Source: Actinomycetes bacterium (GTDB lineage: Bacteria; Actinomycetota; Actinomycetes; Actinomycetales; Dermatophilaceae). From it: DNA of 60,651 nucleotides. Location: positions 1 through 60,651 of the forward strand of contig JAKPEG010000026.1 in the NCBI GenBank assembly GCA_029552065.1. The letters run 5' to 3'. Positions 1 to 60,651 of this stretch are shown one piece after another. The notes beneath the pieces are model-generated. The model ran no database searches and was not told where the DNA came from. It saw only the letters and a program-made list of their open reading frames with translations. Position numbers and translations under genes: made by a program. Positions within the stretch are counted from its first letter, which is position 1, and every line of letters starts with the position of its first letter.

Positions 1-1169
1 GGCAGCGGTTCGATCCCCATCGCCCGGCGCTCGGCGTCGGTGAGCTGCCAGACGTCGTCCTCCGCCTCGGGCGGCAGTTCGTAGCCCTCCTCGATCCCTT
101 TGAGTCCGGCGGCGAGCAGGACGGCGAAGGCGAGGTAGGGATTGCACGCCGAGTCGATCGAACGGACCTCGACCCGGGTGGAGTTGCCTTTGTCCGGCTT
201 GTACATCGGCACGCGCACGAGCGCCGACCGGTTGTTGTGCCCCCAGGTGAGGTATGCCGGTGCCTCGCCGCCGCCCCAGAGCCGCTTGTAGCTGTTCACC
301 CACTGGTTGGTCACCGCAGTGATCTCGGCACCGTGGCGCAACAGACCGGCGATGAACTGCCGTCCGGTCTGGGACAGCTGGTAGGGGGCGCCACCCTCGT
401 GGAAGGCGTTGGTATCGCCCTCGAAGAGGCTCAGATGAGTGTGCATCCCCGAGCCGGGGTGCTCGCGGAAGGGCTTGGGCATGAACGACGCGAGAACGCC
501 CTGACCGAGAGCGACCTCCTTGACGACGGCCCGGAAGGTCATGATGTTGTCAGCCGTCGAGAGCGCGTCGGCATAGCGCAGGTCGATCTCGTTCTGTCCG
601 GGCGCACCCTCGTGATGGCTGAACTCGACCGAGATCCCCATGTTTTCCAGCAGGGTGATCGCCGCGCGACGGAAGTCGTGGGCGGTGCCGTGGGCGACGT
701 GGTCGAAGTAGCCGGCCTCGTCGACCGGCACCGGCGTGATCCGCTTGCCCTTGGGTTGGTGCAGGAGGAAGAACTCGATCTCCGGGTGGGTGTAGAAGGT
801 GAAGCCCAGGTCGCTGGCCTTGCCCAGCGCGCGACGCAACACGTGACGCGGGTCGGCGAAGCTCGGCTGACCGTCGGGGGTGAGCAGGTCGCAGAACATC
901 CGGGCGGTGCCCGGGCTCTCGCCCCGCCAGGGCAGCACTTGGAAGGTCGACGGATCGGGCTTGGCGAGCATGTCGGCCTCGTAGATCCGCGAGAGGCCCT
1001 CGATCGCCGAACCGTCAAAGCCGATCCCCTCGGCGAAGGCCCCCTCGAGCTCGGCCGGGGCGACGGCCACCGACTTGAGCGTGCCCACGACGTCGGTGAA
1101 CCACAACCGGACGAACCGGATATCCCGCTCCTCGATCGTGCGCAGGACGAACTCTTGCTGACGGTCCAT
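1..1169 (-). CDS. glnA2: Glutamine synthetase type I, GlnA2-like (3' end beyond window)
   Basis: ATP-dependent ligation of ammonia to glutamate in the cytoplasm. The start ATG at 1169 follows a GGAGG Shine-Dalgarno 6 nt upstream. The N-terminus (MDRQQEFVLRTIEERDIRF) resembles the actinobacterial GlnA2 subgroup rather than GlnA1. Visible family blocks are the FDGSAIEG segment, PEIEFFL, the GSGMHTHLSLFEG nucleotide-site segment, NQWVNSYKRL and the SIDSACNPYLAFAVLLAAGL block near the edge. About 389 codons are present, so roughly the last 55-60 residues of a usual 446-residue protein are missing. The assignment to GlnA2 rather than another GSI-alpha paralogue rests on remembered sequence and on the Rv2222c-like gene neighbourhood. 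Confidence 0.93.
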   Translation of the reverse strand, partial: MDRQQEFVLRTIEERDIRFVRLWFTDVVGTLKSVAVAPAELEGAFAEGIGFDGSAIEGLSRIYEADMLAKPDPSTFQVLPWRGESPGTARMFCDLLTPDGQPSFADPRHVLRRALGKASDLGFTFYTHPEIEFFLLHQPKGKRITPVPVDEAGYFDHVAHGTAHDFRRAAITLLENMGISVEFSHHEGAPGQNEIDLRYADALSTADNIMTFRAVVKEVALGQGVLASFMPKPFREHPGSGMHTHLSLFEGDTNAFHEGGAPYQLSQTGRQFIAGLLRHGAEITAVTNQWVNSYKRLWGGGEAPAYLTWGHNNRSALVRVPMYKPDKGNSTRVEVRSIDSACNPYLAFAVLLAAGLKGIEEGYELPPEAEDDVWQLTDAERRAMGIEPL

Positions 1170-1241
1170 GTGTCGATCCTCCACCACCGGTGTTTCCGCC
1201 CGGTTACACAACGCGGGGGGACCTGGCTCGCCATGCGGGAG

Positions 1242-1277
1242 GCGGCGTGTGCGTGGGTCTCCCCACGCACACGCCGC
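1242..1277. terminator. GC-rich hairpin between the lipoprotein gene and glnA2
   Basis: Two perfect 16-bp arms (1242-1257 and 1262-1277) flank a 4-nt loop. It lies just downstream of the leftward lipoprotein gene and upstream of glnA2, so it can end the first transcript before the second begins. There is no T-tract, as usual for actinobacterial terminators. Confidence 0.7.
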
Positions 1278-1316
1278 TCCTTGCCGTCCGGTCGGGCACC
1301 CCGGACGAGTCCCTGG

Positions 1317-1925
1317 TCAGGACGGTGGGTGCGTCGACGAGCTGCCCGTCGCTGTCGGCATCGCGAACGTCGCGTACCACTGGCCGTCGATGCGCACGAC
1401 GTGCACCGTGAACAGCGGCGAGTCCGTGTCGGGATCGCGGTTCTCGATGCAGTCGGGGACTTGAGCGGTCGGCGCTTGAGCCCCGGACGCCTCTCGGCAC
1501 AGGCGGCCGACCAGTGCCACGGTTCCCATGTCGTTCGCGATCTGCTGTCGGCCGCTGGACAGGTTTCCCGACGCCTTGGCGGTTGACCCAGTCGCCCCCA
1601 GCGCGAGCGCGGAGAGGATGCCTCGCTTCGCCGGGTCGAGCAGGGCGCTTGCCGCCCCGTAGTCCTGACCGGCGACCGCCATGGTGAAGGCCACGGCCAC
1701 GCTCCCGGGATCGGACCGGTCGACGGCAGCCGTCGTCCGTGCCGAAGCGGAGGTCCCGGCCGACGGTGGTGCCGCGGCAGCACAACCGGCCAACCCGGCC
1801 ACCAGGACGAGCGCCACGAGGGGCACCGGATGGTTGGTGAGCGGACACACCTGGCGGCCCCTCCGGACCAGTTCGCCGGCAATCGCTGCGCCCGAGTAGC
1901 TGAAGGCACCTGTCACCGCGTCCAT
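1317..1925 (-). CDS. Chimeric protein: SDR N-terminus joined to a lipoprotein-like secreted domain
   Basis: The start ATG at 1925 has GGGAGG 6 nt upstream. The first 32 or so residues (TGAFSYSGAAIAGELVRRG ... LTNHP) look like the nucleotide-binding start of an NAD(P)H-binding atypical SDR, including the TGAFSYSG dinucleotide loop. Immediately after it comes a hydrophobic stretch ending in a lipobox (VLVAGLAGC), a Ser/Thr/Ala linker, and a roughly 130-residue globular domain ending HVVRIDGQWYATFAMP. That domain resembles small secreted lipoproteins of unknown function. The simplest reading is a deletion that fused the promoter and start of a TetR-controlled SDR gene to a lipoprotein gene. The basic RRGR of the SDR part may now act as the signal-peptide n-region. 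Divergent from the TetR gene, with two operator-like sites between. Confidence 0.7.
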   Translation of the reverse strand: MDAVTGAFSYSGAAIAGELVRRGRQVCPLTNHPVPLVALVLVAGLAGCAAAAPPSAGTSASARTTAAVDRSDPGSVAVAFTMAVAGQDYGAASALLDPAKRGILSALALGATGSTAKASGNLSSGRQQIANDMGTVALVGRLCREASGAQAPTAQVPDCIENRDPDTDSPLFTVHVVRIDGQWYATFAMPTATGSSSTHPPS

Positions 1926-1957
1926 CGTGGGACCTCCCAAGGGGGCCGGACGTTGGT

Positions 1958-1973
1958 TTGAGCGCTTGCTCAA
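1958..1973. promoter_or_regulatory. Operator-like inverted repeat, copy 1
   Basis: TTGAGC-N4-GCTCAA perfect inverted repeat between the divergent chimeric gene and tetR. Its centre is 34 bp from copy 2, about three helical turns. Likely bound by the neighbouring TetR-family protein. Confidence 0.75.
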
Positions 1974-1991
1974 CACGGAGAGTAGACCTGT

Positions 1992-2007
1992 TTGAGCACA
2001 CGCTCAA
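1992..2007. promoter_or_regulatory. Operator-like inverted repeat, copy 2
   Basis: TTGAGC-N4-GCTCAA again, with different central bases (ACAC instead of GCTT). Only the arms are conserved, as expected for a protein-binding site. It sits 57 bp upstream of the TetR start. Confidence 0.75.
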
Positions 2008-2063
2008 GGGTCGCGATGCCCGACCTCCACCACGTGAGGCGCCGGATTCGGCAGGATGCCCCC

Positions 2064-2738
2064 ATGGCATCCACGGCGGACACCAAGGAGCGGCTGCGCC
2101 TTGCCGCCTTCGACGTCGTGCGCACCAAGGGTCTGTCCGCTGCCTCGGCTCGAGCCATCGGCACGGCAGCCGGCGTCAACCAGGCCCTGATCTTCTACCA
2201 CTTCGGCACGGTCAACGAGCTCATCGAGGCCGCGTCCAACGAGGCCGTCGAGCGCAGTGTGGCCCGCTATGCCGAGGGCTTCTCGCAGGTGACCTCACTG
2301 GCCGAGCTTCTCGAGGTCGGCATGCGAGTCCACGACGAGGAACGCCGTCGCGGGCACGTCGCCGTCATGGCCCAACTGATGGCGGGTGGGCAACACGACC
2401 CCGTGCTCGCCCGCGCCAGCAAGCATGCCGTCGGGCTGTGGACCGCGCAGGTCCGTTCGGTCCTCGACCGGGTCGTGGCTCCCACCCCCGCGGGCGAGTT
2501 GCTCGACAGCGCCGACCTGGCCTCGGCCATCAGCGCCGGATTCATCGGGATCGAACTGCTGCACGGCGTCGATGGGGCGAGCGCGGATCACGCCTTCGCC
2601 AGCCTCGACCGACTCAACGCTCTCCTCACCACCGTCAACGGCTTCGGACCCACCCTGAGGGCTGCACTCCGGGTCGCGGCCCGCCGACTGGGCACCCGGG
2701 CCGCCCGACTCACCCGCCCCACCCCCTCTCGCAAGTAG
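2064..2738 (+). CDS. TetR/AcrR-family transcriptional regulator
   Basis: Protein of 224 residues with an N-terminal helix-turn-helix (about residues 12-58, containing SARAIGTAAGVNQALIFYHF) and a helical ligand-binding C-terminal domain. The ATG at 2064 is preferred because AGGA lies about 7 nt upstream. An in-frame TTG at 1992 would place the start inside an operator. The two TTGAGC-N4-GCTCAA sites upstream suggest it represses itself and the divergent gene. Its ligand cannot be read from the sequence. Confidence 0.9.
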   Translation: MASTADTKERLRLAAFDVVRTKGLSAASARAIGTAAGVNQALIFYHFGTVNELIEAASNEAVERSVARYAEGFSQVTSLAELLEVGMRVHDEERRRGHVAVMAQLMAGGQHDPVLARASKHAVGLWTAQVRSVLDRVVAPTPAGELLDSADLASAISAGFIGIELLHGVDGASADHAFASLDRLNALLTTVNGFGPTLRAALRVAARRLGTRAARLTRPTPSRK

Positions 2739-2770
2739 CGCGGGGCGGTGGCGGACCTTCCTCTCGTGGA

Positions 2771-2992
2771 ATGGTCAGTCGAGCGGAGTGGGTCGATCGT
2801 GTCGAGCGCCGCGCGGACCAGGTCGACCAGCTCGTGGCCCGCACGCTCGTGCAGGTGACCGGGACGACCCGCCGGCTCCACCCGATCGCCGACGCGGTCG
2901 CCCGGGAGCAGGCGCTGCGCGGGGACTTCGAGTTGGCCCTGCCCGGTTGGAGCGGGGCCGAGCGGGACGAGATCTGGGCCCGTCAGCCCTGA
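2771..2992 (+). CDS. Small hypothetical protein (73 aa)
   Basis: A charged, helix-prone 73-residue protein (MVSRAEWVDRVERRADQVDQ...) beginning 32 bp after tetR. Only a weak GGA precedes the ATG. Its 3' end overlaps the convergent small gene by 10 bp. I do not recognise it. It could be a small cytoplasmic protein cotranscribed with tetR, or a chance reading frame. Confidence 0.45.
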   Translation: MVSRAEWVDRVERRADQVDQLVARTLVQVTGTTRRLHPIADAVAREQALRGDFELALPGWSGAERDEIWARQP

Positions 2993-3192
2993 CCGGACTC
3001 CCATTCGGGGCTGGCCCCGCGCTGGTCCCAGGCGCGGTCCTCGGCATCCCACTTCTCGGTCCGCTCGTGCGCGGTCTCGAGGGCGCGCGCGGCCTCTTCG
3101 GCCGTGTCATAGGGACCGAGGACGTCGACGTCGGCGCCACGATCCTCGTCGGTCTGCACCTGACCGGTCGTCACGTCGTACCAGTACTGCAC
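2983..3192 (-). CDS. Small conserved hypothetical protein next to map (69 aa)
   Basis: Begins [19 protein letters not shown] and continues [26 protein letters not shown]. The [13 protein letters not shown] pattern is like the short alpha-beta units of SPOR-type or actinobacterial accessory proteins. It is acidic, has no signal peptide, and is probably cytoplasmic. It lies upstream of and divergent from map. The role is unknown; I recall similar small genes beside map in actinomycetes but cannot verify that here. Confidence 0.7.
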
Positions 3193-3261
3193 GGCAGCCT
3201 CCTGTGCACCTGCGGGATTCGTCGGTCCCCACCGTATGCCCCCCGGATGGGTGGCCGCGCC

Positions 3262-3274
3262 TAGACTCCGCCGT
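3262..3274 (+). promoter_or_regulatory. Leaderless promoter of map (-10 TAGACT)
   Basis: TAGACT at 3262-3267 is followed by 7 nt and the ATG. There is no Shine-Dalgarno, so transcription should begin at or next to the start codon. Confidence 0.7.
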
Positions 3275-4138
3275 ATGCCGGTTGCCTACGCGCGTGTCAC
3301 ACCTCACGAGGTGAGCCCGCGCCGATCCGTGCCCGCCACCATCGCGCGGCCCGAGTACGTCGACCGGGCGGCCCCCGAGCGGTTCCAGGGCAGCGAGGTC
3401 AAGGACGCGGACACGATCGCCCGGATGCGGGTGGCCGGCCGGGTGGCCGCGCAGGCGATGGCGGCTGCGGCTGCCGCGATCGCCCCCGGGGTGACGACCG
3501 ACGAGCTCGACCGGATCGCCCACGAATTCCTCCTCGACCACGGCGCCTATCCCTCGACCCTCGGCTACCGCGGCTTCCCCAAGTCGATCTGCACGTCGGT
3601 CAACGAGGTCGTGTGCCACGGCATACCCGATGCCCGCCCCCTCCAGGACGGCGACATCGTCAACATCGACATCACGGCATACCTCGGCGGAGTGCACGGC
3701 GACACGGACGCGACCTATCTCGTCGGGGAGGTCGACGAGCAGTCGCGGTTGCTCGTCGAGCGGACCCGGGAGGCGATGCTCCGCGGCATACAGGCCGTCG
3801 CGCCGGGCCGCGAGATCAACGTGATCGGGCGCGTGATCTCTTCCTACGCAAGGCGGTTCGGCTATGGGGTGGTCCGTGACTTCACCGGCCACGGGATCGG
3901 CAGCGCCTTCCACAGCGGGCTCATCGTCCCCCACTACGACGCGGCGCCGGCATACAACACGGTCATCCAGCCCGGGATGACCTTCACGGTCGAGCCGATG
4001 CTCAACCTCGGCAGCCACGAGTGGGAGATGTGGGACGACGGTTGGACGGTCGTCACCCGCGACCGGCGCCGATCGGCCCAGTTCGAGCACACGATCCTCG
4101 TGACCGAGACCGGCGCCGAGATCCTCACGCTGCCGTGA
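3275..4138 (+). CDS. map: Methionine aminopeptidase, type I
   Basis: Removes the initiator Met from nascent proteins. The 287-residue protein has an actinobacterial N-terminal extension of about 40 residues before the pita-bread fold. Expected active-site residues are present: His115 (VVCHGIP), Asp132 (NIDITAY), Asp143 (HGDTD), His206 (FTGHGIG), Glu240 (FTVEPM) and Glu271 (QFEHT). The start at 3275 is chosen because a TAGACT -10 lies exactly 7 nt upstream with no Shine-Dalgarno, giving a leaderless mRNA. Upstream in-frame GTG/ATG codons would fall before the promoter. Followed after 57 bp by ppgK. It contains four copies of the CGGCATAC motif; two of them place ATA codons in HGIP and RGIQ. 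Confidence 0.96.
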
Positions 4139-4195
4139 GTCCGCTCTCCGAGAGGCACCTGCTCGTCGCCCCGTCGAGTGCGGAAGGATGAGCCC

Positions 4196-4948
4196 ATGAC
4201 GGCACGGGTGGCCTTGGGCATCGACATCGGCGGATCAGGCATCAAGGGGGCACCGGTCGACGTCGACTCCGGTGTCCAACTCGGCGAGCGGGTGAAGATC
4301 GCCACCCCGGCGAAGTCCACCCCGGAGGCCGTGGCGGCCATCGTCGACCAGATCGCGGACCAGCTGGCTGACCGGCTGCCCAAGGACGCACCGATCGGGG
4401 TAACGATCCCGGGCGTCGTCCAGCACGGAGTCGTCCGCACCGCGGCCAACATCGACAAGTCGTGGATCGACGCACCTGGGCAGGAGATCTTCAGCCAGGC
4501 CCTGGGCCGACGGTGTCTGCTCGTCAACGACGCCGACGCCGCGGGTGTGGCTGAGGCGCGTTTCGGGGCGGCGCAGGGGCAGCGTGGTCTGGTCATCCTC
4601 ACGACCCTGGGCACGGGCATCGGCATCGCCCTCATCCACAACGGGGTGCTCATCCCCAACGCCGAGCTCGGCCACCTCGAGATCGACGGGCACGACGCCG
4701 AGACCCGAGCCGCGGCGAGTGCCCGCGAGCGCGAAGGACTCAGCTGGGAGCGGTGGGCCAAGCGCCTCCAGCGCTACTACCGCCACGTGGAGGACCTGCT
4801 CTGGCCGGACCTGTTCGTCGTCGGTGGCGGCGTGTCGCGCAAGGCCGACAAGTTCCTCCCGCTGCTGTCGCTGCGGACCCCGATCATCCCGGCCGCGCTG
4901 CAGAACGCCGCCGGCATCATCGGCGCCGCCTCCCTCGCCGCCGACTGA
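4196..4948 (+). CDS. ppgK: Polyphosphate glucokinase
   Basis: ROK-family kinase that phosphorylates glucose using inorganic polyphosphate or ATP, feeding glycolysis in the cytoplasm. The 250-residue protein starts MTARVALGIDIGGSGIKGA (phosphate-1 loop). It has the NDADAAG catalytic-base block, the TLGTGIG phosphate-2 loop, the AELGH sugar-binding segment and VVGGGVSRKADKF near the end. GGAAGGA sits 7 nt upstream of the ATG. A GTG at 4178 is possible but would make that ribosome site internal. Usually next to map or in the same neighbourhood in actinomycetes. The convergent MBL-fold gene is separated from it by the large palindrome. Confidence 0.95.
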   Translation: MTARVALGIDIGGSGIKGAPVDVDSGVQLGERVKIATPAKSTPEAVAAIVDQIADQLADRLPKDAPIGVTIPGVVQHGVVRTAANIDKSWIDAPGQEIFSQALGRRCLLVNDADAAGVAEARFGAAQGQRGLVILTTLGTGIGIALIHNGVLIPNAELGHLEIDGHDAETRAAASAREREGLSWERWAKRLQRYYRHVEDLLWPDLFVVGGGVSRKADKFLPLLSLRTPIIPAALQNAAGIIGAASLAAD

Positions 4949-4999
4949 TTCCTCACCCTCGCCCGCCGCCCGAAAGTGGACCACGCTCGCCCTCTCGGG

Positions 5000-5081
5000 C
5001 ATGTAAGCGCTTGAGTGTTGCCGATTTGACGCGACACGCCGGTGTTTCGCGTCAAATCGGCAACACTCAAGCGCTTACATG
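5000..5081. repeat. 82-bp palindrome between convergent genes
   Basis: Two perfect 35-bp arms (5000-5034 and 5047-5081) around a 12-nt centre. The arms are relatively AT-rich for this genome (core TTTGACGCG) and include AAGCGCTT. It lies 51 bp after ppgK and 15 bp before the end of the convergent metallo-hydrolase gene, a good place for a bidirectional terminator. It is far longer than needed for one and has no T-tract. Confidence 0.85.
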
Positions 5082-5096
5082 CGGGAGGGGGGAGGC

Positions 5097-5753
5097 TCAG
5101 GGGAGGGTGACCGAGCCGCCGCCAGCGAGATCGTGCAGGGTGAGCCCATCGCCGCCGTTGTTGGCGATGTGCGAGAGATAGAGCGTCCGTCCGGGCATCT
5201 CGTTGAGCAGCCCATCGTGGATGGGCACCATCGCACGCGGGGCGATCCGGCGGACGAAGGCGATCGAATCGCGCACAGCGCACCATGGGGCATTGACGGG
5301 GACCGCGAGCACGTCGACCTCCCCCGGAGCGGCGTCGTAGGCATCGCCGGGGTGGAACAGCACCGGCTCGCCCGCCGCCTCGATCCGTACCCCGACGTTG
5401 GCGACCGTGGGGATCCAATCGTGGTTGAACGCGTGCAACTCCCCGCGCGGACTGACCGTCACGTCGCCGAGCTGCAGGTCGGTGCCCGCCTGCAGCGGGG
5501 TCACCTCGAGACCGAGGCCGGCCAACAGCGCAGCGCTCTGCGGGTCGGCGAGCACCCGGGCACTCGGGTTGGCCCGCACGAGGGCGGGGAGGCGCCCGGG
5601 GTCCAGGTGGTCGGCGTGCTGGTGGGTGACCAGGACCGCGTCGAGCCCGGTGAGCTCCTCGAAGCCCACCGAGAACGCTCCCGGGTCGAGCAGGAGACGC
5701 CGGTCGGCGATCTCGACGAGCAGACACGAGTGGCCCAGGTGGGTGAGGCGCAT
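5097..5753 (-). CDS. MBL-fold metallo-hydrolase
   Basis: A 218-residue metallo-beta-lactamase-fold protein (UPF0173/YtkL-like). It starts MRLTHLGHSCLLVE and carries the THQHADHLD zinc motif (the HxHxDH signature), a GDAYD metal site and a C-terminal IHDG. Substrate unknown; cytoplasmic, with no signal peptide. The start at 5753 is chosen because TACGCT lies exactly 6 nt upstream with no Shine-Dalgarno, which suggests a leaderless transcript. The TAC of that -10 box is part of a CGGCATAC motif copy. Longer in-frame extensions would run through this promoter. Confidence 0.88.
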   Translation of the reverse strand: MRLTHLGHSCLLVEIADRRLLLDPGAFSVGFEELTGLDAVLVTHQHADHLDPGRLPALVRANPSARVLADPQSAALLAGLGLEVTPLQAGTDLQLGDVTVSPRGELHAFNHDWIPTVANVGVRIEAAGEPVLFHPGDAYDAAPGEVDVLAVPVNAPWCAVRDSIAFVRRIAPRAMVPIHDGLLNEMPGRTLYLSHIANNGGDGLTLHDLAGGGSVTLP

Positions 5754-5964
5754 GCCCCGAGCGTATGCCGTGTGCCCACCTCCACGGGCCCCTGTCACCC
5801 GCCCCGGTCGCCGGCCGCGAGAGGACCACCGGCGCCCGGCGGCCACACCGGCATGGGCACCCCCCGTGTGGTGACCTCGACCGCATGAGCCGAGACCGAA
5901 CGAACCGAGCCTGCCGCCCACCATAGGGTGGGAGGGCGACAGCCGCTGCCGAAAGGTGACCGCC

Positions 5965-7653
<1,689 letters not shown>

Positions 7654-7656
7654 CCC

Positions 7657-8358
7657 GTGCCCGTTCCGCTCGCCACCACGGGCACCCGGCCGCGCCTCCC
7701 GCTGCGCCGCTACGTCATCGGGTATGCCGCGCTCGCGGCGGTCATGCTCGTCACCCGGCTACCGGGGGTGGGCGAGGGCGCCCACCGGGTCTCCACGGTC
7801 ACCCAGTGGCTGCTCGCCCCGGCGCTCGCGCTCGCCGTCGCGACCCTCGCGGCCCGGCCGTGGCCGCGCCTCGTGCGGTGGGCGCTCGTCGCGCTCGGGT
7901 GGTGCTTCCTCGGCGACCTGCTCCCCTCGCTCGTCCCGGACGGCGGGTCGAACCGGTTCCTCGTCATGGTCGGCGCCTTCTTCGTCGCCCAGCTGTCCTG
8001 GATCGTCGCCTTCTGGCCGTGGCGTGGTGCCGCATTCCGCGGCCGACAGCGTTGGGCGGCAACGGCATACGGGCTGGTCGCGGTGGCCCTGCTCGCAGTC
8101 TGTGTGCCCGCGGCCGGCCCGCTCGCCGTGCCGGTCGTGGGCTACGCCGCGGCCCTCACGACGATGGCCGTGCTCGCGCTGGGCCCCGATCGGGTGGTCG
8201 CGTGGGGCGGCGCGCTCTTCCTCGTCTCCGACTCGCTCATCGCGATCGAGGCCTTCGCGCCCCGGCTCACGCTGCCCGGCCACGGCGTGTGGGTGATGGC
8301 GACGTATGCCGCCGCCCTCGCGCTGCTCGCCTTCGGAGCCGTGCGCACAGGTCGGTGA
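7657..8358 (+). CDS. YhhN/TMEM86-family lysoplasmalogenase-like membrane protein
   Basis: Predicted integral membrane protein of 233 residues with about seven or eight hydrophobic segments. Family blocks are LGWCFLGDLLPSL and the LFLVSDSLIAIEAF motif, which hold the acidic residues conserved in the family. Characterised members hydrolyse the vinyl-ether bond of lysoplasmalogens; whether this one does is not shown. The GTG start at 7657 is 3 bp after the pgi stop, so it is probably translated by coupling. An Arg-rich stretch (AFRGRQRW) separates the hydrophobic halves. Confidence 0.85.
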   Translation: MPVPLATTGTRPRLPLRRYVIGYAALAAVMLVTRLPGVGEGAHRVSTVTQWLLAPALALAVATLAARPWPRLVRWALVALGWCFLGDLLPSLVPDGGSNRFLVMVGAFFVAQLSWIVAFWPWRGAAFRGRQRWAATAYGLVAVALLAVCVPAAGPLAVPVVGYAAALTTMAVLALGPDRVVAWGGALFLVSDSLIAIEAFAPRLTLPGHGVWVMATYAAALALLAFGAVRTGR

Positions 8359-8376
8359 GCCGGCCCGCTACCCGGC

Positions 8377-9336
8377 TCACTCCGCCGGGGGGACGACGCT
8401 CACCCGATAGGGCACGTCCGGCGTCTCGTCGCTCAGCTGCCCCTCGACCCAGAGCAGCCGGCCGCGGTCCCTCGCGATCGTCGTCGGACCGACCTCGACC
8501 GCAGACACCCGCGCCGAGTCCCGCACGACGACAGCCGCACTGAAGTCCCCGGTGAACTGGGCCGTCCGGACGAACGTCTCCTCGGTCGCCCAGTCGGTCT
8601 GCACCGACTCGAGAGTGTGGCCCCGCAGCAGCAGCCCGTCACCGCCGAGCGACCCACCAGCCACCGCGACCTCGCGGACCTCGCCCGTCCGGGCATCCAC
8701 CCGCCAGGTCGTGTTCGTCGACCAGTCGGCCACGAGCAGCCACCGGCCGTCGGACGTCGCGACGATCCCGTTGAGGAACTCCGCCTTCGCACCGAACGCG
8801 TCCGGCCCGGCGAAGGGCACGAAGTCACCCAGAGCGGTGGCCGACAGGTCGGCGCGGTAGACCGTGCTCGTGAACGAGTCGGTCGCGAAGACCGCATCCC
8901 GAGTCATCGCGAAGTCGTTGAGGAAGTGCTCGCCCGCCAGAGTGCGCTTCGCGAGCAAGGTGCCGTCGGCGGCATACCGGAAGAAGGTGCCGTCGAAGGC
9001 GCCGGTGACCAGCACGGTCCCCCAGCGGTCGACATGGATGCCGGTGGCGTGGTCGCGACCGTCCGACCCAGCCGGCAGCCAGGTCCGGAAGACGCCCGTG
9101 CGGGTGTCCCCACGGAATACCGCGCCGGTGAAGACGCTCGTCACGTATGCCGTGCCCTCCTGGGTCACGTGGATCCCCTCCAGTCCGTTCGCGGGGTCCG
9201 CCGTGATGGCATAGCTCAGCGGGCGCGGATGGGTGACGTCGGGGGTCTCGGCGGCGGCCGTTGCGGGCGCAGCGAGGGCGGCCGCGAGGGCGGCTGCGGT
9301 CAGCGTGATCGCCAGGCGGCGAAGGTCATGGGTCAC
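8377..9336 (-). CDS. Secreted SMP-30/gluconolactonase-like beta-propeller protein
   Basis: 319 residues. A signal peptide (THDLRRLAITLTAAALAAA...ATAAAE) precedes repeated propeller blades with motifs such as GLEGIHVTQEGTAYVTSV, ATGIHVDRWGTVLVTGAF, FLNDFAMTRDAVFATDSF and FLNGIVATSDGRWLLVADW. The blade sequence is of the SMP-30/strictosidine synthase-like type; the substrate is unknown. The GTG start at 9336 follows AGGAGGA with 6-nt spacing, preferred over a long upstream extension that lacks any ribosome site. It ends 18 bp from the convergent lysoplasmalogenase gene. Confidence 0.82.
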   Translation of the reverse strand: MTHDLRRLAITLTAAALAAALAAPATAAAETPDVTHPRPLSYAITADPANGLEGIHVTQEGTAYVTSVFTGAVFRGDTRTGVFRTWLPAGSDGRDHATGIHVDRWGTVLVTGAFDGTFFRYAADGTLLAKRTLAGEHFLNDFAMTRDAVFATDSFTSTVYRADLSATALGDFVPFAGPDAFGAKAEFLNGIVATSDGRWLLVADWSTNTTWRVDARTGEVREVAVAGGSLGGDGLLLRGHTLESVQTDWATEETFVRTAQFTGDFSAAVVVRDSARVSAVEVGPTTIARDRGRLLWVEGQLSDETPDVPYRVSVVPPAE

Positions 9337-9485
9337 GGCGGGTCCTCCTGCTCGATGAGTGCGGCGTGGTCGCTCGGGCAGCTGCGCGCCACCGGGCCAA
9401 CCCTCCGCCGAGGAGTCCACGCGGTCCACGATTCGGCGAGAACCGAACAGTCCCCCCCAGGCCCCATCGCTGGGATGCTGGGCCG

Positions 9486-10466
9486 GTGATCGAGATCCGG
9501 CTGGAGGCGCCGGCCTTGGCCCACGTCCGCTACGTCCTCGACCCGGTCTGGGAGACCGTCTCGGCCTACCAGTCACTGCTGAGTCGGGAGAGCCAGGTCG
9601 TGCACCGCCGGCTCGCGGCGGTCGTCGCACAGGCGCGAGTCCCCCTCGGCGGCCTGCTGGCCGAACTGCTCGGCGACCCCATGGCGATGCCGGGCCTCGT
9701 CCTCCCCGTTCCGGCGCCGGAGGCGACGGATCCGCGGACCAGCTTCGAACGCATCCTGCGCACTCCCCGCGCAGAGTTGGTCGACGACCTCGACTGGCTG
9801 AGGGAGACCAGGCCTACGACAAGCGCGGCCTCGCTCACCCCACGGGCGCTGGCCGAGCGGACCCATTCCGAGCTGTGGGTCTTCTGGAGCGGGGTCGTCG
9901 CGCCGATGTGGCCACGGCTCGCGGCAGTGGCCGGCGCCGACATCGCACACCGCTCGGCGCGGCTGGCGTCCGCCGGCCTCGGCGCGGCTCTCGAGGGGCT
10001 CCATCCGGCTGTTTCGTTCACCGGCGACAAGATCCGGATCGACAAGCCGCAGCGGGTCGACGTCACCGCGCAGGACGGGCTCTGGCTCGTGCCGAACGTG
10101 TTCCGGTGGCCCTCGATCGCAGCCCGGTGGGGGTCGGGCACTCCGGTGCTCTGCTACGCCGCCCGCGGTGCCGCGCTGGTGTGGGACGAGCGGCGCTCTG
10201 CCGACGCCCGAGTCGCCCGGCTGCTCGGGCGGTCCCGCGCCGACGTCCTTTCGCTTGCCGGCATACCGGCGAGCACAACCGAGATAGCGGTCGAACTCGG
10301 CCTGGCCAAGGCCGGCGTGAGCGAGCACCTGTCCGCGCTCACCGACGCGGGCCTCACGACCTCGCGCCGCAGCGGTCGGCGCGTGCTCTACGAGCGAACC
10401 CGGCTCGGCGATGAGCTGATGGCCGAGCCGCCGGCGGGCGCCGTCGCCGACCGCCACACGGGCTGA
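9486..10466 (+). CDS. ArsR-like winged-helix transcriptional regulator (326 aa)
   Basis: Long N-terminal part (about 240 residues) of the kind found in DUF5937-type regulators, with the segment LWVFWSGVVAPMWPRL. A C-terminal winged helix follows (LAGIPASTTEIAVELGLAKAGVSEHLSALTDAGLTTSRRSGRRVLYERT). The recognition helix is AKAGVSEHLSAL. The GTG at 9486 is 6 nt after GATGCT, so a leaderless start is possible; I see no good Shine-Dalgarno. It is divergent from the secreted propeller gene (149 bp between starts) and may regulate it. An ATA codon outside the CGGCATAC motif occurs in TEIAVE. Confidence 0.8.
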   Translation: MIEIRLEAPALAHVRYVLDPVWETVSAYQSLLSRESQVVHRRLAAVVAQARVPLGGLLAELLGDPMAMPGLVLPVPAPEATDPRTSFERILRTPRAELVDDLDWLRETRPTTSAASLTPRALAERTHSELWVFWSGVVAPMWPRLAAVAGADIAHRSARLASAGLGAALEGLHPAVSFTGDKIRIDKPQRVDVTAQDGLWLVPNVFRWPSIAARWGSGTPVLCYAARGAALVWDERRSADARVARLLGRSRADVLSLAGIPASTTEIAVELGLAKAGVSEHLSALTDAGLTTSRRSGRRVLYERTRLGDELMAEPPAGAVADRHTG

Positions 10467-10543
10467 GTAGACAGAGCAGCCATTCACGCGGACCTCCCGC
10501 CCACCGTCCGCGCACAATGCGCCTTCGGGGTGTCCCGGACAGC

Positions 10544-10582
10544 CGGCCGGCCGGCATACCGCAGGGGTATGCCGGCCGGCCG
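10544..10582. terminator. Bidirectional terminator hairpin built on an inverted GTATGCCG pair
   Basis: Perfect 17-bp arms (10544-10560 and 10566-10582) with a 5-nt loop, between the ArsR-like gene and the convergent orphan gene. The loop-proximal 8 bp of each arm plus flanking base is GGTATGCC and its complement. Confidence 0.85.
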
Positions 10583-10600
10583 AGTCCGCACGGACGGGGG

Positions 10601-11461
10601 CTAGCGCACGGGGCCCTGGAGCTTGCCGATCTGGGCCGTCTGCGCCTTGGTGAGCGCGGCGAGCTTGCCGAGGGCACTGCGTTGCAGCTCGATCCCGTCG
10701 CGCCCCATCGCGGCCGACGAGACCCCGATGTTGAGCAGCCGGGCCACCTGCGCGACGAACGGACCCCACGGACCGACCGGGCCGCCACCAGGGCCGCCGC
10801 CGATCGGGATGACGAATCCGTCACCGTCGGAGGCGATCCCGCCGAAGATGAGCCACCCTTCGCGGATGTTGAGGTCGATCTGACCGACCTCGATCTTCTT
10901 CGTGCGGTAGGTGGCGATGGAGAAGCCCGAGATCCCGGCCGCGAGCGAGAGCGTGCTGCCGAGCGCCGAGCCGGTGCCGATCCACTCGACGAAGGCCCCG
11001 CCGTGCACGTTGCCGTTGGCGACGAGGGTCTGGGCCACGTCGGTGGGAACGACGCCGGCGACGTTTGCCTGCGCCGTGAGCGCGGGGTTGCTCGTCACCG
11101 TGGCGAAGTCGTCGTCGACGAAGTCGCCAATGGTGATGGAGAAGGCATCGAGCAGGACCGCCGGGCCGCCGGTGCCGTCACCACCGACCGGCAGATACCA
11201 GGCGACGAGCGAGAGGGGGTTCGCTCCGATGGTCTGGCTCACGTGCTGGTTGGTCGTCGTCTTCCCGCCCTCGCCGTCCGACGCGCTCCAGAACAGGAAG
11301 GTGGCACCCTCGACCGGGATGGCGTCGGCCGTCGCGTCGGCCCCCGGTTGACCCGCGATGGTCGAGCCGCCGGGCAGCGCGGTCCAGGTGGGACCGGTCC
11401 GCGGCTGGCGGTGGTGTCCGGCGCTGTTGATGAGCCGGTATTGGACGGTGACGGTGGGCAT
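10601..11461 (-). CDS. Orphan hypothetical protein (286 aa)
   Basis: Not recognised. The ATG at 11461 has AGGAG 5 nt upstream. The protein is Gly/Ala/Thr-rich and poor in charged residues, with no signal peptide or membrane helix. Its first two thirds look beta-rich (MPTVTVQYRLINSAGHHRQ, ATFLFWSASDGEGGKTTTN, GNVHGGAFVEWIG). A Gly/Pro stretch (GGGPGGGPVGPWGPF) leads to a helical C-terminus (LGKLAALTKAQTAQIGKLQ). The composition resembles tail-fibre, adhesin or inclusion-type proteins, but no phage genes surround it. It is 137 bp downstream of recQ on the same strand. Confidence 0.7.
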   Translation of the reverse strand: MPTVTVQYRLINSAGHHRQPRTGPTWTALPGGSTIAGQPGADATADAIPVEGATFLFWSASDGEGGKTTTNQHVSQTIGANPLSLVAWYLPVGGDGTGGPAVLLDAFSITIGDFVDDDFATVTSNPALTAQANVAGVVPTDVAQTLVANGNVHGGAFVEWIGTGSALGSTLSLAAGISGFSIATYRTKKIEVGQIDLNIREGWLIFGGIASDGDGFVIPIGGGPGGGPVGPWGPFVAQVARLLNIGVSSAAMGRDGIELQRSALGKLAALTKAQTAQIGKLQGPVR

Positions 11462-11597
11462 GGGGACTCCTGCAGGGGAGAGGGGGGCCGCGAGTGTGCG
11501 ACTCGTGCAGGAGGAGCCGACCTGCCCGCCGCAGATACTCCCCGGCCGAACCCAGGCACCGGGTCCGCACCGGGTCTGCGCCGGTGGTCGGTGCAGG

Positions 11598-13685
11598 TCA
11601 GCCCGCGCGGGCGAGGGTGAAGGGCAACACCTCGGGGGCACCGGCCAGGCGCAGTTCGCGGGCGGCGACCGTGAGGGTCCAGCGCGAGTCGACGAAGTCG
11701 TCGACGAGCAGCACGGGACCCGGTATGCCGTGCAGCCGACCTCCCAGCTCGGCGCCCACCCGCAGCCGCTCCCACACCCCGGCGAGCCGGTAGGCGCTGT
11801 TTCCGCCGGGCTCCCCCGTCGGCCCCGGGCCGACGAGCTCGAGCGAGCCGAGCAACGGCAGTCGCCCCAACCGGGCGAGCGCGTCTGCGAGCGAGCCGAC
11901 GAGTTCGGGCCGACGCCGGGAGGGCATCGCGACGACCGCGACCGGGCGCTGCTCCCACCCCCAGCCGGCGAGCACCCGCACGGCGGCGTCGACGAGCTCG
12001 TCCGGCACCGGGGCGTCGGGAGCCTGCAGCAGGCTGCGCAGCCGCTGCCCCCAGCCGAGGTCACTGAGCCGCGCGAGCGCCCGACCCTCGGCAGCCTGCT
12101 CGTCGGCGGCGATCCGCCCGCGCACGCCCACCCCGAGCCGGTCCATGCCGGTCGGCCACTGCGCCCGCGGCTCGAGCGGCACGCCGACCCGGGTAAGGGC
12201 CGCCCCGGCGGTGAGCCGCGCCGCGTCCGGCACCGAGGCGGCATACCAGGGGGTCGTGCAGGTGTCGCAGCGTCCGCACGGGGCGGCGCTCGGGTCGTCG
12301 AGGCTGCGCTGGAGGAAGGCCATCCGGCATTCGCCGGTCGCCTCGTAGTCGAGCATGAGCCCCTGCTCGTGGCGACGGGCGGCGGCGACGCGCTCGTAGC
12401 GCTGCGCGTCATAGCGCCAGGGAGCGCCGGTCGCGACCCAGCCGCCGTGGACCCGGCTCACCGCGCCGTCGACGTCGAGGACCTTGAGCAGCAGCTCCAA
12501 CCGGGTGCGCCGCACGTCGACCGCCGTCTCGAGCGCGGCGGTCGAGCGGGGCCCGCCCGCGGCGCCCAGCGCGGCCAGCACCGCGTCGGCCTGGTCCTGA
12601 CGGGGCATCGACACGGAGGCGAAGTAGGCCCACAGATCGCGGTCCTCGGCACCCGGTAACAGCAGGACGTCGGCCCGCTCGGTGGCCCGGCCGGCGCGCC
12701 CGATCTGCTGGTAGTAGGCGACCGGGGAGCTCGGCGCGCCGAGGTGGACGACGAAACCGAGGTCGGGTTTGTCGAAGCCCATGCCCAGCGCGGAGGTCGC
12801 CACCAGCGCCTTCACCTCGTTGCCACGCAGCGCCGCCTCGAGTGCCTCGCGCTCGGCCGGGTCGGTGCGCCCGGTGTATGCCGCGACGCGATGGCCGGCA
12901 GCCGCGAGGGTGGCCGCGACGTCCTCGGCGGCTGCGACCGTGAGAGCGTAGACGATGCCGCTGCCGGGCAACTCCCCCAGGTGGGCGAGCAGCCAGCCGA
13001 TCCGCTCGGCATCGCCCCGGGTCGCCAGCACGCCGAGGCGCAGGCTGGGGCGGGCCAGTCCCCCGCGGATCGTCGTCACCGACACTCCGCCGACGGTGAG
13101 CTGGGCCTCGACGTCGGCGACCACGCGGGCGTTGGCAGTCGCGGTGGTGGCGAGCACGGGCGTGCCGGTCGGCATCGCCCGCAACACCTCGACGATCCGC
13201 CGGTAGTCGGGCCGGAAGTCGTGCCCCCAGTCGCTCACGCAGTGGGCCTCGTCGACGACGAGCAGCCCGGCACGGCGCACGAGGTCGGGCAGTTGCTCGG
13301 CCCGGAAGGCGGGATTGTTGAGCCGTTCGGGGCTGAGCAGCAGGACGTCGACGGTGTCCTCGGCGAGGGCCGCGGCGACATCGGGCCAGTCCAGGACGTT
13401 GGCCGAGTTCATCGTCATGGCACGGATGCCGGCGCGGGTCGCCGCGGCGATCTGGTCGCGCATGAGCGAGAGCAGCGGCGAGACGATGACGGTCGGGCCT
13501 GCCCCGGCCTCGCGCAGGAGGCTGGTGGCGACGAAGTAGACCGCGGACTTCCCCCAGCCGGTGCGCTGGACGACGAGCACCCGGCCGCGGTCCTGCACGA
13601 GTGCCTCGATCGCCTCGCGCTGCCCCTCGTGGAAGTCCGCCTCCGGATCGCCGACGAGCCGGCGCAGGGCCTGCAGGGCGCTCAG
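11598..13685 (-). CDS. recQ: RecQ-family DNA helicase with C-terminal phosphoribosyltransferase-like domain
   Basis: 3'-5' DNA helicase for recombination and repair, about 695 residues. It shows EGQREAIEAL, Walker A TGWGKSAVYF, SPLLSLMRDQ, DEAHCVSDWGHDFRPDYRR, ATTATAN, the helicase C-terminal AYYQQIGRAGR and a zinc-site CGRCDTC. The last 200 residues carry a PRTase signature (VLLVDDFVDSRWTLTVAA). No ATG, GTG or TTG exists in frame upstream of the Q motif; the next GTG would remove it. The best start is the CTG at 13685, which overlaps the stop of the CPBP gene as CTGA with GGCGG 5 nt upstream. Either a CUG start by translational coupling or a sequencing error must be assumed. Confidence 0.88.
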   Translation of the reverse strand: MSALQALRRLVGDPEADFHEGQREAIEALVQDRGRVLVVQRTGWGKSAVYFVATSLLREAGAGPTVIVSPLLSLMRDQIAAATRAGIRAMTMNSANVLDWPDVAAALAEDTVDVLLLSPERLNNPAFRAEQLPDLVRRAGLLVVDEAHCVSDWGHDFRPDYRRIVEVLRAMPTGTPVLATTATANARVVADVEAQLTVGGVSVTTIRGGLARPSLRLGVLATRGDAERIGWLLAHLGELPGSGIVYALTVAAAEDVAATLAAAGHRVAAYTGRTDPAEREALEAALRGNEVKALVATSALGMGFDKPDLGFVVHLGAPSSPVAYYQQIGRAGRATERADVLLLPGAEDRDLWAYFASVSMPRQDQADAVLAALGAAGGPRSTAALETAVDVRRTRLELLLKVLDVDGAVSRVHGGWVATGAPWRYDAQRYERVAAARRHEQGLMLDYEATGECRMAFLQRSLDDPSAAPCGRCDTCTTPWYAASVPDAARLTAGAALTRVGVPLEPRAQWPTGMDRLGVGVRGRIAADEQAAEGRALARLSDLGWGQRLRSLLQAPDAPVPDELVDAAVRVLAGWGWEQRPVAVVAMPSRRRPELVGSLADALARLGRLPLLGSLELVGPGPTGEPGGNSAYRLAGVWERLRVGAELGGRLHGIPGPVLLVDDFVDSRWTLTVAARELRLAGAPEVLPFTLARAG

Positions 13686-14401
13686 ACCAACCGCCAGGCC
13701 AACACTCCGACGAGCACCCCGAGGCCGTTGGTCGCCCAGTGCATCCCGACGCTGGACAGCACACTTCCGCTGCGTCGGCGCAGCTCGCCGGCGACGAGGC
13801 CTCCGCCGGTGGTGAAGACCACGGTGGCCGCGACCGCGAGGAGCGGCCCGCTGGCTCCCAGCCCGCCGGTGACGGCACCGAAGGCGGTGCTCGACGCCGT
13901 GCTGATCGCCGGGAGCAGGTGCCAGAGCCCGAAGAGCACCGACGAGCCGGCGAGCACCCAGCCGGTGCGGGCGTGCCGGTGCAGCATCCCCCAGAGCACC
14001 GAGCGGAAGGCCACCTCCTCGAGCAGCACCGTGCCGAGCGGGATCACGACGAACGCGGTGAGCAAGGCCTTCGCGCTGGGCAGGTGGTAGCGGACGTCGA
14101 GGAAGGCCGTGCGGGTGAGCGGGATCGCCACGCCCACGGCGTAGACGACGGCGACGACGCCCACGACGGCGAGCCCCCAGCGCATCCCACGGCCATGGGT
14201 ATGCCGCGCGAGCCCCAGCTCCGCCCAGCTCAGGCCGGACCAGCGGGCGTAGCCGAGCAGGGCGAGGGCGCCGAGCGGACCGAGCCACAGGGTGTCCCAG
14301 TGCAGGAGATGGTCGGCGAGGTTGAGTCCGACGAGGACTCCCACGACGAGGCCGGTGCGGGCGACGGCGAGCCGGCCGGCCGGGGTCCGCGTCGAGGTCA
14401 C
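13682..14401 (-). CDS. CPBP-family intramembrane metalloprotease
   Basis: Membrane protein of about 239 residues with the CAAX/CPBP signatures LLEEVAFRSVLWG, SSVLFGLWHLLPA and a final MHWATNGLG His motif. Members cleave prenylated or bacteriocin-related peptides or have unknown roles. Several hydrophobic segments flank the EExxxR site. The start is taken as GTG 14401 because CACAAT lies 6 nt upstream (leaderless pattern); ATG 14419 is an alternative lacking any signal. The stop overlaps the recQ CTG by 4 nt, so the two are probably translated together. Confidence 0.85.
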   Translation of the reverse strand: MTSTRTPAGRLAVARTGLVVGVLVGLNLADHLLHWDTLWLGPLGALALLGYARWSGLSWAELGLARHTHGRGMRWGLAVVGVVAVVYAVGVAIPLTRTAFLDVRYHLPSAKALLTAFVVIPLGTVLLEEVAFRSVLWGMLHRHARTGWVLAGSSVLFGLWHLLPAISTASSTAFGAVTGGLGASGPLLAVAATVVFTTGGGLVAGELRRRSGSVLSSVGMHWATNGLGVLVGVLAWRLV

Positions 14402-14448
14402 CGCTCCATTGTGCGGCATCCATGCCGATGCCCCGGCCGACCGAGGGT

Positions 14449-14849
14449 GGACGAGTCGGTCGATACGCCGGGTTCTGTCCCGGACGGTGCCGCCGAAGCG
14501 ACCCCGTCGCGGTGACGGTCATCCATCTCGGCCGGCCATTGCTGACCGGCTCCAGCGCCCTACCCGCAGACTCGGGCGGGCCGCCCTCGAACGCCTGCTG
14601 TCTGGGCTTGCTCCGGGTGGGGTTTACCGAGCCGACCGGGTCACCCCGGCCGCTGGTGGTCTCTTACACCACCGTTTCACCCTTACCCCGGGTGCCGGCG
14701 GACCGGCATACCGGGGCGGTTTGCTTTCTGTGGCACTGTCCCGCGGATCGCTCCGGGTGGCTGTTGGCCACCACCCTGCCCTGGGGAGCCCGGACGTTCC
14801 TCGGCACCCGGCTCGCACCGGGTGACGCGACCGTCTGACCGACTCGTCC
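14449..14849 (-). ncRNA. rnpB: RNase P RNA, bacterial type A
   Basis: Ribozyme that matures tRNA 5' ends. The ends pair as P1: GGACGAGTCGGTC at 14849-14837 with its complement at 14461-14449. Conserved blocks on the minus strand are GAGGAACGTCCGGGCTCC, GACAGTGCCACAGAAA, GGTAAGGGTGAAACGG, GTAAGAGACCACCAGC, AGACAGCAGG, GATGGATGACCG and GGGACAGAACCCGGCGTATC. About 401 nt, normal for actinomycetes. A short variable hairpin CCGG-TATG-CCGG near 14702-14713 contains a copy of the window-wide GTATGCCG motif. Exact ends are inferred from P1. Confidence 0.95.
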
Positions 14850-14935
14850 GTCCCCGAGTGTATGCCGTGCGCCCCGCCTCGCGCGGTCGAGCCCGTGCCG
14901 CGAGGGCTGTCGGTGCGACGGCATACCGTGGGCGC

Positions 14936-15313
14936 ATGATCGACCACTTCGGGATCAACTGCGCCGACCTGCCCGCGGCCGCCCGCTTCTACGACGCCGT
15001 GCTCGCAGTGCTCGGCCATCGCCGAGTCATGGACTTCGGGGTGGCGATCGGCTACGGCACCGACTCGCCGGCGTTCTGGATCAGCACCTTCGACGGCGTG
15101 GGGCCCAACCGCGAGACGCACATCGCCTTCACCGCCCCCGACGCGGCCACGGTGCGGGCCTTCCACGCGGCGGCGGTCGAGCTGGGCGCCGAACAGTTGC
15201 ATGCCCCGCGGCTCTGGCCGGAATACCACCCGGGCTACTACGGGGCGTTCGTCCGCGACCCCGACGGCAACAACGTCGAGGCGGTCTGCCACACCGCGGC
15301 CGACAGCGACTGA
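14936..15313 (+). CDS. VOC/glyoxalase-superfamily protein
   Basis: 125 residues: a single vicinal-oxygen-chelate domain pair with MIDHFGINCADLPAAARFYD at the start, ETHIAFTAPDAATVRAFH in the middle, and the C-terminal YYGAFVRDPDGNNVEAVCH, where the final Glu is a usual metal ligand. The reaction is unknown. The start at 14936 follows TACCGT by exactly 6 nt, without a Shine-Dalgarno, giving a leaderless reading. The -10 box overlaps a CGGCATAC motif copy. Confidence 0.88.
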   Translation: MIDHFGINCADLPAAARFYDAVLAVLGHRRVMDFGVAIGYGTDSPAFWISTFDGVGPNRETHIAFTAPDAATVRAFHAAAVELGAEQLHAPRLWPEYHPGYYGAFVRDPDGNNVEAVCHTAADSD

Positions 15314-15332
15314 CGCCCGCAGGAGCGGGTCC

Positions 15333-16052
15333 TCAGCCCCACGCGGCGACGGCCGGGGGCAGGAGGACGACCATCCCCACCGACCACAGGAGGTGGACGA
15401 GGATCGGCGCGCCGACACCGCCGCTCAGTCGGCGTTGTCCGCCGGCGAGCACGCCGAGCGCGAGGGCGGCCACGACGAGCAGCGGATTTCCGGCGATGAG
15501 CGTGACCAGCGCGTGGACGGCCGTGCTCACGACCACCGGATGCCGGTCGAGGGCGGCCGCGTAGACGGCACCACGGAAGAAGAGTTCCTCACCGATCCCC
15601 GCGAGCAGGGTCACCAGGACGAGTGCCACGCGGAACGACGGCGACCCCGTCCCGGCCTGGTCCACGAGCGGCTCGAGCCACGCGCGCAACGGCGGGATCC
15701 GCGCGAGCAGCAGCCCGGAGGCCACGGGCAGGGCGACCGCGACGAACGCCACACCGACCGGCGGGAGGAGCACGGACGACGGCGAGCGGCCCGCGCGACG
15801 CCAGGAGACTCCGGCGAGGCCGAGCCGACCCGCGGGCAGCGGGCCCGCCCAGCGGGCTCCGACCGCCCACACGCAGGCCAGCAGCGCCGTCCAGCCGAGG
15901 AAGGCCGGCTCCCCCGGCGTCGCCCGGATCGCCCGACCGAGCACGAACGCCCCGAGGGCCAGGGTGACCAGGAGGATCCCGGTCCGCCGACCATGCCTGC
16001 GAGCCCCCGAACCGTGGGAGACCAGCGGGTCCGTGGGCGGCATGTCGCTCAT
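15333..16052 (-). CDS. Second CPBP-family intramembrane protease
   Basis: About 239 residues with a cytoplasmic N-terminus (MSDMPPTDP) and roughly six to seven hydrophobic segments. Family signatures are GIGEELFFRGAVYAAAL, the STAVHALVTL segment and GAPILVHLLWSVGM. Putative membrane metalloprotease of unknown substrate. The start at 16052 is the second Met of a longer frame and is chosen because the divergent kinase begins at 16104, leaving a 51-bp shared promoter region. Convergent with the VOC gene (19 bp apart). Confidence 0.83.
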   Translation of the reverse strand: MSDMPPTDPLVSHGSGARRHGRRTGILLVTLALGAFVLGRAIRATPGEPAFLGWTALLACVWAVGARWAGPLPAGRLGLAGVSWRRAGRSPSSVLLPPVGVAFVAVALPVASGLLLARIPPLRAWLEPLVDQAGTGSPSFRVALVLVTLLAGIGEELFFRGAVYAAALDRHPVVVSTAVHALVTLIAGNPLLVVAALALGVLAGGQRRLSGGVGAPILVHLLWSVGMVVLLPPAVAAWG

Positions 16053-16103
16053 CCCATCACGGCCCCGACCCACTCCCGAGCGAGGGACGGCGAGGATGGG
16101 CAC

Positions 16104-16874
16104 GTGGCGGTCTTCCGGAAACACTCACCCGACGCGCCGGCCCGCTCGATCGCCTGGGAGGCCGCCGGCCTGCGCTGGCTCGCGGAGGCCACATCCCTTG
16201 GCGGTATGCCGGTCGCCCGGGTCCTCGACGTCGGCGCCGCGCACCTGGACCTCGAGCGACTCACGCCGGTCGCTCCCACTCGAGACGCGGCCGGGACCTT
16301 CGGCGAGCGGTTGGCGCGCACGCACGACAGCGGTGCCGGGACGGCATACGGAGCGGGGCCGCCGGGCTGGAGTGCCGACGGCTGGTTCGGGCCGGCCGAC
16401 CGGCCGCTGCCGCTCTCGCTCGCGCGTCACGATTCGTGGGCGCCCTTCTACGCCCAGGAGCGGCTGCTGCCGATCGCGGCAGCCTGCCGCGATGCCGGCG
16501 CGCTCTCCCCCGAGCAGGCCGGCCTGCTCGATCGGGTCGCCGCGCGCCTGCCGGAGCATGACCCGGGCGAACCACCGAGCCGGATCCACGGCGACCTGTG
16601 GGCCGGCAATGTCGTGTGGACCGACGACGGGGCCACCCTCATCGACCCTTCCGCGCATGCGGGGCACCGGGAGACCGACCTGGCCATGCTCGCGCTCTTC
16701 GGTTCGGCGCACCTGGAGGTGACGCTCGCGGCATACCAGCTGGTCTGGCCGCTGGCCGACGGCTGGCGCGCCCGGGTGGGGCTGCATCAGCTCTACCCGC
16801 TGGCCGTGCACGCCCTCCTCTTCGGCGGCGGGTATGCCGCGCAGACCGCCGTGCTCGCCCGGCGTTACGTCTGA
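16104..16874 (+). CDS. Fructosamine kinase/aminoglycoside phosphotransferase-family protein
   Basis: 256 residues of protein-kinase-like fold. The N-terminal VAVFRKHSPDAPARSIAWEA carries the ATP-site Lys, with an FYAQERLLP segment typical of fructosamine kinases. The catalytic loop is RIHGDLWAGNVVW and the metal site is LIDPSAHAGHRETDLAM. Likely phosphorylates a glycated amine or sugar for repair or catabolism. The GTG at 16104 has GAGG about 8 nt upstream. It overlaps the 3' end of the convergent ribonuclease gene by 10 bp. Confidence 0.88.
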   Translation: MAVFRKHSPDAPARSIAWEAAGLRWLAEATSLGGMPVARVLDVGAAHLDLERLTPVAPTRDAAGTFGERLARTHDSGAGTAYGAGPPGWSADGWFGPADRPLPLSLARHDSWAPFYAQERLLPIAAACRDAGALSPEQAGLLDRVAARLPEHDPGEPPSRIHGDLWAGNVVWTDDGATLIDPSAHAGHRETDLAMLALFGSAHLEVTLAAYQLVWPLADGWRARVGLHQLYPLAVHALLFGGGYAAQTAVLARRYV

Positions 16875-18340
16875 GCGGCCGGGTCGCCGCCGAGCACGAG
16901 CAGGTCGACCCGTCCGGCGGCGATGTCGGTGCCGCGGACCTGCACACGCACCTCGTCGCCGGGGGCACCCGGACCGTGGGCCGCCGAGAGCACGGCGGGG
17001 TCGGTGATCTGGACGATCGGCGCATGCGCGGAGGTCCGGTCGACGACCGTCGCCGGATAGACCGCCCCGACGACCGAGCCGAGCACGGCCGCTTCGACGG
17101 CGTCGGTGCAGGCGCGCTCGACCGCGGACGCCCGGTGGTCGCCCTCGGCCATGAGGGCGGGTAGCTCGGGCAGGGCGGCGCGCGCCCAACTGGGCACCTC
17201 GGAGCCGGCACACAGGGCCGCGCAGACGACGAGCCCGAACCGGTCGACGAGCCGCCGCAAGGGCGCGGTGACGTGGGCATAGGGCGCGGCGACCGCCGCG
17301 TGCTCCCGCTGCGCCGGCGCCGCACCGTCGAACGGCGTGTAGCCGGCCCCCCGGAAGAGCGACGTCGCCTCGTGGACGAGGGCGAGCTGGCGCGGGTCCG
17401 TCCGGTCGAGCGACCGGAGGAACTCCCCGTAACGCTGGCCATCGGGCCACGGGACTCCGAGCGCCCGCGCCTGCCGCCGGAACCGGCGCACCGACTCGCG
17501 CGGCGGCGCCGGCATGGTCCGCAGGATCCCCACGCCGCCCTCGAGCATGATCCCCGCCGCGGCCATGCCGGTGAGCAGCGAGATCTGGGCGTTCCAGTCC
17601 TCGGCGGCCAGCGGCGGCCGGTAGCCCAGCCGATAGCCGCCGTCCGTCGCGACGACCTCCTGCTCGGGCATCGGCAGTGACGCACCACCACGCGCGGCCT
17701 CCAACGCCATCCGCAGCAGGCCGATCTCGCGCAGCAGACCCACCTGCTCATCCGCAGCGCCCGCGTCCACGCTCGCTTGCACGGCCACGTAGTCGCGTCG
17801 GGCTCGGCTGCGCACGAGCGCCCGCGCGACGGTCACCGAGCGCGTCTCCCCGTGGGCGTCGAGGTCGATCTCCCACAGGTATGCCGGTCGGTCCTGTCCC
17901 GGCAGCAGGCTCGCCGCCGCCTCGGACAGGGCCGGCGGATGCAGCGGCACCCGGGTGTCGGGCAGGTAGATCGTCTGCCCCCGGCGCCGAGCCTCGAGGT
18001 CCAGCGGCCCGCCCGCCGAGACGAAGAAGGGCACGTCGGCGATCGCATAGCGCACCCGGAAGCCGGCCTCCTCCCGCGAGAGGTGCATCGCCTGGTCGAG
18101 GTCCATCGACCCCACCGGATCGAGCGTCCACAACGGCACCTCGGTCCGATCCGGTATGCCGTCCGGCCGGGTCAGCGCCGCGGCCTCGGCCGCCCCGAGG
18201 ACCTCGGCCGGGAAGGCCTCGGGCACGTGCAGCTCGGAGCGGACGGCGGCGAACCGGGCCGCAAGCGGGTCGGCCACCGCAGGCACCCCGGGCGCGCCGG
18301 CCGGACCGGCGGGCCGGTAGGTCACCACGCGGTTGGGCAT
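16865..18340 (-). CDS. RNB-domain (RNase II/R family) ribonuclease
   Basis: 491-residue predicted 3'-5' exoribonuclease. The RNB catalytic block LDPVGSMDLDQAMHL has the clustered Asp residues, followed by VRYAIADVPFFV, LPDTRVPLHPPALSE, and a conserved AGYTPFDG/HAAVAAPYAHVTAPLRRLVDRF segment. It lacks the large cold-shock domains of RNase R, so it is the short actinobacterial form, with a short S1-like tail at most. The start at 18340 follows TAGGGT by 7 nt (leaderless pattern). This promoter shares bases with the yaaA promoter on the other strand. Confidence 0.9.
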   Translation of the reverse strand: MPNRVVTYRPAGPAGAPGVPAVADPLAARFAAVRSELHVPEAFPAEVLGAAEAAALTRPDGIPDRTEVPLWTLDPVGSMDLDQAMHLSREEAGFRVRYAIADVPFFVSAGGPLDLEARRRGQTIYLPDTRVPLHPPALSEAAASLLPGQDRPAYLWEIDLDAHGETRSVTVARALVRSRARRDYVAVQASVDAGAADEQVGLLREIGLLRMALEAARGGASLPMPEQEVVATDGGYRLGYRPPLAAEDWNAQISLLTGMAAAGIMLEGGVGILRTMPAPPRESVRRFRRQARALGVPWPDGQRYGEFLRSLDRTDPRQLALVHEATSLFRGAGYTPFDGAAPAQREHAAVAAPYAHVTAPLRRLVDRFGLVVCAALCAGSEVPSWARAALPELPALMAEGDHRASAVERACTDAVEAAVLGSVVGAVYPATVVDRTSAHAPIVQITDPAVLSAAHGPGAPGDEVRVQVRGTDIAAGRVDLLVLGGDPAAQT

Positions 18341-18347
18341 GGCGCTC

Positions 18348-18357
18348 ACCCTAGGCT
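18348..18357. promoter_or_regulatory. Overlapping divergent -10 boxes for the RNB gene and yaaA
   Basis: ACCCTAGGCT reads as TAGGGT on the minus strand (18353-18348, 7 nt before ATG 18340) and TAGGCT on the plus strand (18352-18357, 8 nt before GTG 18366). The two start codons are only 25 nt apart, so initiation of the two genes must be mutually exclusive. Confidence 0.65.
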
Positions 18358-18365
18358 CTGGGCTC

Positions 18366-19130
18366 GTGATCGTCCTGCTGCCACCCTCGGAGGGCAAGCA
18401 TGAGCCGACCCGGGGTCGCCCGCTCGACCTCGACCGGCTCGTCCTGCCCGAGCTGCGTCCCACCCGGGAACGGGTGCTCGACGCCCTCGCCGCGGTGAGC
18501 GCCCGCCCAGACGCACCCCGCGAGTTGGGCGTCTCCCCGCGCCTGGCCGACCAGATCGCCCGCAACCTCACCCTGCGCACCGATCCCACCGCCCCGGCGG
18601 AGCAGGTCTACACCGGGGTCCTCTACGCCGCGCTCGACCTCGGGACCCTCGACCCCTCCTCGCGCCGACGGGCGGCGCGTCGGTTACTCGTCGTCTCGGC
18701 CCTCTTCGGTGCGCTGCGAATGGGCGACCACATCCCGGCATACCGGCTCGCGATGGGCGTGGACCTGCCCCCACTCGGGCCGCTCGCCCGGCTCTGGCGG
18801 CCACCGTTGGCCGCGGCGCTGCCCGCGGTCGTCGGCCGGGGACTCGTCCTCGACTGCCGCTCCAGCGCGTATGCCGCCGCCTGGACTCCCCCGCCCGAGC
18901 TCGCGCCGCGTTGGGTCACCGTCCAGGTGCCCGGGCAGAGTCACCTCGCCAAGCACACCCGGGGCCTGGTCGCCCGGGCGGTCTGCGCGAGCCCGCAGGC
19001 GCCCGACCATCCGGTGGACCTCGTCGAACTGCTCCGGCCGCTCTTCGACGTGAGCCTCGAGTCACCCCCCACCACGGGCCGCAGCTGGCGGCTCGACGTC
19101 ACCGTCCGGGCAGGTGGTCGGTCCGGTTGA
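18366..19130 (+). CDS. yaaA: YaaA/DUF328-family peroxide stress protein
   Basis: 254 residues beginning VIVLLPPSEGK, the family hallmark. It continues with QVYTGVLYAALDLGTL, the SALFGALRMGDHIPAYRL block and a C-terminal PGQSHLAKHTRGLVAR. In E. coli, YaaA limits free iron and DNA damage during hydrogen peroxide stress. The GTG start at 18366 is set by homology and the upstream TAGGCT. The last 32 bp overlap the convergent phosphatase gene. Confidence 0.93.
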   Translation: MIVLLPPSEGKHEPTRGRPLDLDRLVLPELRPTRERVLDALAAVSARPDAPRELGVSPRLADQIARNLTLRTDPTAPAEQVYTGVLYAALDLGTLDPSSRRRAARRLLVVSALFGALRMGDHIPAYRLAMGVDLPPLGPLARLWRPPLAAALPAVVGRGLVLDCRSSAYAAAWTPPPELAPRWVTVQVPGQSHLAKHTRGLVARAVCASPQAPDHPVDLVELLRPLFDVSLESPPTTGRSWRLDVTVRAGGRSG

Positions 19131-19791
19131 CGACGGGCACCGAGACGTGGCCGTCCGGCCACAACTCGACCACGGACACCGAGGCGGGCTCGGTGGCCAG
19201 CGCCCAGAACCGGTCCGGCTCGATATGCAACGTCTCGGTGAGCACGCAGAGCAACGGCACCCGGCTCGTGACGACGACGACGGTCCCCGGTGCGGACGTC
19301 GCCCGCGCGAACGCGGCACGCACGCGGGTGGCGACCTCGGCCCGCGACTCGCCGCCGGGAGGGGCATTCGTCGGGTCGCGGCGTAGTCGGGCCCACTCCC
19401 GCGGGTAGCGCTGCGTCACCTCGGCGAGGCTCAGCCCGTCCCAGTCGCCGAAGGCCCGCTCGTCCCAGTCGGGGTCGACCTCGGCGGGCACCCCGATAGT
19501 CGCGGCGATCTCCGCGCCGGTCATCCGCACGCGGCGCAACGACGAGGTGACCAGACGCACGGGCGGGTCGCCGAGCAACGACGGGACGAGCGCCGCGGTC
19601 GCGCGGGCCTGGGCCGAACCCAGCGGATCGAGCGGCGGGTCGCTCCCGCCGCGTCCGTCGAGCCGCCCGGCGAGGGTATTGGCGGTGACCCCGTGTCGGA
19701 CGAGCACGACCCGCGTGCCGCCCTCGAGGACGGCCCCGCGGCCGGAGTCCATCGCCGCCGTCACGCGGCCGGAGTCCATCGCCGCCGTCAC
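19099..19791 (-). CDS. Histidine phosphatase-family protein (CobC-like)
   Basis: 230 residues with the RHG catalytic motif (VVLVRHGVTANTLAG), a SSLRRVRMTGAEIA segment, DERAFGDWDG and a second His in VVTSRVPLLCVL. It is the counterpart of the C-terminal half of Rv2228c by position (after zinc ribbon and Nif3), but no RNase H domain is present. The start codon region is a 27-bp tandem duplication, giving two in-frame GTG starts (19791 and 19764) and a repeated VTAAMDSGR. Either can serve. It begins 17 bp after the zinc-ribbon gene and is likely the last gene of that operon. Confidence 0.85.
   Translation of the reverse strand: MTAAMDSGRVTAAMDSGRGAVLEGGTRVVLVRHGVTANTLAGRLDGRGGSDPPLDPLGSAQARATAALVPSLLGDPPVRLVTSSLRRVRMTGAEIAATIGVPAEVDPDWDERAFGDWDGLSLAEVTQRYPREWARLRRDPTNAPPGGESRAEVATRVRAAFARATSAPGTVVVVTSRVPLLCVLTETLHIEPDRFWALATEPASVSVVELWPDGHVSVPVVNRTDHLPGR
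19738..19791. repeat. 27-bp tandem duplication at the phosphatase start
   Basis: Two identical 27-bp units (19738-19764 and 19765-19791). Each unit encodes VTAAMDSGR and carries its own GTG. Confidence 0.95.
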
Positions 19792-19807
19792 GCGACGCTC
19801 ATGCCGG

Positions 19808-20548
19808 TCAGATGCCCGACTCGGCCGTGCGGACGAGGATCCTGCGGCACTCCTCGCAGCGCAGCACCTCGTCGGCCGCGGCGGCCTTGATCCGGGACAG
19901 GTCGACCTGGTTGAGCTCCAACCGGCAACCGCCGCAACGCCGTTGGCGCAACTCGGCCGCGCCGATCCCCCCGTGGCTCGAGCGGATCTTGTCGTAGAGC
20001 GCGAGCAGGTCTCCGGCGATCCCCGGCACCGCCTCGCCGCGCCGGGCCGACACACTCGCCGCCTCCGAGTCGAGGGCCCCGAGGGCCTCCGCGCGCTCGG
20101 CCTCGACCACCCGGGTCGCCTCGGCGAGTTCGGCCCGGCGGGCGGCGAGCCGACCGACCTCGCCCTCGATCTCCTCCGCCCGCTCCATCACCGCGAGCTC
20201 GGCGTCCTCGAGTTCCCCCTGCCGACGGGCGAGCGAGACGAGCTCGCTCTGCAGCGCCTGCAGGTCCTTGGCCGTGCCGGTCCCCGCGTCGAGTCGCGCC
20301 TGGTCACGGGCCGACCGGTCGCGCACGAGCTGGACGTCGGCCTCGGCCTTGGCCAGCTCCCGCTGGACGTCGGACAGGGCCGTCTCGGCAAGGGCGAGCT
20401 CCCGCTGGACCTCCGCGCTCTCTCGGCCGAGGTCGGCGAGCCGGGCCAGCTGCGGCAGCGTGGCGCGCGCGTGGGCGAGCTGGTCGAGGCGGGTGTCCAG
20501 CGCCTGCAGCTGGACGAGCCTGGCCTGGTGTTCCGGGTCGGCTTTCAG
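19808..20548 (-). CDS. C4-type zinc ribbon, coiled-coil protein (Rv2229c-like)
   Basis: 246 residues. The N-terminal 170 residues form a charged heptad-rich coiled coil (from LVQLQALDTRLDQLAHARAT onward). The C-terminus is a zinc ribbon CGGCRLELNQ...CEECRRI, matching the zf-RING_7/CdsZ-like family of actinomycetes. The family role is unclear; nucleic-acid or RNase-linked functions have been proposed. No ATG, GTG or TTG is in frame. The CTG at 20548 overlaps the Nif3 stop as CTGA, has GGAGG exactly 6 nt upstream, and gives (M)KADPEHQ, the form homologues begin with. I therefore annotate a CUG start. Confidence 0.9.
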   Translation of the reverse strand: MKADPEHQARLVQLQALDTRLDQLAHARATLPQLARLADLGRESAEVQRELALAETALSDVQRELAKAEADVQLVRDRSARDQARLDAGTGTAKDLQALQSELVSLARRQGELEDAELAVMERAEEIEGEVGRLAARRAELAEATRVVEAERAEALGALDSEAASVSARRGEAVPGIAGDLLALYDKIRSSHGGIGAAELRQRRCGGCRLELNQVDLSRIKAAAADEVLRCEECRRILVRTAESGI

Positions 20549-21405
20549 CGGGCACCTCCGTCGTCGGGGGCCTCGTGCGCCCCGAGGGTGAAGTCCCACG
20601 GATCGGTGCGCAGCGTCGAGACCCAGGTCTCCACCGTAGTGCCCGCCTCGCCGAGCCGTGCCCGCAGCGCGGCCGCCGCAACCGGCAGCCACAGCGACTC
20701 GCTCGCCCAGTGCCCGGCGTCGACGAGGAAGGGCCGGCCCTCGCCGCTCACGCGCGCCTCCTCGCGGGCCTCCAGAGCCGGGTGATGGCGCAGGTCGGCG
20801 GTCACATAGACGTCGGCGCCCACCCGTCGAACGTCCGCGAAGCGGTCGTCGCCGGCGCCCCCGAGCACGGCCACCCGGCATACCGTCGCGTCCGCGTCAC
20901 CGGCGACGCGTATGCCGCCCGCAGTCGCCGGCAGCGCCGCGGCCAGCGCGGAGGCGAACTGCCGCAACGACACCGGCGGGTCCAGCCGCCCCAACCGGCC
21001 GAGCGGCCGGCCCTCGTCCAGGCCGAGCGGCTCCACCTCGACGAGCCCGCAGGCGGCGGCGAGTGCGTCGGACACCCCCGGATCGGCGACGTCGGCGTTC
21101 GTGTGGGCGCAATAGAGGGCGAGGTCGGCGACGACGGCCCGGGTCACCGCGGCGCCCTTGGCGAAGGTCGTCGCGACCGAGTGGATGCCGCGCAGGAGCA
21201 GCGGATGGTGGGTGACGAGCAGGTCCGCGCCCGCGGCGATCGCCTCCTGGACGACCTCGACGGTCGGGTCGACCGCGAAGTGGATGCGGGACACCGGCTG
21301 GTCGAGGTCGCCGGCCACCAGACCGACCCGGTCCCAGGACATCGCCGTGTCGGGCGGGTAGAGGGCATCGAGCGCCTGGACGACCTCGCGCAGGAGCAGA
21401 GTCAT
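20545..21405 (-). CDS. Nif3-like dinuclear metal center hexameric protein (YbgI/Rv2230c family)
   Basis: 286 residues. Family blocks: WDRVGLVAGD, LLVTHHPLLLRGIHSV (paired metal-binding His), LALYCAHTNADVADPG, VAVLGGAGDD, ADVYVTADLRHHPALEA and FLVDAGHWASE. Likely GTP cyclohydrolase-like or metal-storage hexamer; function unsettled. The start ATG at 21405 is 1 nt after the discriminator base of tRNA-Val, so there is no room for a separate ribosome site. The mRNA may be made by tRNA 3' processing. The stop overlaps the zinc-ribbon CTG. Confidence 0.92.
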   Translation of the reverse strand: MTLLLREVVQALDALYPPDTAMSWDRVGLVAGDLDQPVSRIHFAVDPTVEVVQEAIAAGADLLVTHHPLLLRGIHSVATTFAKGAAVTRAVVADLALYCAHTNADVADPGVSDALAAACGLVEVEPLGLDEGRPLGRLGRLDPPVSLRQFASALAAALPATAGGIRVAGDADATVCRVAVLGGAGDDRFADVRRVGADVYVTADLRHHPALEAREEARVSGEGRPFLVDAGHWASESLWLPVAAAALRARLGEAGTTVETWVSTLRTDPWDFTLGAHEAPDDGGAR

Positions 21406-21406
21406 G

Positions 21407-21479
21407 TGGGCCCGGCCGGGCTCGAACCGACGACGCCCGCGGTGTAAGCGCGGTGCTCTACCAACTGAGCTACAGGCCC
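21407..21479 (-). tRNA. tRNA-Val (anticodon UAC)
   Basis: 73 nt, read 21479 to 21407. Acceptor GGGCCTG pairs with CGGGCCC plus discriminator A. D stem is GCTC/GAGC. The anticodon arm is CCGCG-CTTACAC-CGCGG, anticodon TAC. The T arm is GTCGG-TTCGAGC-CCGGC. No CCA is encoded (A is followed by CATG). The next base but one starts the Nif3 gene. Confidence 0.97.
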
Positions 21480-21587
21480 CGGATGTGTCCGGTGTCCCCA
21501 TCCTCGCGGAACTGTACCCATGCCCGGTGCATGTCGGACCATGCCAGGTGTCGGCCGCCACACGTGGTCGGGATGGGTGGTGAGTGG

Positions 21588-22058
21588 TCAGCCGCGCAGT
21601 TGCGTGAGGGCCTGCCGGTATGCCGTGAAGTCGCGCGCCTGCCCGGGCGGGTTGACGAGCGACCACCGCACGACACCCTCGCGGTCGAGCAGGAAGGTGC
21701 CCCGCGTGGCGAAACCCTTGTCCTCGAGGAAGACCCCGTAACGCCGGGCGACCTCGCCGTGCGGCCAGAAGTCGGACAGGAGGGGGAAGAAGTAGCCCTC
21801 CTGGTCGGCCCAGGAGCGCAGGGCATACATCGGGTCGCAGGAGATGGCGAGCACCTGGATGCCGTCGTCCTGGAAGTCCTCGAGCCCGTCGCGGATCTCG
21901 CGCAGTTCCCCCGTGCAGAGGCCGGAGAAGGCGAACGGGTAGAAGACGAGGACGACCGCCGAGCGGGCGCGCACCTGCGCGAGGGTCAGCTCGGCGCCGT
22001 GTTGGTCGCGCAGGGTGAAGTCCGGGGCGAGGTCGCCGACCTCGGGTATGCCGCTCAT
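21588..22058 (-). CDS. ahpE: Peroxiredoxin, AhpE-type
   Basis: 156-residue thiol peroxidase that reduces peroxides and peroxynitrite. The peroxidatic Cys lies in FYPFAFSGLCTGELRE (family PxxxSxxC pattern PFAFSGLC). DFTLRDQHG and FPLLSDFWPHGEVARRYG are also typical. No clear resolving Cys is visible beyond Cys in ISCDP, so it is a 1-Cys or atypical enzyme. The start ATG at 22058 has AGGAT 6 nt upstream. The position next to DUF3052 and aceE matches Rv2238c-Rv2239c-Rv2241 from memory. It is not recognisably coupled to the tRNA downstream. Confidence 0.93.
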   Translation of the reverse strand: MSGIPEVGDLAPDFTLRDQHGAELTLAQVRARSAVVLVFYPFAFSGLCTGELREIRDGLEDFQDDGIQVLAISCDPMYALRSWADQEGYFFPLLSDFWPHGEVARRYGVFLEDKGFATRGTFLLDREGVVRWSLVNPPGQARDFTAYRQALTQLRG

Positions 22059-22083
22059 GCCGCCATCCTGCCAGGCGGAGGTG

Positions 22084-22503
22084 TCAGCGACGGCCGCCCT
22101 TGGGCCTCACCAGACGCACGACCGACCACGTCCCCGAGACCTGCGCGACGCCGGCGGGGTGCAGCCCCGCGGTGAGCGCCGCGTCCTCGATCTCACTGGG
22201 GTCGACGTGACCGTCCCGCCCCGCACGGGGCGTGCACAGGACGAGGAAGCCGTTGCCGACGAGATCGGTGAGCCCGTCGACGAGGCTGTCGACGAGGTCG
22301 TCGTCGTGCGTCCGGAACCACAGGAGCACCGCGTCGGCTCCGTCGGCATAGTCCTCGTCCTCGAGCTGGCCGCCGGTCAGTGCCTCGACCGCCGTGCGGA
22401 TCTCGTCGTCGCAATCGTGGTCCCAACCCAACTCCTGGACCACGAGTCCCGCCGCGAAGCCGAGCTTCGCCAGCGCAGCGGTCCTCGCCGCCGAGCCATG
22501 CAC
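22084..22503 (-). CDS. DUF3052-family protein
   Basis: 139 residues. TAALAKLGFAAGLVVQELGWDHDCD at the start and VLLWFRTHDDDLVDSLVDGLTDL in the middle are diagnostic of this actinobacterial family of unknown role. The GTG at 22503 has AAAGGGA 5 nt upstream; a longer upstream frame has no ribosome site. It lies 25 bp before ahpE and divergent from aceE. Cytoplasmic and acidic. Confidence 0.88.
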   Translation of the reverse strand: MHGSAARTAALAKLGFAAGLVVQELGWDHDCDDEIRTAVEALTGGQLEDEDYADGADAVLLWFRTHDDDLVDSLVDGLTDLVGNGFLVLCTPRAGRDGHVDPSEIEDAALTAGLHPAGVAQVSGTWSVVRLVRPKGGRR

Positions 22504-22751
22504 TGCCGTCCCTTTCTCCCGACGACCGCGTGAACGCACCGCGAGGGAGGCACAAGCGACGGCCGCGGCCGGGACCCCGACGCCACCCTCGGCAACCAGT
22601 GTGCCGGAGCGGCGCATGGTCGGCACGTGGGTGGGGGGCACGTCACGTGCCCCCGGGGCCTGAGCGGCACCGACCAGCACCCGAGCCGAATGTGACGTAG
22701 GCCGCATCATGGGTGGAGGATGGTCGGACAGCGACCCAGAAAGGACCCTCC

Positions 22752-25547
22752 GTGTCGACTCGCCGCACTCCCGGCCCCATCCTCAACGGGATCCCGAGCC
22801 AGCTCCCGGACACCGACCCCGAGGAGACCCAGGAGTGGCTCGAGTCCCTGCAGGGCGTGATCGACGAGCAGGGCCGCACCCGCGCCCGCTATCTCATGCT
22901 CCAGTTGCTCGCCAAGGCGCGAGCGGAGCAGGTGGGTGTCCCCTCGCTCACCGCGACCGACTACCTCAACACGATCCCGCCGGAGCGCGAGCCGTGGTTC
23001 CCCGGCGACGAGGACATGGAGCGTCGCTACCGTCGGTGGATCCGCTGGAACGCCGCCGTCATGGTCCACCGGGCCCAGCGGCCGGGCATCGCCGTCGGCG
23101 GGCACATCTCGACCTATGCCTCGGCGGCCACGCTCTACGAGGTGGGGATGAACCACTTCTTCCGCGGCCCCGACCATCCCGGAGGCGGGGACCAGGTCTT
23201 CTTCCAAGGCCACGCCTCCCCCGGCATGTACGCCCGGGCCTACCTCGAGGGCGTCCTCGACGAGGTCGACCTCGACGGCTTCCGTCAGGAGCGCAGCCAC
23301 GTCGTCGACGGCCGGATCCGGGCGTTGCCCTCCTATCCGCACCCGCGGCTCATGCCCGCCTTCTGGCAGTTCCCCACGGTCTCCATGGGCCTGGGCCCGA
23401 TGAACGCGATCTACCAGGCACAGTTCAACCGCTACCTGCACCACCGGGGCATCAAGGACACCAGCGACCAGCACGTGTGGGCCTTCCTCGGCGACGGCGA
23501 GATGGACGAGGTCGAGTCCCGCGGTGCCCTCCAGTGGGCCGCCAACGAGGAGCTCGACAACCTCACCTTCGTCGTCAACTGCAACCTCCAGCGCCTCGAC
23601 GGGCCGGTGCGCGGCAACGGCAAGATCGTCCAGGAGCTCGAGGCCTTCTTCCGCGGGGCCGGCTGGAACGTCATCAAGGTGATCTGGGGCCGCGGCTGGG
23701 ACCCCCTGCTGGCCGCCGACCCCGACGGCGCCCTCGCCCACATCATGAACGAGACCTCCGACGGGGATTACCAGACCTTCCGGGCCAACGACGGGGCCTA
23801 TGTCCGCGAGCACTTCTTCGGCCGCGACCCACGGACCAAGGCGATGGTGTCCTCGTGGAGCGACGACGACATCTGGTTCAAGCTGCGCCGTGGCGGCCAC
23901 GACTACCGCAAGGTCTACGCGGCATACCGCGCCGCCCTCGAACACACCGGCCAGCCGACGGTCGTGCTCGTGAAGACGATCAAGGGCTTCACCCTCGGCA
24001 GCCACTTCGCCGGCCGTAACGCCACCCACCAGATGAAGAAGCTCACCCTCGATGACCTCAAGGGCTTCCGCGACCTGCTGCGTATCCCCGTCACCGACGA
24101 GGCACTCGAGGCCGACCCCTACCAGCCGCCATATTACAAGCCGGAGCCCGGCGACCCGGCGCTGGAGTACATGCTCGAACGGCGCCGGGCTCTCGGCGGG
24201 TCCGTGCCCACGCGCCGGGTCCGCCCGGTCCCGCTGCCTCTGCCCCCCGCCGAGGCGTATGCCGGGTTGTCCAAGGGATCGGGCAAGCAGCCGGTCGCGA
24301 CGACGATGGCCTTCGTCCGGCTGTTGCGCGACCTCATGCGCGACAAGGACCTCGGCCCCCGGATCGTCCCGATCATCCCCGACGAGGCGCGCACCTTCGG
24401 GATGGACTCGTTCTTCCCGACCGCGAAGATCTACAACCCGCACGGGCAGAACTACACCCCGGTCGACGCCGAGCTCATGCTCGCCTACCGCGAGTCCGAG
24501 CAGGGCCAGATCCTCCACCTGGGCATCAACGAGGCCGGGTCGCTCGCTGCGTTCGCGGCGACGGGCACGGCATACGCGACGCACGGGCAGCCGATGATCC
24601 CGATCTACGTCTTCTACTCGATGTTCGGCTTCCAGCGCACCGGCGACTCGATCTGGGCGGCCGCCGACCAGATGGCGCGCGGCTTCCTCATCGGGGCGAC
24701 CGCGGGGCGCACCACCCTCACCGGCGAGGGCCTGCAGCACGCCGACGGCCACTCGCCGCTGCTCGCGGCGACCAACCCGGCGATCGTCGCTTACGACCCG
24801 GCGCACGCCTACGAGATCGCGCACATCATGCGCGACGGCCTCGAGCGGATGTACGGCGAGGGCGGCACGCCGACGGTGACCGCCGACGGCCGCAGCCGCG
24901 ATGTCGTCTACTACCTCACCGTCTACAACGAGCCGATCGTCCAGCCGGCCGAGCCGGCGGACCTCGACCCCGCCCAGGTGATCGCCGGGATGTACCTCCT
25001 GCGCAGGGCCGACACGACCGGGTGGACCCACGAGCCGGCGCGTGCTCAGCTGCTCGCGTCCGGCGTCGGCGTGCCGTGGGCGCTCGAGGCCCAGGCCCTG
25101 CTCGCCGACGACTTCGGCGTCGCCGCCGACGTCTGGTCGGTCACCTCGTGGGGCGAGTTGCGCCGCGACGGGCTCGCCTGCGACGAGCACGCCTTCCTCC
25201 ACCCCGAGCAGGAGCCGCGCACGGCATACGTCACCCGGATGCTCGCCGACGCGCCCGGGCCGGTGCTCGCGGTCTCGGACTACATGCGCCAGGTCCAGGA
25301 CCAGATCCAGCCCTGGGTGCCCGGCGACTTCGTCAGCCTCGGGGCCGACGGCTTCGGCTTCTCCGACACCCGCGCCGCGGCCCGGCGGGCCTTCCACATC
25401 GACGGTCCCTCGCTCGCCGTGCGCACCCTGCAGGAGCTCGGCCGGCGCGGCGAGGTGCCCAAGAAGTGGGCGCGCAAGGCGGCCGAGAAGTACCGCCTGC
25501 TCGACGTGACCGCCGGCGCGTCCGGCACCTCCGGCGGCGACGCCTGA
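22752..25547 (+). CDS. aceE: Pyruvate dehydrogenase E1 component, homodimeric type
   Basis: Thiamine-diphosphate decarboxylase of the pyruvate dehydrogenase complex, 931 residues. ThDP motif GDGEMDE near residue 247 runs to NCNLQ near 277. Other E1 blocks are [50 protein letters not shown] and [12 protein letters not shown]. The GTG at 22752 is chosen because AAAGGA precedes it by 6 nt. There is no E2 or E3 gene beside it, as usual in actinomycetes. It feeds acetyl-CoA to the fatty acid operon 7 kb downstream, and is not fused or truncated. Confidence 0.97.
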
Positions 25548-25585
25548 GCGGCCCCGACGCCTGATCGCCTCGGCGGAGGGATGAC

Positions 25586-25671
25586 CGCGGCAGACGGTAT
25601 GCCGTTGGTCGCAGCTACCCGGGCGCGACCTGCGGCGACGCACGTGGCTGGCGGACCAACGGCATACCGTC
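25586..25671 (+). repeat. Structured intergenic repeat, copy 1
   Basis: Inverted repeat with 18-bp perfect arms (25593-25610 and 25654-25671) around a 43-nt spacer. The arms contain GGTATGCC and GGCATACC. Its first 28 bp (25586-25613) are identical to copy 2 at 26670-26697, and the spacers are the same length and similar. It is downstream of aceE and 57 bp before the AbiEi-like gene. Confidence 0.9.
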
Positions 25672-25727
25672 GTGTCGGCTGTGGATAACTCCGTGAGCCG
25701 CCGCGCGGGATCGGGCACGCTGTCGAG

Positions 25728-26629
25728 GTGGTCGATCCGGGGGTCCAGGCGCGGGTGAGCCGCCTGCTGACCGACCGCGGGTGGGTCGCCTCCCGGGGTG
25801 AGCTGCGCGCGGTCGCCGGCCGGGCGGCGTTGCGCGAACTCGTCGCGACGGGTGCGTTGCAGCGGGTCGCCCGCGGCCGGTATGCCGCCCCCGTCGAGAT
25901 CCCCGCACGCCTTGCGGCGGAGCGTGTAGCCGGGGTGGCCTCGCACCGGACGGCGGCCGCCCATCACGGGCTGCCGATGAAGTGGGCCCCTGCTCGCCCA
26001 TGCGTGACGGTGCCCCGCGGGCGCCGGCCGGGGCGCCGTGGTGAGGGTCTGGAGGTGAGTTACCGGGCCCTGCCACCCGGCGACATCCAGGGCTGGGTCA
26101 CCACGCCGCTGCGGACCGTCCTCGACTGTGCCGCCACGCTGCCCTTCGACGAGGCCCTGTGCATCGCCGATTCCGCCCTGCGCGCGGGTGTGGTGACGCC
26201 GAGACACTTGCGCGAGCGCGCCATGGCCTGGCCCACCCGGGGGAGGCAGCGGGTGCTGCGGGTCGCCACCCACGCGGACGAACGCAGCAGTGGGCCGATC
26301 GAGTCGGTCCTGCGAGCCATCTGTCTGCAGGTGCCCGGGCTCACGGTCACCCCGCAGCTGCGGATCGAACGCGCCGGCAGGTTCCTGGCCGTCGTCGACC
26401 TCGCCGACGAGCGCCTGCGGATCGTCATCGAGGCCGAGGGTTCGAGTTCCACGGCAACCGCGACGCCTTCGACCGCGACTGTCGGCGCTACGACGAGCTC
26501 ACCGTGGACGGGTGGCTGGTGGTGCGCTTCACCTGGGAGCAGATCATGCGCCGGGACCGCTGGGTCCGGGCCACCCTCACCGCAGCCGTGGCCCAGCGCA
26601 TGGCCTCGGTCGACGGCACCCGGCCCTGA
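25728..26629 (+). pseudogene. AbiEi-type winged-helix plus DUF559-like endonuclease-domain protein, frameshifted
   Basis: The N-terminus (LLTDRGWVASRGELRAVAGR ... RVARGRYAAP) is a winged-helix domain like AbiEi antitoxins. The C-terminus is a Vsr/DUF559-like nuclease fold (IESVLRAICLQVPGLTVTPQ, VVDLADERLRIVIEAEG, FEFHGNRDAFDRDCRRYDEL, WLVVRFTWEQIM). The reading frame breaks near 26438-26441, inside the conserved EAEGFEFHG. One base appears missing (GAGGGTTCGAG where GAGGGNTTCGAG would restore it). The downstream frame then reads on to 26629. This is either a real inactivation or a sequencing error. The GTG start at 25728 is 6 nt after CACGCT (leaderless pattern). It is flanked on both sides by the same structured repeat. 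Confidence 0.8.
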
Positions 26630-26669
26630 CCGCCCCGGCTGCGACCTGGCGCTGCTGCGGCGGATCACC

Positions 26670-26751
26670 CGCGGCAGACGGTATGCCGTTGGTCGCACCT
26701 GTCGGGACGCCACCTGCGACGACGCGCATGCCTGGCCGACCAACGGCATAC
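26670..26751 (+). repeat. Structured intergenic repeat, copy 2
   Basis: Same orientation and layout as copy 1: 14-bp perfect arms (26681-26694 and 26738-26751), a 43-nt spacer, and an identical 28-bp left end. The right arm has diverged at its tip (GCTCT instead of CGTCG). Confidence 0.88.
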
Positions 26752-26756
26752 GCTCT

Positions 26757-26830
26757 GCCGGCTCGCGCTGCCGGCTTCCGCTGCCGGCTCCGGCTTCCGG
26801 CTTCCGGACTCCTCCGGCGCGCCGGCTCAC
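26757..26830. repeat. Short GCCGGCTTCC-type tandem tract
   Basis: Irregular tandem repetition of GCCGGCT/CCGGCTTCC units between copy 2 of the structured repeat and the GNAT promoter. It looks like slippage-prone low-complexity DNA. Confidence 0.6.
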
Positions 26831-26881
26831 GTAGGCTGGTCGCAGACCGTGGGGGTCTCGATCTTGGGGGGTCGCTTCCTG

Positions 26882-27649
26882 ATGTCCGATTCGTGGTGCC
26901 TGGACGAGCTGCGCGCCGGCTTCGGCCGGACCGCCTCGTGGTGGGCGCGCAGGTTCGTCGCCGACGAGGGCTACTGGGCCGCGCTCAGCCTCGCGCCGGT
27001 CGCCGACTACAACCTCGTCCTCGTCGACCGCGCCGACGGAGGCAATCTCGGCCGCCGGGCGGTCGCCGAGATCGAGGGAGCGGGCGTCCCCGGCATGGTC
27101 CTGCTCGCCAGTTCCGGCACGACCGAGGGCGAGGGCCTGCGCGAGCAGGGGTGGGTCCAGGTGGCCACGCTCCCCTTCGTCGCAGGCCGGGCCGAAGGTC
27201 ACACGCCGGGCGAGCTGCCCGCCGACTCCCGGGTGCACCTGCTCGACGTGGGAGACCTCATGGCGGCGCGGGCGGTGACGGCGGCGGCATACGGCGGAGA
27301 CCTCGGGCTCGGGGAGGCGATCTTCCGGGAGGAGTTCGTCGGCCACGAGCACGCGGGGCTCGTCGGCGTGTGGGCCGAGGACGTCCTCGTCGGCTGCTGC
27401 GCCGCCTTCGGCGGCTCGGACTTCGTGAGCGCCTGGGGCATGTCGGTGCTCCCTGGGCAGCGAGGCACCGGCCTCGGGCGGGCGCTCGTCTCCGGGGGGC
27501 TACGCGAGATGCTCATCCGGGTGCCCGGCACCACCCTGCTCGCGATCGTCACCCCCGACGGTGCCCGGATGACCCCGGGCTACTCCGGCGAGGTGCTCGA
27601 GCACTGGCAGGTGTGGTCGCGACCGCGCTGGATGCTCGCCCGCGGCTGA
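26882..27649 (+). CDS. GNAT-family N-acetyltransferase
   Basis: 255 residues with MSDSWCLDELRAGFGRTASWW at the start and a C-terminal GNAT core: AWGMSVLPGQRGTGLGRALVSGG (the acetyl-CoA pyrophosphate-binding RGTGLG motif) and MTPGYSGEVLEHWQVW. The substrate is unknown. The ATG at 26882 is preferred over GTG 26849 because the latter would lie about 5 nt after the likely transcription start set by TAGGCT at 26832-26837. A G-rich tract precedes the ATG. It is followed by a 9-bp-stem hairpin and argG. Confidence 0.82.
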   Translation: MSDSWCLDELRAGFGRTASWWARRFVADEGYWAALSLAPVADYNLVLVDRADGGNLGRRAVAEIEGAGVPGMVLLASSGTTEGEGLREQGWVQVATLPFVAGRAEGHTPGELPADSRVHLLDVGDLMAARAVTAAAYGGDLGLGEAIFREEFVGHEHAGLVGVWAEDVLVGCCAAFGGSDFVSAWGMSVLPGQRGTGLGRALVSGGLREMLIRVPGTTLLAIVTPDGARMTPGYSGEVLEHWQVWSRPRWMLARG

Positions 27650-27662
27650 CCGACACGCACGG

Positions 27663-27684
27663 GTATGCCGCCGCCGCGGCATAC
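27663..27684. terminator. Hairpin from an inverted GTATGCCG pair
   Basis: GTATGCCGC, 4-nt loop, GCGGCATAC. It lies 13 bp after the GNAT stop and upstream of the argG promoter. Confidence 0.75.
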
Positions 27685-27690
27685 GGGATT

Positions 27691-29246
<1,556 letters not shown>

Positions 29247-29902
29247 CGCAGGAGCATTTCGAGCGTGTCATCCACGTCGAGCCGGCACCGGATCGGTGCG
29301 GCGGGCCATCGACCCGGGTCGTGGACAGGATCGCCGCTCGTCCGACATAGAATCCGAGCACTTGTGACCTACGCCACATTGTCGGTCGCGCCTGCGGCTC
29401 GCTATGATAATGAGCGGTTGATGTTGGTCGCAGCTCACGTATGGGCAGAACCGGCGGCCATCATGGGGTCGGCCTCGTGATCTCCGACGAACGACGACAC
29501 ACACCGCCGGACATTCCCGCCGCGTTGTTCAACGGCCAACTCGGTTGCGCGAAGAGCTCCCACAGCGGGGGCCGCGCAGCAACCCACCCCTCGCCGAGAG
29601 GACGATTCCTCTCGCGCGCTTTCGTCGCGCCCCACCCACGGCTCATTCGCCATACCCACGCAACGACGAGCCGCGGGTAGTCCACCGCGTCCCCACCGCG
29701 GCGTCACGAGTGCCACTGCTGGGCGACAGACGCGGGCGTCGACCGCCGCGCCCACCGGCGCCGGCTCGGCTCCGCGAAGAATGGTCCAGGGTCCACGGGT
29801 GGCCGACGGCTTGACGTCGGCCTCCTCAGAGATCCGCTCGGGTTCTGCTCCGCCCCTCCTGGCAGTCGCGCGCCGCGTCAACCGAGAAGGACGGTTCGTG
29901 TC
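29247..29902. other. Gene-poor stretch with a sigma70-type promoter
   Basis: I see no convincing gene. A good promoter, TTGTCG (29379-29384) with an 18-bp spacer and TATGAT (29403-29408), faces right. Transcripts would have about a 490-nt leader before the gene at 29903. A 19-codon frame with ATG at 29420 (MLVAAHVWAEPAAIMGSAS) could be a leader peptide but has no clear ribosome site. Base composition is less GC-rich than the flanks. Confidence 0.5.
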
Positions 29903-30757
29903 ATGGTGCAGATCGAGCTGGATACGTTTTCGGGACGTCCGAACCCGAGGTGGTCACTCACCGAGGAGCAGGGCCACGTGTTCGTGGCGCGGATGCGCCA
30001 CGAACACGTGCCCTTCCGGCGTCCGCAGGAGGTTGCGGCGGTATTGGGCTACCGCGGACTAGTCGTGCGCGACGAGCCCGCCGATGGGGCCGCGTTCTCC
30101 CGGGCGGGGCTGCCGAGCTCTTTCCGGCTCTTCGCGTCACCCACCGTGCCGGACAGCGCCGCGCTGGAACTCTCGCTCCTGGATCAGGCCCGGCTCCAGC
30201 GTGTGCCCGAGGAGGTCGTCGACGCAGCACGGGACTCGGTCACCCGGGTGGCCAACACCTGCTGTACGACCACGGTCAGCCCGCTGTCGCGACTGCGCGA
30301 GCAGGCTGGCTACAACTGGGTCGCCAGCTCGACCGACTACTCGTTCTGGAACAACCCCGACCACCAGGGGCTCAACAACTGCTACAACTACGCGTCGAAT
30401 TGGCGCACCGACACCTTCGCGCAACCGGGCCGAGAGTCGGGGACCATGTATGGCGCCCTCACCGTCTCGGAAGTGACGCGGGCTGCCCTCCGGGACGGCT
30501 ACCGGACCCGCTGCCGGGGTGGAAACCTCTTCGTCGCGTTGGTTCTCTGGCCCGGCTGGGACTACCACTGGTATGCGCGGACCACTGACCTGGCCGACGA
30601 CTGTTGCTTCTCGCACAAGATCGGCGGCTCGCCCGTCCAGCACGTGGACAACGCCGGGCTCCCGATCACCGATCCACGCACCTGCAGCCGAGCCCCTTAC
30701 ACGACCTGGGGCGGGTTCTTCTACGGCCCGGGCGAGGCCCGGACCACCGTGCAATGA
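29903..30757 (+). CDS. Unrecognised protein: GRPNPxW domain plus Cys/His-rich C-terminal domain
   Basis: 284 residues, no signal peptide. Domain 1 (residues 1-60) has VQIELDTFSGRPNPRWSL and VLGYRGLVVRDEP. The same domain recurs in the lipoprotein encoded next. Domain 2 (about 120-284) has NNCYNYASNWRTDTF, FVALVLWPGWDYHWYAR, DDCCFSHKIGG, DNAGLPITDPRT and APYTTWGGFF. A Cys at a helix start (NNCYNYA) and a later His on a strand (DYHWY) are reminiscent of CHAP/NlpC-type cysteine peptidases or amidases. That is inference only. Eight or so Cys are unusual for this genome. GAAGGA lies about 10 nt upstream. It overlaps the next gene by ATGA. Confidence 0.78.
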   Translation: MVQIELDTFSGRPNPRWSLTEEQGHVFVARMRHEHVPFRRPQEVAAVLGYRGLVVRDEPADGAAFSRAGLPSSFRLFASPTVPDSAALELSLLDQARLQRVPEEVVDAARDSVTRVANTCCTTTVSPLSRLREQAGYNWVASSTDYSFWNNPDHQGLNNCYNYASNWRTDTFAQPGRESGTMYGALTVSEVTRAALRDGYRTRCRGGNLFVALVLWPGWDYHWYARTTDLADDCCFSHKIGGSPVQHVDNAGLPITDPRTCSRAPYTTWGGFFYGPGEARTTVQ

Positions 30758-31269
30758 CCGCAGGTGGGCGCTCGCCACGCGTCGTGGTCATCGCGCTCGC
30801 CCTCGCGATCACGACCGCCTGCCGCCCCGGTGTCCCGGAACGGTCTCCCGCTGGCCCGTCTCCCGGGCCCACCGGGGCGGCCGAGTCGCCGACCGTCCCT
30901 GGGCTGGTGGCCGAGGCGGACCTCTACACGGGCCGCCCCAACCCGACCTGGAGCCTGGACTCCGCCCTGGGCCGACTGGTCACCGCCTGTGCGCGCACCG
31001 CACCGACGGCAACAACGCCGATCGGCGAGCCCCCCTCGGTCCTGGGCTTCCGTGGCCTGGTCGTGCGCGGCGTCCCCGTCGACGACGACCCGGACGGGGC
31101 TCTCCGGGCCCGCCCAGATGCCATCACTCTCACGGCCCGCGGTGCGCTCCATTCGGTCCGCACCTGCCCGAGGCTCTACGGGGCCCTGCGCGAGTCCGCG
31201 CGAATGCACCTGTCCCCCGATGAATTCGCCCTCATCCCCGAAGGAATCCCCAAAGGAAGGCAACGATGA
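30754..31269 (+). CDS. Putative lipoprotein with a GRPNPxW domain
   Basis: 171 residues. The lipoprotein signal TAGGRSPRVVVIALALAITTAC ends in the lipobox TTAC, followed by a Pro/Ser linker (RSPAGPSPGPTGAAE). The mature domain begins with LYTGRPNPTWSLDSA and continues PSVLGFRGLVVRGVPVDDD, clearly related to the N-terminal domain of the preceding protein. Thus one partner is soluble or differently exported and the other is membrane-anchored, with a shared binding module. The start overlaps the upstream stop (ATGA) and the end overlaps the next gene (ATGA-type overlap of 4 nt). Function unknown. Confidence 0.75.
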   Translation: MTAGGRSPRVVVIALALAITTACRPGVPERSPAGPSPGPTGAAESPTVPGLVAEADLYTGRPNPTWSLDSALGRLVTACARTAPTATTPIGEPPSVLGFRGLVVRGVPVDDDPDGALRARPDAITLTARGALHSVRTCPRLYGALRESARMHLSPDEFALIPEGIPKGRQR

Positions 31270-31409
31270 ACCGCCGACTTTTCCTCGCGTCGCTCACCAC
31301 CCTGGGCCTGCTCGGCTTCGGGTCGACCACCACCGGCATGGCCCGGCCTGTTGGGACGACCAGCGCGGCCGAACTCGAGCGCTGGCTGTTGTCGACCCGG
31401 CCGCACTGA
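31266..31409 (+). CDS. 47-residue protein with a Tat-type signal sequence
   Basis: MNRRLFLASLTTLGLLGFG has the twin-arginine pattern RRxFL followed by a hydrophobic core. About 25 residues remain after it (TTTGMARPVGTTSAAELERW and a short LLSTRPH-type tail). AAAGGAAGG sits 5 nt upstream of the ATG, one of the best ribosome sites in the window, so it is very likely translated. It is either a very small exported peptide or the remnant of a longer Tat substrate. It is the last gene of the accessory module. Confidence 0.7.
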   Translation: MNRRLFLASLTTLGLLGFGSTTTGMARPVGTTSAAELERWLLSTRPH

Positions 31410-31482
31410 ACCACTCTGCTCCCCCGACATGTTCGCCCGCCCCCACGGACAGCCACGACGGAGGTTGTGGGCGGCATACAAA

Positions 31483-31494
31483 TAGACTGCCCGG
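31483..31494 (+). promoter_or_regulatory. Leaderless promoter of the FasR-like gene (-10 TAGACT)
   Basis: TAGACT at 31483-31488, then 6 nt and the ATG. A CGGCATAC motif copy lies just upstream at 31472-31479. Confidence 0.7.
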
Positions 31495-32703
31495 ATGACA
31501 CCGGTCGGGCCGCGCCGCACCCCGAGCGCGCGCACCCGTCGCGCGCTCGAGCGCGGGGCCGGCCGGCTCGCGGCGACCGCGCTGCGCCGGATGGAGGAAC
31601 GGCATCCCTGGTATGCCGCCCTGCCACCGGACGAACGCTCCTGGGTGGGCCTGGTCGCCCAGGCCGGCATCGCGGCCTTCGTGGCCTGGCTCGCCGACCC
31701 CGCCATCGGCGCGCCGGTGACCGCTGACGTCTTCGCCACCGCGCCGCGCGAACTCGCGTCGGCGATCACCTTGAGCCAGACCCTCGAACTGGTCCGGGCC
31801 GTCGTCGATGTCGTCGAGGAGCAGGGCCACGAGTTGGCCGAGCCGGCCGACGGCCAAGCCCTGCGCGAGGGTGTGCTGCGCTACAGCCGGGAGGTCGCCT
31901 TCGCCGCGGCGCAGGTCTACGCCCAGGCCGCCGAGGCCCGCGGTGCCTGGGACACCCGTCTGGAGGCGCTCGTCGTCGATGCAGTGCTGCGCGGCGAGGC
32001 CGACGACGGGATGCAATCGCGCGCCACCGCGCTCGGGTGGGGCGCCGTGACTCACGTGACCGTGCTCGCCGGCGGCACGCCGTCGGGCAGCACCGCTGCG
32101 GCGGTCCAGGAACTGCGGCGCGCAGCGACGCGAGCGGGCGCCGAGATCCTCGTCGCGGTACAGCGGCGCCGGCTCGTCGCCATCCTCGGCGGGCCACCGG
32201 ATCCGACGTCTGCGGTCCAGTCCCTGGCACCCTTCTTCGGTGACGGCCCGATCGTCGTGGGGCCCACGGTGCCGCACCTGTTCGCGGCCGGCCGGTCGGC
32301 CCGCGCCGCCCTCAGCGGACTGGCCGCCGCACCCGCGTGGCCGCAGGCGCCTCGGCCGGTCGCCGCCGACGAGTTGTTGCCCGAACGGGTACTCGTCGGC
32401 GACGCCCGAGCCCACCGTCAGCTGGTCGACCGGATCTTCGGGCCACTTGCCGACTCCCCCGTGCTCCTGGACACCGCGACGGCCTATCTCGACACTCCCG
32501 GGCTCGAGGCAGCGGCCCGGGTGCTCTTCGTGCACCCGAACACCGTGCGCTACCGGCTGGGCCGGATCGCCGAGCGCACCGGCTACGACCTCACCCACCC
32601 ACGCGACGCGTATGCCGTGCGGCTCGCCCTCGCCCTCGGGCACCTCGCCGCGACCGGCCTCCCCGGCCAGGAGTCGCGGACCACAATCCCGGGCGACGAC
32701 TGA
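31495..32703 (+). CDS. fasR: PucR/CdaR-family regulator, FasR-like
   Basis: 402 residues. A helical N-terminal domain (ERHPWYAALPPDERSWVGLVAQAGIAAFVAWL) precedes a GGDEF-like middle. A C-terminal PucR helix-turn-helix (YLDTPGLEAAARVLFVHPNTVRYRLGRIAERTGYDL) provides DNA binding. Immediately upstream of fabD, the position of FasR in Streptomyces and Mycobacterium, where it activates fatty acid synthesis genes. The start is fixed by the leaderless TAGACT box. A 19-bp palindrome between this gene and fabD is its likely target. Symbol assigned by context and family. Confidence 0.88.
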   Translation: MTPVGPRRTPSARTRRALERGAGRLAATALRRMEERHPWYAALPPDERSWVGLVAQAGIAAFVAWLADPAIGAPVTADVFATAPRELASAITLSQTLELVRAVVDVVEEQGHELAEPADGQALREGVLRYSREVAFAAAQVYAQAAEARGAWDTRLEALVVDAVLRGEADDGMQSRATALGWGAVTHVTVLAGGTPSGSTAAAVQELRRAATRAGAEILVAVQRRRLVAILGGPPDPTSAVQSLAPFFGDGPIVVGPTVPHLFAAGRSARAALSGLAAAPAWPQAPRPVAADELLPERVLVGDARAHRQLVDRIFGPLADSPVLLDTATAYLDTPGLEAAARVLFVHPNTVRYRLGRIAERTGYDLTHPRDAYAVRLALALGHLAATGLPGQESRTTIPGDD

Positions 32704-32730
32704 GGCAGCCACGGGGACACGGCATACGTC

Positions 32731-32749
32731 TTTGGAGGAAACCTCCAAA
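32731..32749. promoter_or_regulatory. Candidate FasR operator upstream of fabD
   Basis: Perfect palindrome TTTGGAGG-AAA-CCTCCAAA, about 70 bp before the fabD start and so upstream of its core promoter, where an activator would bind. It is AT-richer than its surroundings. Confidence 0.65.
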
Positions 32750-32804
32750 ACTCACCCCACGAACTTGGTCGGATTCAGGTCACGAACAGGTCACGGGGAC
32801 ATGT

Positions 32805-32817
32805 CAGGCTGACGAAC
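32805..32817 (+). promoter_or_regulatory. Leaderless fab operon promoter
   Basis: CAGGCT (32805-32810) is 7 nt before the fabD GTG. There is no Shine-Dalgarno. Confidence 0.55.
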
Positions 32818-34002
32818 GTGCTCGCGATCGTCTGCCCCGGACAGGGGTCCCAAGCGCCGGGGCTGCTCGCCCCCTGGCTCGAGTTGCCGTCCTGCCGTGA
32901 CCGCATGGAGTGGTTCACCACCGTCGCAGGCATCGACCTGCTCGAGCACGGCACCGAGTCCGACGCGGAGACGATCCGCGACACGGCGATCGCCCAGCCG
33001 CTCATCGTCGCCTCCGGGCTGGCCGCCCTCCTTGAGCTGTTCCCACGGCCGTCCGAGGGCTTCACTAAAGTCTCCGTCGGGGCGGGGCACTCGGTCGGCG
33101 AGATCACCGCGGCTGCGGCCACCGGCGTGATCACCGCGGAGCAGGCGCTCGTCTTCGTCCGCGAGCGCGGGCGGCAGATGGCCAAGGCAAGCAAGGCGAC
33201 CCCGACCGGCATGAGTGCGATCCTCGGCGGGGATCCCGACGAGGTGCGCGCGGCGATCGAATCGCACGGACTCACCGCGGCCAATGCCAACGCGGCCGGC
33301 CAGGTCGTCGCCGCCGGCACCCTCGAGCAGTTGGCGGCGCTCGCGGCCGATCCCCCGACCAAGACGCGGATCGTGCCGCTGCAGGTCGCCGGGGCCTTCC
33401 ACACCGAGCACATGGCACCGGCCACCGAGCGGCTCGCGGCATACGCCCGGGCGATGACGACACGTGAGGCGCACACCCGGCTCATCTCCAACCGGGACGG
33501 TCACGTCGTGCGCACGGGCCGTGAGGTGCTCAACCGGCTGGTCACCCAGGTGAGCTCGCCGGTCCGCTGGGACCTGTGCATGCAGACGATGCTCGACCTG
33601 GGCGTCACCGGACTCATCGAGGTTCCGCCCTCGGGCACCCTGGTCGGCCTGGCCAAGCGGGCGATGCCCGGCGTCGAGTTGCTCGCCGTGAAGACCCCCG
33701 GCGACCTCGATCGGGCGCGGACGATGATCGCCGAGCACGGCGACCGGCCCGACCCGGCCGCCGACCCCGAGTGGAGCCTGGTCATCGCCCCGACCAAGGG
33801 GGTCGTGCGTTTCAGCTCCGTGGGGGTCGGCGACCAGGTGGCCACGGGCACGGTCCTGGCCCACGTGCGCACCGCCCACGACGACATCGACGTGAGCGCG
33901 CCGCATTCCGGATGGCTGAGCCAGTGGCTCGTCCGCGAAGGCGACGAGGTGGCCCCCGGTCAGCCCGTCCTGCGGATGGCTCCCCGGGGGGTGCCGGCAT
34001 GA
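32818..34002 (+). CDS. fabD: Malonyl-CoA:ACP transacylase with a C-terminal biotinyl/lipoyl-like domain
   Basis: Loads malonate on ACP. GQGSQ at the N-terminus, active Ser in GHSVGEIT near residue 92, and His in GAFHTEHM. The enzyme proper ends near residue 310, but the protein has 394 residues. The extra part (WSLVIAPTKGVVRFSSVGVG ... VSAPHSGWLSQWLVREGDEV) has the two-hairpin pattern of biotinyl/lipoyl domains, with the turn carrying HDDIDV instead of a modifiable Lys. It may be a structural or protein-docking domain. GTG start; the stop overlaps fabH as ATGA. First gene of fabD-fabH-acpP-fabF. Confidence 0.95.
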   Translation: MLAIVCPGQGSQAPGLLAPWLELPSCRDRMEWFTTVAGIDLLEHGTESDAETIRDTAIAQPLIVASGLAALLELFPRPSEGFTKVSVGAGHSVGEITAAAATGVITAEQALVFVRERGRQMAKASKATPTGMSAILGGDPDEVRAAIESHGLTAANANAAGQVVAAGTLEQLAALAADPPTKTRIVPLQVAGAFHTEHMAPATERLAAYARAMTTREAHTRLISNRDGHVVRTGREVLNRLVTQVSSPVRWDLCMQTMLDLGVTGLIEVPPSGTLVGLAKRAMPGVELLAVKTPGDLDRARTMIAEHGDRPDPAADPEWSLVIAPTKGVVRFSSVGVGDQVATGTVLAHVRTAHDDIDVSAPHSGWLSQWLVREGDEVAPGQPVLRMAPRGVPA

Positions 34003-35120
34003 ACGCGCAACCGATCCTGACGCCCAAGGGCACCGGCACGTTGCACGCCGCCGACGGGGCCCGCCATGCCCGGATCTGGGGGATCGGCGGCTTCCGACCC
34101 GACCGGATCGTGCCCAACTCCGAGCTCGTCGACCGGCTCGACTCCTCCGACGAGTGGATCCGGGAGCGCTCGGGCATCGTCACCCGCCGCTGGGGTGGCC
34201 CGCAGGACACCGTCGTGTCGATGTCCGAGGCGGCTGCCCGCGAGGCCGTCGCGGCGGCGGGCATCGAGCTCGGCCAGCTCGACGCCGTGATCCTCGCGAC
34301 CGTCACCCACCCCTACCAGACCCCGGCCGCGGCGCCGATCGTCGCCGACCGCCTGGGCCTGCGTTGCGTCGCCTTCGACATCTCCGCAGCCTGTGCCGGC
34401 TACTGCCACGGCATCTCGCTCGCCAACGACATGATCCGCGGCGGCAGCGCCCGGTTCGTCCTCGTCGTCGGGGTGGAGAAGCTCACCGACTTCACGAACT
34501 TCGACGACCGTGGGACCGCCTTCATCTTCGCCGACGGGGCCGGCGCCGCCGTCGTCGGGCCGTCCGACACCCCCGGCATCGGCCCGACCATCTGGGGTTC
34601 GGACGGCTCCCACTGGAAGACCATCGTCCAGAGCGAGTCGTGGCTGGAATACCGCGACCGGACCGGTGACGTCCGCGGAACCGCAGCCGAGGGCGGCACG
34701 ACGGTCGCGGCCCCCGCGCCGGACGCGGGCGAGGCGGGAGCCGCCGAGGTCGCCGACCCGCGCTTCCCCTGGCTCACCATGGCCGGCCAGTCGGTCTTCC
34801 GCTGGGCCGTGTGGAGCATGGCCCCGGTCGCGCTCCAGGCGATCGAGGCGGCCGGGATCACCCCCGACGACCTCGACGCCTTCATCCCCCACCAGGCCAA
34901 TGCCCGGATCATCGACGCGATGATCAAGCAGCTCAAGCTGCCGGCCGGCATCCCCGTCGCGCGCGACATCGTCGACTCGGCCAACACCTCCGCCGCCTCG
35001 ATCCCCCTGGCCACCGAGCGGATGCTCCGCGAGGGCGAGATCCCGCACGGCGGACTGGCCCTGCAGATCGGCTTCGGCGCCGGGCTCGTCTATGCCGCCC
35101 AGGTCGTCGTGCTGCCCTGA
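33999..35120 (+). CDS. fabH: 3-oxoacyl-ACP synthase III
   Basis: Starts fatty acid chains by condensing acyl-CoA with malonyl-ACP. 373 residues with the Cys-His-Asn triad: FDISAACAGYCHG (Cys near 132), IPHQANARII (His near 297) and VDSANTSAASIP (Asn near 328). The protein is somewhat longer than the usual 320-335 because of an N-terminal leader (ILTPKGTGTLHAADGARHA) and an Ala/Gly-rich insertion (GGTTVAAPAPDAGEAGAAE) near residue 235. Branched or unusual primers are possible. Translationally coupled to fabD. Confidence 0.95.
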   Translation: MNAQPILTPKGTGTLHAADGARHARIWGIGGFRPDRIVPNSELVDRLDSSDEWIRERSGIVTRRWGGPQDTVVSMSEAAAREAVAAAGIELGQLDAVILATVTHPYQTPAAAPIVADRLGLRCVAFDISAACAGYCHGISLANDMIRGGSARFVLVVGVEKLTDFTNFDDRGTAFIFADGAGAAVVGPSDTPGIGPTIWGSDGSHWKTIVQSESWLEYRDRTGDVRGTAAEGGTTVAAPAPDAGEAGAAEVADPRFPWLTMAGQSVFRWAVWSMAPVALQAIEAAGITPDDLDAFIPHQANARIIDAMIKQLKLPAGIPVARDIVDSANTSAASIPLATERMLREGEIPHGGLALQIGFGAGLVYAAQVVVLP

Positions 35121-35207
35121 CCCCCAGAATTCCCGGGCTGCGACGGGTCATTCGCGGCACACCGAGACCGTCGACCGCCCCGCGGTCAGCACAGGAAGAG
35201 AACCGAG

Positions 35208-35456
35208 ATGGCCAACACCACGCAGGAGATCCTCGAGGGCCTCGCCGAGATCGTCAACGAGGAGACCGGGCTCGACACCGCGGCGGTCGAGCTGGACAAG
35301 TCGTTCACCGAGGACCTCGACATCGACTCGCTGTCGATGATGACGATCGTCGTCAACGCCGAGGAGAAGTTCGGCGTCCGCATCCCCGACGACGAGGTGA
35401 AGAACCTCAAGACCGTCCGCGACGCCGTCGACTTCATCGCAGCCGCCCAGGGCTGA
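35208..35456 (+). CDS. acpP: Acyl carrier protein
   Basis: 82 residues, acidic, with the phosphopantetheine attachment site DLDIDSLSMM (Ser41). An AGGAAGAG ribosome site precedes the ATG. Carries the growing chain between FabD, FabH and FabF. The Ser here contrasts with the Thr in the carrier repeats of the large synthase at the right edge. Confidence 0.96.
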   Translation: MANTTQEILEGLAEIVNEETGLDTAAVELDKSFTEDLDIDSLSMMTIVVNAEEKFGVRIPDDEVKNLKTVRDAVDFIAAAQG

Positions 35457-35599
35457 GTCCCCGTCCCGCCGGCCCGACGCATCCGGGCCTGCGTTCGACG
35501 GCCACCCGGCCGGGCAGACCACACGCGGGCGGACCACCGCCGCGAGGTCACCCAGCCGGGTGGCCGGCATATCCCATCGAAGCAATCTCGAGGAGCCCG

Positions 35600-36850
<1,251 letters not shown>

Positions 36851-36866
36851 GGGCTCCCCGGGGCGC

Positions 36867-37382
36867 TCAGCCCACCTTGTGCAACCAGCGGACGGGAGCC
36901 CCGTCACCGGCATACCGGAAGGGCTCGAGTTCGCGGTCCCACGGCCCGCCGAGCAGGGCGTCGATCGCGGCGCGCAGCATGGACGGGTCTCCGGCGTGGG
37001 TCTCGGTGACCTCGCGCAACCTGTCCTCGTTGACCACGGCGTCGCCGCAGGCGGAGGTCCAGGTGTGGTGCACGCCGAGGGTCGGGGTGGAGGACCACCG
37101 CGAGCCGTCGGTCCCGGCGCTGGGCTCCTCGGTCACCTCGAAGCGGATGTTGCCGCAGCCGCGCAGGGCGCTGGTGAGTCGGGCCCCCGTCCCCGGCTCG
37201 CCGCTCCACGAGAGTTCGGTGCGGACCATGCGGGCGCCGGCCCGCTGGATCGTCCAGTCGAGCGCGACGGGTTGGCCGAGCGCCGATTCCAGCGCCCAGG
37301 CGATGTGCGGGCACAACGCAGTGGGGGTCGAGTGGACGAACACGACCCCACGCGTCACGGTCCGGGACGCGGAGACAGACAT
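36867..37382 (-). CDS. DUF3145-family protein
   Basis: 171 residues: RGVVFVHSTPTALCPHIAWALES, VALDWTIQRAGARMVRTEL and GVHHTWTSACGDAVVNEDRL are diagnostic of DUF3145, an actinobacterial family commonly downstream of fabF. The start at 37382 has GAGGAG 7 nt upstream, preferred over an extension to 37451. The family role is unknown. It has no signal peptide and is probably cytoplasmic. Confidence 0.88.
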   Translation of the reverse strand: MSVSASRTVTRGVVFVHSTPTALCPHIAWALESALGQPVALDWTIQRAGARMVRTELSWSGEPGTGARLTSALRGCGNIRFEVTEEPSAGTDGSRWSSTPTLGVHHTWTSACGDAVVNEDRLREVTETHAGDPSMLRAAIDALLGGPWDRELEPFRYAGDGAPVRWLHKVG

Positions 37383-37566
37383 CCGGTAACTCCTCACGTG
37401 CGAGGGACGTCTTCCCCAACGTGCTCGCTCGTGCGGGTGCCGGTTGCTCACCCCGTGACCGGCGAGGCGGACGGCTGCTCGCCGCCCGCCCCGTCACGTG
37501 TGTCCTATTGTGCCCCAAACACCACTCCCGCACCAGGCGTCGCAACCAGGACGGAAGCGGCGGGCC

Positions 37567-38085
37567 TCAGCTGGTCGGGGCGGAACCGCTCGTGGGCGCG
37601 GGCTGCGAGCCGGCGCGGGGCCCGCGGCCGGCTGCCGCGGGGGCGTCCTTCACCGAAGTGACGGCGTAGTCCTTGTCGATGACCAGGACGATCCGGGTGC
37701 CGTCCGGGCGCACCATGTGGGCCCGGAAGGTGCCGTCGTCCGCCTTCCACACCCGCAAGAGGTATGCCGTGGGCTCCTTGGTGGTCGCGGCCTGGGTCAC
37801 GCGGACGGCGACGTCGCCGGCGATGCCGTGCGCGGCGACGAGGTCCTTGAGCTTCTCCTTCACCTGCCCGGGTGCGAGGTCCCGGCCGAGCCCCTGACCG
37901 CGGCCCCTGGCACCAGCGGCCGCTCCGGGGTCGGCGGTCGAGCTCGGGTTGGCCGTGGTCGTGGCGCTGGCCAGGGCCACGGCGCCGTCGGTCGTCCCGG
38001 CCCGGGCGAGCGCGGATCCGCCGAGCGCGAGCGCACCCGCGGTGACGAGGGCTGCCGTTGCGGTGACGATGGTCTGGTGACGCAT
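37567..38085 (-). CDS. Secreted hypothetical protein (172 aa)
   Basis: A signal peptide (RHQTIVTATAALVTAGALALGG) precedes an Ala/Gly/Ser linker. A small domain follows with LAPGQVKEKLKDLVAAHGIAGD, VRVTQAATTKEPTAYLLRVW and GTRIVLVIDKDYAVTSVKDA. The repeated VxVIDKDYxV-type segment resembles small PepSY-like modules, but I would not assign it. AGAAGGAG precedes the ATG at 38085. No obvious operon partner. Confidence 0.75.
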   Translation of the reverse strand: MRHQTIVTATAALVTAGALALGGSALARAGTTDGAVALASATTTANPSSTADPGAAAGARGRGQGLGRDLAPGQVKEKLKDLVAAHGIAGDVAVRVTQAATTKEPTAYLLRVWKADDGTFRAHMVRPDGTRIVLVIDKDYAVTSVKDAPAAAGRGPRAGSQPAPTSGSAPTS

Positions 38086-38188
38086 GGCGACTCCTTCTGG
38101 TCGATGGTGGCCACAGCGTCCCCCGGGCGTGTCAACAGCTTCGGTCAGTCACCTGTGCGGAAGCTGTGAATGCCCATGATGCCAGCAG

Positions 38189-38416
38189 CTACCCGCGGCG
38201 GCGCCCCACGAGCCCCACGAACCAGCGCCGGACGAACGGCCCGGACTGCCGGTCGGGGCGCTCGATGAGCCGCAGATCGAGGTGCCGGGCGGGCCGTGCT
38301 GCCGCGCGCGGACGAGGGAGGCCTTCGCGGGCTTGGACCACGACGGTGCCGCCCGGCGCAAGTCCGGAGTGGGCCGCGAATGCGACGCCCATCGTGCTCA
38401 TCGAGGTGAAACGCAT
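38189..38416 (-). CDS. Small basic hypothetical protein (75 aa)
   Basis: MRFTSMSTMGVAFAAHSGLA followed by an Arg-rich tail (RRWFVGLVGRRRG at the C-terminus). AAGGAG is 6 nt upstream of the ATG at 38416, good support for translation. Net charge is strongly positive; there is no clear membrane segment. Unrecognised. It could be an ancillary or nucleic-acid-associated peptide. Confidence 0.6.
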   Translation of the reverse strand: MRFTSMSTMGVAFAAHSGLAPGGTVVVQAREGLPRPRAAARPARHLDLRLIERPDRQSGPFVRRWFVGLVGRRRG

Positions 38417-38759
38417 GGCCGGCTCCTTCACGCTCGGGAGTCTCTTCCCAGACCCTGGCCGTACGTGCGCGACCTAGGGCTCGACTCCGACGACTCTCAC
38501 GTTCCGGCTCGGCACTGTGCCCGCGATTGCCTCGACCTGCGAGTGCGCTGTGAACCGGCGGCCTGCCGACAGGCATCGACAGGCATCGACAGGCATCGAA
38601 AGCGGGACCAGGGGGGTCGAATTCGTGAGAGTGCGCACCGCCCACCGGTGCACACTCTCTCGAAGTTCCGACCCCCTATCCGCGCTTGGCGGACTCGACC
38701 CGGCAGCGGACGAGCGCCCGACGACCCACGCCCCGGGAGCCGATAGGCTCGTGCGATCC
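38417..38759. other. Structured intergenic region upstream of the CAU tRNA
   Basis: Contains three tandem 10-bp units AGGCATCGAC (38571-38600, last base varied), a long imperfect hairpin (38611-38676, GGGGGTCG and GAGAGTGCGCACC in one arm), and a TAGGCT -10 box (38744-38749) 10 nt before the tRNA. No gene seen. Confidence 0.6.
38571..38600. repeat. Three tandem 10-bp units
   Basis: AGGCATCGAC repeated three times (third copy ends AA instead of AC). Confidence 0.9.
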
Positions 38760-38833
38760 GGGGCGGTAGCTCAGCCGGTCAGAGCAGCGGACTCATAATC
38801 CGTCGGTCCTGGGTTCAAGCCCCAGCCGCCCCA
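38760..38833 (+). tRNA. tRNA with CAU anticodon (elongator Met or lysidine-Ile)
   Basis: 74 nt. Acceptor GGGGCGG/CCGCCCC with discriminator A. D stem GCTC/GAGC. Anticodon arm GCGGA-CTCATAA-TCCGT (anticodon CAT). T arm CTGGG-TTCAAGC-CCCAG. No CCA encoded. Not an initiator (the acceptor pairs fully and the GGG/CCC anticodon stem is absent). Met versus Ile2 cannot be settled by eye. Confidence 0.95.
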
Positions 38834-38879
38834 CGGCCGACGCACACGCCTGCCAGCGCACCTTCGCCGCAGCGACCCG

Positions 38880-40664
38880 CTATGCCGGACCCGCGGAGAC
38901 GGGCGCGTCCTTGGCGTCCTGAGCGTCCTGGACGAAGCGCCACATGAGCTTGCCGGCCGCGCTGTGCGGCAGCTCGTCGACGAACTCGACTTGGCGCGGG
39001 TACTTGAAGGCCGACATCTGGTCCTTCGCCCAGTCGATGATCTCCTGCTCGGTGACCCTGCCGCGGAACTCCGGCTTGGGCACGACGACGGCCTTGACCG
39101 TCTCCCCGCGGTAGGGGTCGTGGGCGTGGATGACGCAGACCTCCTGGATGGCCGGGTGGCCGTAGAGGATGTTCTCCACTTCGGCGGGCCAGACCTTGAA
39201 GCCGCTCGCGTTGATCATCCGCTTGAGCCGGTCGGCCAGCGTGATGTAGCCGTCGGCAGTCATCGCCCCCAGATCACCGGTGCGGAAGAAGCTCTTGCCG
39301 TCGATCTCGACGAAGGCGGCCGCGCTCGCCTGCGGGAGGTTCCAGTAGCCGGTCGTCACCTGCGGCCCGTGCAGGGCGATCTCGCCGACCTCGCCGGTCG
39401 GCGCCTCGGCGAGGGTCCCCGTGTCGAGGATCCGCACGTCGACTCCCATGAACGGCACCCCGAGGTGGCCGCGTCGCGGCCCGCCGCGCGGGTTCTGGAT
39501 GGCGGCGGCACAGGACTCGGTGAGCCCATAGCCCTCGAGGTATTCCAGGCCGAAGCTCTCCTGCAGCTTCGTCGCGATCGCCTGCGGCATCGCGACTCCT
39601 CCCCCGCCGACGTAGACGAGGCTGGACAGGTCGTAGGAGTCCAGGTCGGGCGAGGAGAGCAGGTCGATGACCATCGTGGGGATGTTCGGCCAGTGGGTGA
39701 CCCCCTGAGCGGCGATCACCGAAGAGGCGATCCCCCGGTCCCACCGGGGGAGCACGACGATGGCAGCCGCGTTGGCGACGGAGCCGAGCATCCCCATGGT
39801 GAGGCCGGTGATGTGGAACATCGGGACGACCACGAGGCAGCGGTCCAGCTCGTGCATGTCGGTCCAGTAGCCGGCGCAGATCTGCTGGTGGCCAAGGGTG
39901 CGGTGGGGCTGCATGCAGCCCTTGGCCACGCCTGTCGTGCCGCTCGTGTAGCCGATCAGGGCGAGGTCGTCGCCCAGGCTCACCACGTCTCCGGCGGGCG
40001 CAGCGCCGGGGCGGCAGACCTCGTCCCAGGCATGGACCGCGACGGTCGCGGAGTCGAGCCGGGAGGGCCTGGCCAGCAGCCAGTCGCGCCACGCCTGGGG
40101 CCAGGCGTCGGTCGGCGGTGCGATCTCGGCGGGATCCGCGGGCATTCCGTCGGCGAGGTCGAAGACGACCAGGTGCTCCAGCCCGGCGCCTTGCTCGGCC
40201 GCGAGCGCCGAGCCGCCGACGAGTTCCGCGGCGATGTCGGAGGAGGCGATCCCGATCTTCGCCCCGCTGTCGGCGACGTAGTGGGCCACCTCGACCGCCC
40301 GGTACATCGGGTTGGCCGGCACGACGACGGCATCGGCTCTGATGGTGGCGTAGAAGGCGATGACGAACTGGGGGCAGTTCTGCATGAACAGCACGACCCG
40401 GTCGCCCCGACCCAGCCCGAGGCCCTGCAGCCCTGCGGCCAGCGCCTCGGCGTCCTCCTTGAGCTGCCGCCAGGTCCACGTGCGGCCCAGGAAGGCCAAC
40501 CCCGTCTCGTCGGGACGCTCCACCGCATTGCGTTCGAGCGCCCGCCACAACGACTCGTCCGGCACCGGCACGTCGCGCGGACAGTCGGCCGGGTAGAAGG
40601 CGTCCCAGGGTCCGGGGGGCGGCTGCTGCGCCGGGAACATCCGCGGCTGTGTCGGCGTGGTCAT
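38880..40664 (-). CDS. AMP-forming acyl-CoA ligase
   Basis: Activates a carboxylic acid to its CoA ester through an acyl-adenylate. 594 residues with the P-loop LIGYTSGTTGVAKG, the motif EYLEGYGLTESCAA, FFRTGDLGAMTADGYITLADRLKRMINASGFKVWPAEVEN cut across the A5-A8 motifs, and the final catalytic Lys in HSAAGKLMWR. Similar to long-chain or medium-chain fatty-acid ligases (FadD). GAGGAGGAG precedes the ATG at 40664. Divergent from iorAB by 226 bp, so it may activate aryl-acetates made by that enzyme or recycle them; this is inference. Confidence 0.9.
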   Translation of the reverse strand: MTTPTQPRMFPAQQPPPGPWDAFYPADCPRDVPVPDESLWRALERNAVERPDETGLAFLGRTWTWRQLKEDAEALAAGLQGLGLGRGDRVVLFMQNCPQFVIAFYATIRADAVVVPANPMYRAVEVAHYVADSGAKIGIASSDIAAELVGGSALAAEQGAGLEHLVVFDLADGMPADPAEIAPPTDAWPQAWRDWLLARPSRLDSATVAVHAWDEVCRPGAAPAGDVVSLGDDLALIGYTSGTTGVAKGCMQPHRTLGHQQICAGYWTDMHELDRCLVVVPMFHITGLTMGMLGSVANAAAIVVLPRWDRGIASSVIAAQGVTHWPNIPTMVIDLLSSPDLDSYDLSSLVYVGGGGVAMPQAIATKLQESFGLEYLEGYGLTESCAAAIQNPRGGPRRGHLGVPFMGVDVRILDTGTLAEAPTGEVGEIALHGPQVTTGYWNLPQASAAAFVEIDGKSFFRTGDLGAMTADGYITLADRLKRMINASGFKVWPAEVENILYGHPAIQEVCVIHAHDPYRGETVKAVVVPKPEFRGRVTEQEIIDWAKDQMSAFKYPRQVEFVDELPHSAAGKLMWRFVQDAQDAKDAPVSAGPA

Positions 40665-40890
40665 GCGGCTCCTCCTCGAGTCGACCCCGGCCGGGGCGCG
40701 GAAACGTGGGGTGATCGTCCCATCTGGCCCTGGACCTCGCCCGACCGGGACCCCCGACTTCCCGCTCGGCGGAACCCGGTCGGGCGGGCGGACCGACCGG
40801 GGGACCAAAGCCACTGGCCGCCGCGTCGCCCCCAGGTGACCGTGGGAGCGGTGCCCGGGCGATCCTCGGGCCAGGTCGAGGAGGACCACC

Positions 40891-42786
40891 ATGCGTCGTC
40901 TGCTGTCCGGGAACGAGGCCATCGCCCGCGCGGCGTGGGAGGCGGGCGCCGTCGTCGGCGCGGGCTACCCGGGCACGCCGAGCACCGAGATCCTCGAGGA
41001 GTTCGCCCCCTACCCCGACGTGTATGCCGAGTGGTCACCCAACGAGAAGGTGGCCCTCGACGTGGCGATCGGCGCGGCATACGCGGGGCGTCGGGCGTTC
41101 GCGACGATGAAGCACGTCGGGCTCAACGTCGCCGCCGACTCTTTCTGGTCGGTGGCGATGACCGGGGTGGAGGCCGGGCTCGTCGTCGTGAGTGCCGACG
41201 ACCCGTCGTTGCACTCCTCGCAGAACGAGCAGGACAACCGGTTCTTCGCCCGCTGGGCGCGGGTCCCCTGCCTGGATCCGGCCGACGCCCAGGACTGCCA
41301 CGACCTCATGGTCGCGGCCTTCGACCTCAGCGAACGCTTCGACACCCCCGTGCTCCTGCGGCCGACCACCCGGGTGTGCCACACGAGTTCACCCGTCGAG
41401 GTCGGCGAGCTGCGCCGGAGCATGCCGGTGCCACCGGCCTACGTGCGCAATACGGCGAAATACGACATGGCCCCGGCGAATGCGCGCGCCCGACGGCCGG
41501 CGCTGGAACGCCGGATCGGCGAACTCGCCGAGTTCGCGGAGACCTTCCCCTTCAACGTCGCCGAGCGGCGCGACTCCTCGCTCGGGATCGTCGCGAGCGG
41601 GGTCGCCTACCACTATGCCCGCGAGGTCTTCCCCGAGGCGAGCATCCTCAAGCTCGGCATGGTCTATCCGCTGCCGCGACGGCTGGTCGCCGACTTCGCC
41701 GCGAGCGTGGAGAGGCTCGTCGTCCTCGAGGAGCTCGACCCGTTCGTCGAGGACCAGCTGCGGCTCATGGGTATCCGGCTCCACGAGCCTGCTGTGCCGC
41801 CGATCTATCCGCAGACCAAGTCGGTCTTCCCGCTCATCGGCGAACTCGACCCCGTTTCGGTGCGCAGGGCGGCCGTCGCGGCCGGTCTACTCCCCTCACC
41901 GGAGCAAGGCGAACAGCCGGCTGCCGGACCCGCCGAGGCGGTCCCGGCGCAGCCGGCCGAGCGGCATACCCTCCCCACCCTCCTCCCCCTCGTCGCCGTC
42001 GACATCGCACCGCGGCCGCCGTCGCTGTGCCCCGGCTGCCCGCACCGATCCTCGTTCTACGTCCTGCACAAGCTGGGGGTCACGGTCAACGGCGACATCG
42101 GGTGCTACACGCTCGGCATGGCCAAGCCGCTCGAGGCCCTGCACACCGCCGGCTGTATGGGTGCGAGCATCGGAGTCGCCCACGGCGGTGCCCGCGCGGG
42201 AGACCCCGGTCGGCATGTCGCGGTCATCGGGGACTCGACCTTCTTCCACAGCGGAATCCCCGCCCTGCTCAACGTCCTCTACAACCGCAGCAACGTCGTC
42301 ACGGTGATCATGGACAACCGGATCACCGGGATGACCGGCCACCAGGACAATCCCGGCACCGGTCACACGCTCCAGCGACAGGAGACCGTCGAGGTCGACA
42401 TCGAGCAGATCGTCCGGGCGCTGGGCTTCCCGCCGGAGCGGGTCGCGACCATCCCGTCCTACGACGTCAAGGCACTGGAGAAGCAGCTCAAGGCCTGGCT
42501 GGCCCAGGACGGCCCCGCCGTCCTCATCACCCAGCAGGAGTGCGCACTGCTGCCGGCGGCAAAGGCGGCATACCTGCCCCTGTCGGTCACCGACCACTGC
42601 AACGGCTGCACGATCTGCTTCCGGATCGGCTGCCCCGCCATCCTCAAGTCCGAGGAACTCGACGCGCGGACCCACCGGCCTCTTGCCCTCATCGATCCGG
42701 TCCTGTGCACGGGGTGCGAGATCTGCGCCCAGGTCTGCCCGAGAGACGCGATCCTGTTCAAGTCCCAGGTGCCCAGCCATGTCTGA
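40891..42786 (+). CDS. iorA: Indolepyruvate ferredoxin oxidoreductase, alpha subunit
   Basis: Thiamine-diphosphate enzyme converting aryl-pyruvates to aryl-acetyl-CoA with reduction of ferredoxin. 631 residues: an N-terminal pyrimidine-binding part (LLSGNEAIARAAWEAGA, GYPGTPSTEI), a ThDP part with LCPGCPHRSSFY, GDIGCYTLG, GDSTFFHSGIPALLN and NRITGMTGHQDNPGTG, and two C-terminal 4Fe-4S clusters (CNGCTICFRIGCPA and CTGCEICAQVCP). GAGGAGGA lies upstream of the ATG. It overlaps iorB by 8 nt. Suggests microaerobic amino acid catabolism or ferredoxin supply. Confidence 0.94.
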   Translation: MRRLLSGNEAIARAAWEAGAVVGAGYPGTPSTEILEEFAPYPDVYAEWSPNEKVALDVAIGAAYAGRRAFATMKHVGLNVAADSFWSVAMTGVEAGLVVVSADDPSLHSSQNEQDNRFFARWARVPCLDPADAQDCHDLMVAAFDLSERFDTPVLLRPTTRVCHTSSPVEVGELRRSMPVPPAYVRNTAKYDMAPANARARRPALERRIGELAEFAETFPFNVAERRDSSLGIVASGVAYHYAREVFPEASILKLGMVYPLPRRLVADFAASVERLVVLEELDPFVEDQLRLMGIRLHEPAVPPIYPQTKSVFPLIGELDPVSVRRAAVAAGLLPSPEQGEQPAAGPAEAVPAQPAERHTLPTLLPLVAVDIAPRPPSLCPGCPHRSSFYVLHKLGVTVNGDIGCYTLGMAKPLEALHTAGCMGASIGVAHGGARAGDPGRHVAVIGDSTFFHSGIPALLNVLYNRSNVVTVIMDNRITGMTGHQDNPGTGHTLQRQETVEVDIEQIVRALGFPPERVATIPSYDVKALEKQLKAWLAQDGPAVLITQQECALLPAAKAAYLPLSVTDHCNGCTICFRIGCPAILKSEELDARTHRPLALIDPVLCTGCEICAQVCPRDAILFKSQVPSHV

Positions 42787-43396
42787 GCAACCCACTCACC
42801 TGCCCGCGCAGATCAACCTCGCCCTGGTCGGGGTCGGCGGCCAGGGGACGATCCTCGCGAGCAACGTCCTGGCCGAGCTCGGCATGCGTGCGGGCTATGA
42901 CGTGAAGAAGGCCGAGGTCCACGGGATGTCGCAGCGGGGCGGCAGCGTCGTCTCGCACGTGCGATGGGCGCCGCTCGTCCACTCGCCGATCATCCCGGCC
43001 GGTGGGGCGGACGTGCTCGTCGCCTTCGAGAAGATGGAGGCCGCCCGGTATGCCGCGCTCCTGCGCCCGGGCGGCACGGTGCTCGTCAACGACTACGCGA
43101 TCGAGCCGATCACCGTGATCACCGGTGGGGCGCACTACCCGGACGACGCCGAGATCGAGTCGCTCTTCGCCGGAGCCCGTCTCGTGTGGGTCCACGGGGC
43201 GCGGGTCGCCGACGAGCTGGGCAACAAGCACGTGGCCAACGTCGTCCTCCTCGGAGCGCTCTCCACCCTGCTCGGCCTCCCGGAGACCGAGTGGGCGGCC
43301 GTCCTCGACCGTCGGGTCAAGGCAGCCCACGTGGAGATCAACCATCGTGCCTTCGCTGCTGGCCGCGACGAGCTGGCCGCACGATCGGTCAGCTGA
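42779..43396 (+). CDS. iorB: Indolepyruvate ferredoxin oxidoreductase, beta subunit
   Basis: 205-residue gamma-type 2-oxoacid oxidoreductase subunit: VGVGGQGTILASNVLAE, AEVHGMSQRGGSVVSHVR and ALLRPGGTVLVNDYAIEP. Pairs with IorA (8-nt gene overlap). The 3' end overlaps the convergent phosphodiesterase gene by 8 bp. Confidence 0.93.
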   Translation: MSEQPTHLPAQINLALVGVGGQGTILASNVLAELGMRAGYDVKKAEVHGMSQRGGSVVSHVRWAPLVHSPIIPAGGADVLVAFEKMEAARYAALLRPGGTVLVNDYAIEPITVITGGAHYPDDAEIESLFAGARLVWVHGARVADELGNKHVANVVLLGALSTLLGLPETEWAAVLDRRVKAAHVEINHRAFAAGRDELAARSVS

Positions 43397-44915
43397 AGTA
43401 GACGAAGCCCGGTCCTTCGTCGCGGTAGGGCACCCCGAGCGAGTCGAGCGCCGCACGCCACGAGCCCAGGCACGAGGGATCGGCACCCTCGAAGCCGTGG
43501 TCGGCGGTGAGGACGAAGGCCACCTCGTCGAGATCCCCTCGCTGGTCGAGCAGGTCGAGGAAGACCCCGAGCCGGGCATCGCTCTGCCGCAACGCCTCTC
43601 GGGCGGGGCCGGATCGTGGACCGCCCGCGTGGTGGCCCGCGTCGGTGACGACGTTGGCCCACCAGGTGAGTCGCGGCGCGTGAGCCAGCCCACCGGCATA
43701 CAGCTCGCGGATCTGCGCGAGCCCCATGTCGTCGGCAGAGACGCCCCACCGGAAGTAGGGGTCCTCGAGCAGGGCCCGGTCGCGGACGAACGGCGATGCC
43801 TTCGGGTCTGGCATCCGATCGCCCAGGCCACCGGCGCCGCGCTCGGATCCGGCGGCCCGCACGAGACCCATCGTCGAATAGCTCGCCCCCCGGTCGATCG
43901 CCTCGTCGATGCACGCCGTGCGCCCGCCCACCGCCTCGACGAGCTCGAAGACGGTGCGGACCGAGGGCCGCAACCACTCCGCCGAACGGTGCCAGGTCGT
44001 CTCGTCGTTGGGGACGACCCGCTCCCCCGTCGTCCGGTCGACGTAGACGTTGCCCATGACCCCGTGCCGACCGGGCCCGACGCCGGTGAGGATCGATGTG
44101 TGGTTGGTGAGGGTGACCGACGGGAACTGGGCAACAGCCCCACCTCGCAGGGCCAGACCCCGCTCGAGCAGGCGGGCGACCGCGGGCAGTTCGCCGGTCT
44201 GCGCGAGATGGAGCAGATCCGAGCAGTGCGCCCCGTCCCAGAGGATGCCCACGACCGCGCGGGGGGACTCCCCCGTGAGGTATGCCGTGAGCGCCCGCCC
44301 GTCGAGCGGGTCACCTGTGGCGTCGACGAGGTCCCCGGCCGGGACCCCGGCGAGCAGGGCGAGGGTCGGACCCACGTCGACGAGCCGGGCGTGTGCGTCG
44401 AGCAGGCCGAGTCGCCGGATCCCGGCTCCGGCGAGCAGCAACGGCGCCCGGGACTGGATGACGTCGAGCGAGCCGTGCTCGCCCAGGTGCCCGCCCTCGT
44501 CGGGGAAGTAGTGGCGCGGGGAGTGGACGATCGCCAGGTCGGGGCTGCGCTCGGGGCAGCCGAAGAACGAGGTCACCCGCGCCGCGGCATAGGGATAGGC
44601 GTTACGCAGCGACGAGTCCGGCGACGGGTCGGCGAGCTCGGAGGCATAGGGCAGGAAGGCCATGGGGTCCTCCGAGGGCATCGGGTCGACGCCGGAGAGC
44701 ACCTCGTGTCGTCCGTCGGCCCGCAGCCGGACCCGGCCGAGATGGCTGGCGGCGTGCGCCGTCGCCACACCGTCGACGGGCTCGGTCCACAGGACGAGGT
44801 CGACGACGTGGGCGAGCTCGGCAGCGCACAGCACGTCCACCGCTGCCTCGCGCGCGGCAATGCGTGCCGGGGAGGGCGCGCTCCAAGCTGCTCCCGGTGC
44901 CTGTGGATCGGACAC
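43389..44915 (-). CDS. Alkaline-phosphatase-superfamily phosphodiesterase, possibly a two-part fusion
   Basis: 508 residues. The C-terminal 280 residues are a type I phosphodiesterase/nucleotide pyrophosphatase domain: [18 protein letters not shown] (metal Asp), [15 protein letters not shown] (nucleophile Thr), DAGHHAGGP and [10 protein letters not shown]. The N-terminal 225 residues resemble the end of a similar phosphatase ([39 protein letters not shown]), so the protein may contain a half-domain plus a whole one. No signal peptide. The GTG at 44915 has GAAGGGAG 4 nt upstream. Substrate unknown. Confidence 0.8.
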
Positions 44916-45159
44916 GGCACTCCCTTCACCGCCCCACCCCTGCCGTCGGCGTAAGTCTGGCCCATCGGGCGCCCGGACACGCTGTCCGACCCGCCCGACG
45001 AGGGCTGGGCTCTGCCCACCCGCAGGACTTCCTGGTTGCGGCGCAGCGTCGCCGCCGAGCTTCCGCCCCAGGTCGTTCGATTTTCTCGTATCCGTTGTCG
45101 ATTACTTTCCGGTCTCGGGTTTGCCGCCGATCGCGGGCCGCACGTTAGGTTGGAGGGCC

Positions 45160-45975
45160 ATGACCGACGTACCGAGTGCCTCGGAGGCCGGCCGACTCGC
45201 CGAGGGCGACGAGGCCCCGCTCGCCGCGCAGACCACGCGCCCACCCATGGTCGTCATCACGGGGGTCAACAAGCACTTCGGCGACCTGCACGTGCTCCGC
45301 GACATCGACCTCACCGTCGGCAAGGGCGAGGTCGTGGTCGTGCTCGGCCCCTCCGGCTCGGGGAAGTCCACTCTGTGCCGCACGATCAACCGGCTGGAGA
45401 CCTTCGAGTCCGGCTCGATCACCGTCGACGGCAAGCCCCTGCCCGAGGAGGGCAAGGCGCTGGCCGACCTGCGCTCCGACGTGGGCATGGTCTTCCAGTC
45501 GTTCAACCTCTTCGCGCACAAGACGATCCTCGACAACGTCACCCTCGGGCCGATCAAGGTCCGCAAGAAGCCTCGGGCACAGGCCGAGGCCAAGGCCAAG
45601 GAGCTCCTCGAACGCGTCGGAGTCCAGGCGCAGGCCGGCAAATTCCCGGCCCAGTTGTCCGGGGGTCAGCAGCAACGAGTGGCCATCGCGCGCAGCCTCG
45701 CGATGGAGCCCAAGGTCATGCTCTTCGACGAGCCCACCTCGGCCCTGGACCCCGAGATGGTCAACGAGGTGCTCGACGTGATGACCGAACTCGCCCGCTC
45801 GGGGATGACGATGATCGTCGTCACCCACGAGATGGGTTTCGCCCGGCGGGCCGCCAACCGGGTCGTCTTCATGGCCGACGGGGAGATCGTCGAGGTGGCG
45901 ACCCCGGACGAGTTCTTCACCAACCCGCGCTCGGCCCGCGCGAAGGACTTCCTCTCCAAGATCCTCACCCACTGA
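45160..45975 (+). CDS. gluA: Glutamate ABC transporter ATP-binding protein
   Basis: 271 residues of the polar amino acid importer type, with a 30-residue acidic N-terminal extension. Walker [11 protein letters not shown]-loop [13 protein letters not shown], signature [15 protein letters not shown], Walker [15 protein letters not shown] and switch His in [17 protein letters not shown] precedes the ATG, and a TTAGGTT -10-like box lies just above it. First gene of gluABCD, in the order known from Corynebacterium glutamicum. Its last 18 bases, including the stop, are tandemly repeated. Confidence 0.94.
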
Positions 45976-45993
45976 AAGATCCTCACCCACTGA
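45958..45993 (+). repeat. 18-bp tandem duplication at the gluA stop
   Basis: AAGATCCTCACCCACTGA occurs twice in a row (45958-45975 and 45976-45993), duplicating the end of the coding region with its stop codon. Confidence 0.96.
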
Positions 45994-46061
45994 ACCGGCC
46001 GCGGACAGGCGGACCCCACGAAGGAAACCACCCGACCGAAGCACCACACAGGAGGAACGAC

Positions 46062-46883
46062 ATGAGGTTCTCACGCATCATCGTCGCGGCCGTGGCCGCG
46101 GCCACCGCACTGGGCGTGGCCGCCTGCGGCGGGAGCAGCGGCACAAGCGGCAGTGGCGGCTCCACCGTCAAGATCGGCGTGAAGTACGACCAACCGGGCC
46201 TGGGCCTGAAATCGGGTTCGGACTACACCGGATTCGACGTCGACCTGGCCCGCTACATCGCCAAGGAACTCAACCTCGGCACCCCGGAGTTCACCGAGGC
46301 GATCTCCGCGCAGCGCGAGACCCTCATCCAGTCCGACCAGGTGAAGTTCGTCGTCGGCACCTACTCGATCACCGATGCCCGCAAGGAGAAGGTCTCCTTC
46401 GCCGGGCCCTACTTCATCGCCGGCCAGGACCTGCTCGTGCGCGCCGACGACACCTCGATCACGGGTCCGGACTCGTTGGCGGGCAAGAAGCTGTGCTCGG
46501 TGACCGGCTCGACGTCGGCGAGCAACCTGCAGAAGAAGGTCCCGGGGGTCAACCTGCAGGAATACGGCACCTATTCGTTGTGTGTCGATGCACTCAAGGC
46601 CAAGAACGTCGACGCCCTCACCACGGACGACACGATCCTCGCGGGGTATGCCGCGCAGGACGCCAACAAGGGTCAGCTCAAGGTCGTCGGCAAAACCTTC
46701 TCGACGGAGAACTACGGCGTCGGGCTCAAGAAGGGCGACACCGCCTTCTGCACCCAGGTGACCGACGTGCTCAAGAAGTACATCTCCAGCGGTGAATGGC
46801 AGAAGGCCGTCGACAAGTACTTCGGCCCGGCGGGCTACAAGCCGGGTGCCGGCAACCCGCCGACGCCTGCTGCTTGCAGCTGA
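46062..46883 (+). CDS. gluB: Glutamate ABC transporter substrate-binding lipoprotein
   Basis: 273 residues. Signal MRFSRIIVAAVAAATALG with lipobox VAAC, then a Ser/Gly linker and a class-II/III periplasmic-binding fold: IGVKYDQPGLGLK, YTGFDVDLARYIAKEL, RETLIQSDQVKFVVGTYSIT and GVGLKKGDTAFC. Two Cys (KKLCSVTG and YSLCVD) are typical of glutamate binders. AGGAGGA is 6 nt upstream of the ATG. A 15-bp-stem hairpin follows it and probably protects or terminates the gluAB part of the message. Confidence 0.93.
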   Translation: MRFSRIIVAAVAAATALGVAACGGSSGTSGSGGSTVKIGVKYDQPGLGLKSGSDYTGFDVDLARYIAKELNLGTPEFTEAISAQRETLIQSDQVKFVVGTYSITDARKEKVSFAGPYFIAGQDLLVRADDTSITGPDSLAGKKLCSVTGSTSASNLQKKVPGVNLQEYGTYSLCVDALKAKNVDALTTDDTILAGYAAQDANKGQLKVVGKTFSTENYGVGLKKGDTAFCTQVTDVLKKYISSGEWQKAVDKYFGPAGYKPGAGNPPTPAACS

Positions 46884-46892
46884 CCCCACGCA

Positions 46893-46928
46893 GGTATGCC
46901 GCCCGCTCACCGCAGCGGGCGGCATACC
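46893..46928. terminator. Intra-operon hairpin between gluB and gluC
   Basis: 15-bp perfect stem (46893-46907 and 46914-46928) with a 6-nt loop. Its outer 8 bp are GGTATGCC and complement. Expected to give more binding protein than permease. Confidence 0.8.
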
Positions 46929-46960
46929 GCACGGCCACCCCGCACGAGAGGAGCGACCGG

Positions 46961-47626
46961 ATGGGCGAGCTGTTCTCGCACTACAACATCCTCGGCGCGT
47001 TCGGCCTCACCATCCTGCTCACCGTGTCCGCCGCGATCGGGGCGCTCGTCCTCGGCACGGTCGTCGCGGTCATGCGGGTGTCGCCGGTGCCGTTCCTCAA
47101 CAAGCTGGGCGCGCTCTACGTCAACGTCGTGCGCAATACCCCGCTCACCCTCATCATCGTCTTCTGCAACATCGGCTTCGTCGTCAACCTGGGGATGTCC
47201 TTCAGCGAGGACATCGCCCGCAACAACATCATCTGGGCCATCATCGGATTGTCTTGGTATCACGCGGCATTCGTCTGCGAGGCGCTGCGTTCCGGGGTCA
47301 ACACCATCCCGACCGGACAGGCCGAGGCTGCTCGCTCGATCGGGCTCACCTTCGGGCAGAGCCTCACCGAGGTGCTCCTGCCCCAAGCCTTCCGCGGCTC
47401 GATCACCCCGCTCGGCAACACCCTCATCGCGCTCACCAAGAACACGACCATCGCCACGGCGATCGGCGTCGCGGAGATTTCCCGGGTGATGAAGCAGGTC
47501 ATCGACGACCGCATCGACCTGCTCCTGCCCATGGTTGCCGTCGTCGCCATCGGCTTCGTCGTCCTCACCCTGCCGGTCGGGCTGCTCACCACCCGGCTGT
47601 CCGAGAAGCTGGCGGTGAAGCGATGA
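46961..47626 (+). CDS. gluC: Glutamate ABC transporter permease GluC
   Basis: 221-residue HisMQ-type membrane subunit with about five hydrophobic helices. The EAA loop is EAARSIGLTFGQSLTEVLLPQA. YVNVVRNTPLTLIIVF is the usual conserved entry segment. GAGAGGAG precedes the ATG. It overlaps gluD by ATGA. Confidence 0.93.
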   Translation: MGELFSHYNILGAFGLTILLTVSAAIGALVLGTVVAVMRVSPVPFLNKLGALYVNVVRNTPLTLIIVFCNIGFVVNLGMSFSEDIARNNIIWAIIGLSWYHAAFVCEALRSGVNTIPTGQAEAARSIGLTFGQSLTEVLLPQAFRGSITPLGNTLIALTKNTTIATAIGVAEISRVMKQVIDDRIDLLLPMVAVVAIGFVVLTLPVGLLTTRLSEKLAVKR

Positions 47627-48594
47627 GCTCGGTCCTGTTCGACCACCCCGGGCCCAAGGCCCGGGCCCGCTACCGGGTGATCGCCGCCGTGAGCGTCGTC
47701 CTCGCGATCGCGCTGTTGGCCTGGATGGGTTCCCGGTTCGCCGAGAAGGGCAACTTCGCCGCCGCGAAGTGGCAGCCCTTCACCAAGGCGGAGGTCTGGG
47801 TGAACTACATCCTCCCCGGGCTCGGCAACACCCTCAAGGCGGCGGCGATCTCCATGGTCCTCGCCGGCATCTTCGGTGTCGTCTTCGGCCTGGGTCGTCT
47901 CTCCCAGGTCGCGGCCGTCCGGTGGGTGAGCACGGGGGTCGTCGAGCTCTTCCGGGCGGTGCCCGTGCTCGTCATGATGCTCACGACCTACACCTTGGGA
48001 GTCTTCACCCTCAAGCTCGGCGCGCAGGCGCCCCTCGTCGCCGTCGTCACCGGCCTCACCCTCTACAACGGCGCGGTCGTCGCCGAGCTCATCCGCTCCG
48101 GGGTCGGCAGCCTGCCCAAGGGACAGCGCGAGGCCGGGCTGGCGATCGGCCTCTCCCACAACCAGACCCTGCGGCTGGTCGAGTTGCCCCAGGCGATCAC
48201 GGCGATGCTGCCGGCCCTCGTCGGCCAGATGGTCGTCGTCCTCAAGGACACAGCCATCGGTTTCGTCGCGGCCACCTACTTCGAGATGCTGCGTGCGAGT
48301 GACCAGATCGGCTCCGCCTACGGCAATCCCGTGCCGGCCTACCTGGTCATCGCCGTCATCTACATCCTCGTCAACTACGGCGTCACGAGCCTTGCGGCAT
48401 ACCTCGAACGACGTTCACGGGAGAAGGGACGCGCGACGATCGCGGTCGGCGCGGCCGGTCCGGGACACGTCCCACCGGTGGATGCCGCACCGGTGAGCGC
48501 GGTCCGCCATGAGGTCGACGACGAATACCTCCGTGAGCACTACCGGCACGCCGACGAGGGGCCGACGACTCCCACCCAGACTGGCCGCGAGTGA
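47623..48594 (+). CDS. gluD: Glutamate ABC transporter permease GluD
   Basis: 323-residue second permease. VVELFRAVPVLVMMLTTYTLG, EAGLAIGLSHNQTLRLVELPQAI (EAA loop) and five to six hydrophobic segments. It has a hydrophilic C-terminal tail of about 55 residues (HEVDDEYLREHYRHADEGP) not needed for transport. Coupled to gluC. Confidence 0.93.
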   Translation: MSSVLFDHPGPKARARYRVIAAVSVVLAIALLAWMGSRFAEKGNFAAAKWQPFTKAEVWVNYILPGLGNTLKAAAISMVLAGIFGVVFGLGRLSQVAAVRWVSTGVVELFRAVPVLVMMLTTYTLGVFTLKLGAQAPLVAVVTGLTLYNGAVVAELIRSGVGSLPKGQREAGLAIGLSHNQTLRLVELPQAITAMLPALVGQMVVVLKDTAIGFVAATYFEMLRASDQIGSAYGNPVPAYLVIAVIYILVNYGVTSLAAYLERRSREKGRATIAVGAAGPGHVPPVDAAPVSAVRHEVDDEYLREHYRHADEGPTTPTQTGRE

Positions 48595-48748
48595 CCCCAT
48601 CGCGAGTCGGCGCGCCGCACAAGGGAACCGGCCGCGGGAGGCTACTGACCGGTAGGGGACCTATTGCCCACTTGCCGTATTCGTCAACTCTGGCAGGCTC
48701 GACCCTGAACGTCGCCTACCGCACCCACATAAGGCAGGTTAGTCACGC
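48595..48748. other. Intergenic region and promoter zone of etfB
   Basis: Separates the glutamate transporter from the etf cluster. It holds TATTCG and TTAGTC-like boxes and ATAAGGCAGG ahead of the etfB ATG. I cannot choose a single -10 with confidence. Confidence 0.4.
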
Positions 48749-49531
48749 ATGAAGACCGTCGTCCTCGTGAAATACGTCCCCGAACCCACCGCGACCTGGA
48801 AGTTCGCCGCCGACCTCACGGTCGACCGCGCGGCCGTCGAAGGTCGCCTCTCCGAGCTCGACGAGTATGCCGTCGAGCAGGCAGCACAGTTGCAGGAGAA
48901 GGGTGTTGCCTCCGAGGTCGTGTTCCTCACGGTCGGTCCGGCCAAGGCGACCGAGGGTCTGCGCAAGGCCCTCGCGATCGGCGGCGACAAGGGTGTCCAC
49001 GTGTTGGACGACGCCATTCACGGTTCGGACGCCCTGTCCACCTCACTCGTGATCGCCAAGGCGATCGAGAAGATCGGCAGGGTCGACCTCGTCCTCGCGG
49101 GCATGGCCTCGACCGACGCGGAACTTTCCGTCGTGCCCTCGATGGTCGCCGACCGCCTCGGCCTCAACCAGGCGACCTTCGCCGGCGAGCTCGCCGTGGA
49201 CGGCGGCACCGTCTCGATCCGTCGCGACTCCGACGCCGCGAGCGAGCGGGTGAGCGCCGCCCTCCCCGCGGTCGTCTCGGTGACCGACCAGACCGGTGAG
49301 GCCCGCTACCCGGCCTTCAAGGCGATCATGGGCGCGAAGAAGAAGCCCATCGAGACGCTCTCGCTCGCCGACCTCGGCGTCTCGGCCGCGCAGGTGGGAC
49401 TGGCCGCCGCCGCGACGAAGACCATTGACGTCTCCCCCACGCCGGCCCGCGCCGCAGGGACCATCGTCAACGACGACGGCACCGGCGCAGCTCAGCTCGC
49501 CGACTTCCTCGCCGGACGCGGCTTCATCTGA
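48749..49531 (+). CDS. etfB: Electron transfer flavoprotein, beta subunit
   Basis: 260 residues, MKTVVLVKYVPEPTATWKF at the start, DEYAVEQAAQL and the signature VLAGMASTDAELSVVPSMVADRLG, and the ETF-beta loop YPAFKAIMGAKKKP. Binds AMP and forms the heterodimer with EtfA that accepts electrons from acyl-CoA dehydrogenases. First gene of the etfB-etfA-etfD-acyl-CoA dehydrogenase run. Confidence 0.96.
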   Translation: MKTVVLVKYVPEPTATWKFAADLTVDRAAVEGRLSELDEYAVEQAAQLQEKGVASEVVFLTVGPAKATEGLRKALAIGGDKGVHVLDDAIHGSDALSTSLVIAKAIEKIGRVDLVLAGMASTDAELSVVPSMVADRLGLNQATFAGELAVDGGTVSIRRDSDAASERVSAALPAVVSVTDQTGEARYPAFKAIMGAKKKPIETLSLADLGVSAAQVGLAAAATKTIDVSPTPARAAGTIVNDDGTGAAQLADFLAGRGFI

Positions 49532-49564
49532 TCCCCACGGCAGACCGAACCTAGGAGAACCATC

Positions 49565-50527
49565 GTGTCGGAAGTCCTCGTTCTCGCCGAGACCACCGCG
49601 GCCGGCGTCCGCAAGCCCAGCCTCGAACTGCTCACGGCAGCACGTGCCCTGGGCGAGCCGGCCGCCGTCGTCTTCGGCGCAGCCGACGACGCCGTCGTCG
49701 CCCAGCTCGGTGAATACGGTGCGACGAAGGTCTATACCGTGGACGCCCCCGGAGCCGGCGAATACCTGTCGCTGCCCAAGGCCGAAGCGGTCGTGCAGAT
49801 CGCCCAGGCGTCCAGCCCGGTCGCGATCCTCGCGACGAGCAGCCCCGAGGGCAAGGATGTCGCGGCCCGGGTGGCCGTGCGTCTGGACTCGGGCATCATC
49901 ACCGACGCCGTCTCGGTCGCCCTCGACGGCGGTGCCGTCGTGGGCACGCAGTCGGTCTTCGCCGGCCGGTGGCTGGCTCGCAGCCAGGTGGTGCGCGGCC
50001 CCGCGGTCGTCACCATGCGGCCCAACGCCACCTCGGCCGAGCCCGCTCCGGCGTCGGCTGCCGTCGAGTCCGTCTCCGTGGCGGTGAGCGAGGGCGCCAA
50101 GGGCGCCAAGGTCACCTCCCGCGAGGCCAAGGTCTCCACCGGCCGGCCCGAGCTCACCGATGCCGCGCTCGTCGTCGCGGGTGGCCGCGGCGTCGGCTCG
50201 CAGGAGGGCTTCGCCGTCATCGAGACGACCGCGGACGCGCTCGGCGCGGCCGTCGGAGCCTCCCGCACCGTCACCGACCAGCACTGGGCGCCGCACGAGT
50301 TGCAGGTGGGCCAGACCGGCAAGACCGTCGCGCCCTCGCTCTACCTCGCGGCCGGGATCTCCGGGGCCATCCAGCACCGGGCGGGCATGCAGTCCTCCAA
50401 GACGATCGTCGTGGTCAACAAGGACGCCAAGGCACCGCTCTTCCAGATCGCCGACTTCGGCGTCGTCGGGGACCTGCACAAGGTGCTGCCGGCGCTCGTC
50501 GACGAGGTCGGCAAGCGCAAGGGCTGA
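49565..50527 (+). CDS. etfA: Electron transfer flavoprotein, alpha subunit
   Basis: 320 residues. The C-terminal FAD domain has [47 protein letters not shown] and [26 protein letters not shown] start after CTAGGAG. Downstream a 14-bp hairpin (GTATGCCG pair with one wobble) separates it from etfD. Confidence 0.96.
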
Positions 50528-50533
50528 CGCGCG

Positions 50534-50564
50534 GCCGGGGGTGTGCCGGCGGCATACCCCCGGC
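50534..50564. terminator. Hairpin after etfA from a near-perfect motif pair
   Basis: Arms 50534-50547 and 50551-50564, 14 bp with one mismatch or wobble (GTGTGCC against GGCATAC), loop GGC. Confidence 0.75.
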
Positions 50565-50624
50565 ACCGCCCGCCGTCCTCTCCCCTCTACCGCCCTCTAC
50601 CGCCGCGGCGAAGGAGTCCCCCTG

Positions 50625-52817
50625 ATGGCTGTCCGGTTGATCCTGGGCCTGCTCATGACCGTCGTGTGCCTGGGGATCGCCGGGCGCAGACTGTTCTTCC
50701 TCGTCCAACTCGGCAAGCGCTTCCAGCCGCTCGCGGACCGCCAACTCGACACCTCAGAGGCGGTCAAGGCCGAGGTCTCCGAGGTTGCCGGTCAGCGCAA
50801 GCTGCTGCGGTGGACGGTGCCGGGCATCGCCCACTTCTTCGTCTTCTGGGGCTTCATGGTCCTGCTCTTCACCATCGTCGAGGCCTTCTTCGGCCTGGTG
50901 AAGGCGGACTTCCAGATCCCGGTACTCGGCAACTATGCCTGGTTCGGCTTCTTCGAGGACCTCTTCGCGCTCCTGTGCGTCGCGGCCCTGGTCGTCTTCA
51001 CGATCCTGCGCATCCAGCAGGCCCCGAAGAACCTCGGCCGCAAGAGCCGCTTCTTCGGCTCGCACATCGGCCCGGCCTGGTTCGTCCTGTTCATGATCTT
51101 CAACGTCGTGTGGACCCTCCTGGCCTACCGGGGCGCCTCCATCAACGCGCAGGAGCTCCACGACCCGGCCAACGCCGACAAGATGGGCTTCCTGCACGGC
51201 GCCTTCGCCTCGCAGTGGTTCGCCTCGATCCTGCCCAAGACCAACCTCGAGGTGTGGGAGACCGTCTTCCTCCTGCTGTCCCTCGCAGTGCTGCTCGGCT
51301 TCACGGTGTTCGTCACCTACAGCAAGCACATGCACATCTTCGCCTCGATCCCCAACGTCGCCTACGCCCGCCGCCCGCGGGCCCTGGGCGCGCTCGAGCC
51401 GGTCTATTGGGCCGGGAAGAAGATCGACTTCGAGGACCCGGGCGACGACGACGTCATGGGTGTCGGCAAGGTCGAGGACTTCACCTGGAAGGGCCTGCTC
51501 GACTTCGCGACCTGCACCGAGTGCGGCCGCTGCCAGAGCCAGTGCCCGGCCTGGAACACCGACAAGCCGCTGTCCCCCAAGGTCCTCATCATGGGCCTGC
51601 GCGACCACGCGCTCGCCAAGGCGCCCTACATCATGGCCGCGAAGGGCGAGGACGGCGAGGTGGTCACCGCGGGCCTCGCGGCCACCGCCATCGCCGAGGC
51701 CGAGCGCCCCCTCGTCGGCCCCGAGGGCGACGAGAACGCCTCCGTCGGCGAGCACGGCATCCACGGCACCGGCGCCATCCCCTTCGACATGCTGTGGTCG
51801 TGCACGACCTGCGGCGCCTGCGTCGAGCAGTGCCCCGTCGACATCGAACACGTCGACCACATCGTCGACATGCGCCGCTACCAGGTGCTCATGGAGGGGG
51901 CCTTCCCCGAAGAGGCCGGCATCATGCTCAACAACGTCGAGCACGCCGGCGACCCGTGGGGCCTGGGCCGCACCAAGCGGCTGGAATGGGCCGAGGAACT
52001 CGACTTCGAGATCCGGGTCTACGAGGGCGAGAAGATCCCCGACGACATCGACTACCTCTACTGGGTGGGCTGCGCGGGTGCCCTCGACGACACCGCCAAG
52101 AAGACCGCCCGGGCGGTCGCGACGCTCCTGCACGAGGCCGGCGTCGAGTTCATGGTCCTCGGCGAGGCCGAGTCGTGCACGGGTGACCCGGCCCGGCGGA
52201 TGGGCCACGAATTCCTCTTCCAGATGCTCGCGATGCAGAACGTCGAGGTCCTCAACGAGGCCGGCGCCAAGCGGATCGTCGTCACCTGCGCCCACTGCTA
52301 CAACACGCTGGCCAACGAATACCCGCAGGTGGGTGGGCACTACGAGGTCGTCCACCACACGACGCTGCTCGCCCGGCTCGTCGCCGAGAAGAAGCTCACC
52401 CCGATCCAGCGGGTCGACGCGGCGGTCACCTACCACGACCCCTGCTACCTCGGCCGGCACAACCGGATCTTCGCCGCCCCCCGCGAGGTGCTCGGTGCCG
52501 TGCCCGGCGCGCGCGTCCAGGAGATGCCCCGCAACCGGGAACGCTCGTTCTGCTGCGGCGCCGGCGGCGCACGGATGTGGATGGACGAGAACCTCGGCAC
52601 GCGGATCAACCAGAACCGAGCCGACGAGGCACTCGCGACGACGCCCGACATCGTCGCGGCCGCCTGCCCCTTCTGCATCACCATGCTCTCCGACGGCGTC
52701 GCACAGCGTCAGCAGGAGGGCAGCGCCGCAGGTGTCCAGGTGACCGACGTCGCCGAGGTGCTCCTGCGATCGGTCCGTCCCGACCTCGTCGACGCCGCCG
52801 CGGAGGCCACCGCCTGA
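50625..52817 (+). CDS. etfD: Membrane Fe-S oxidoreductase EtfD, ETF:menaquinone link
   Basis: 730 residues. The N-terminal 260 residues hold about five to six membrane helices (LILGLLMTVVCLGIAGR, HFFVFWGFMVLLFTIVEAFF and others) of the heme-b or NarI-like type. Two ferredoxin clusters follow (CTECGRCQSQCPAW near 297, CTTCGACVEQCPVD near 392). Two CCG-type cysteine-rich domains end in CAHCYNTLANEYPQ, HDPCYLGRHN, CCGAGGARMW and CPFCITML. This matches Rv0338c, which passes electrons from EtfBA to menaquinone in mycobacteria. AAGGAG precedes the ATG. The cluster context supports the assignment. Confidence 0.92.
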   Translation: MAVRLILGLLMTVVCLGIAGRRLFFLVQLGKRFQPLADRQLDTSEAVKAEVSEVAGQRKLLRWTVPGIAHFFVFWGFMVLLFTIVEAFFGLVKADFQIPVLGNYAWFGFFEDLFALLCVAALVVFTILRIQQAPKNLGRKSRFFGSHIGPAWFVLFMIFNVVWTLLAYRGASINAQELHDPANADKMGFLHGAFASQWFASILPKTNLEVWETVFLLLSLAVLLGFTVFVTYSKHMHIFASIPNVAYARRPRALGALEPVYWAGKKIDFEDPGDDDVMGVGKVEDFTWKGLLDFATCTECGRCQSQCPAWNTDKPLSPKVLIMGLRDHALAKAPYIMAAKGEDGEVVTAGLAATAIAEAERPLVGPEGDENASVGEHGIHGTGAIPFDMLWSCTTCGACVEQCPVDIEHVDHIVDMRRYQVLMEGAFPEEAGIMLNNVEHAGDPWGLGRTKRLEWAEELDFEIRVYEGEKIPDDIDYLYWVGCAGALDDTAKKTARAVATLLHEAGVEFMVLGEAESCTGDPARRMGHEFLFQMLAMQNVEVLNEAGAKRIVVTCAHCYNTLANEYPQVGGHYEVVHHTTLLARLVAEKKLTPIQRVDAAVTYHDPCYLGRHNRIFAAPREVLGAVPGARVQEMPRNRERSFCCGAGGARMWMDENLGTRINQNRADEALATTPDIVAAACPFCITMLSDGVAQRQQEGSAAGVQVTDVAEVLLRSVRPDLVDAAAEATA

Positions 52818-52826
52818 GGCGACCAC

Positions 52827-52848
52827 ACGGCATACCCCCGTATGCCGT
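52827..52848. terminator. Hairpin after etfD from an inverted motif pair
   Basis: ACGGCATAC, CCCC loop, GTATGCCGT; 9-bp perfect stem. Confidence 0.8.
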
Positions 52849-52894
52849 CCACCCACGACCGTCCACCCGCCCGTCCACGCCCCGAAGGATCGAC

Positions 52895-54610
52895 ATGACC
52901 GACACCGCCCAGACCCCCTCACACGCCCTCGGCGCAGGCTTGGATCTGGAAACGCTCAACCTCATGCTCGAAACCCTCGACGACTTCGTCGGGTCGGCGC
53001 TCTCCCCCGAACTGCAGCTCGACCTCGACCACGAGGACCGCTGCCCCGAGGACATCGTCCGGATGATGTCCGACCCCGAGCAGCTCGGTGTCACCGCGGC
53101 CTTCATCCCCGGGGCCTACGACGGCATGGACGGCGGGGCCTTCGACTCCTACCGGATCTGCGAGCTCATGGCCCGCAAGGACCTCGGCCTGGGCACCGCG
53201 GTGTTCGCGACCTTCCTCGGCTCCGACCCGATCGTCGTCGGCGCGACCGAGGAGCAGAAGAACGACTGGCTCGGCGCGATCGCCCGTGAGGGTGTCGTCT
53301 TCGCCTACGGCGCCACCGAGCCCGAGGCCGGTTCCGACCTCGGCGCGCTGGAGACGACCGCGACCGCGGTCCGCAATGACGACGGCGAGATCGTCGAATA
53401 CGTCATCAACGGCAAGAAGCAGTGGATCTCCAACGGCTCGATCGCCGACTACACGACGATCCTCGCCAAGACCGACGCCGGGCCGACCTGGTTCGTCGTG
53501 GCCAAGGACACCCCGGGCTTCACCTCGGCTCCGCCGGAGGACAAGCACGGCCTGCGCCTCTCCAACACCGCCGCGCTCTTCCTCGATGACGTCCACGTGC
53601 CGGTCTACAACCTCATCGGCGGGGTCGAGGGCAAGGGCCTGGTCCAGGCCCAGCAGGTGTTCGGCTACACCCGGCTCATGGTCGCCGCCTTCGGTCTGGG
53701 CGCCGGCTGGGAGGGCCTCGACCGGGCCATCGAGTACTCGAAGAACCGGGTCCAGGGCGGCGGGCTGCTCTGCGACAAGCAGGGCTACACCCACAAGCTC
53801 ATCGTCCCCAACGCCGTGGCCCTCGAGGTCGGCCGGGCCTTCATCGAGGACACCGCCGACAAGATCGACCGCGGTCTGGGCGCCGACGGCGCGATGAACA
53901 CCGAGGGCGCGATCGCCAAGTACCTCGCGACCGTGGCCGGCAACAAGGCCGCCGACGACGCGATCCAGGCCCACGGCGGCTACGGCTACACCCGGCCCTA
54001 CGTGGTCGAGAAGGTCAAGCGCGACGTGCGGATCACGACGATCTACGAGGGCACCTCGGAGATCATGGAGATGACCATCGCCCGCGACCGGTGGCAGCAG
54101 CACCTGAAGACCCAGGGCCGCTACTACACCGACAAGGCCACCGCCCTGCGCACGCTCGCCGCCGCCCACCCGGGCATCGGTGCCGACGTCGCCGCGCTCG
54201 CCTGCGACGCGCTCGCGGTCGTGCTCGAGGCCTGCCGCACCGGCCGGCTCACCCGCAACCAGCACATCCTCTTCCGCCTGGGCGAACTCATCGCCTACTG
54301 CGAGGGCGCCGAGATCATGGCCCAGCGGGCCGCGCAGGCCGCGACCGACACCGCCTTCGAGAAGACCCTCAAGCGCTTCGACGCCACGACGCTCGCGCTC
54401 ATCTCGCGCGTCGCGGCCCGGGACGCCGCCGCCCGGGTCGCCCTCGACGGCTCGCGCTGGGTCGCCGGCGCCGCCGAGCCCGGCTCCCCGGCCGTGGCCG
54501 CCGTCGCCAACATCCCCACCGCCGCGATCCAGGCCGCCCAGGCCGGGCTCGTCACCGACATGGACGCGATCGCCGACTCTCTCTACGCCCGCGGGGCCTG
54601 GGCCCAGTGA
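52895..54610 (+). CDS. Acyl-CoA dehydrogenase
   Basis: 571-residue flavoprotein. FAYGATEPEAGSDLGALETTA (FAD/substrate signature), KKQWISNGSIADYTTILAKT, QVFGYTRLMVAAFGLGAGWEGL, QAHGGYGYTRPYVVEKVKRDVRIT and IYEGTSEIMEMTIARDRW, where the Glu of YEGTSEI is a usual catalytic-base position. It has an extra C-terminal helical domain of 160 residues. Electrons would go to EtfBA and EtfD encoded directly upstream. AAGGAT precedes the ATG. It may introduce a double bond in a product or precursor of the following synthase; inference from linkage. Confidence 0.92.
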   Translation: MTDTAQTPSHALGAGLDLETLNLMLETLDDFVGSALSPELQLDLDHEDRCPEDIVRMMSDPEQLGVTAAFIPGAYDGMDGGAFDSYRICELMARKDLGLGTAVFATFLGSDPIVVGATEEQKNDWLGAIAREGVVFAYGATEPEAGSDLGALETTATAVRNDDGEIVEYVINGKKQWISNGSIADYTTILAKTDAGPTWFVVAKDTPGFTSAPPEDKHGLRLSNTAALFLDDVHVPVYNLIGGVEGKGLVQAQQVFGYTRLMVAAFGLGAGWEGLDRAIEYSKNRVQGGGLLCDKQGYTHKLIVPNAVALEVGRAFIEDTADKIDRGLGADGAMNTEGAIAKYLATVAGNKAADDAIQAHGGYGYTRPYVVEKVKRDVRITTIYEGTSEIMEMTIARDRWQQHLKTQGRYYTDKATALRTLAAAHPGIGADVAALACDALAVVLEACRTGRLTRNQHILFRLGELIAYCEGAEIMAQRAAQAATDTAFEKTLKRFDATTLALISRVAARDAAARVALDGSRWVAGAAEPGSPAVAAVANIPTAAIQAAQAGLVTDMDAIADSLYARGAWAQ

Positions 54611-54647
54611 TCCGCGCGGGCCGGCCCCGACCCGGGAGCCGGCCCGC

Positions 54648-54672
54648 ACGGCATACCTCGTCGGTATGCCGT
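54648..54672. terminator. Hairpin after the acyl-CoA dehydrogenase from an inverted motif pair
   Basis: ACGGCATACC, 5-nt loop, GGTATGCCGT; 10-bp perfect stem. Confidence 0.8.
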
Positions 54673-54746
54673 CCCCGCACCGCACGACCCAGCCCGCCCA
54701 CGACACGCCACCACCGGTCGACCAGCCGTTCCGGAAGGACCCCACC

Positions 54747-57700
54747 ATGACCGACGTCCACCCCGTCGCCGTTGTCGGAATCGCCGCCATCATGCCGATG
54801 GCACCCGACGGCGACGCCTTCTGGGCCAACATCACCGGAGGCCGCTACTGCGTGACCGAGGTGCCGCCGGAGCGGTGGGATCCCAAGCTCTACTACTCCC
54901 CCGACCACTCGGCCCGGGACAAGACCTACTCGACGATCGGCGGCTGGGTCCGTGAGTTCGAGTGGGATCCCATCCGGTGGAAGCTGCCGATCCCCCCGAC
55001 GGTCGCGGCGCAGATGGACCAAGGGCAGCGGTGGGCGCTCTCGGCCGCGCGGCGGGCGCTACTCGACGCCGGCTGGCCCTCGTGGACGGTCGACAGCGAC
55101 AAGGTCGCCGTCATCCTCGGCAACGCCATCGGCGGCGAGAAGCACTACCAGTCCTCGATGCGCATCCAGCTGCCCGAGGCGCTCAAGCGGCTGCAGGAGT
55201 CGGCGACCCTGCGCACGCTGCCGGCGGACATGCAGCAGCGGATCGTCGAGGAGACCCGTTCCGGTTACCTGGACAACATGTTCGAGATCACCGAGGACAC
55301 GATGCCCGGTGAGCTGTCCAACGTCATCGCCGGCCGGATCGCCAACGTGCTCAACCTGCGCGGACCCAACTACACCACCGACGCCGCCTGCGCCTCCGGC
55401 CTCGCGGCGGTGAACTCCGCCATCCTCGGTCTCAACGACCACCAGTACGACGCGGTGATCACCGGCGGCATCGACCGCAACATGGGCGTCGACGCCTTCG
55501 TGAAGTTCTGCAAGATCGGCGCGCTCTCGGCGACCGGCACCCGTCCGTTCGACGCCGGCGCCGACGGCTTCGTCATGGGCGAGGGCGCCGCGGTCTTCGT
55601 GCTCAAGCGGCTCGAGGACGCCGAGCGCGACGGCGACAAGATCTACGCCACCATCCTCAGCGTCGGTGGCTCCTCCGACGGCAAGGGCAAGGGGATCACC
55701 GCGCCCAACCCGGTCGGCCAGCAGCTCGCCGTCGCGCGCGCCTGGGAGCGCGCCGGGCTCGACCCGGCGACCGTCACCGCCATCGAGGCCCACGGCACGT
55801 CGACCCGCGTCGGCGACGCCACCGAGCTGGAGAGCATCGACAAGATCTTCGGTGCCGCCGGGGCCAAGCCCGGCAGCATCGCCCTCGGCTCGGTGAAGTC
55901 GAACATCGGCCACCTCAAGGCCTCCGCGGGCACCGCGGGCATGTTCAAGATGGTCCGCTCCCTCCACGAGAAGGTCCTGGCCCCCTCGCTCAACTTCGTC
56001 ACCCCCAACGAGAACGTCGACTGGGACCGGACGCCGGCCAAGGTCAACACCACCCTGCGTCCGTGGAGCGACACCGGGCCCGAGGGGATCCGCCGCGGTG
56101 GCGTGTCCGCCTTCGGCTTCGGCGGGACCAACTTCCACGTCGTCCTCGAGGAGCACGTCCCCGGCCGGCACAAGCCGCGCCCCACGGTCTTCGCCTCCGC
56201 CGAGGTCCCGGCCGCCGCCGGGACGTATGCCGCGGCCGCCCCGGCCGCGGGCGTCACCGTGTCCGCACCGGTGGCCGCCCCTGTGTCCGCCCCCGCCGAG
56301 CGCAAGGTGCCGCTGCGCGGTGCGCTCGTCCTCGGGGGTCGCGACGACGCCGACGTGCTCCGCCAGGTGCAGGCGGCCCTCGCCGACGCCCGGGCCGGCA
56401 AGGCCCCGGCCCCGGCCGCGCCCGACCCGGCCCTCGCTCAGGCGGCCGTCCGCGTCGCCGTCGACTACGGCACCGCCGAGGAGCTGGCCGGCAAGCTCGA
56501 CAAGCTCGCCAAGGGCCTGGCCTCGGGCAACCCGGCGATCTTCAAGATGCTCCGTCAGCAGGGTGTCTTCCTCGGCCGTGGCCCGGCTCCCAAGGTGGCC
56601 TTCCTCTACACCGGCCAGGGCAGCCAATACGTCAACATGCTCAAGGAGCTCAACTCCGAGCCGATCGTCAAGGCGACCTTCGACCAGGCCGACCGGGTGA
56701 TGACCCCGCTCCTGGGCGCGCCGCTCACCTCGTTCATCTACGTCGACTCCGCCGACGAGAAGGCGGTGAAGGCCGCCACCAAGAAGCTCATGCAGACCGA
56801 GATCACCCAGCCGGCCGTGCTCGCGACCGACCTGTCACTCACCCGGCTCCTCGCGGCATACGGCATCGAGCCCGACATGGTGATGGGGCACAGCCTCGGC
56901 GAATACGGCGCGCTGGTGGCCGCCGGATCGCTCTCCCTCGACGCCGCGATGGAGGCCGTGAGCGCCCGCGGACGCGAGATGGCCAAGGTCTCGGTCGAGG
57001 ACAACGGCGCCATGGCCGCCGTCTTCGGTCCGCTCGAGGAGATCCAGCGGGTGGTCGACGCCGCCGACGGCTACGCCGTCGTGGCCAACATCAACTCCTA
57101 CAACCAGGCCGTCGTCGGCGGGGCCACCAAGGCCGTCGAGGCGATCATGGAGGTGTTCGCCGGCAAGGGGATCAACGCGATCCGCATCCCGGTGAGCCAC
57201 GCCTTCCACACCTCGATCGTCGCGCCCGCCTCGGTGCCGTTCGTCAACGCACTGCGTCGACTCAACCTCGTCGGACCCAACCGACCGATCGTCGCCAACG
57301 TCACCGGCGAGTTCTACCCGGCCGACGCGACCACCGAGACGATGCTCGACTACACGGGCAAGCAGATCGCCTCGCCGGTGCAGTTCGTCAAGGGCCTGCA
57401 GACGCTGTATGCCGCGGGCGCCCGGGTCTTCGTCGAGGTCGGTCCCAAGAAGGCCCTGCACGGCTTCGTCGAGGACGTCCTCGTGAGCCACCACGACGAC
57501 GTGCTCGCCCTCTTCACCAACTTCCCCAAGCTCGACGACAAGACCGCCTTCAACCAGGCGCTCTGCGGTCTCTACGCCTCCGGCTTGGGCTTCACCATGC
57601 CCGCGCCGGTCGCGGCACCCGCGGCGGCCCCCGTCGTCGCGGCAACCGCTCCCGCGGTCACAGCGGCTCCCGTCGCCCCGGTTACCCCGGTCGTTGCGGG

Positions 57701-60651
57701 TGCGCAGGGCGCGCCCTCGGACACGGTCATCACCGAGCTGGGCAAGCTCTTCGCGGGCGTGCTCGAGCAGGGCATGAAGCTCTACGGCTTCCCGTCCGGC
57801 GGTGCCGCCCCGGCCCCGGCCCCGGCCCCGGCGGCTGCGGCGCTGCCTGCCGCCGGCCCCGGCCAGGAGCCGGTCGTCATCTCCGGCGCCGGCCTCGGCC
57901 TGCCCGGGGTGGAGTCGACCTTCGACGACGCCAACATCGCCCGCATCCTCTCCGGCGAACAGTTCATCGGCCAGCTGCCGATGAGCATGCGCACCCGGAT
58001 GGCCCGGATGCGAGTCACCCGCCTCGTGAAGGACGCCATCACCGGTGCCGGCCACTTCGAGCGGATCGAGAACCCCGACGAGGTCATCAAGCTCGCCGGT
58101 CGGCACGCGCCGCTGGACGTCGTCGAGCAGTACGGCATCGACGCCGGACGCGACGCCGCCCTCGACGTGACGACCCGGATGGCCATCGCCGCGGGCTACG
58201 ACGCCCTCCGGGACGCCGGCATACCGCTCGTCATGCACTACAAGGCGACGACCATCGGCACCCAGCTGCCCGACCGGTGGGCGCTGCCGCTCAACATGCG
58301 CGACGACACCGGGATCATCTTCGCCTCGGCCTTCCCGGGCGCGGACAACTTCACCCAGATCGTCGAGCACTACGTCGAGGACAAGGCCCGGCGCGAGCAC
58401 ATCGTCGCCCTCGAGGGTGCCCGCACGCGGCTGTCCGACCCCGCGGCGGTCGCGGAGATCGACGCACTCCTGGCCCAGCTCAAGGCCGAGATCGAGGCCC
58501 GCCCGTTCGAGTTCGACCGGCGCTTCCTCTTCCGCGTGCTGTCCATGGGGCACTCCCAGTTCGCCGAGATCATCGGAGCCCGGGGCCCCAACACGCAGCT
58601 CAACGCCGCCTGCGCGAGCACGACCCAGGCCATCGGCGTCGCCGAGGACTGGATCCGCTCCGGCCGCTGCCGCCGGGTGATCGTCGTCTCGGCCGACGAC
58701 GTGAGCAACGACAACCTCATGCCGTGGATCGGGACCGGGTTCATCGCGACCGGTGCCGCGGCCACCGACGCGCGGGTCGAGGACGCCGCCCTGCCGTTCG
58801 ACCGTCGCCGGCACGGCATGATCATCGGCTCCGGCGCGGCCGCCGTCGTCCTCGAGTCGGCCGAGGCAGCTCGCGAACGCGGGGTCCAGCCGATCGCCCA
58901 GTTGCTGTCCACGGTCTTCGCGAACAGCGCATTCCACGGCACCCGCCTCGACGTCGAGCACATCTGCGGCGTCATGGAGACGGCCGTGCGCGAGGCCGAA
59001 CGCTGGGGCATCGACCGGCACGCCATCGCGCCCCAGCTCATGTTCATGTCGCACGAGACCTACACCCCGGCTCGCGGCGGCAGTGCCGCAGCCGAGATCA
59101 ACGCCCTTCGCCGGGCCTTCGGTGCCGACGCGGACAAGATCGTCATCACCAATACCAAGGGCTTCACCGGGCACGCGATGGGTGCGGGCATCGAGGACGT
59201 CGTGGCGATCAAGGCCCTGGAGACCGGGCTGGTCCCGCCGGTGCCCAACTACAAGGAGCCCGACCCCGACCTCGGCCAGCTCAACCTCTCGCGGGGTGGC
59301 AGCTACCCGGTCGGCTATGCGCTGCGCCTGGCCGCCGGCTTCGGCTCGCAGGTCGCCATGGCGGTCCTGCGCTACCTGCCCATGCCCGACGGCGTCCGCC
59401 GCTCCCCCACCGAGCTCGGCTTCGCCTACCGCGTCGTCGACCCCGCCGCATGGCAGCGGTGGCTCGACTCGTTGTCGGGTCACTCCGGCAGTCAGCTCGA
59501 GATCGACCGCCGCAGGTTGCGCATCGTCGACACCGGTGCCCCGGCCGCCCCGGTCGCCGCGACGACGAACGTCCCGATGCCGTATGCCGCGATGACTCGC
59601 GGCGCGCTCGCCGGCACGGGCGTCGTCCCGGCCGCCGCCGCGGCACCCGTGACCGCTCCTGCGCCGGCTCCGGTCGCCGCTCCGGTCCCGGCTCCCGTTG
59701 CCGCGCCGGCACCGGTCGCTGCGCCTGCACCTGCGCCGGTCGCGGCCCCCGCACCTGTCGCAGCTCCCGAGCCGCCGGCCGCGCCGGTGGACCCGGTGCT
59801 CGACACGGTCACCGGGATCGTCTCCGGGCTCACCGGTTACCCGGCCGACCTGCTCGACCCCGATCTCGACCTCGAGGCCGACCTGGGCGTCGACACGGTC
59901 AAGCAGGCGGAGGTCTTCGCCGCCGTCCGCGAGCACTACGGCGTGGAACGCGACGAGACCATGCGCCTGCGCGACTTCCCGACCCTGCGCCACGTCGCCG
60001 GCTGGGTGCGCACGAAGGCAGGCCTGCCCGAGCCCTCCGCCGCGCCCGCGGCCGCCCCTGTCGCCACACCGGTTGCCGCTGCCGCGGCCGCGGCACCGGC
60101 CGTCGTCTCGGCCCCGGTGGCCGCGCCGGCCCCGGCTGCGGCGGCTGCCGCTGCCCCCGCGGCGGACCCGGTCGTCGGGAAGGTCGTCGACATCGTCGCC
60201 GACCTCACCGGCTACCCCGCCGACCTACTCGACCCCGACCTCGACCTCGAAGCAGACCTCGGCGTCGACACCGTCAAGCAGGCCGAAGTCTTCGCCGCCG
60301 TCCGCGACCACTACGGCGTCGAACGCGACGACACCCTCAAGCTGCGCGACTTCCCCACCATCCGGGCCGTCGCCGGCTGGATCCGCGGCAAGGCCGGCAT
60401 CCCCGAACCCACCGCCACACCCGCACCCGCAGCAGCAGCACCCGCACCCGCGGCAGCACCCGCGGCGGCACCCGCAGCAGCGGCAGCCGGCGGCCTGGAC
60501 GAGGTGACCCAGAAGGTCGTCGACATCGTCGCCGACCTCACCGGCTACCCCGCCGACCTACTCGACCCCGACCTCGACCTCGAAGCAGACCTCGGCGTCG
60601 ACACCGTCAAGCAGGCCGAAGTCTTCGCCGCCGTCCGCGACCACTACGGCG
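54747..60651 (+). CDS. Large multidomain synthase, KS-AT-KS-ACP-ACP-ACP (3' end beyond window)
   Basis: At least 1968 residues. KS1 (1-480): Cys214 in TTDAACASGLAAVN, EAHGTSTRVGDATE, KSNIGHLKASAG. AT (about 605-950): GQGSQYVNML, Ser near 715 in GHSLGEYGALVAAG, SHAFHTSIV. After an Ala/Pro linker comes KS2 (1040-1590), more divergent, with NAACASTTQ (Cys near 1289), SHETYTPARGGSAAAE and NTKGFTGHAMGAG. Three carrier repeats follow, in Ala/Pro linkers. Each reads DLGVDTVKQAEVFAAVR, with Thr1717, Thr1842 and Thr1953 where Ser is expected. Tandem carriers recall PfaA-type polyunsaturated fatty acid synthases, but the KS-AT-KS order differs. GGAAGG precedes the ATG. Confidence 0.9.
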   Translation, partial: MTDVHPVAVVGIAAIMPMAPDGDAFWANITGGRYCVTEVPPERWDPKLYYSPDHSARDKTYSTIGGWVREFEWDPIRWKLPIPPTVAAQMDQGQRWALSAARRALLDAGWPSWTVDSDKVAVILGNAIGGEKHYQSSMRIQLPEALKRLQESATLRTLPADMQQRIVEETRSGYLDNMFEITEDTMPGELSNVIAGRIANVLNLRGPNYTTDAACASGLAAVNSAILGLNDHQYDAVITGGIDRNMGVDAFVKFCKIGALSATGTRPFDAGADGFVMGEGAAVFVLKRLEDAERDGDKIYATILSVGGSSDGKGKGITAPNPVGQQLAVARAWERAGLDPATVTAIEAHGTSTRVGDATELESIDKIFGAAGAKPGSIALGSVKSNIGHLKASAGTAGMFKMVRSLHEKVLAPSLNFVTPNENVDWDRTPAKVNTTLRPWSDTGPEGIRRGGVSAFGFGGTNFHVVLEEHVPGRHKPRPTVFASAEVPAAAGTYAAAAPAAGVTVSAPVAAPVSAPAERKVPLRGALVLGGRDDADVLRQVQAALADARAGKAPAPAAPDPALAQAAVRVAVDYGTAEELAGKLDKLAKGLASGNPAIFKMLRQQGVFLGRGPAPKVAFLYTGQGSQYVNMLKELNSEPIVKATFDQADRVMTPLLGAPLTSFIYVDSADEKAVKAATKKLMQTEITQPAVLATDLSLTRLLAAYGIEPDMVMGHSLGEYGALVAAGSLSLDAAMEAVSARGREMAKVSVEDNGAMAAVFGPLEEIQRVVDAADGYAVVANINSYNQAVVGGATKAVEAIMEVFAGKGINAIRIPVSHAFHTSIVAPASVPFVNALRRLNLVGPNRPIVANVTGEFYPADATTETMLDYTGKQIASPVQFVKGLQTLYAAGARVFVEVGPKKALHGFVEDVLVSHHDDVLALFTNFPKLDDKTAFNQALCGLYASGLGFTMPAPVAAPAAAPVVAATAPAVTAAPVAPVTPVVAGAQGAPSDTVITELGKLFAGVLEQGMKLYGFPSGGAAPAPAPAPAAAALPAAGPGQEPVVISGAGLGLPGVESTFDDANIARILSGEQFIGQLPMSMRTRMARMRVTRLVKDAITGAGHFERIENPDEVIKLAGRHAPLDVVEQYGIDAGRDAALDVTTRMAIAAGYDALRDAGIPLVMHYKATTIGTQLPDRWALPLNMRDDTGIIFASAFPGADNFTQIVEHYVEDKARREHIVALEGARTRLSDPAAVAEIDALLAQLKAEIEARPFEFDRRFLFRVLSMGHSQFAEIIGARGPNTQLNAACASTTQAIGVAEDWIRSGRCRRVIVVSADDVSNDNLMPWIGTGFIATGAAATDARVEDAALPFDRRRHGMIIGSGAAAVVLESAEAARERGVQPIAQLLSTVFANSAFHGTRLDVEHICGVMETAVREAERWGIDRHAIAPQLMFMSHETYTPARGGSAAAEINALRRAFGADADKIVITNTKGFTGHAMGAGIEDVVAIKALETGLVPPVPNYKEPDPDLGQLNLSRGGSYPVGYALRLAAGFGSQVAMAVLRYLPMPDGVRRSPTELGFAYRVVDPAAWQRWLDSLSGHSGSQLEIDRRRLRIVDTGAPAAPVAATTNVPMPYAAMTRGALAGTGVVPAAAAAPVTAPAPAPVAAPVPAPVAAPAPVAAPAPAPVAAPAPVAAPEPPAAPVDPVLDTVTGIVSGLTGYPADLLDPDLDLEADLGVDTVKQAEVFAAVREHYGVERDETMRLRDFPTLRHVAGWVRTKAGLPEPSAAPAAAPVATPVAAAAAAAPAVVSAPVAAPAPAAAAAAAPAADPVVGKVVDIVADLTGYPADLLDPDLDLEADLGVDTVKQAEVFAAVRDHYGVERDDTLKLRDFPTIRAVAGWIRGKAGIPEPTATPAPAAAAPAPAAAPAAAPAAAAAGGLDEVTQKVVDIVADLTGYPADLLDPDLDLEADLGVDTVKQAEVFAAVRDHYG
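60179..60651 (+). repeat. 140-bp identical repeat in carrier domains 2 and 3
   Basis: 60179-60318 equals 60512-60651 base for base (offset 333 bp, 111 codons). Copy 2 stops only because the window ends, so more repeats may follow. Carrier 1 encodes the same protein with different codons. Confidence 0.95.

Follow-up and report, generated by a model that had tools for sequence, protein, structure and literature searches.

Words of DNA that mark self during import have been described in two Gram-negative families. For the Neisseriaceae, sections of the published work describe a DUS with thousands of copies, terminator-linked inverted pairs and dialects that differ by one base, with two dialects in one genome and none in some members of the family (Frye et al. 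2013, PMC3630211). For the Pasteurellaceae, parts of three papers describe a USS with more than 1,000 copies, approximately equal numbers on the two strands, terminator-like pairs and, from earlier work, even spacing (PMC7811141, PMC1852404, PMC1939737); orientation is reported there to have no effect on uptake by H. influenzae (PMC1852404, PMC1939737). Transformation of Micrococcus luteus needs a Flp/Tad pilus, with two tad clusters required and flp located in tad-2; the term ‘uptake sequence’ is absent from the main text of that study (Angelov et al. 2015, PMC4322843).

We analyzed the 8-mer GTATGCCG in a 60,651-nt stretch of actinobacterial DNA (the window), in the 3.65 Mb genome to which it belongs (the source genome) and in related genomes. 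This word is likely a DNA uptake sequence that would work with a predicted Flp/Tad competence pilus and import by ComEA/ComEC. Within what the source on the Neisseriaceae DUS covers, the two are alike in copy number, inverted pairs, one-base dialects and the existence of dual-dialect and word-less genomes, while the letters are unrelated and the host here is an actinobacterium. The neisserial receptor is the pilin ComP (PMC3630211), whereas N_methyl type IV pilins (PF07963) occur in 4 of the 149 family genomes and not in the source genome, a rarity that led us to reject them as the gene behind the motif; neither the neisserial DUS core in GTATGCCG nor a ComP-type pilin in the source genome was found. 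The Pasteurellaceae USS shares copy numbers above 1,000, strand balance and terminator-like pairs, but its letters are unrelated, the flanks of GTATGCCG are weakly preferred, and an avoidance of same-orientation copies is unmentioned in the parts of those papers drawn on here. M. luteus is likewise an actinobacterium with a tadA-B-C-pilin cluster and comEA/comEC; its flp resides in tad-2 (PMC4322843), whereas here a short Flp-like frame lies within the locus that we call Tad-A.

Abundance and strand balance

The window contains 80 exact copies of GTATGCCG (41 on the plus strand, 39 on the minus strand) within 252..59589, and the original prediction was accurate in count, limits and near-equality of the strands. 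Dinucleotide-preserving shuffles gave a mean of 1.03 copies and a maximum of 4, so that the base-composition estimate of about 2 that accompanied the prediction was, if anything, too high. Among window 8-mers with at least 15 occurrences, GTATGCCG is the most enriched (80 vs. 1.0). The excess extends genome-wide, as expected from the prediction, with 2,026 + 2,039 = 4,065 copies in the source genome compared to 152 for the reversed-word control.

GTATGCCG differs from its own reverse complement and is therefore non-palindromic. In the 83 family genomes whose density is 0.1 copies per kb or higher, the two strands together account for 84,630 and 84,776 copies, respectively. On the closed chromosome of a relative (G082), the strands are balanced across 20 stretches (164 vs. 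172 copies in total, with small counts in each), and skew with position was absent both there and in the window. The word has the properties of the DUS/USS class in being short and non-palindromic, in having no fewer than 1,000 copies, many more than chance would give, and in being equally represented on the strands with no replication skew (examined chromosome-wide only in G082).

Gene context and inverted pairs

Coding and intergenic positions in the window were assigned with a simple gene caller of our own making. Coding copies occupy all six frame/strand classes, in agreement with the earlier claim of ‘every frame’, but they are not evenly spread; 43 of the 56 fall into just two classes, which correspond to Tyr-Ala in sense and Ala-Tyr in antisense. 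The copy said to lie within an RNA gene belongs to the gene for RNase P RNA (minus strand, 14448-14846; Table 1). Intergenic DNA of the source genome is enriched in GTATGCCG (2.58 vs. 0.96 per kb), an excess not seen in G082 (0.76 vs. 0.86 per kb).

Ten inverted pairs of adjacent copies no more than 65 bp apart are present in the window, two of them inside genes. The five pairs that were folded all form hairpins (5/5), one of which was matched by many shuffles (24/200), and a long T-run was found in none of these five. The prediction had likened paired copies to the terminators of known uptake sequences; the hairpins stand, but with the long T-run missing, ‘terminator’ is a function that we infer. 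Close inverted pairs with hairpins near gene ends are also typical of the DUS/USS class.

Table 1. Positions of GTATGCCG copies and inverted pairs in the window.
Feature	Position	Strand	Remark
Stretch with all 80 GTATGCCG copies	252..59589
Inverted pair (-,+), hairpin with 16-bp stem, between two convergent genes	10552..10574		folded
Inverted pair (+,-), adjoins RNase P RNA gene	14860..14926
Inverted pair (-,+), within called gene	20876..20917
Inverted pair (+,-), directly past aceE-like gene	25597..25667
Inverted pair (+,-), intergenic	26681..26751
Inverted pair (+,-), hairpin, called gene end 13 bp before	27663..27684		folded
Inverted pair (+,-), within called gene	41022..41082
Inverted pair (+,-), hairpin, called gene end 10 bp before	46894..46927		folded
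Inverted pair (-,+), hairpin, called gene end 10 bp before	52828..52847		folded
Inverted pair (-,+), hairpin, called gene end 38 bp before	54649..54671		folded
Copy in RNase P RNA gene	14704..14711	-	gene's sense strand
Copy	252..259	+
Copy	3273..3280	+	intergenic
Copy	3619..3626	-
Copy	3675..3682	-
Copy	3784..3791	-
Copy	3948..3955	-
Copy	5763..5770	+	intergenic
Copy	6213..6220	+
Copy	6282..6289	-
Copy	7235..7242	-
Copy	7722..7729	+
Copy	8063..8070	-
Copy	8304..8311	+
Copy	8970..8977	-
Copy	9145..9152	+
Copy	10259..10266	-
Copy	11723..11730	+
Copy	12239..12246	-
Copy	12876..12883	+
Copy	14199..14206	+
Copy	16204..16211	+
Copy	16342..16349	-
Copy	16729..16736	-
Copy	16832..16839	+
Copy	17879..17886	+
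Copy	18154..18161	+
Copy	18736..18743	-
Copy	18869..18876	+
Copy	21618..21625	+
Copy	22046..22053	+
Copy	23920..23927	-
Copy	24257..24264	+
Copy	24568..24575	-
Copy	25222..25229	-
Copy	25880..25887	+	intergenic
Copy	27285..27292	-
Copy	28992..28999	+
Copy	31472..31479	-	intergenic
Copy	31611..31618	+	intergenic
Copy	32610..32617	+
Copy	32720..32727	-	intergenic
Copy	33437..33444	-
Copy	35839..35846	+
Copy	36908..36915	-
Copy	37762..37769	+
Copy	41962..41969	-
Copy	42566..42573	-
Copy	43048..43055	+
Copy	43694..43701	-
Copy	44280..44287	+
Copy	46646..46653	+
Copy	48395..48402	-
Copy	48865..48872	+
Copy	50550..50557	-	intergenic
Copy	56225..56232	+
Copy	56854..56861	-
Copy	57407..57414	+
Copy	58217..58224	-
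Copy	59582..59589	+

Taxonomic distribution, dialects and site conservation

GTATGCCG is abundant in one family of the order, probably the Dermatophilaceae/Intrasporangiaceae. None of the 229 sampled genomes from the order's other families exceeds 0.09 copies per kb (calculated with rounded genome sizes), and 80 outgroup loci (1.58 Mb), found with a LeuS profile in further actinobacteria and in some bacteria more remote from them, contain 35 copies, compared to 19 of the control. Some genera have, in place of GTATGCCG, a one-base dialect, GGATGCCG or GTACGCCG, in up to 4,480 copies. Using our own thresholds, the GGATGCCG dialect is present in 7 of the 149 family genomes (copies in G124, 4,480; G027, 3,949; G086, 3,838; G017, 3,816; G139, 3,619) and the GTACGCCG dialect in 10 (G123, 4,185; G062, 3,903; G070, 2,618; G128, 2,529; G102, 2,366; G024, 2,216; G098, 2,111; G091, 1,463; G025, 1,359; G076, 1,125), while G066 and G100 contain both GTATGCCG and GGATGCCG. 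Relatives with dialects around a shared core are also found in the DUS/USS class. Because these dialects turned up, we dropped the general reading that motif-poor genomes have lost the system.

Individual sites are retained among close relatives. Across four species that are approximately 80% identical, 90 of 111 GTATGCCG occurrences are kept where 32.3 are expected, a retention above background that is again in line with the DUS/USS class. The conservation looked for in the original prediction did not extend to the more divergent pair G117/G026, from the one divergent trio analyzed, in which the proportion of shared sites (2 of 10) does not exceed the 15-21% background (reverse direction, 2/3).

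The Tad-A pilus locus and com genes

The com genes that the prediction called for are present; comEC (PF03772) was detected in 145 of the 149 family genomes, and comEA and comEC are side by side in the source genome. Since ComEC is nearly universal it is uninformative, and it was rejected as the gene dividing motif-rich from motif-poor genomes. Two other candidates also failed to discriminate: TadE (PF07811) alone, which is found in 145/149 genomes with several Tad systems in each, and the comEA/comEC neighbourhood, which has largely identical gene content in rich and poor genomes (20 genomes).

A tad-1-type Flp/Tad locus, Tad-A, is associated with the words. Any of the three words is present in 98 of the 149 family genomes, 95 of which have Tad-A; the 18 genomes that lack the locus comprise 15 with no word and 3 with one (word vs. 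Tad-A, 95 / 3 / 36 / 15; Fisher's test, 7e-6, not corrected for kinship). A rule by which presence of Tad-A equals presence of the motif is false, as 36 genomes have the locus and none of the three words; some of these may use a fourth dialect or take up DNA without bias. Among genomes with a word and no Tad-A, G069 retains remnants of the locus, G108 is 73% complete and has tadF, and G113 contains GTATGCCG with Tad-A not found. The GGATGCCG dialect is strong in G027, though the locus there lacks flp, tadE and tadF.

Tad-A resembles the M. luteus tad-1 cluster; the genes have a similar order, and the N-termini of the pilins look similar on visual inspection. The tadA-B-C-E-F-G cluster and comEA/comEC in the genome correspond in gene content to M. 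luteus-type Tad competence, and the predicted functions of these genes would provide an uptake machinery such as DUS/USS hosts have. A search for the receptor yielded no clear candidate among the ComEA, ComEC and Tad-A proteins. Alignment columns that separate the dialects were rejected as a guide, the best of them being judged clade-inherited, and a within-genus contrast (G091 vs. G026/G117) gave 0-2 convergent positions per protein for the seven comparable proteins.

Spacing of copies and the Chi-like alternative

Same-orientation copies of GTATGCCG are rare within ~1 kb of each other in the source genome, G082 and 13 other loci, and the same/opposite ratio of the word is the lowest among the frequent 8-mers tested (25 in the source genome, 19 in G082, 18 pooled). 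Of the two dialects, GTACGCCG shows this avoidance weakly, and GGATGCCG does not show it at 300-1000 bp. The spacing of GTATGCCG suggests that a single copy may suffice for ~1 kb of DNA on one of its sides.

Chi words are also octamers with high copy number, and a Chi-like recombination signal, at which a genus-tuned repair nuclease of the RecBCD/AdnAB type alters its activity when it reaches GTATGCCG from one side, would be a directional element, redundant within ~1 kb, that yields the same avoidance. We nevertheless consider it improbable: skew is absent from the window and from the 20 stretches of G082, upholding the earlier argument that Chi and KOPS fit poorly on this point; close inverted hairpin pairs and the intergenic excess of the source genome would be unexpected; and there is no evident reason for a limitation to some genera of one family or for the link to Tad.

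DNA inserted into the Tad-A locus and other alternatives

In 16 genomes Tad-A is interrupted by extra DNA. Where such DNA splits tadA itself, it has serine recombinases next to the junction in six genomes and a tyrosine integrase in one. Inserts from 8 genomes (130.7 kb) contain 13 copies of GTATGCCG where 67 are expected; one insert, L182 of G158, is not motif-poor (4 vs. 3.6 expected). With the exception of that stretch, this is the scarcity in recently acquired DNA that characterizes the DUS/USS class. The splitting of tadA resembles a case in another bacterium, in which transposable elements interrupt comEC, as described in part of the source (PMC12955456). The tadA gene is today interrupted, cut or missing in three of the four species used for the conservation analysis (G156, G018, G113).

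HIP1 is abundant in cyanobacteria and patchy in its occurrence. Like GTATGCCG, it is a high-copy octamer (32 copies in a 50-kb stretch of Synechocystis plasmid DNA) found in some but not all relatives, and a HIP1-like word maintained by DNA methylation or by context-dependent mutation or repair bias, unrelated to uptake, would match the abundance and patchiness of GTATGCCG as well as its scarcity in recently acquired DNA. HIP1 is a palindrome, however, and GTATGCCG is not; we know of no HIP1 dialects or link to a pilus. Local mutation offers no evident reason for orientation-specific avoidance over hundreds of bp, and it would be by chance that the word is associated with Tad-A and that elements interrupt this locus. 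One-off words are of little use here; relative to control they reach ~1.0-1.2 in one set of seven motif-rich genomes (G000, G170, G117, G087, G082, G150, G090) and 1.5-1.9 in seven other rich genomes. We regard a HIP1-like origin as very improbable, and both this and the Chi-like alternative are weakened. A KOPS-, matS- or Noc-like site, bound by a protein that organises or segregates the chromosome, would account for copies being numerous throughout the chromosome, yet the lack of strand skew (G082), the very many copies and the scarcity or replacement of the word in relatives expected to share basic cell biology make it the least credible of the three.

A putative uptake system on a Tad pilus

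Copy number, strand balance, site conservation, dialects, the link to Tad-A and the scarcity in inserts favour an uptake sequence, and the original prediction is supported in its central points of excess, strand balance, site conservation among close species and presence of com genes. Tad-A would be a competence pilus, as is its counterpart in Micrococcus luteus, and a receptor on this predicted Flp/Tad-type pilus would bind free DNA carrying GTATGCCG. DNA of the same kind would then be imported preferentially through ComEA/ComEC and recombined. Under such motif-biased uptake, copies could accumulate by molecular drive, because an allele carrying GTATGCCG would be imported and recombined more often. 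Among the publications listed in our literature searches, none was seen to report an experiment on DNA uptake or transformation in these species.

A broader reading, to which we give an even chance, joins these elements into family-wide, sequence-gated DNA import with genus-level dialects, based on a Flp/Tad rather than a type IVa pilus, in which the tag acts one-sidedly over ~1 kb and mobile elements fight the system by cutting the pilus motor gene. A one-sided tag of this range would have copies of equal orientation space out, and opposite ones ignore each other.

If GTATGCCG is an uptake sequence, it would represent a further independent origin of such words, in the Actinomycetota and on a Tad pilus, and the long-standing question of why they originate (mate choice, molecular drive or receptor mechanics) would become testable by comparison, with the dialects as natural experiments toward the receptor. 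Intrasporangium calvum and Pedococcus cremeus appear to carry GTATGCCG, which would make the system amenable to bench tests, and a working tag could help introduce DNA into actinobacteria in which genetic engineering is difficult.

Abundance, strand symmetry and placement

The original prediction described one 8-mer repeated about 80 times on nearly equal strands, including in an RNA gene. GTATGCCG, the main word or motif, does occur 80 times in the window (41 and 39 per strand), where shuffles average 1.03 copies and never exceed 4, and one copy lies within the RNase P RNA gene. The excess is genome-wide, with 2,026 + 2,039 copies in the 3.65 Mb of the genome carrying the contig (the source genome) vs. 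152 of the word read backwards (the control). Strand balance also holds around the closed chromosome of the motif-rich relative G082 (164 vs. 172 over 20 stretches, within small counts; the most uneven stretches have 4 vs. 1 and 9 vs. 13).

Flank preferences are weak: in the source genome, G precedes 198 of 348 copies and C or T follows 287 of 348, while in G082 C precedes and CG follows. By our sum over 120 kb of source DNA, the 24 one-mismatch words show no excess (76 vs. ~97 expected), though one of them, CTATGCCG, is overrepresented (15 vs. 2.6). With the motif masked beforehand, CTATGCC is elevated in the source samples (73 vs. 10.7 in 294 kb) and is possibly a weaker variant of GTATGCCG.

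Based on our simple gene caller, GTATGCCG density per kb is 2.58 in intergenic and 0.96 in genic DNA of the source samples; G082 lacks such an intergenic excess (0.76 and 0.86). The majority of genic copies fall in two frames, the Tyr-Ala frame and the opposite-strand Ala-Tyr frame. Ten inverted neighbor pairs ≤65 bp apart occur in the window, two of them within genes, and all five pairs that were folded form hairpins (z ≤ -3.3 in four, -1.2 in one).

Spacing and orientation

Spacing was analyzed in 294 kb of the source genome (omitting its locus L033), 398 kb of G082 and 235 kb from 13 other motif-rich loci. In the pooled sample, same-orientation pairs of GTATGCCG are scarce up to ~1 kb, whereas the numbers of opposite pairs roughly equal or exceed those expected.

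Observed/expected GTATGCCG pairs by distance, pooled sample
Distance (bp)	Same orientation	Opposite orientation
60-150	18/37.9	41/37.6
150-300	34/62.6	68/62.8
300-500	39/83.0	107/83.0
500-750	83/102.0	114/103.7
750-1000	68/102.1	99/100.9

The same/opposite ratio of GTATGCCG is the lowest among the frequent 8-mers tested in both the source genome (0.55 among 25; median 1.2) and G082 (0.68 among 19; median 1.1), where the runner-up (0.70) overlaps GTATGCCG. In smaller samples of the one-base variants, or dialects, avoidance was weak for GTACGCCG (19 vs. 29.9 at 300-1000 bp) and missing for GGATGCCG at 300-1000 bp (59 vs. 59.4; 13 vs. 20.4 at 60-300 bp). Even spacing of uptake sequences is already described in the available portions of Pasteurellaceae papers (PMC1852404, PMC1939737); in comparable portions of the literature on uptake-sequence spacing, we found no report of orientation-specific avoidance.

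Distribution and dialects

Among 149 genomes of the family, GTATGCCG reaches ≥0.1 per kb in 83 and 0.04-0.1 in 13, and is lower in 53. G016 has 1,142 copies and G064 2,417. By our arithmetic, it never exceeds 0.09 per kb in the 229 non-family genomes among 248 drawn from the order, and 80 named loci, from other actinobacteria and in part from more distantly related bacteria, contain 35 copies in 1.58 Mb vs. 19 of the control. The best 120 relatives of the AceE-like protein encoded in the window include Intrasporangium, Pedococcus, Terrabacter, Terracoccus, Oryzihumus, Nostocoides, Tetrasphaera and one Luteococcus, which suggests that the family is Dermatophilaceae/Intrasporangiaceae.

Coordinates of individual features
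Feature	Location	Strand	Remark
AceE-like pyruvate dehydrogenase E1 gene	window 22752-25547	+	query for relatives
tadF match, G082	C1:779720-780169		one stop codon
tadF match, G005	C22:129692-130129		one stop codon

Some relatives use one-base variants. GGATGCCG occurs 70 times in 60 kb of G124 (6.3 expected) and 47 times in 60 kb of G017 (4.6), and GTACGCCG 33 times in 40 kb of G102 (5.6) and 35 times in 49 kb of G062 (4.9). Genome-wide, seven genomes show elevated GGATGCCG, five of them with 3,619-4,480 copies, and ten show elevated GTACGCCG (1,125-4,185), with class thresholds set by us, such that several g2 genomes, G126, G145, G158 and G020 are elevated yet sub-threshold. Two words coexist in G066 (2,195 GGATGCCG, 1,217 GTATGCCG) and G100 (2,099 and 1,189), and a single genus contains both GTATGCCG (1,062 in G026; 3,681 in G117) and GTACGCCG users (1,463 in G091, with 19 GTATGCCG). 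G137 has a relaxed form, with 16 GTATGCCG, 11 GTATGGCG and 9 GTATGACG in 49 kb. Single-base dialect differences and two dialects in one genome also occur in Neisseriaceae, according to the portion available of Frye et al. 2013 (PMC3630211).

By our arithmetic over 36 genomes, the ratio of one-mismatch words to the control was 2.2-3.2 in G124, G139, G017 and G086, 1.4-1.6 in six without any word (G002, G104, G155, G159, G095, G011), while the rich genomes fell into one set of seven at ~1.0-1.2 and another seven at 1.5-1.9; since the GTACGCCG users G091 and G062 score 0.9 and 1.7, this ratio is not a clean dialect detector.

Other words are raised in individual genomes. In G146, which lacks the known dialects, CGTAGACC / GGTCTACG are elevated (17 vs. 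1.9 in 71 kb; L223, L224, L024, L192) and are possibly a fourth word. G159 has the repeats CCCCCTTCG (27 vs. 1.0) and CCTTAAGG (10 vs. 0.0) in 40 kb (L226, L051), and TCGTACAACA, found 15 times in 60 kb of G017 (L216-L218), is probably a local repeat.

Site conservation

The expected conservation among relatives was borne out at one locus, the comEC region, compared across four congeneric species (80-84% identity; six species pairs, each counted both ways): 90 of 111 occurrences are intact in the partner, where A+T-matched 8-mers predict 32.3. In three of these species (G156, G018, G113) tadA is today interrupted, cut or missing, so site retention would largely predate this damage. The more divergent pair G117/G026 shares 2 of 10 sites, no more than background.

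Competence genes and the Tad-A pilus locus

The com genes proposed as a check are present, with comEA adjoining comEC in the source genome, where two Tad loci were read. Tad-A, a tad-1-type Flp/Tad locus, has the order tadA-tadB-tadC-flp-like-tadE-tadF-tadG, which is that reported for Micrococcus luteus tad clusters in the available portion of Angelov et al. 2015 (PMC4322843); there, transformation requires tad-1, and flp is placed in tad-2 rather than, as here, in a flp-like frame inside Tad-A. By eye, the TadE and TadF N-termini resemble the published M. luteus ones.

With a cut-off of our choice (E<1e-80), 131 of 149 genomes have the TadA of Tad-A. Signal (any of the three words) and Tad-A co-occur in 95 genomes, with signal alone in 3, Tad-A alone in 36 and neither in 15, in a test that ignores kinship. 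Among the three exceptions, motif-rich G069 retains remnants of tadA (residues 210-237) and tadC at L211 and looks recently disrupted, G108 is a 73% complete assembly with tadF present, and G113 has the motif with no Tad-A found. G027 has 3,949 GGATGCCG though its locus lacks flp, tadE and tadF, a gap that must reflect recent loss or relocation if the uptake reading is right. On a 32-sequence TadABC tree, which predates the dialect finding and in which 4 of 12 “poor” rows are GTACGCCG users, the GTATGCCG-rich state cannot be explained with fewer than 7 changes (well-supported branches force 6) and thus switched several times. A receptor search among ComEA, ComEC and Tad-A proteins identified no clear candidate binder of the word. 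The tadF matches of G082 and G005, both motif-rich, each contain a stop codon.

Insertions in Tad-A

Eleven genomes have a split tadA whose two parts share a contig but lie ~4-79 kb apart, the break falling at the P-loop (~residue 205) or near residues 234, 296 or 105. Ten insert proteins scanned from nine genomes include a large serine recombinase in six genomes and a tyrosine integrase in one; frames picked from the G156 and G029 inserts had no recombinase/integrase match. Five further genomes have tadA-tadF gaps of 12.6-39.6 kb vs. the usual ~2.4-2.8 kb (read by eye from lists), with tadC cut in the two such loci fetched. This count gives 16 interrupted Tad-A loci among 131, making the locus an apparent insertion hotspot. 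In these relatives (L173-L188, L191, L212) the break falls at several tadA sites or beyond, often with a serine recombinase. Mobile DNA interrupting a competence gene is known elsewhere (PMC12955456, available in part); our open-access search on Tad pili with serine integrases found no report of elements in tadA.

Inserts of eight motif-rich genomes (130.7 kb; ends only for two) contain 13 motif copies vs. 67 expected at each genome's mean, with 9 of 10 stretches under expectation (exception, 4 vs. 3.6). Ten of the 16 genomes with interrupted Tad-A are still GTATGCCG-rich, so many insertions are probably recent.

A candidate DNA uptake sequence

Open-access searches (Actinobacteria/Gram-positive, and the family with transformation) found no uptake sequence reported in Actinomycetota, and matches listed for the letters of GTATGCCG included no paper on this topic by title. 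A Chi-type word is unlikely, as it fails to account for several of the features described above: high copy number, strand symmetry, hairpin-forming pairs, dialects, site conservation, depletion from newly acquired DNA and the link to the pilus. A HIP1-type word, which likewise misses several of these, is very improbable, and a segregation-type word, for which several are also missing, is scarcely credible. Together these features fit the pattern of DNA uptake sequences, the likely role of the word; by analogy, Tad-A is the predicted pilus for uptake that would be biased by it.
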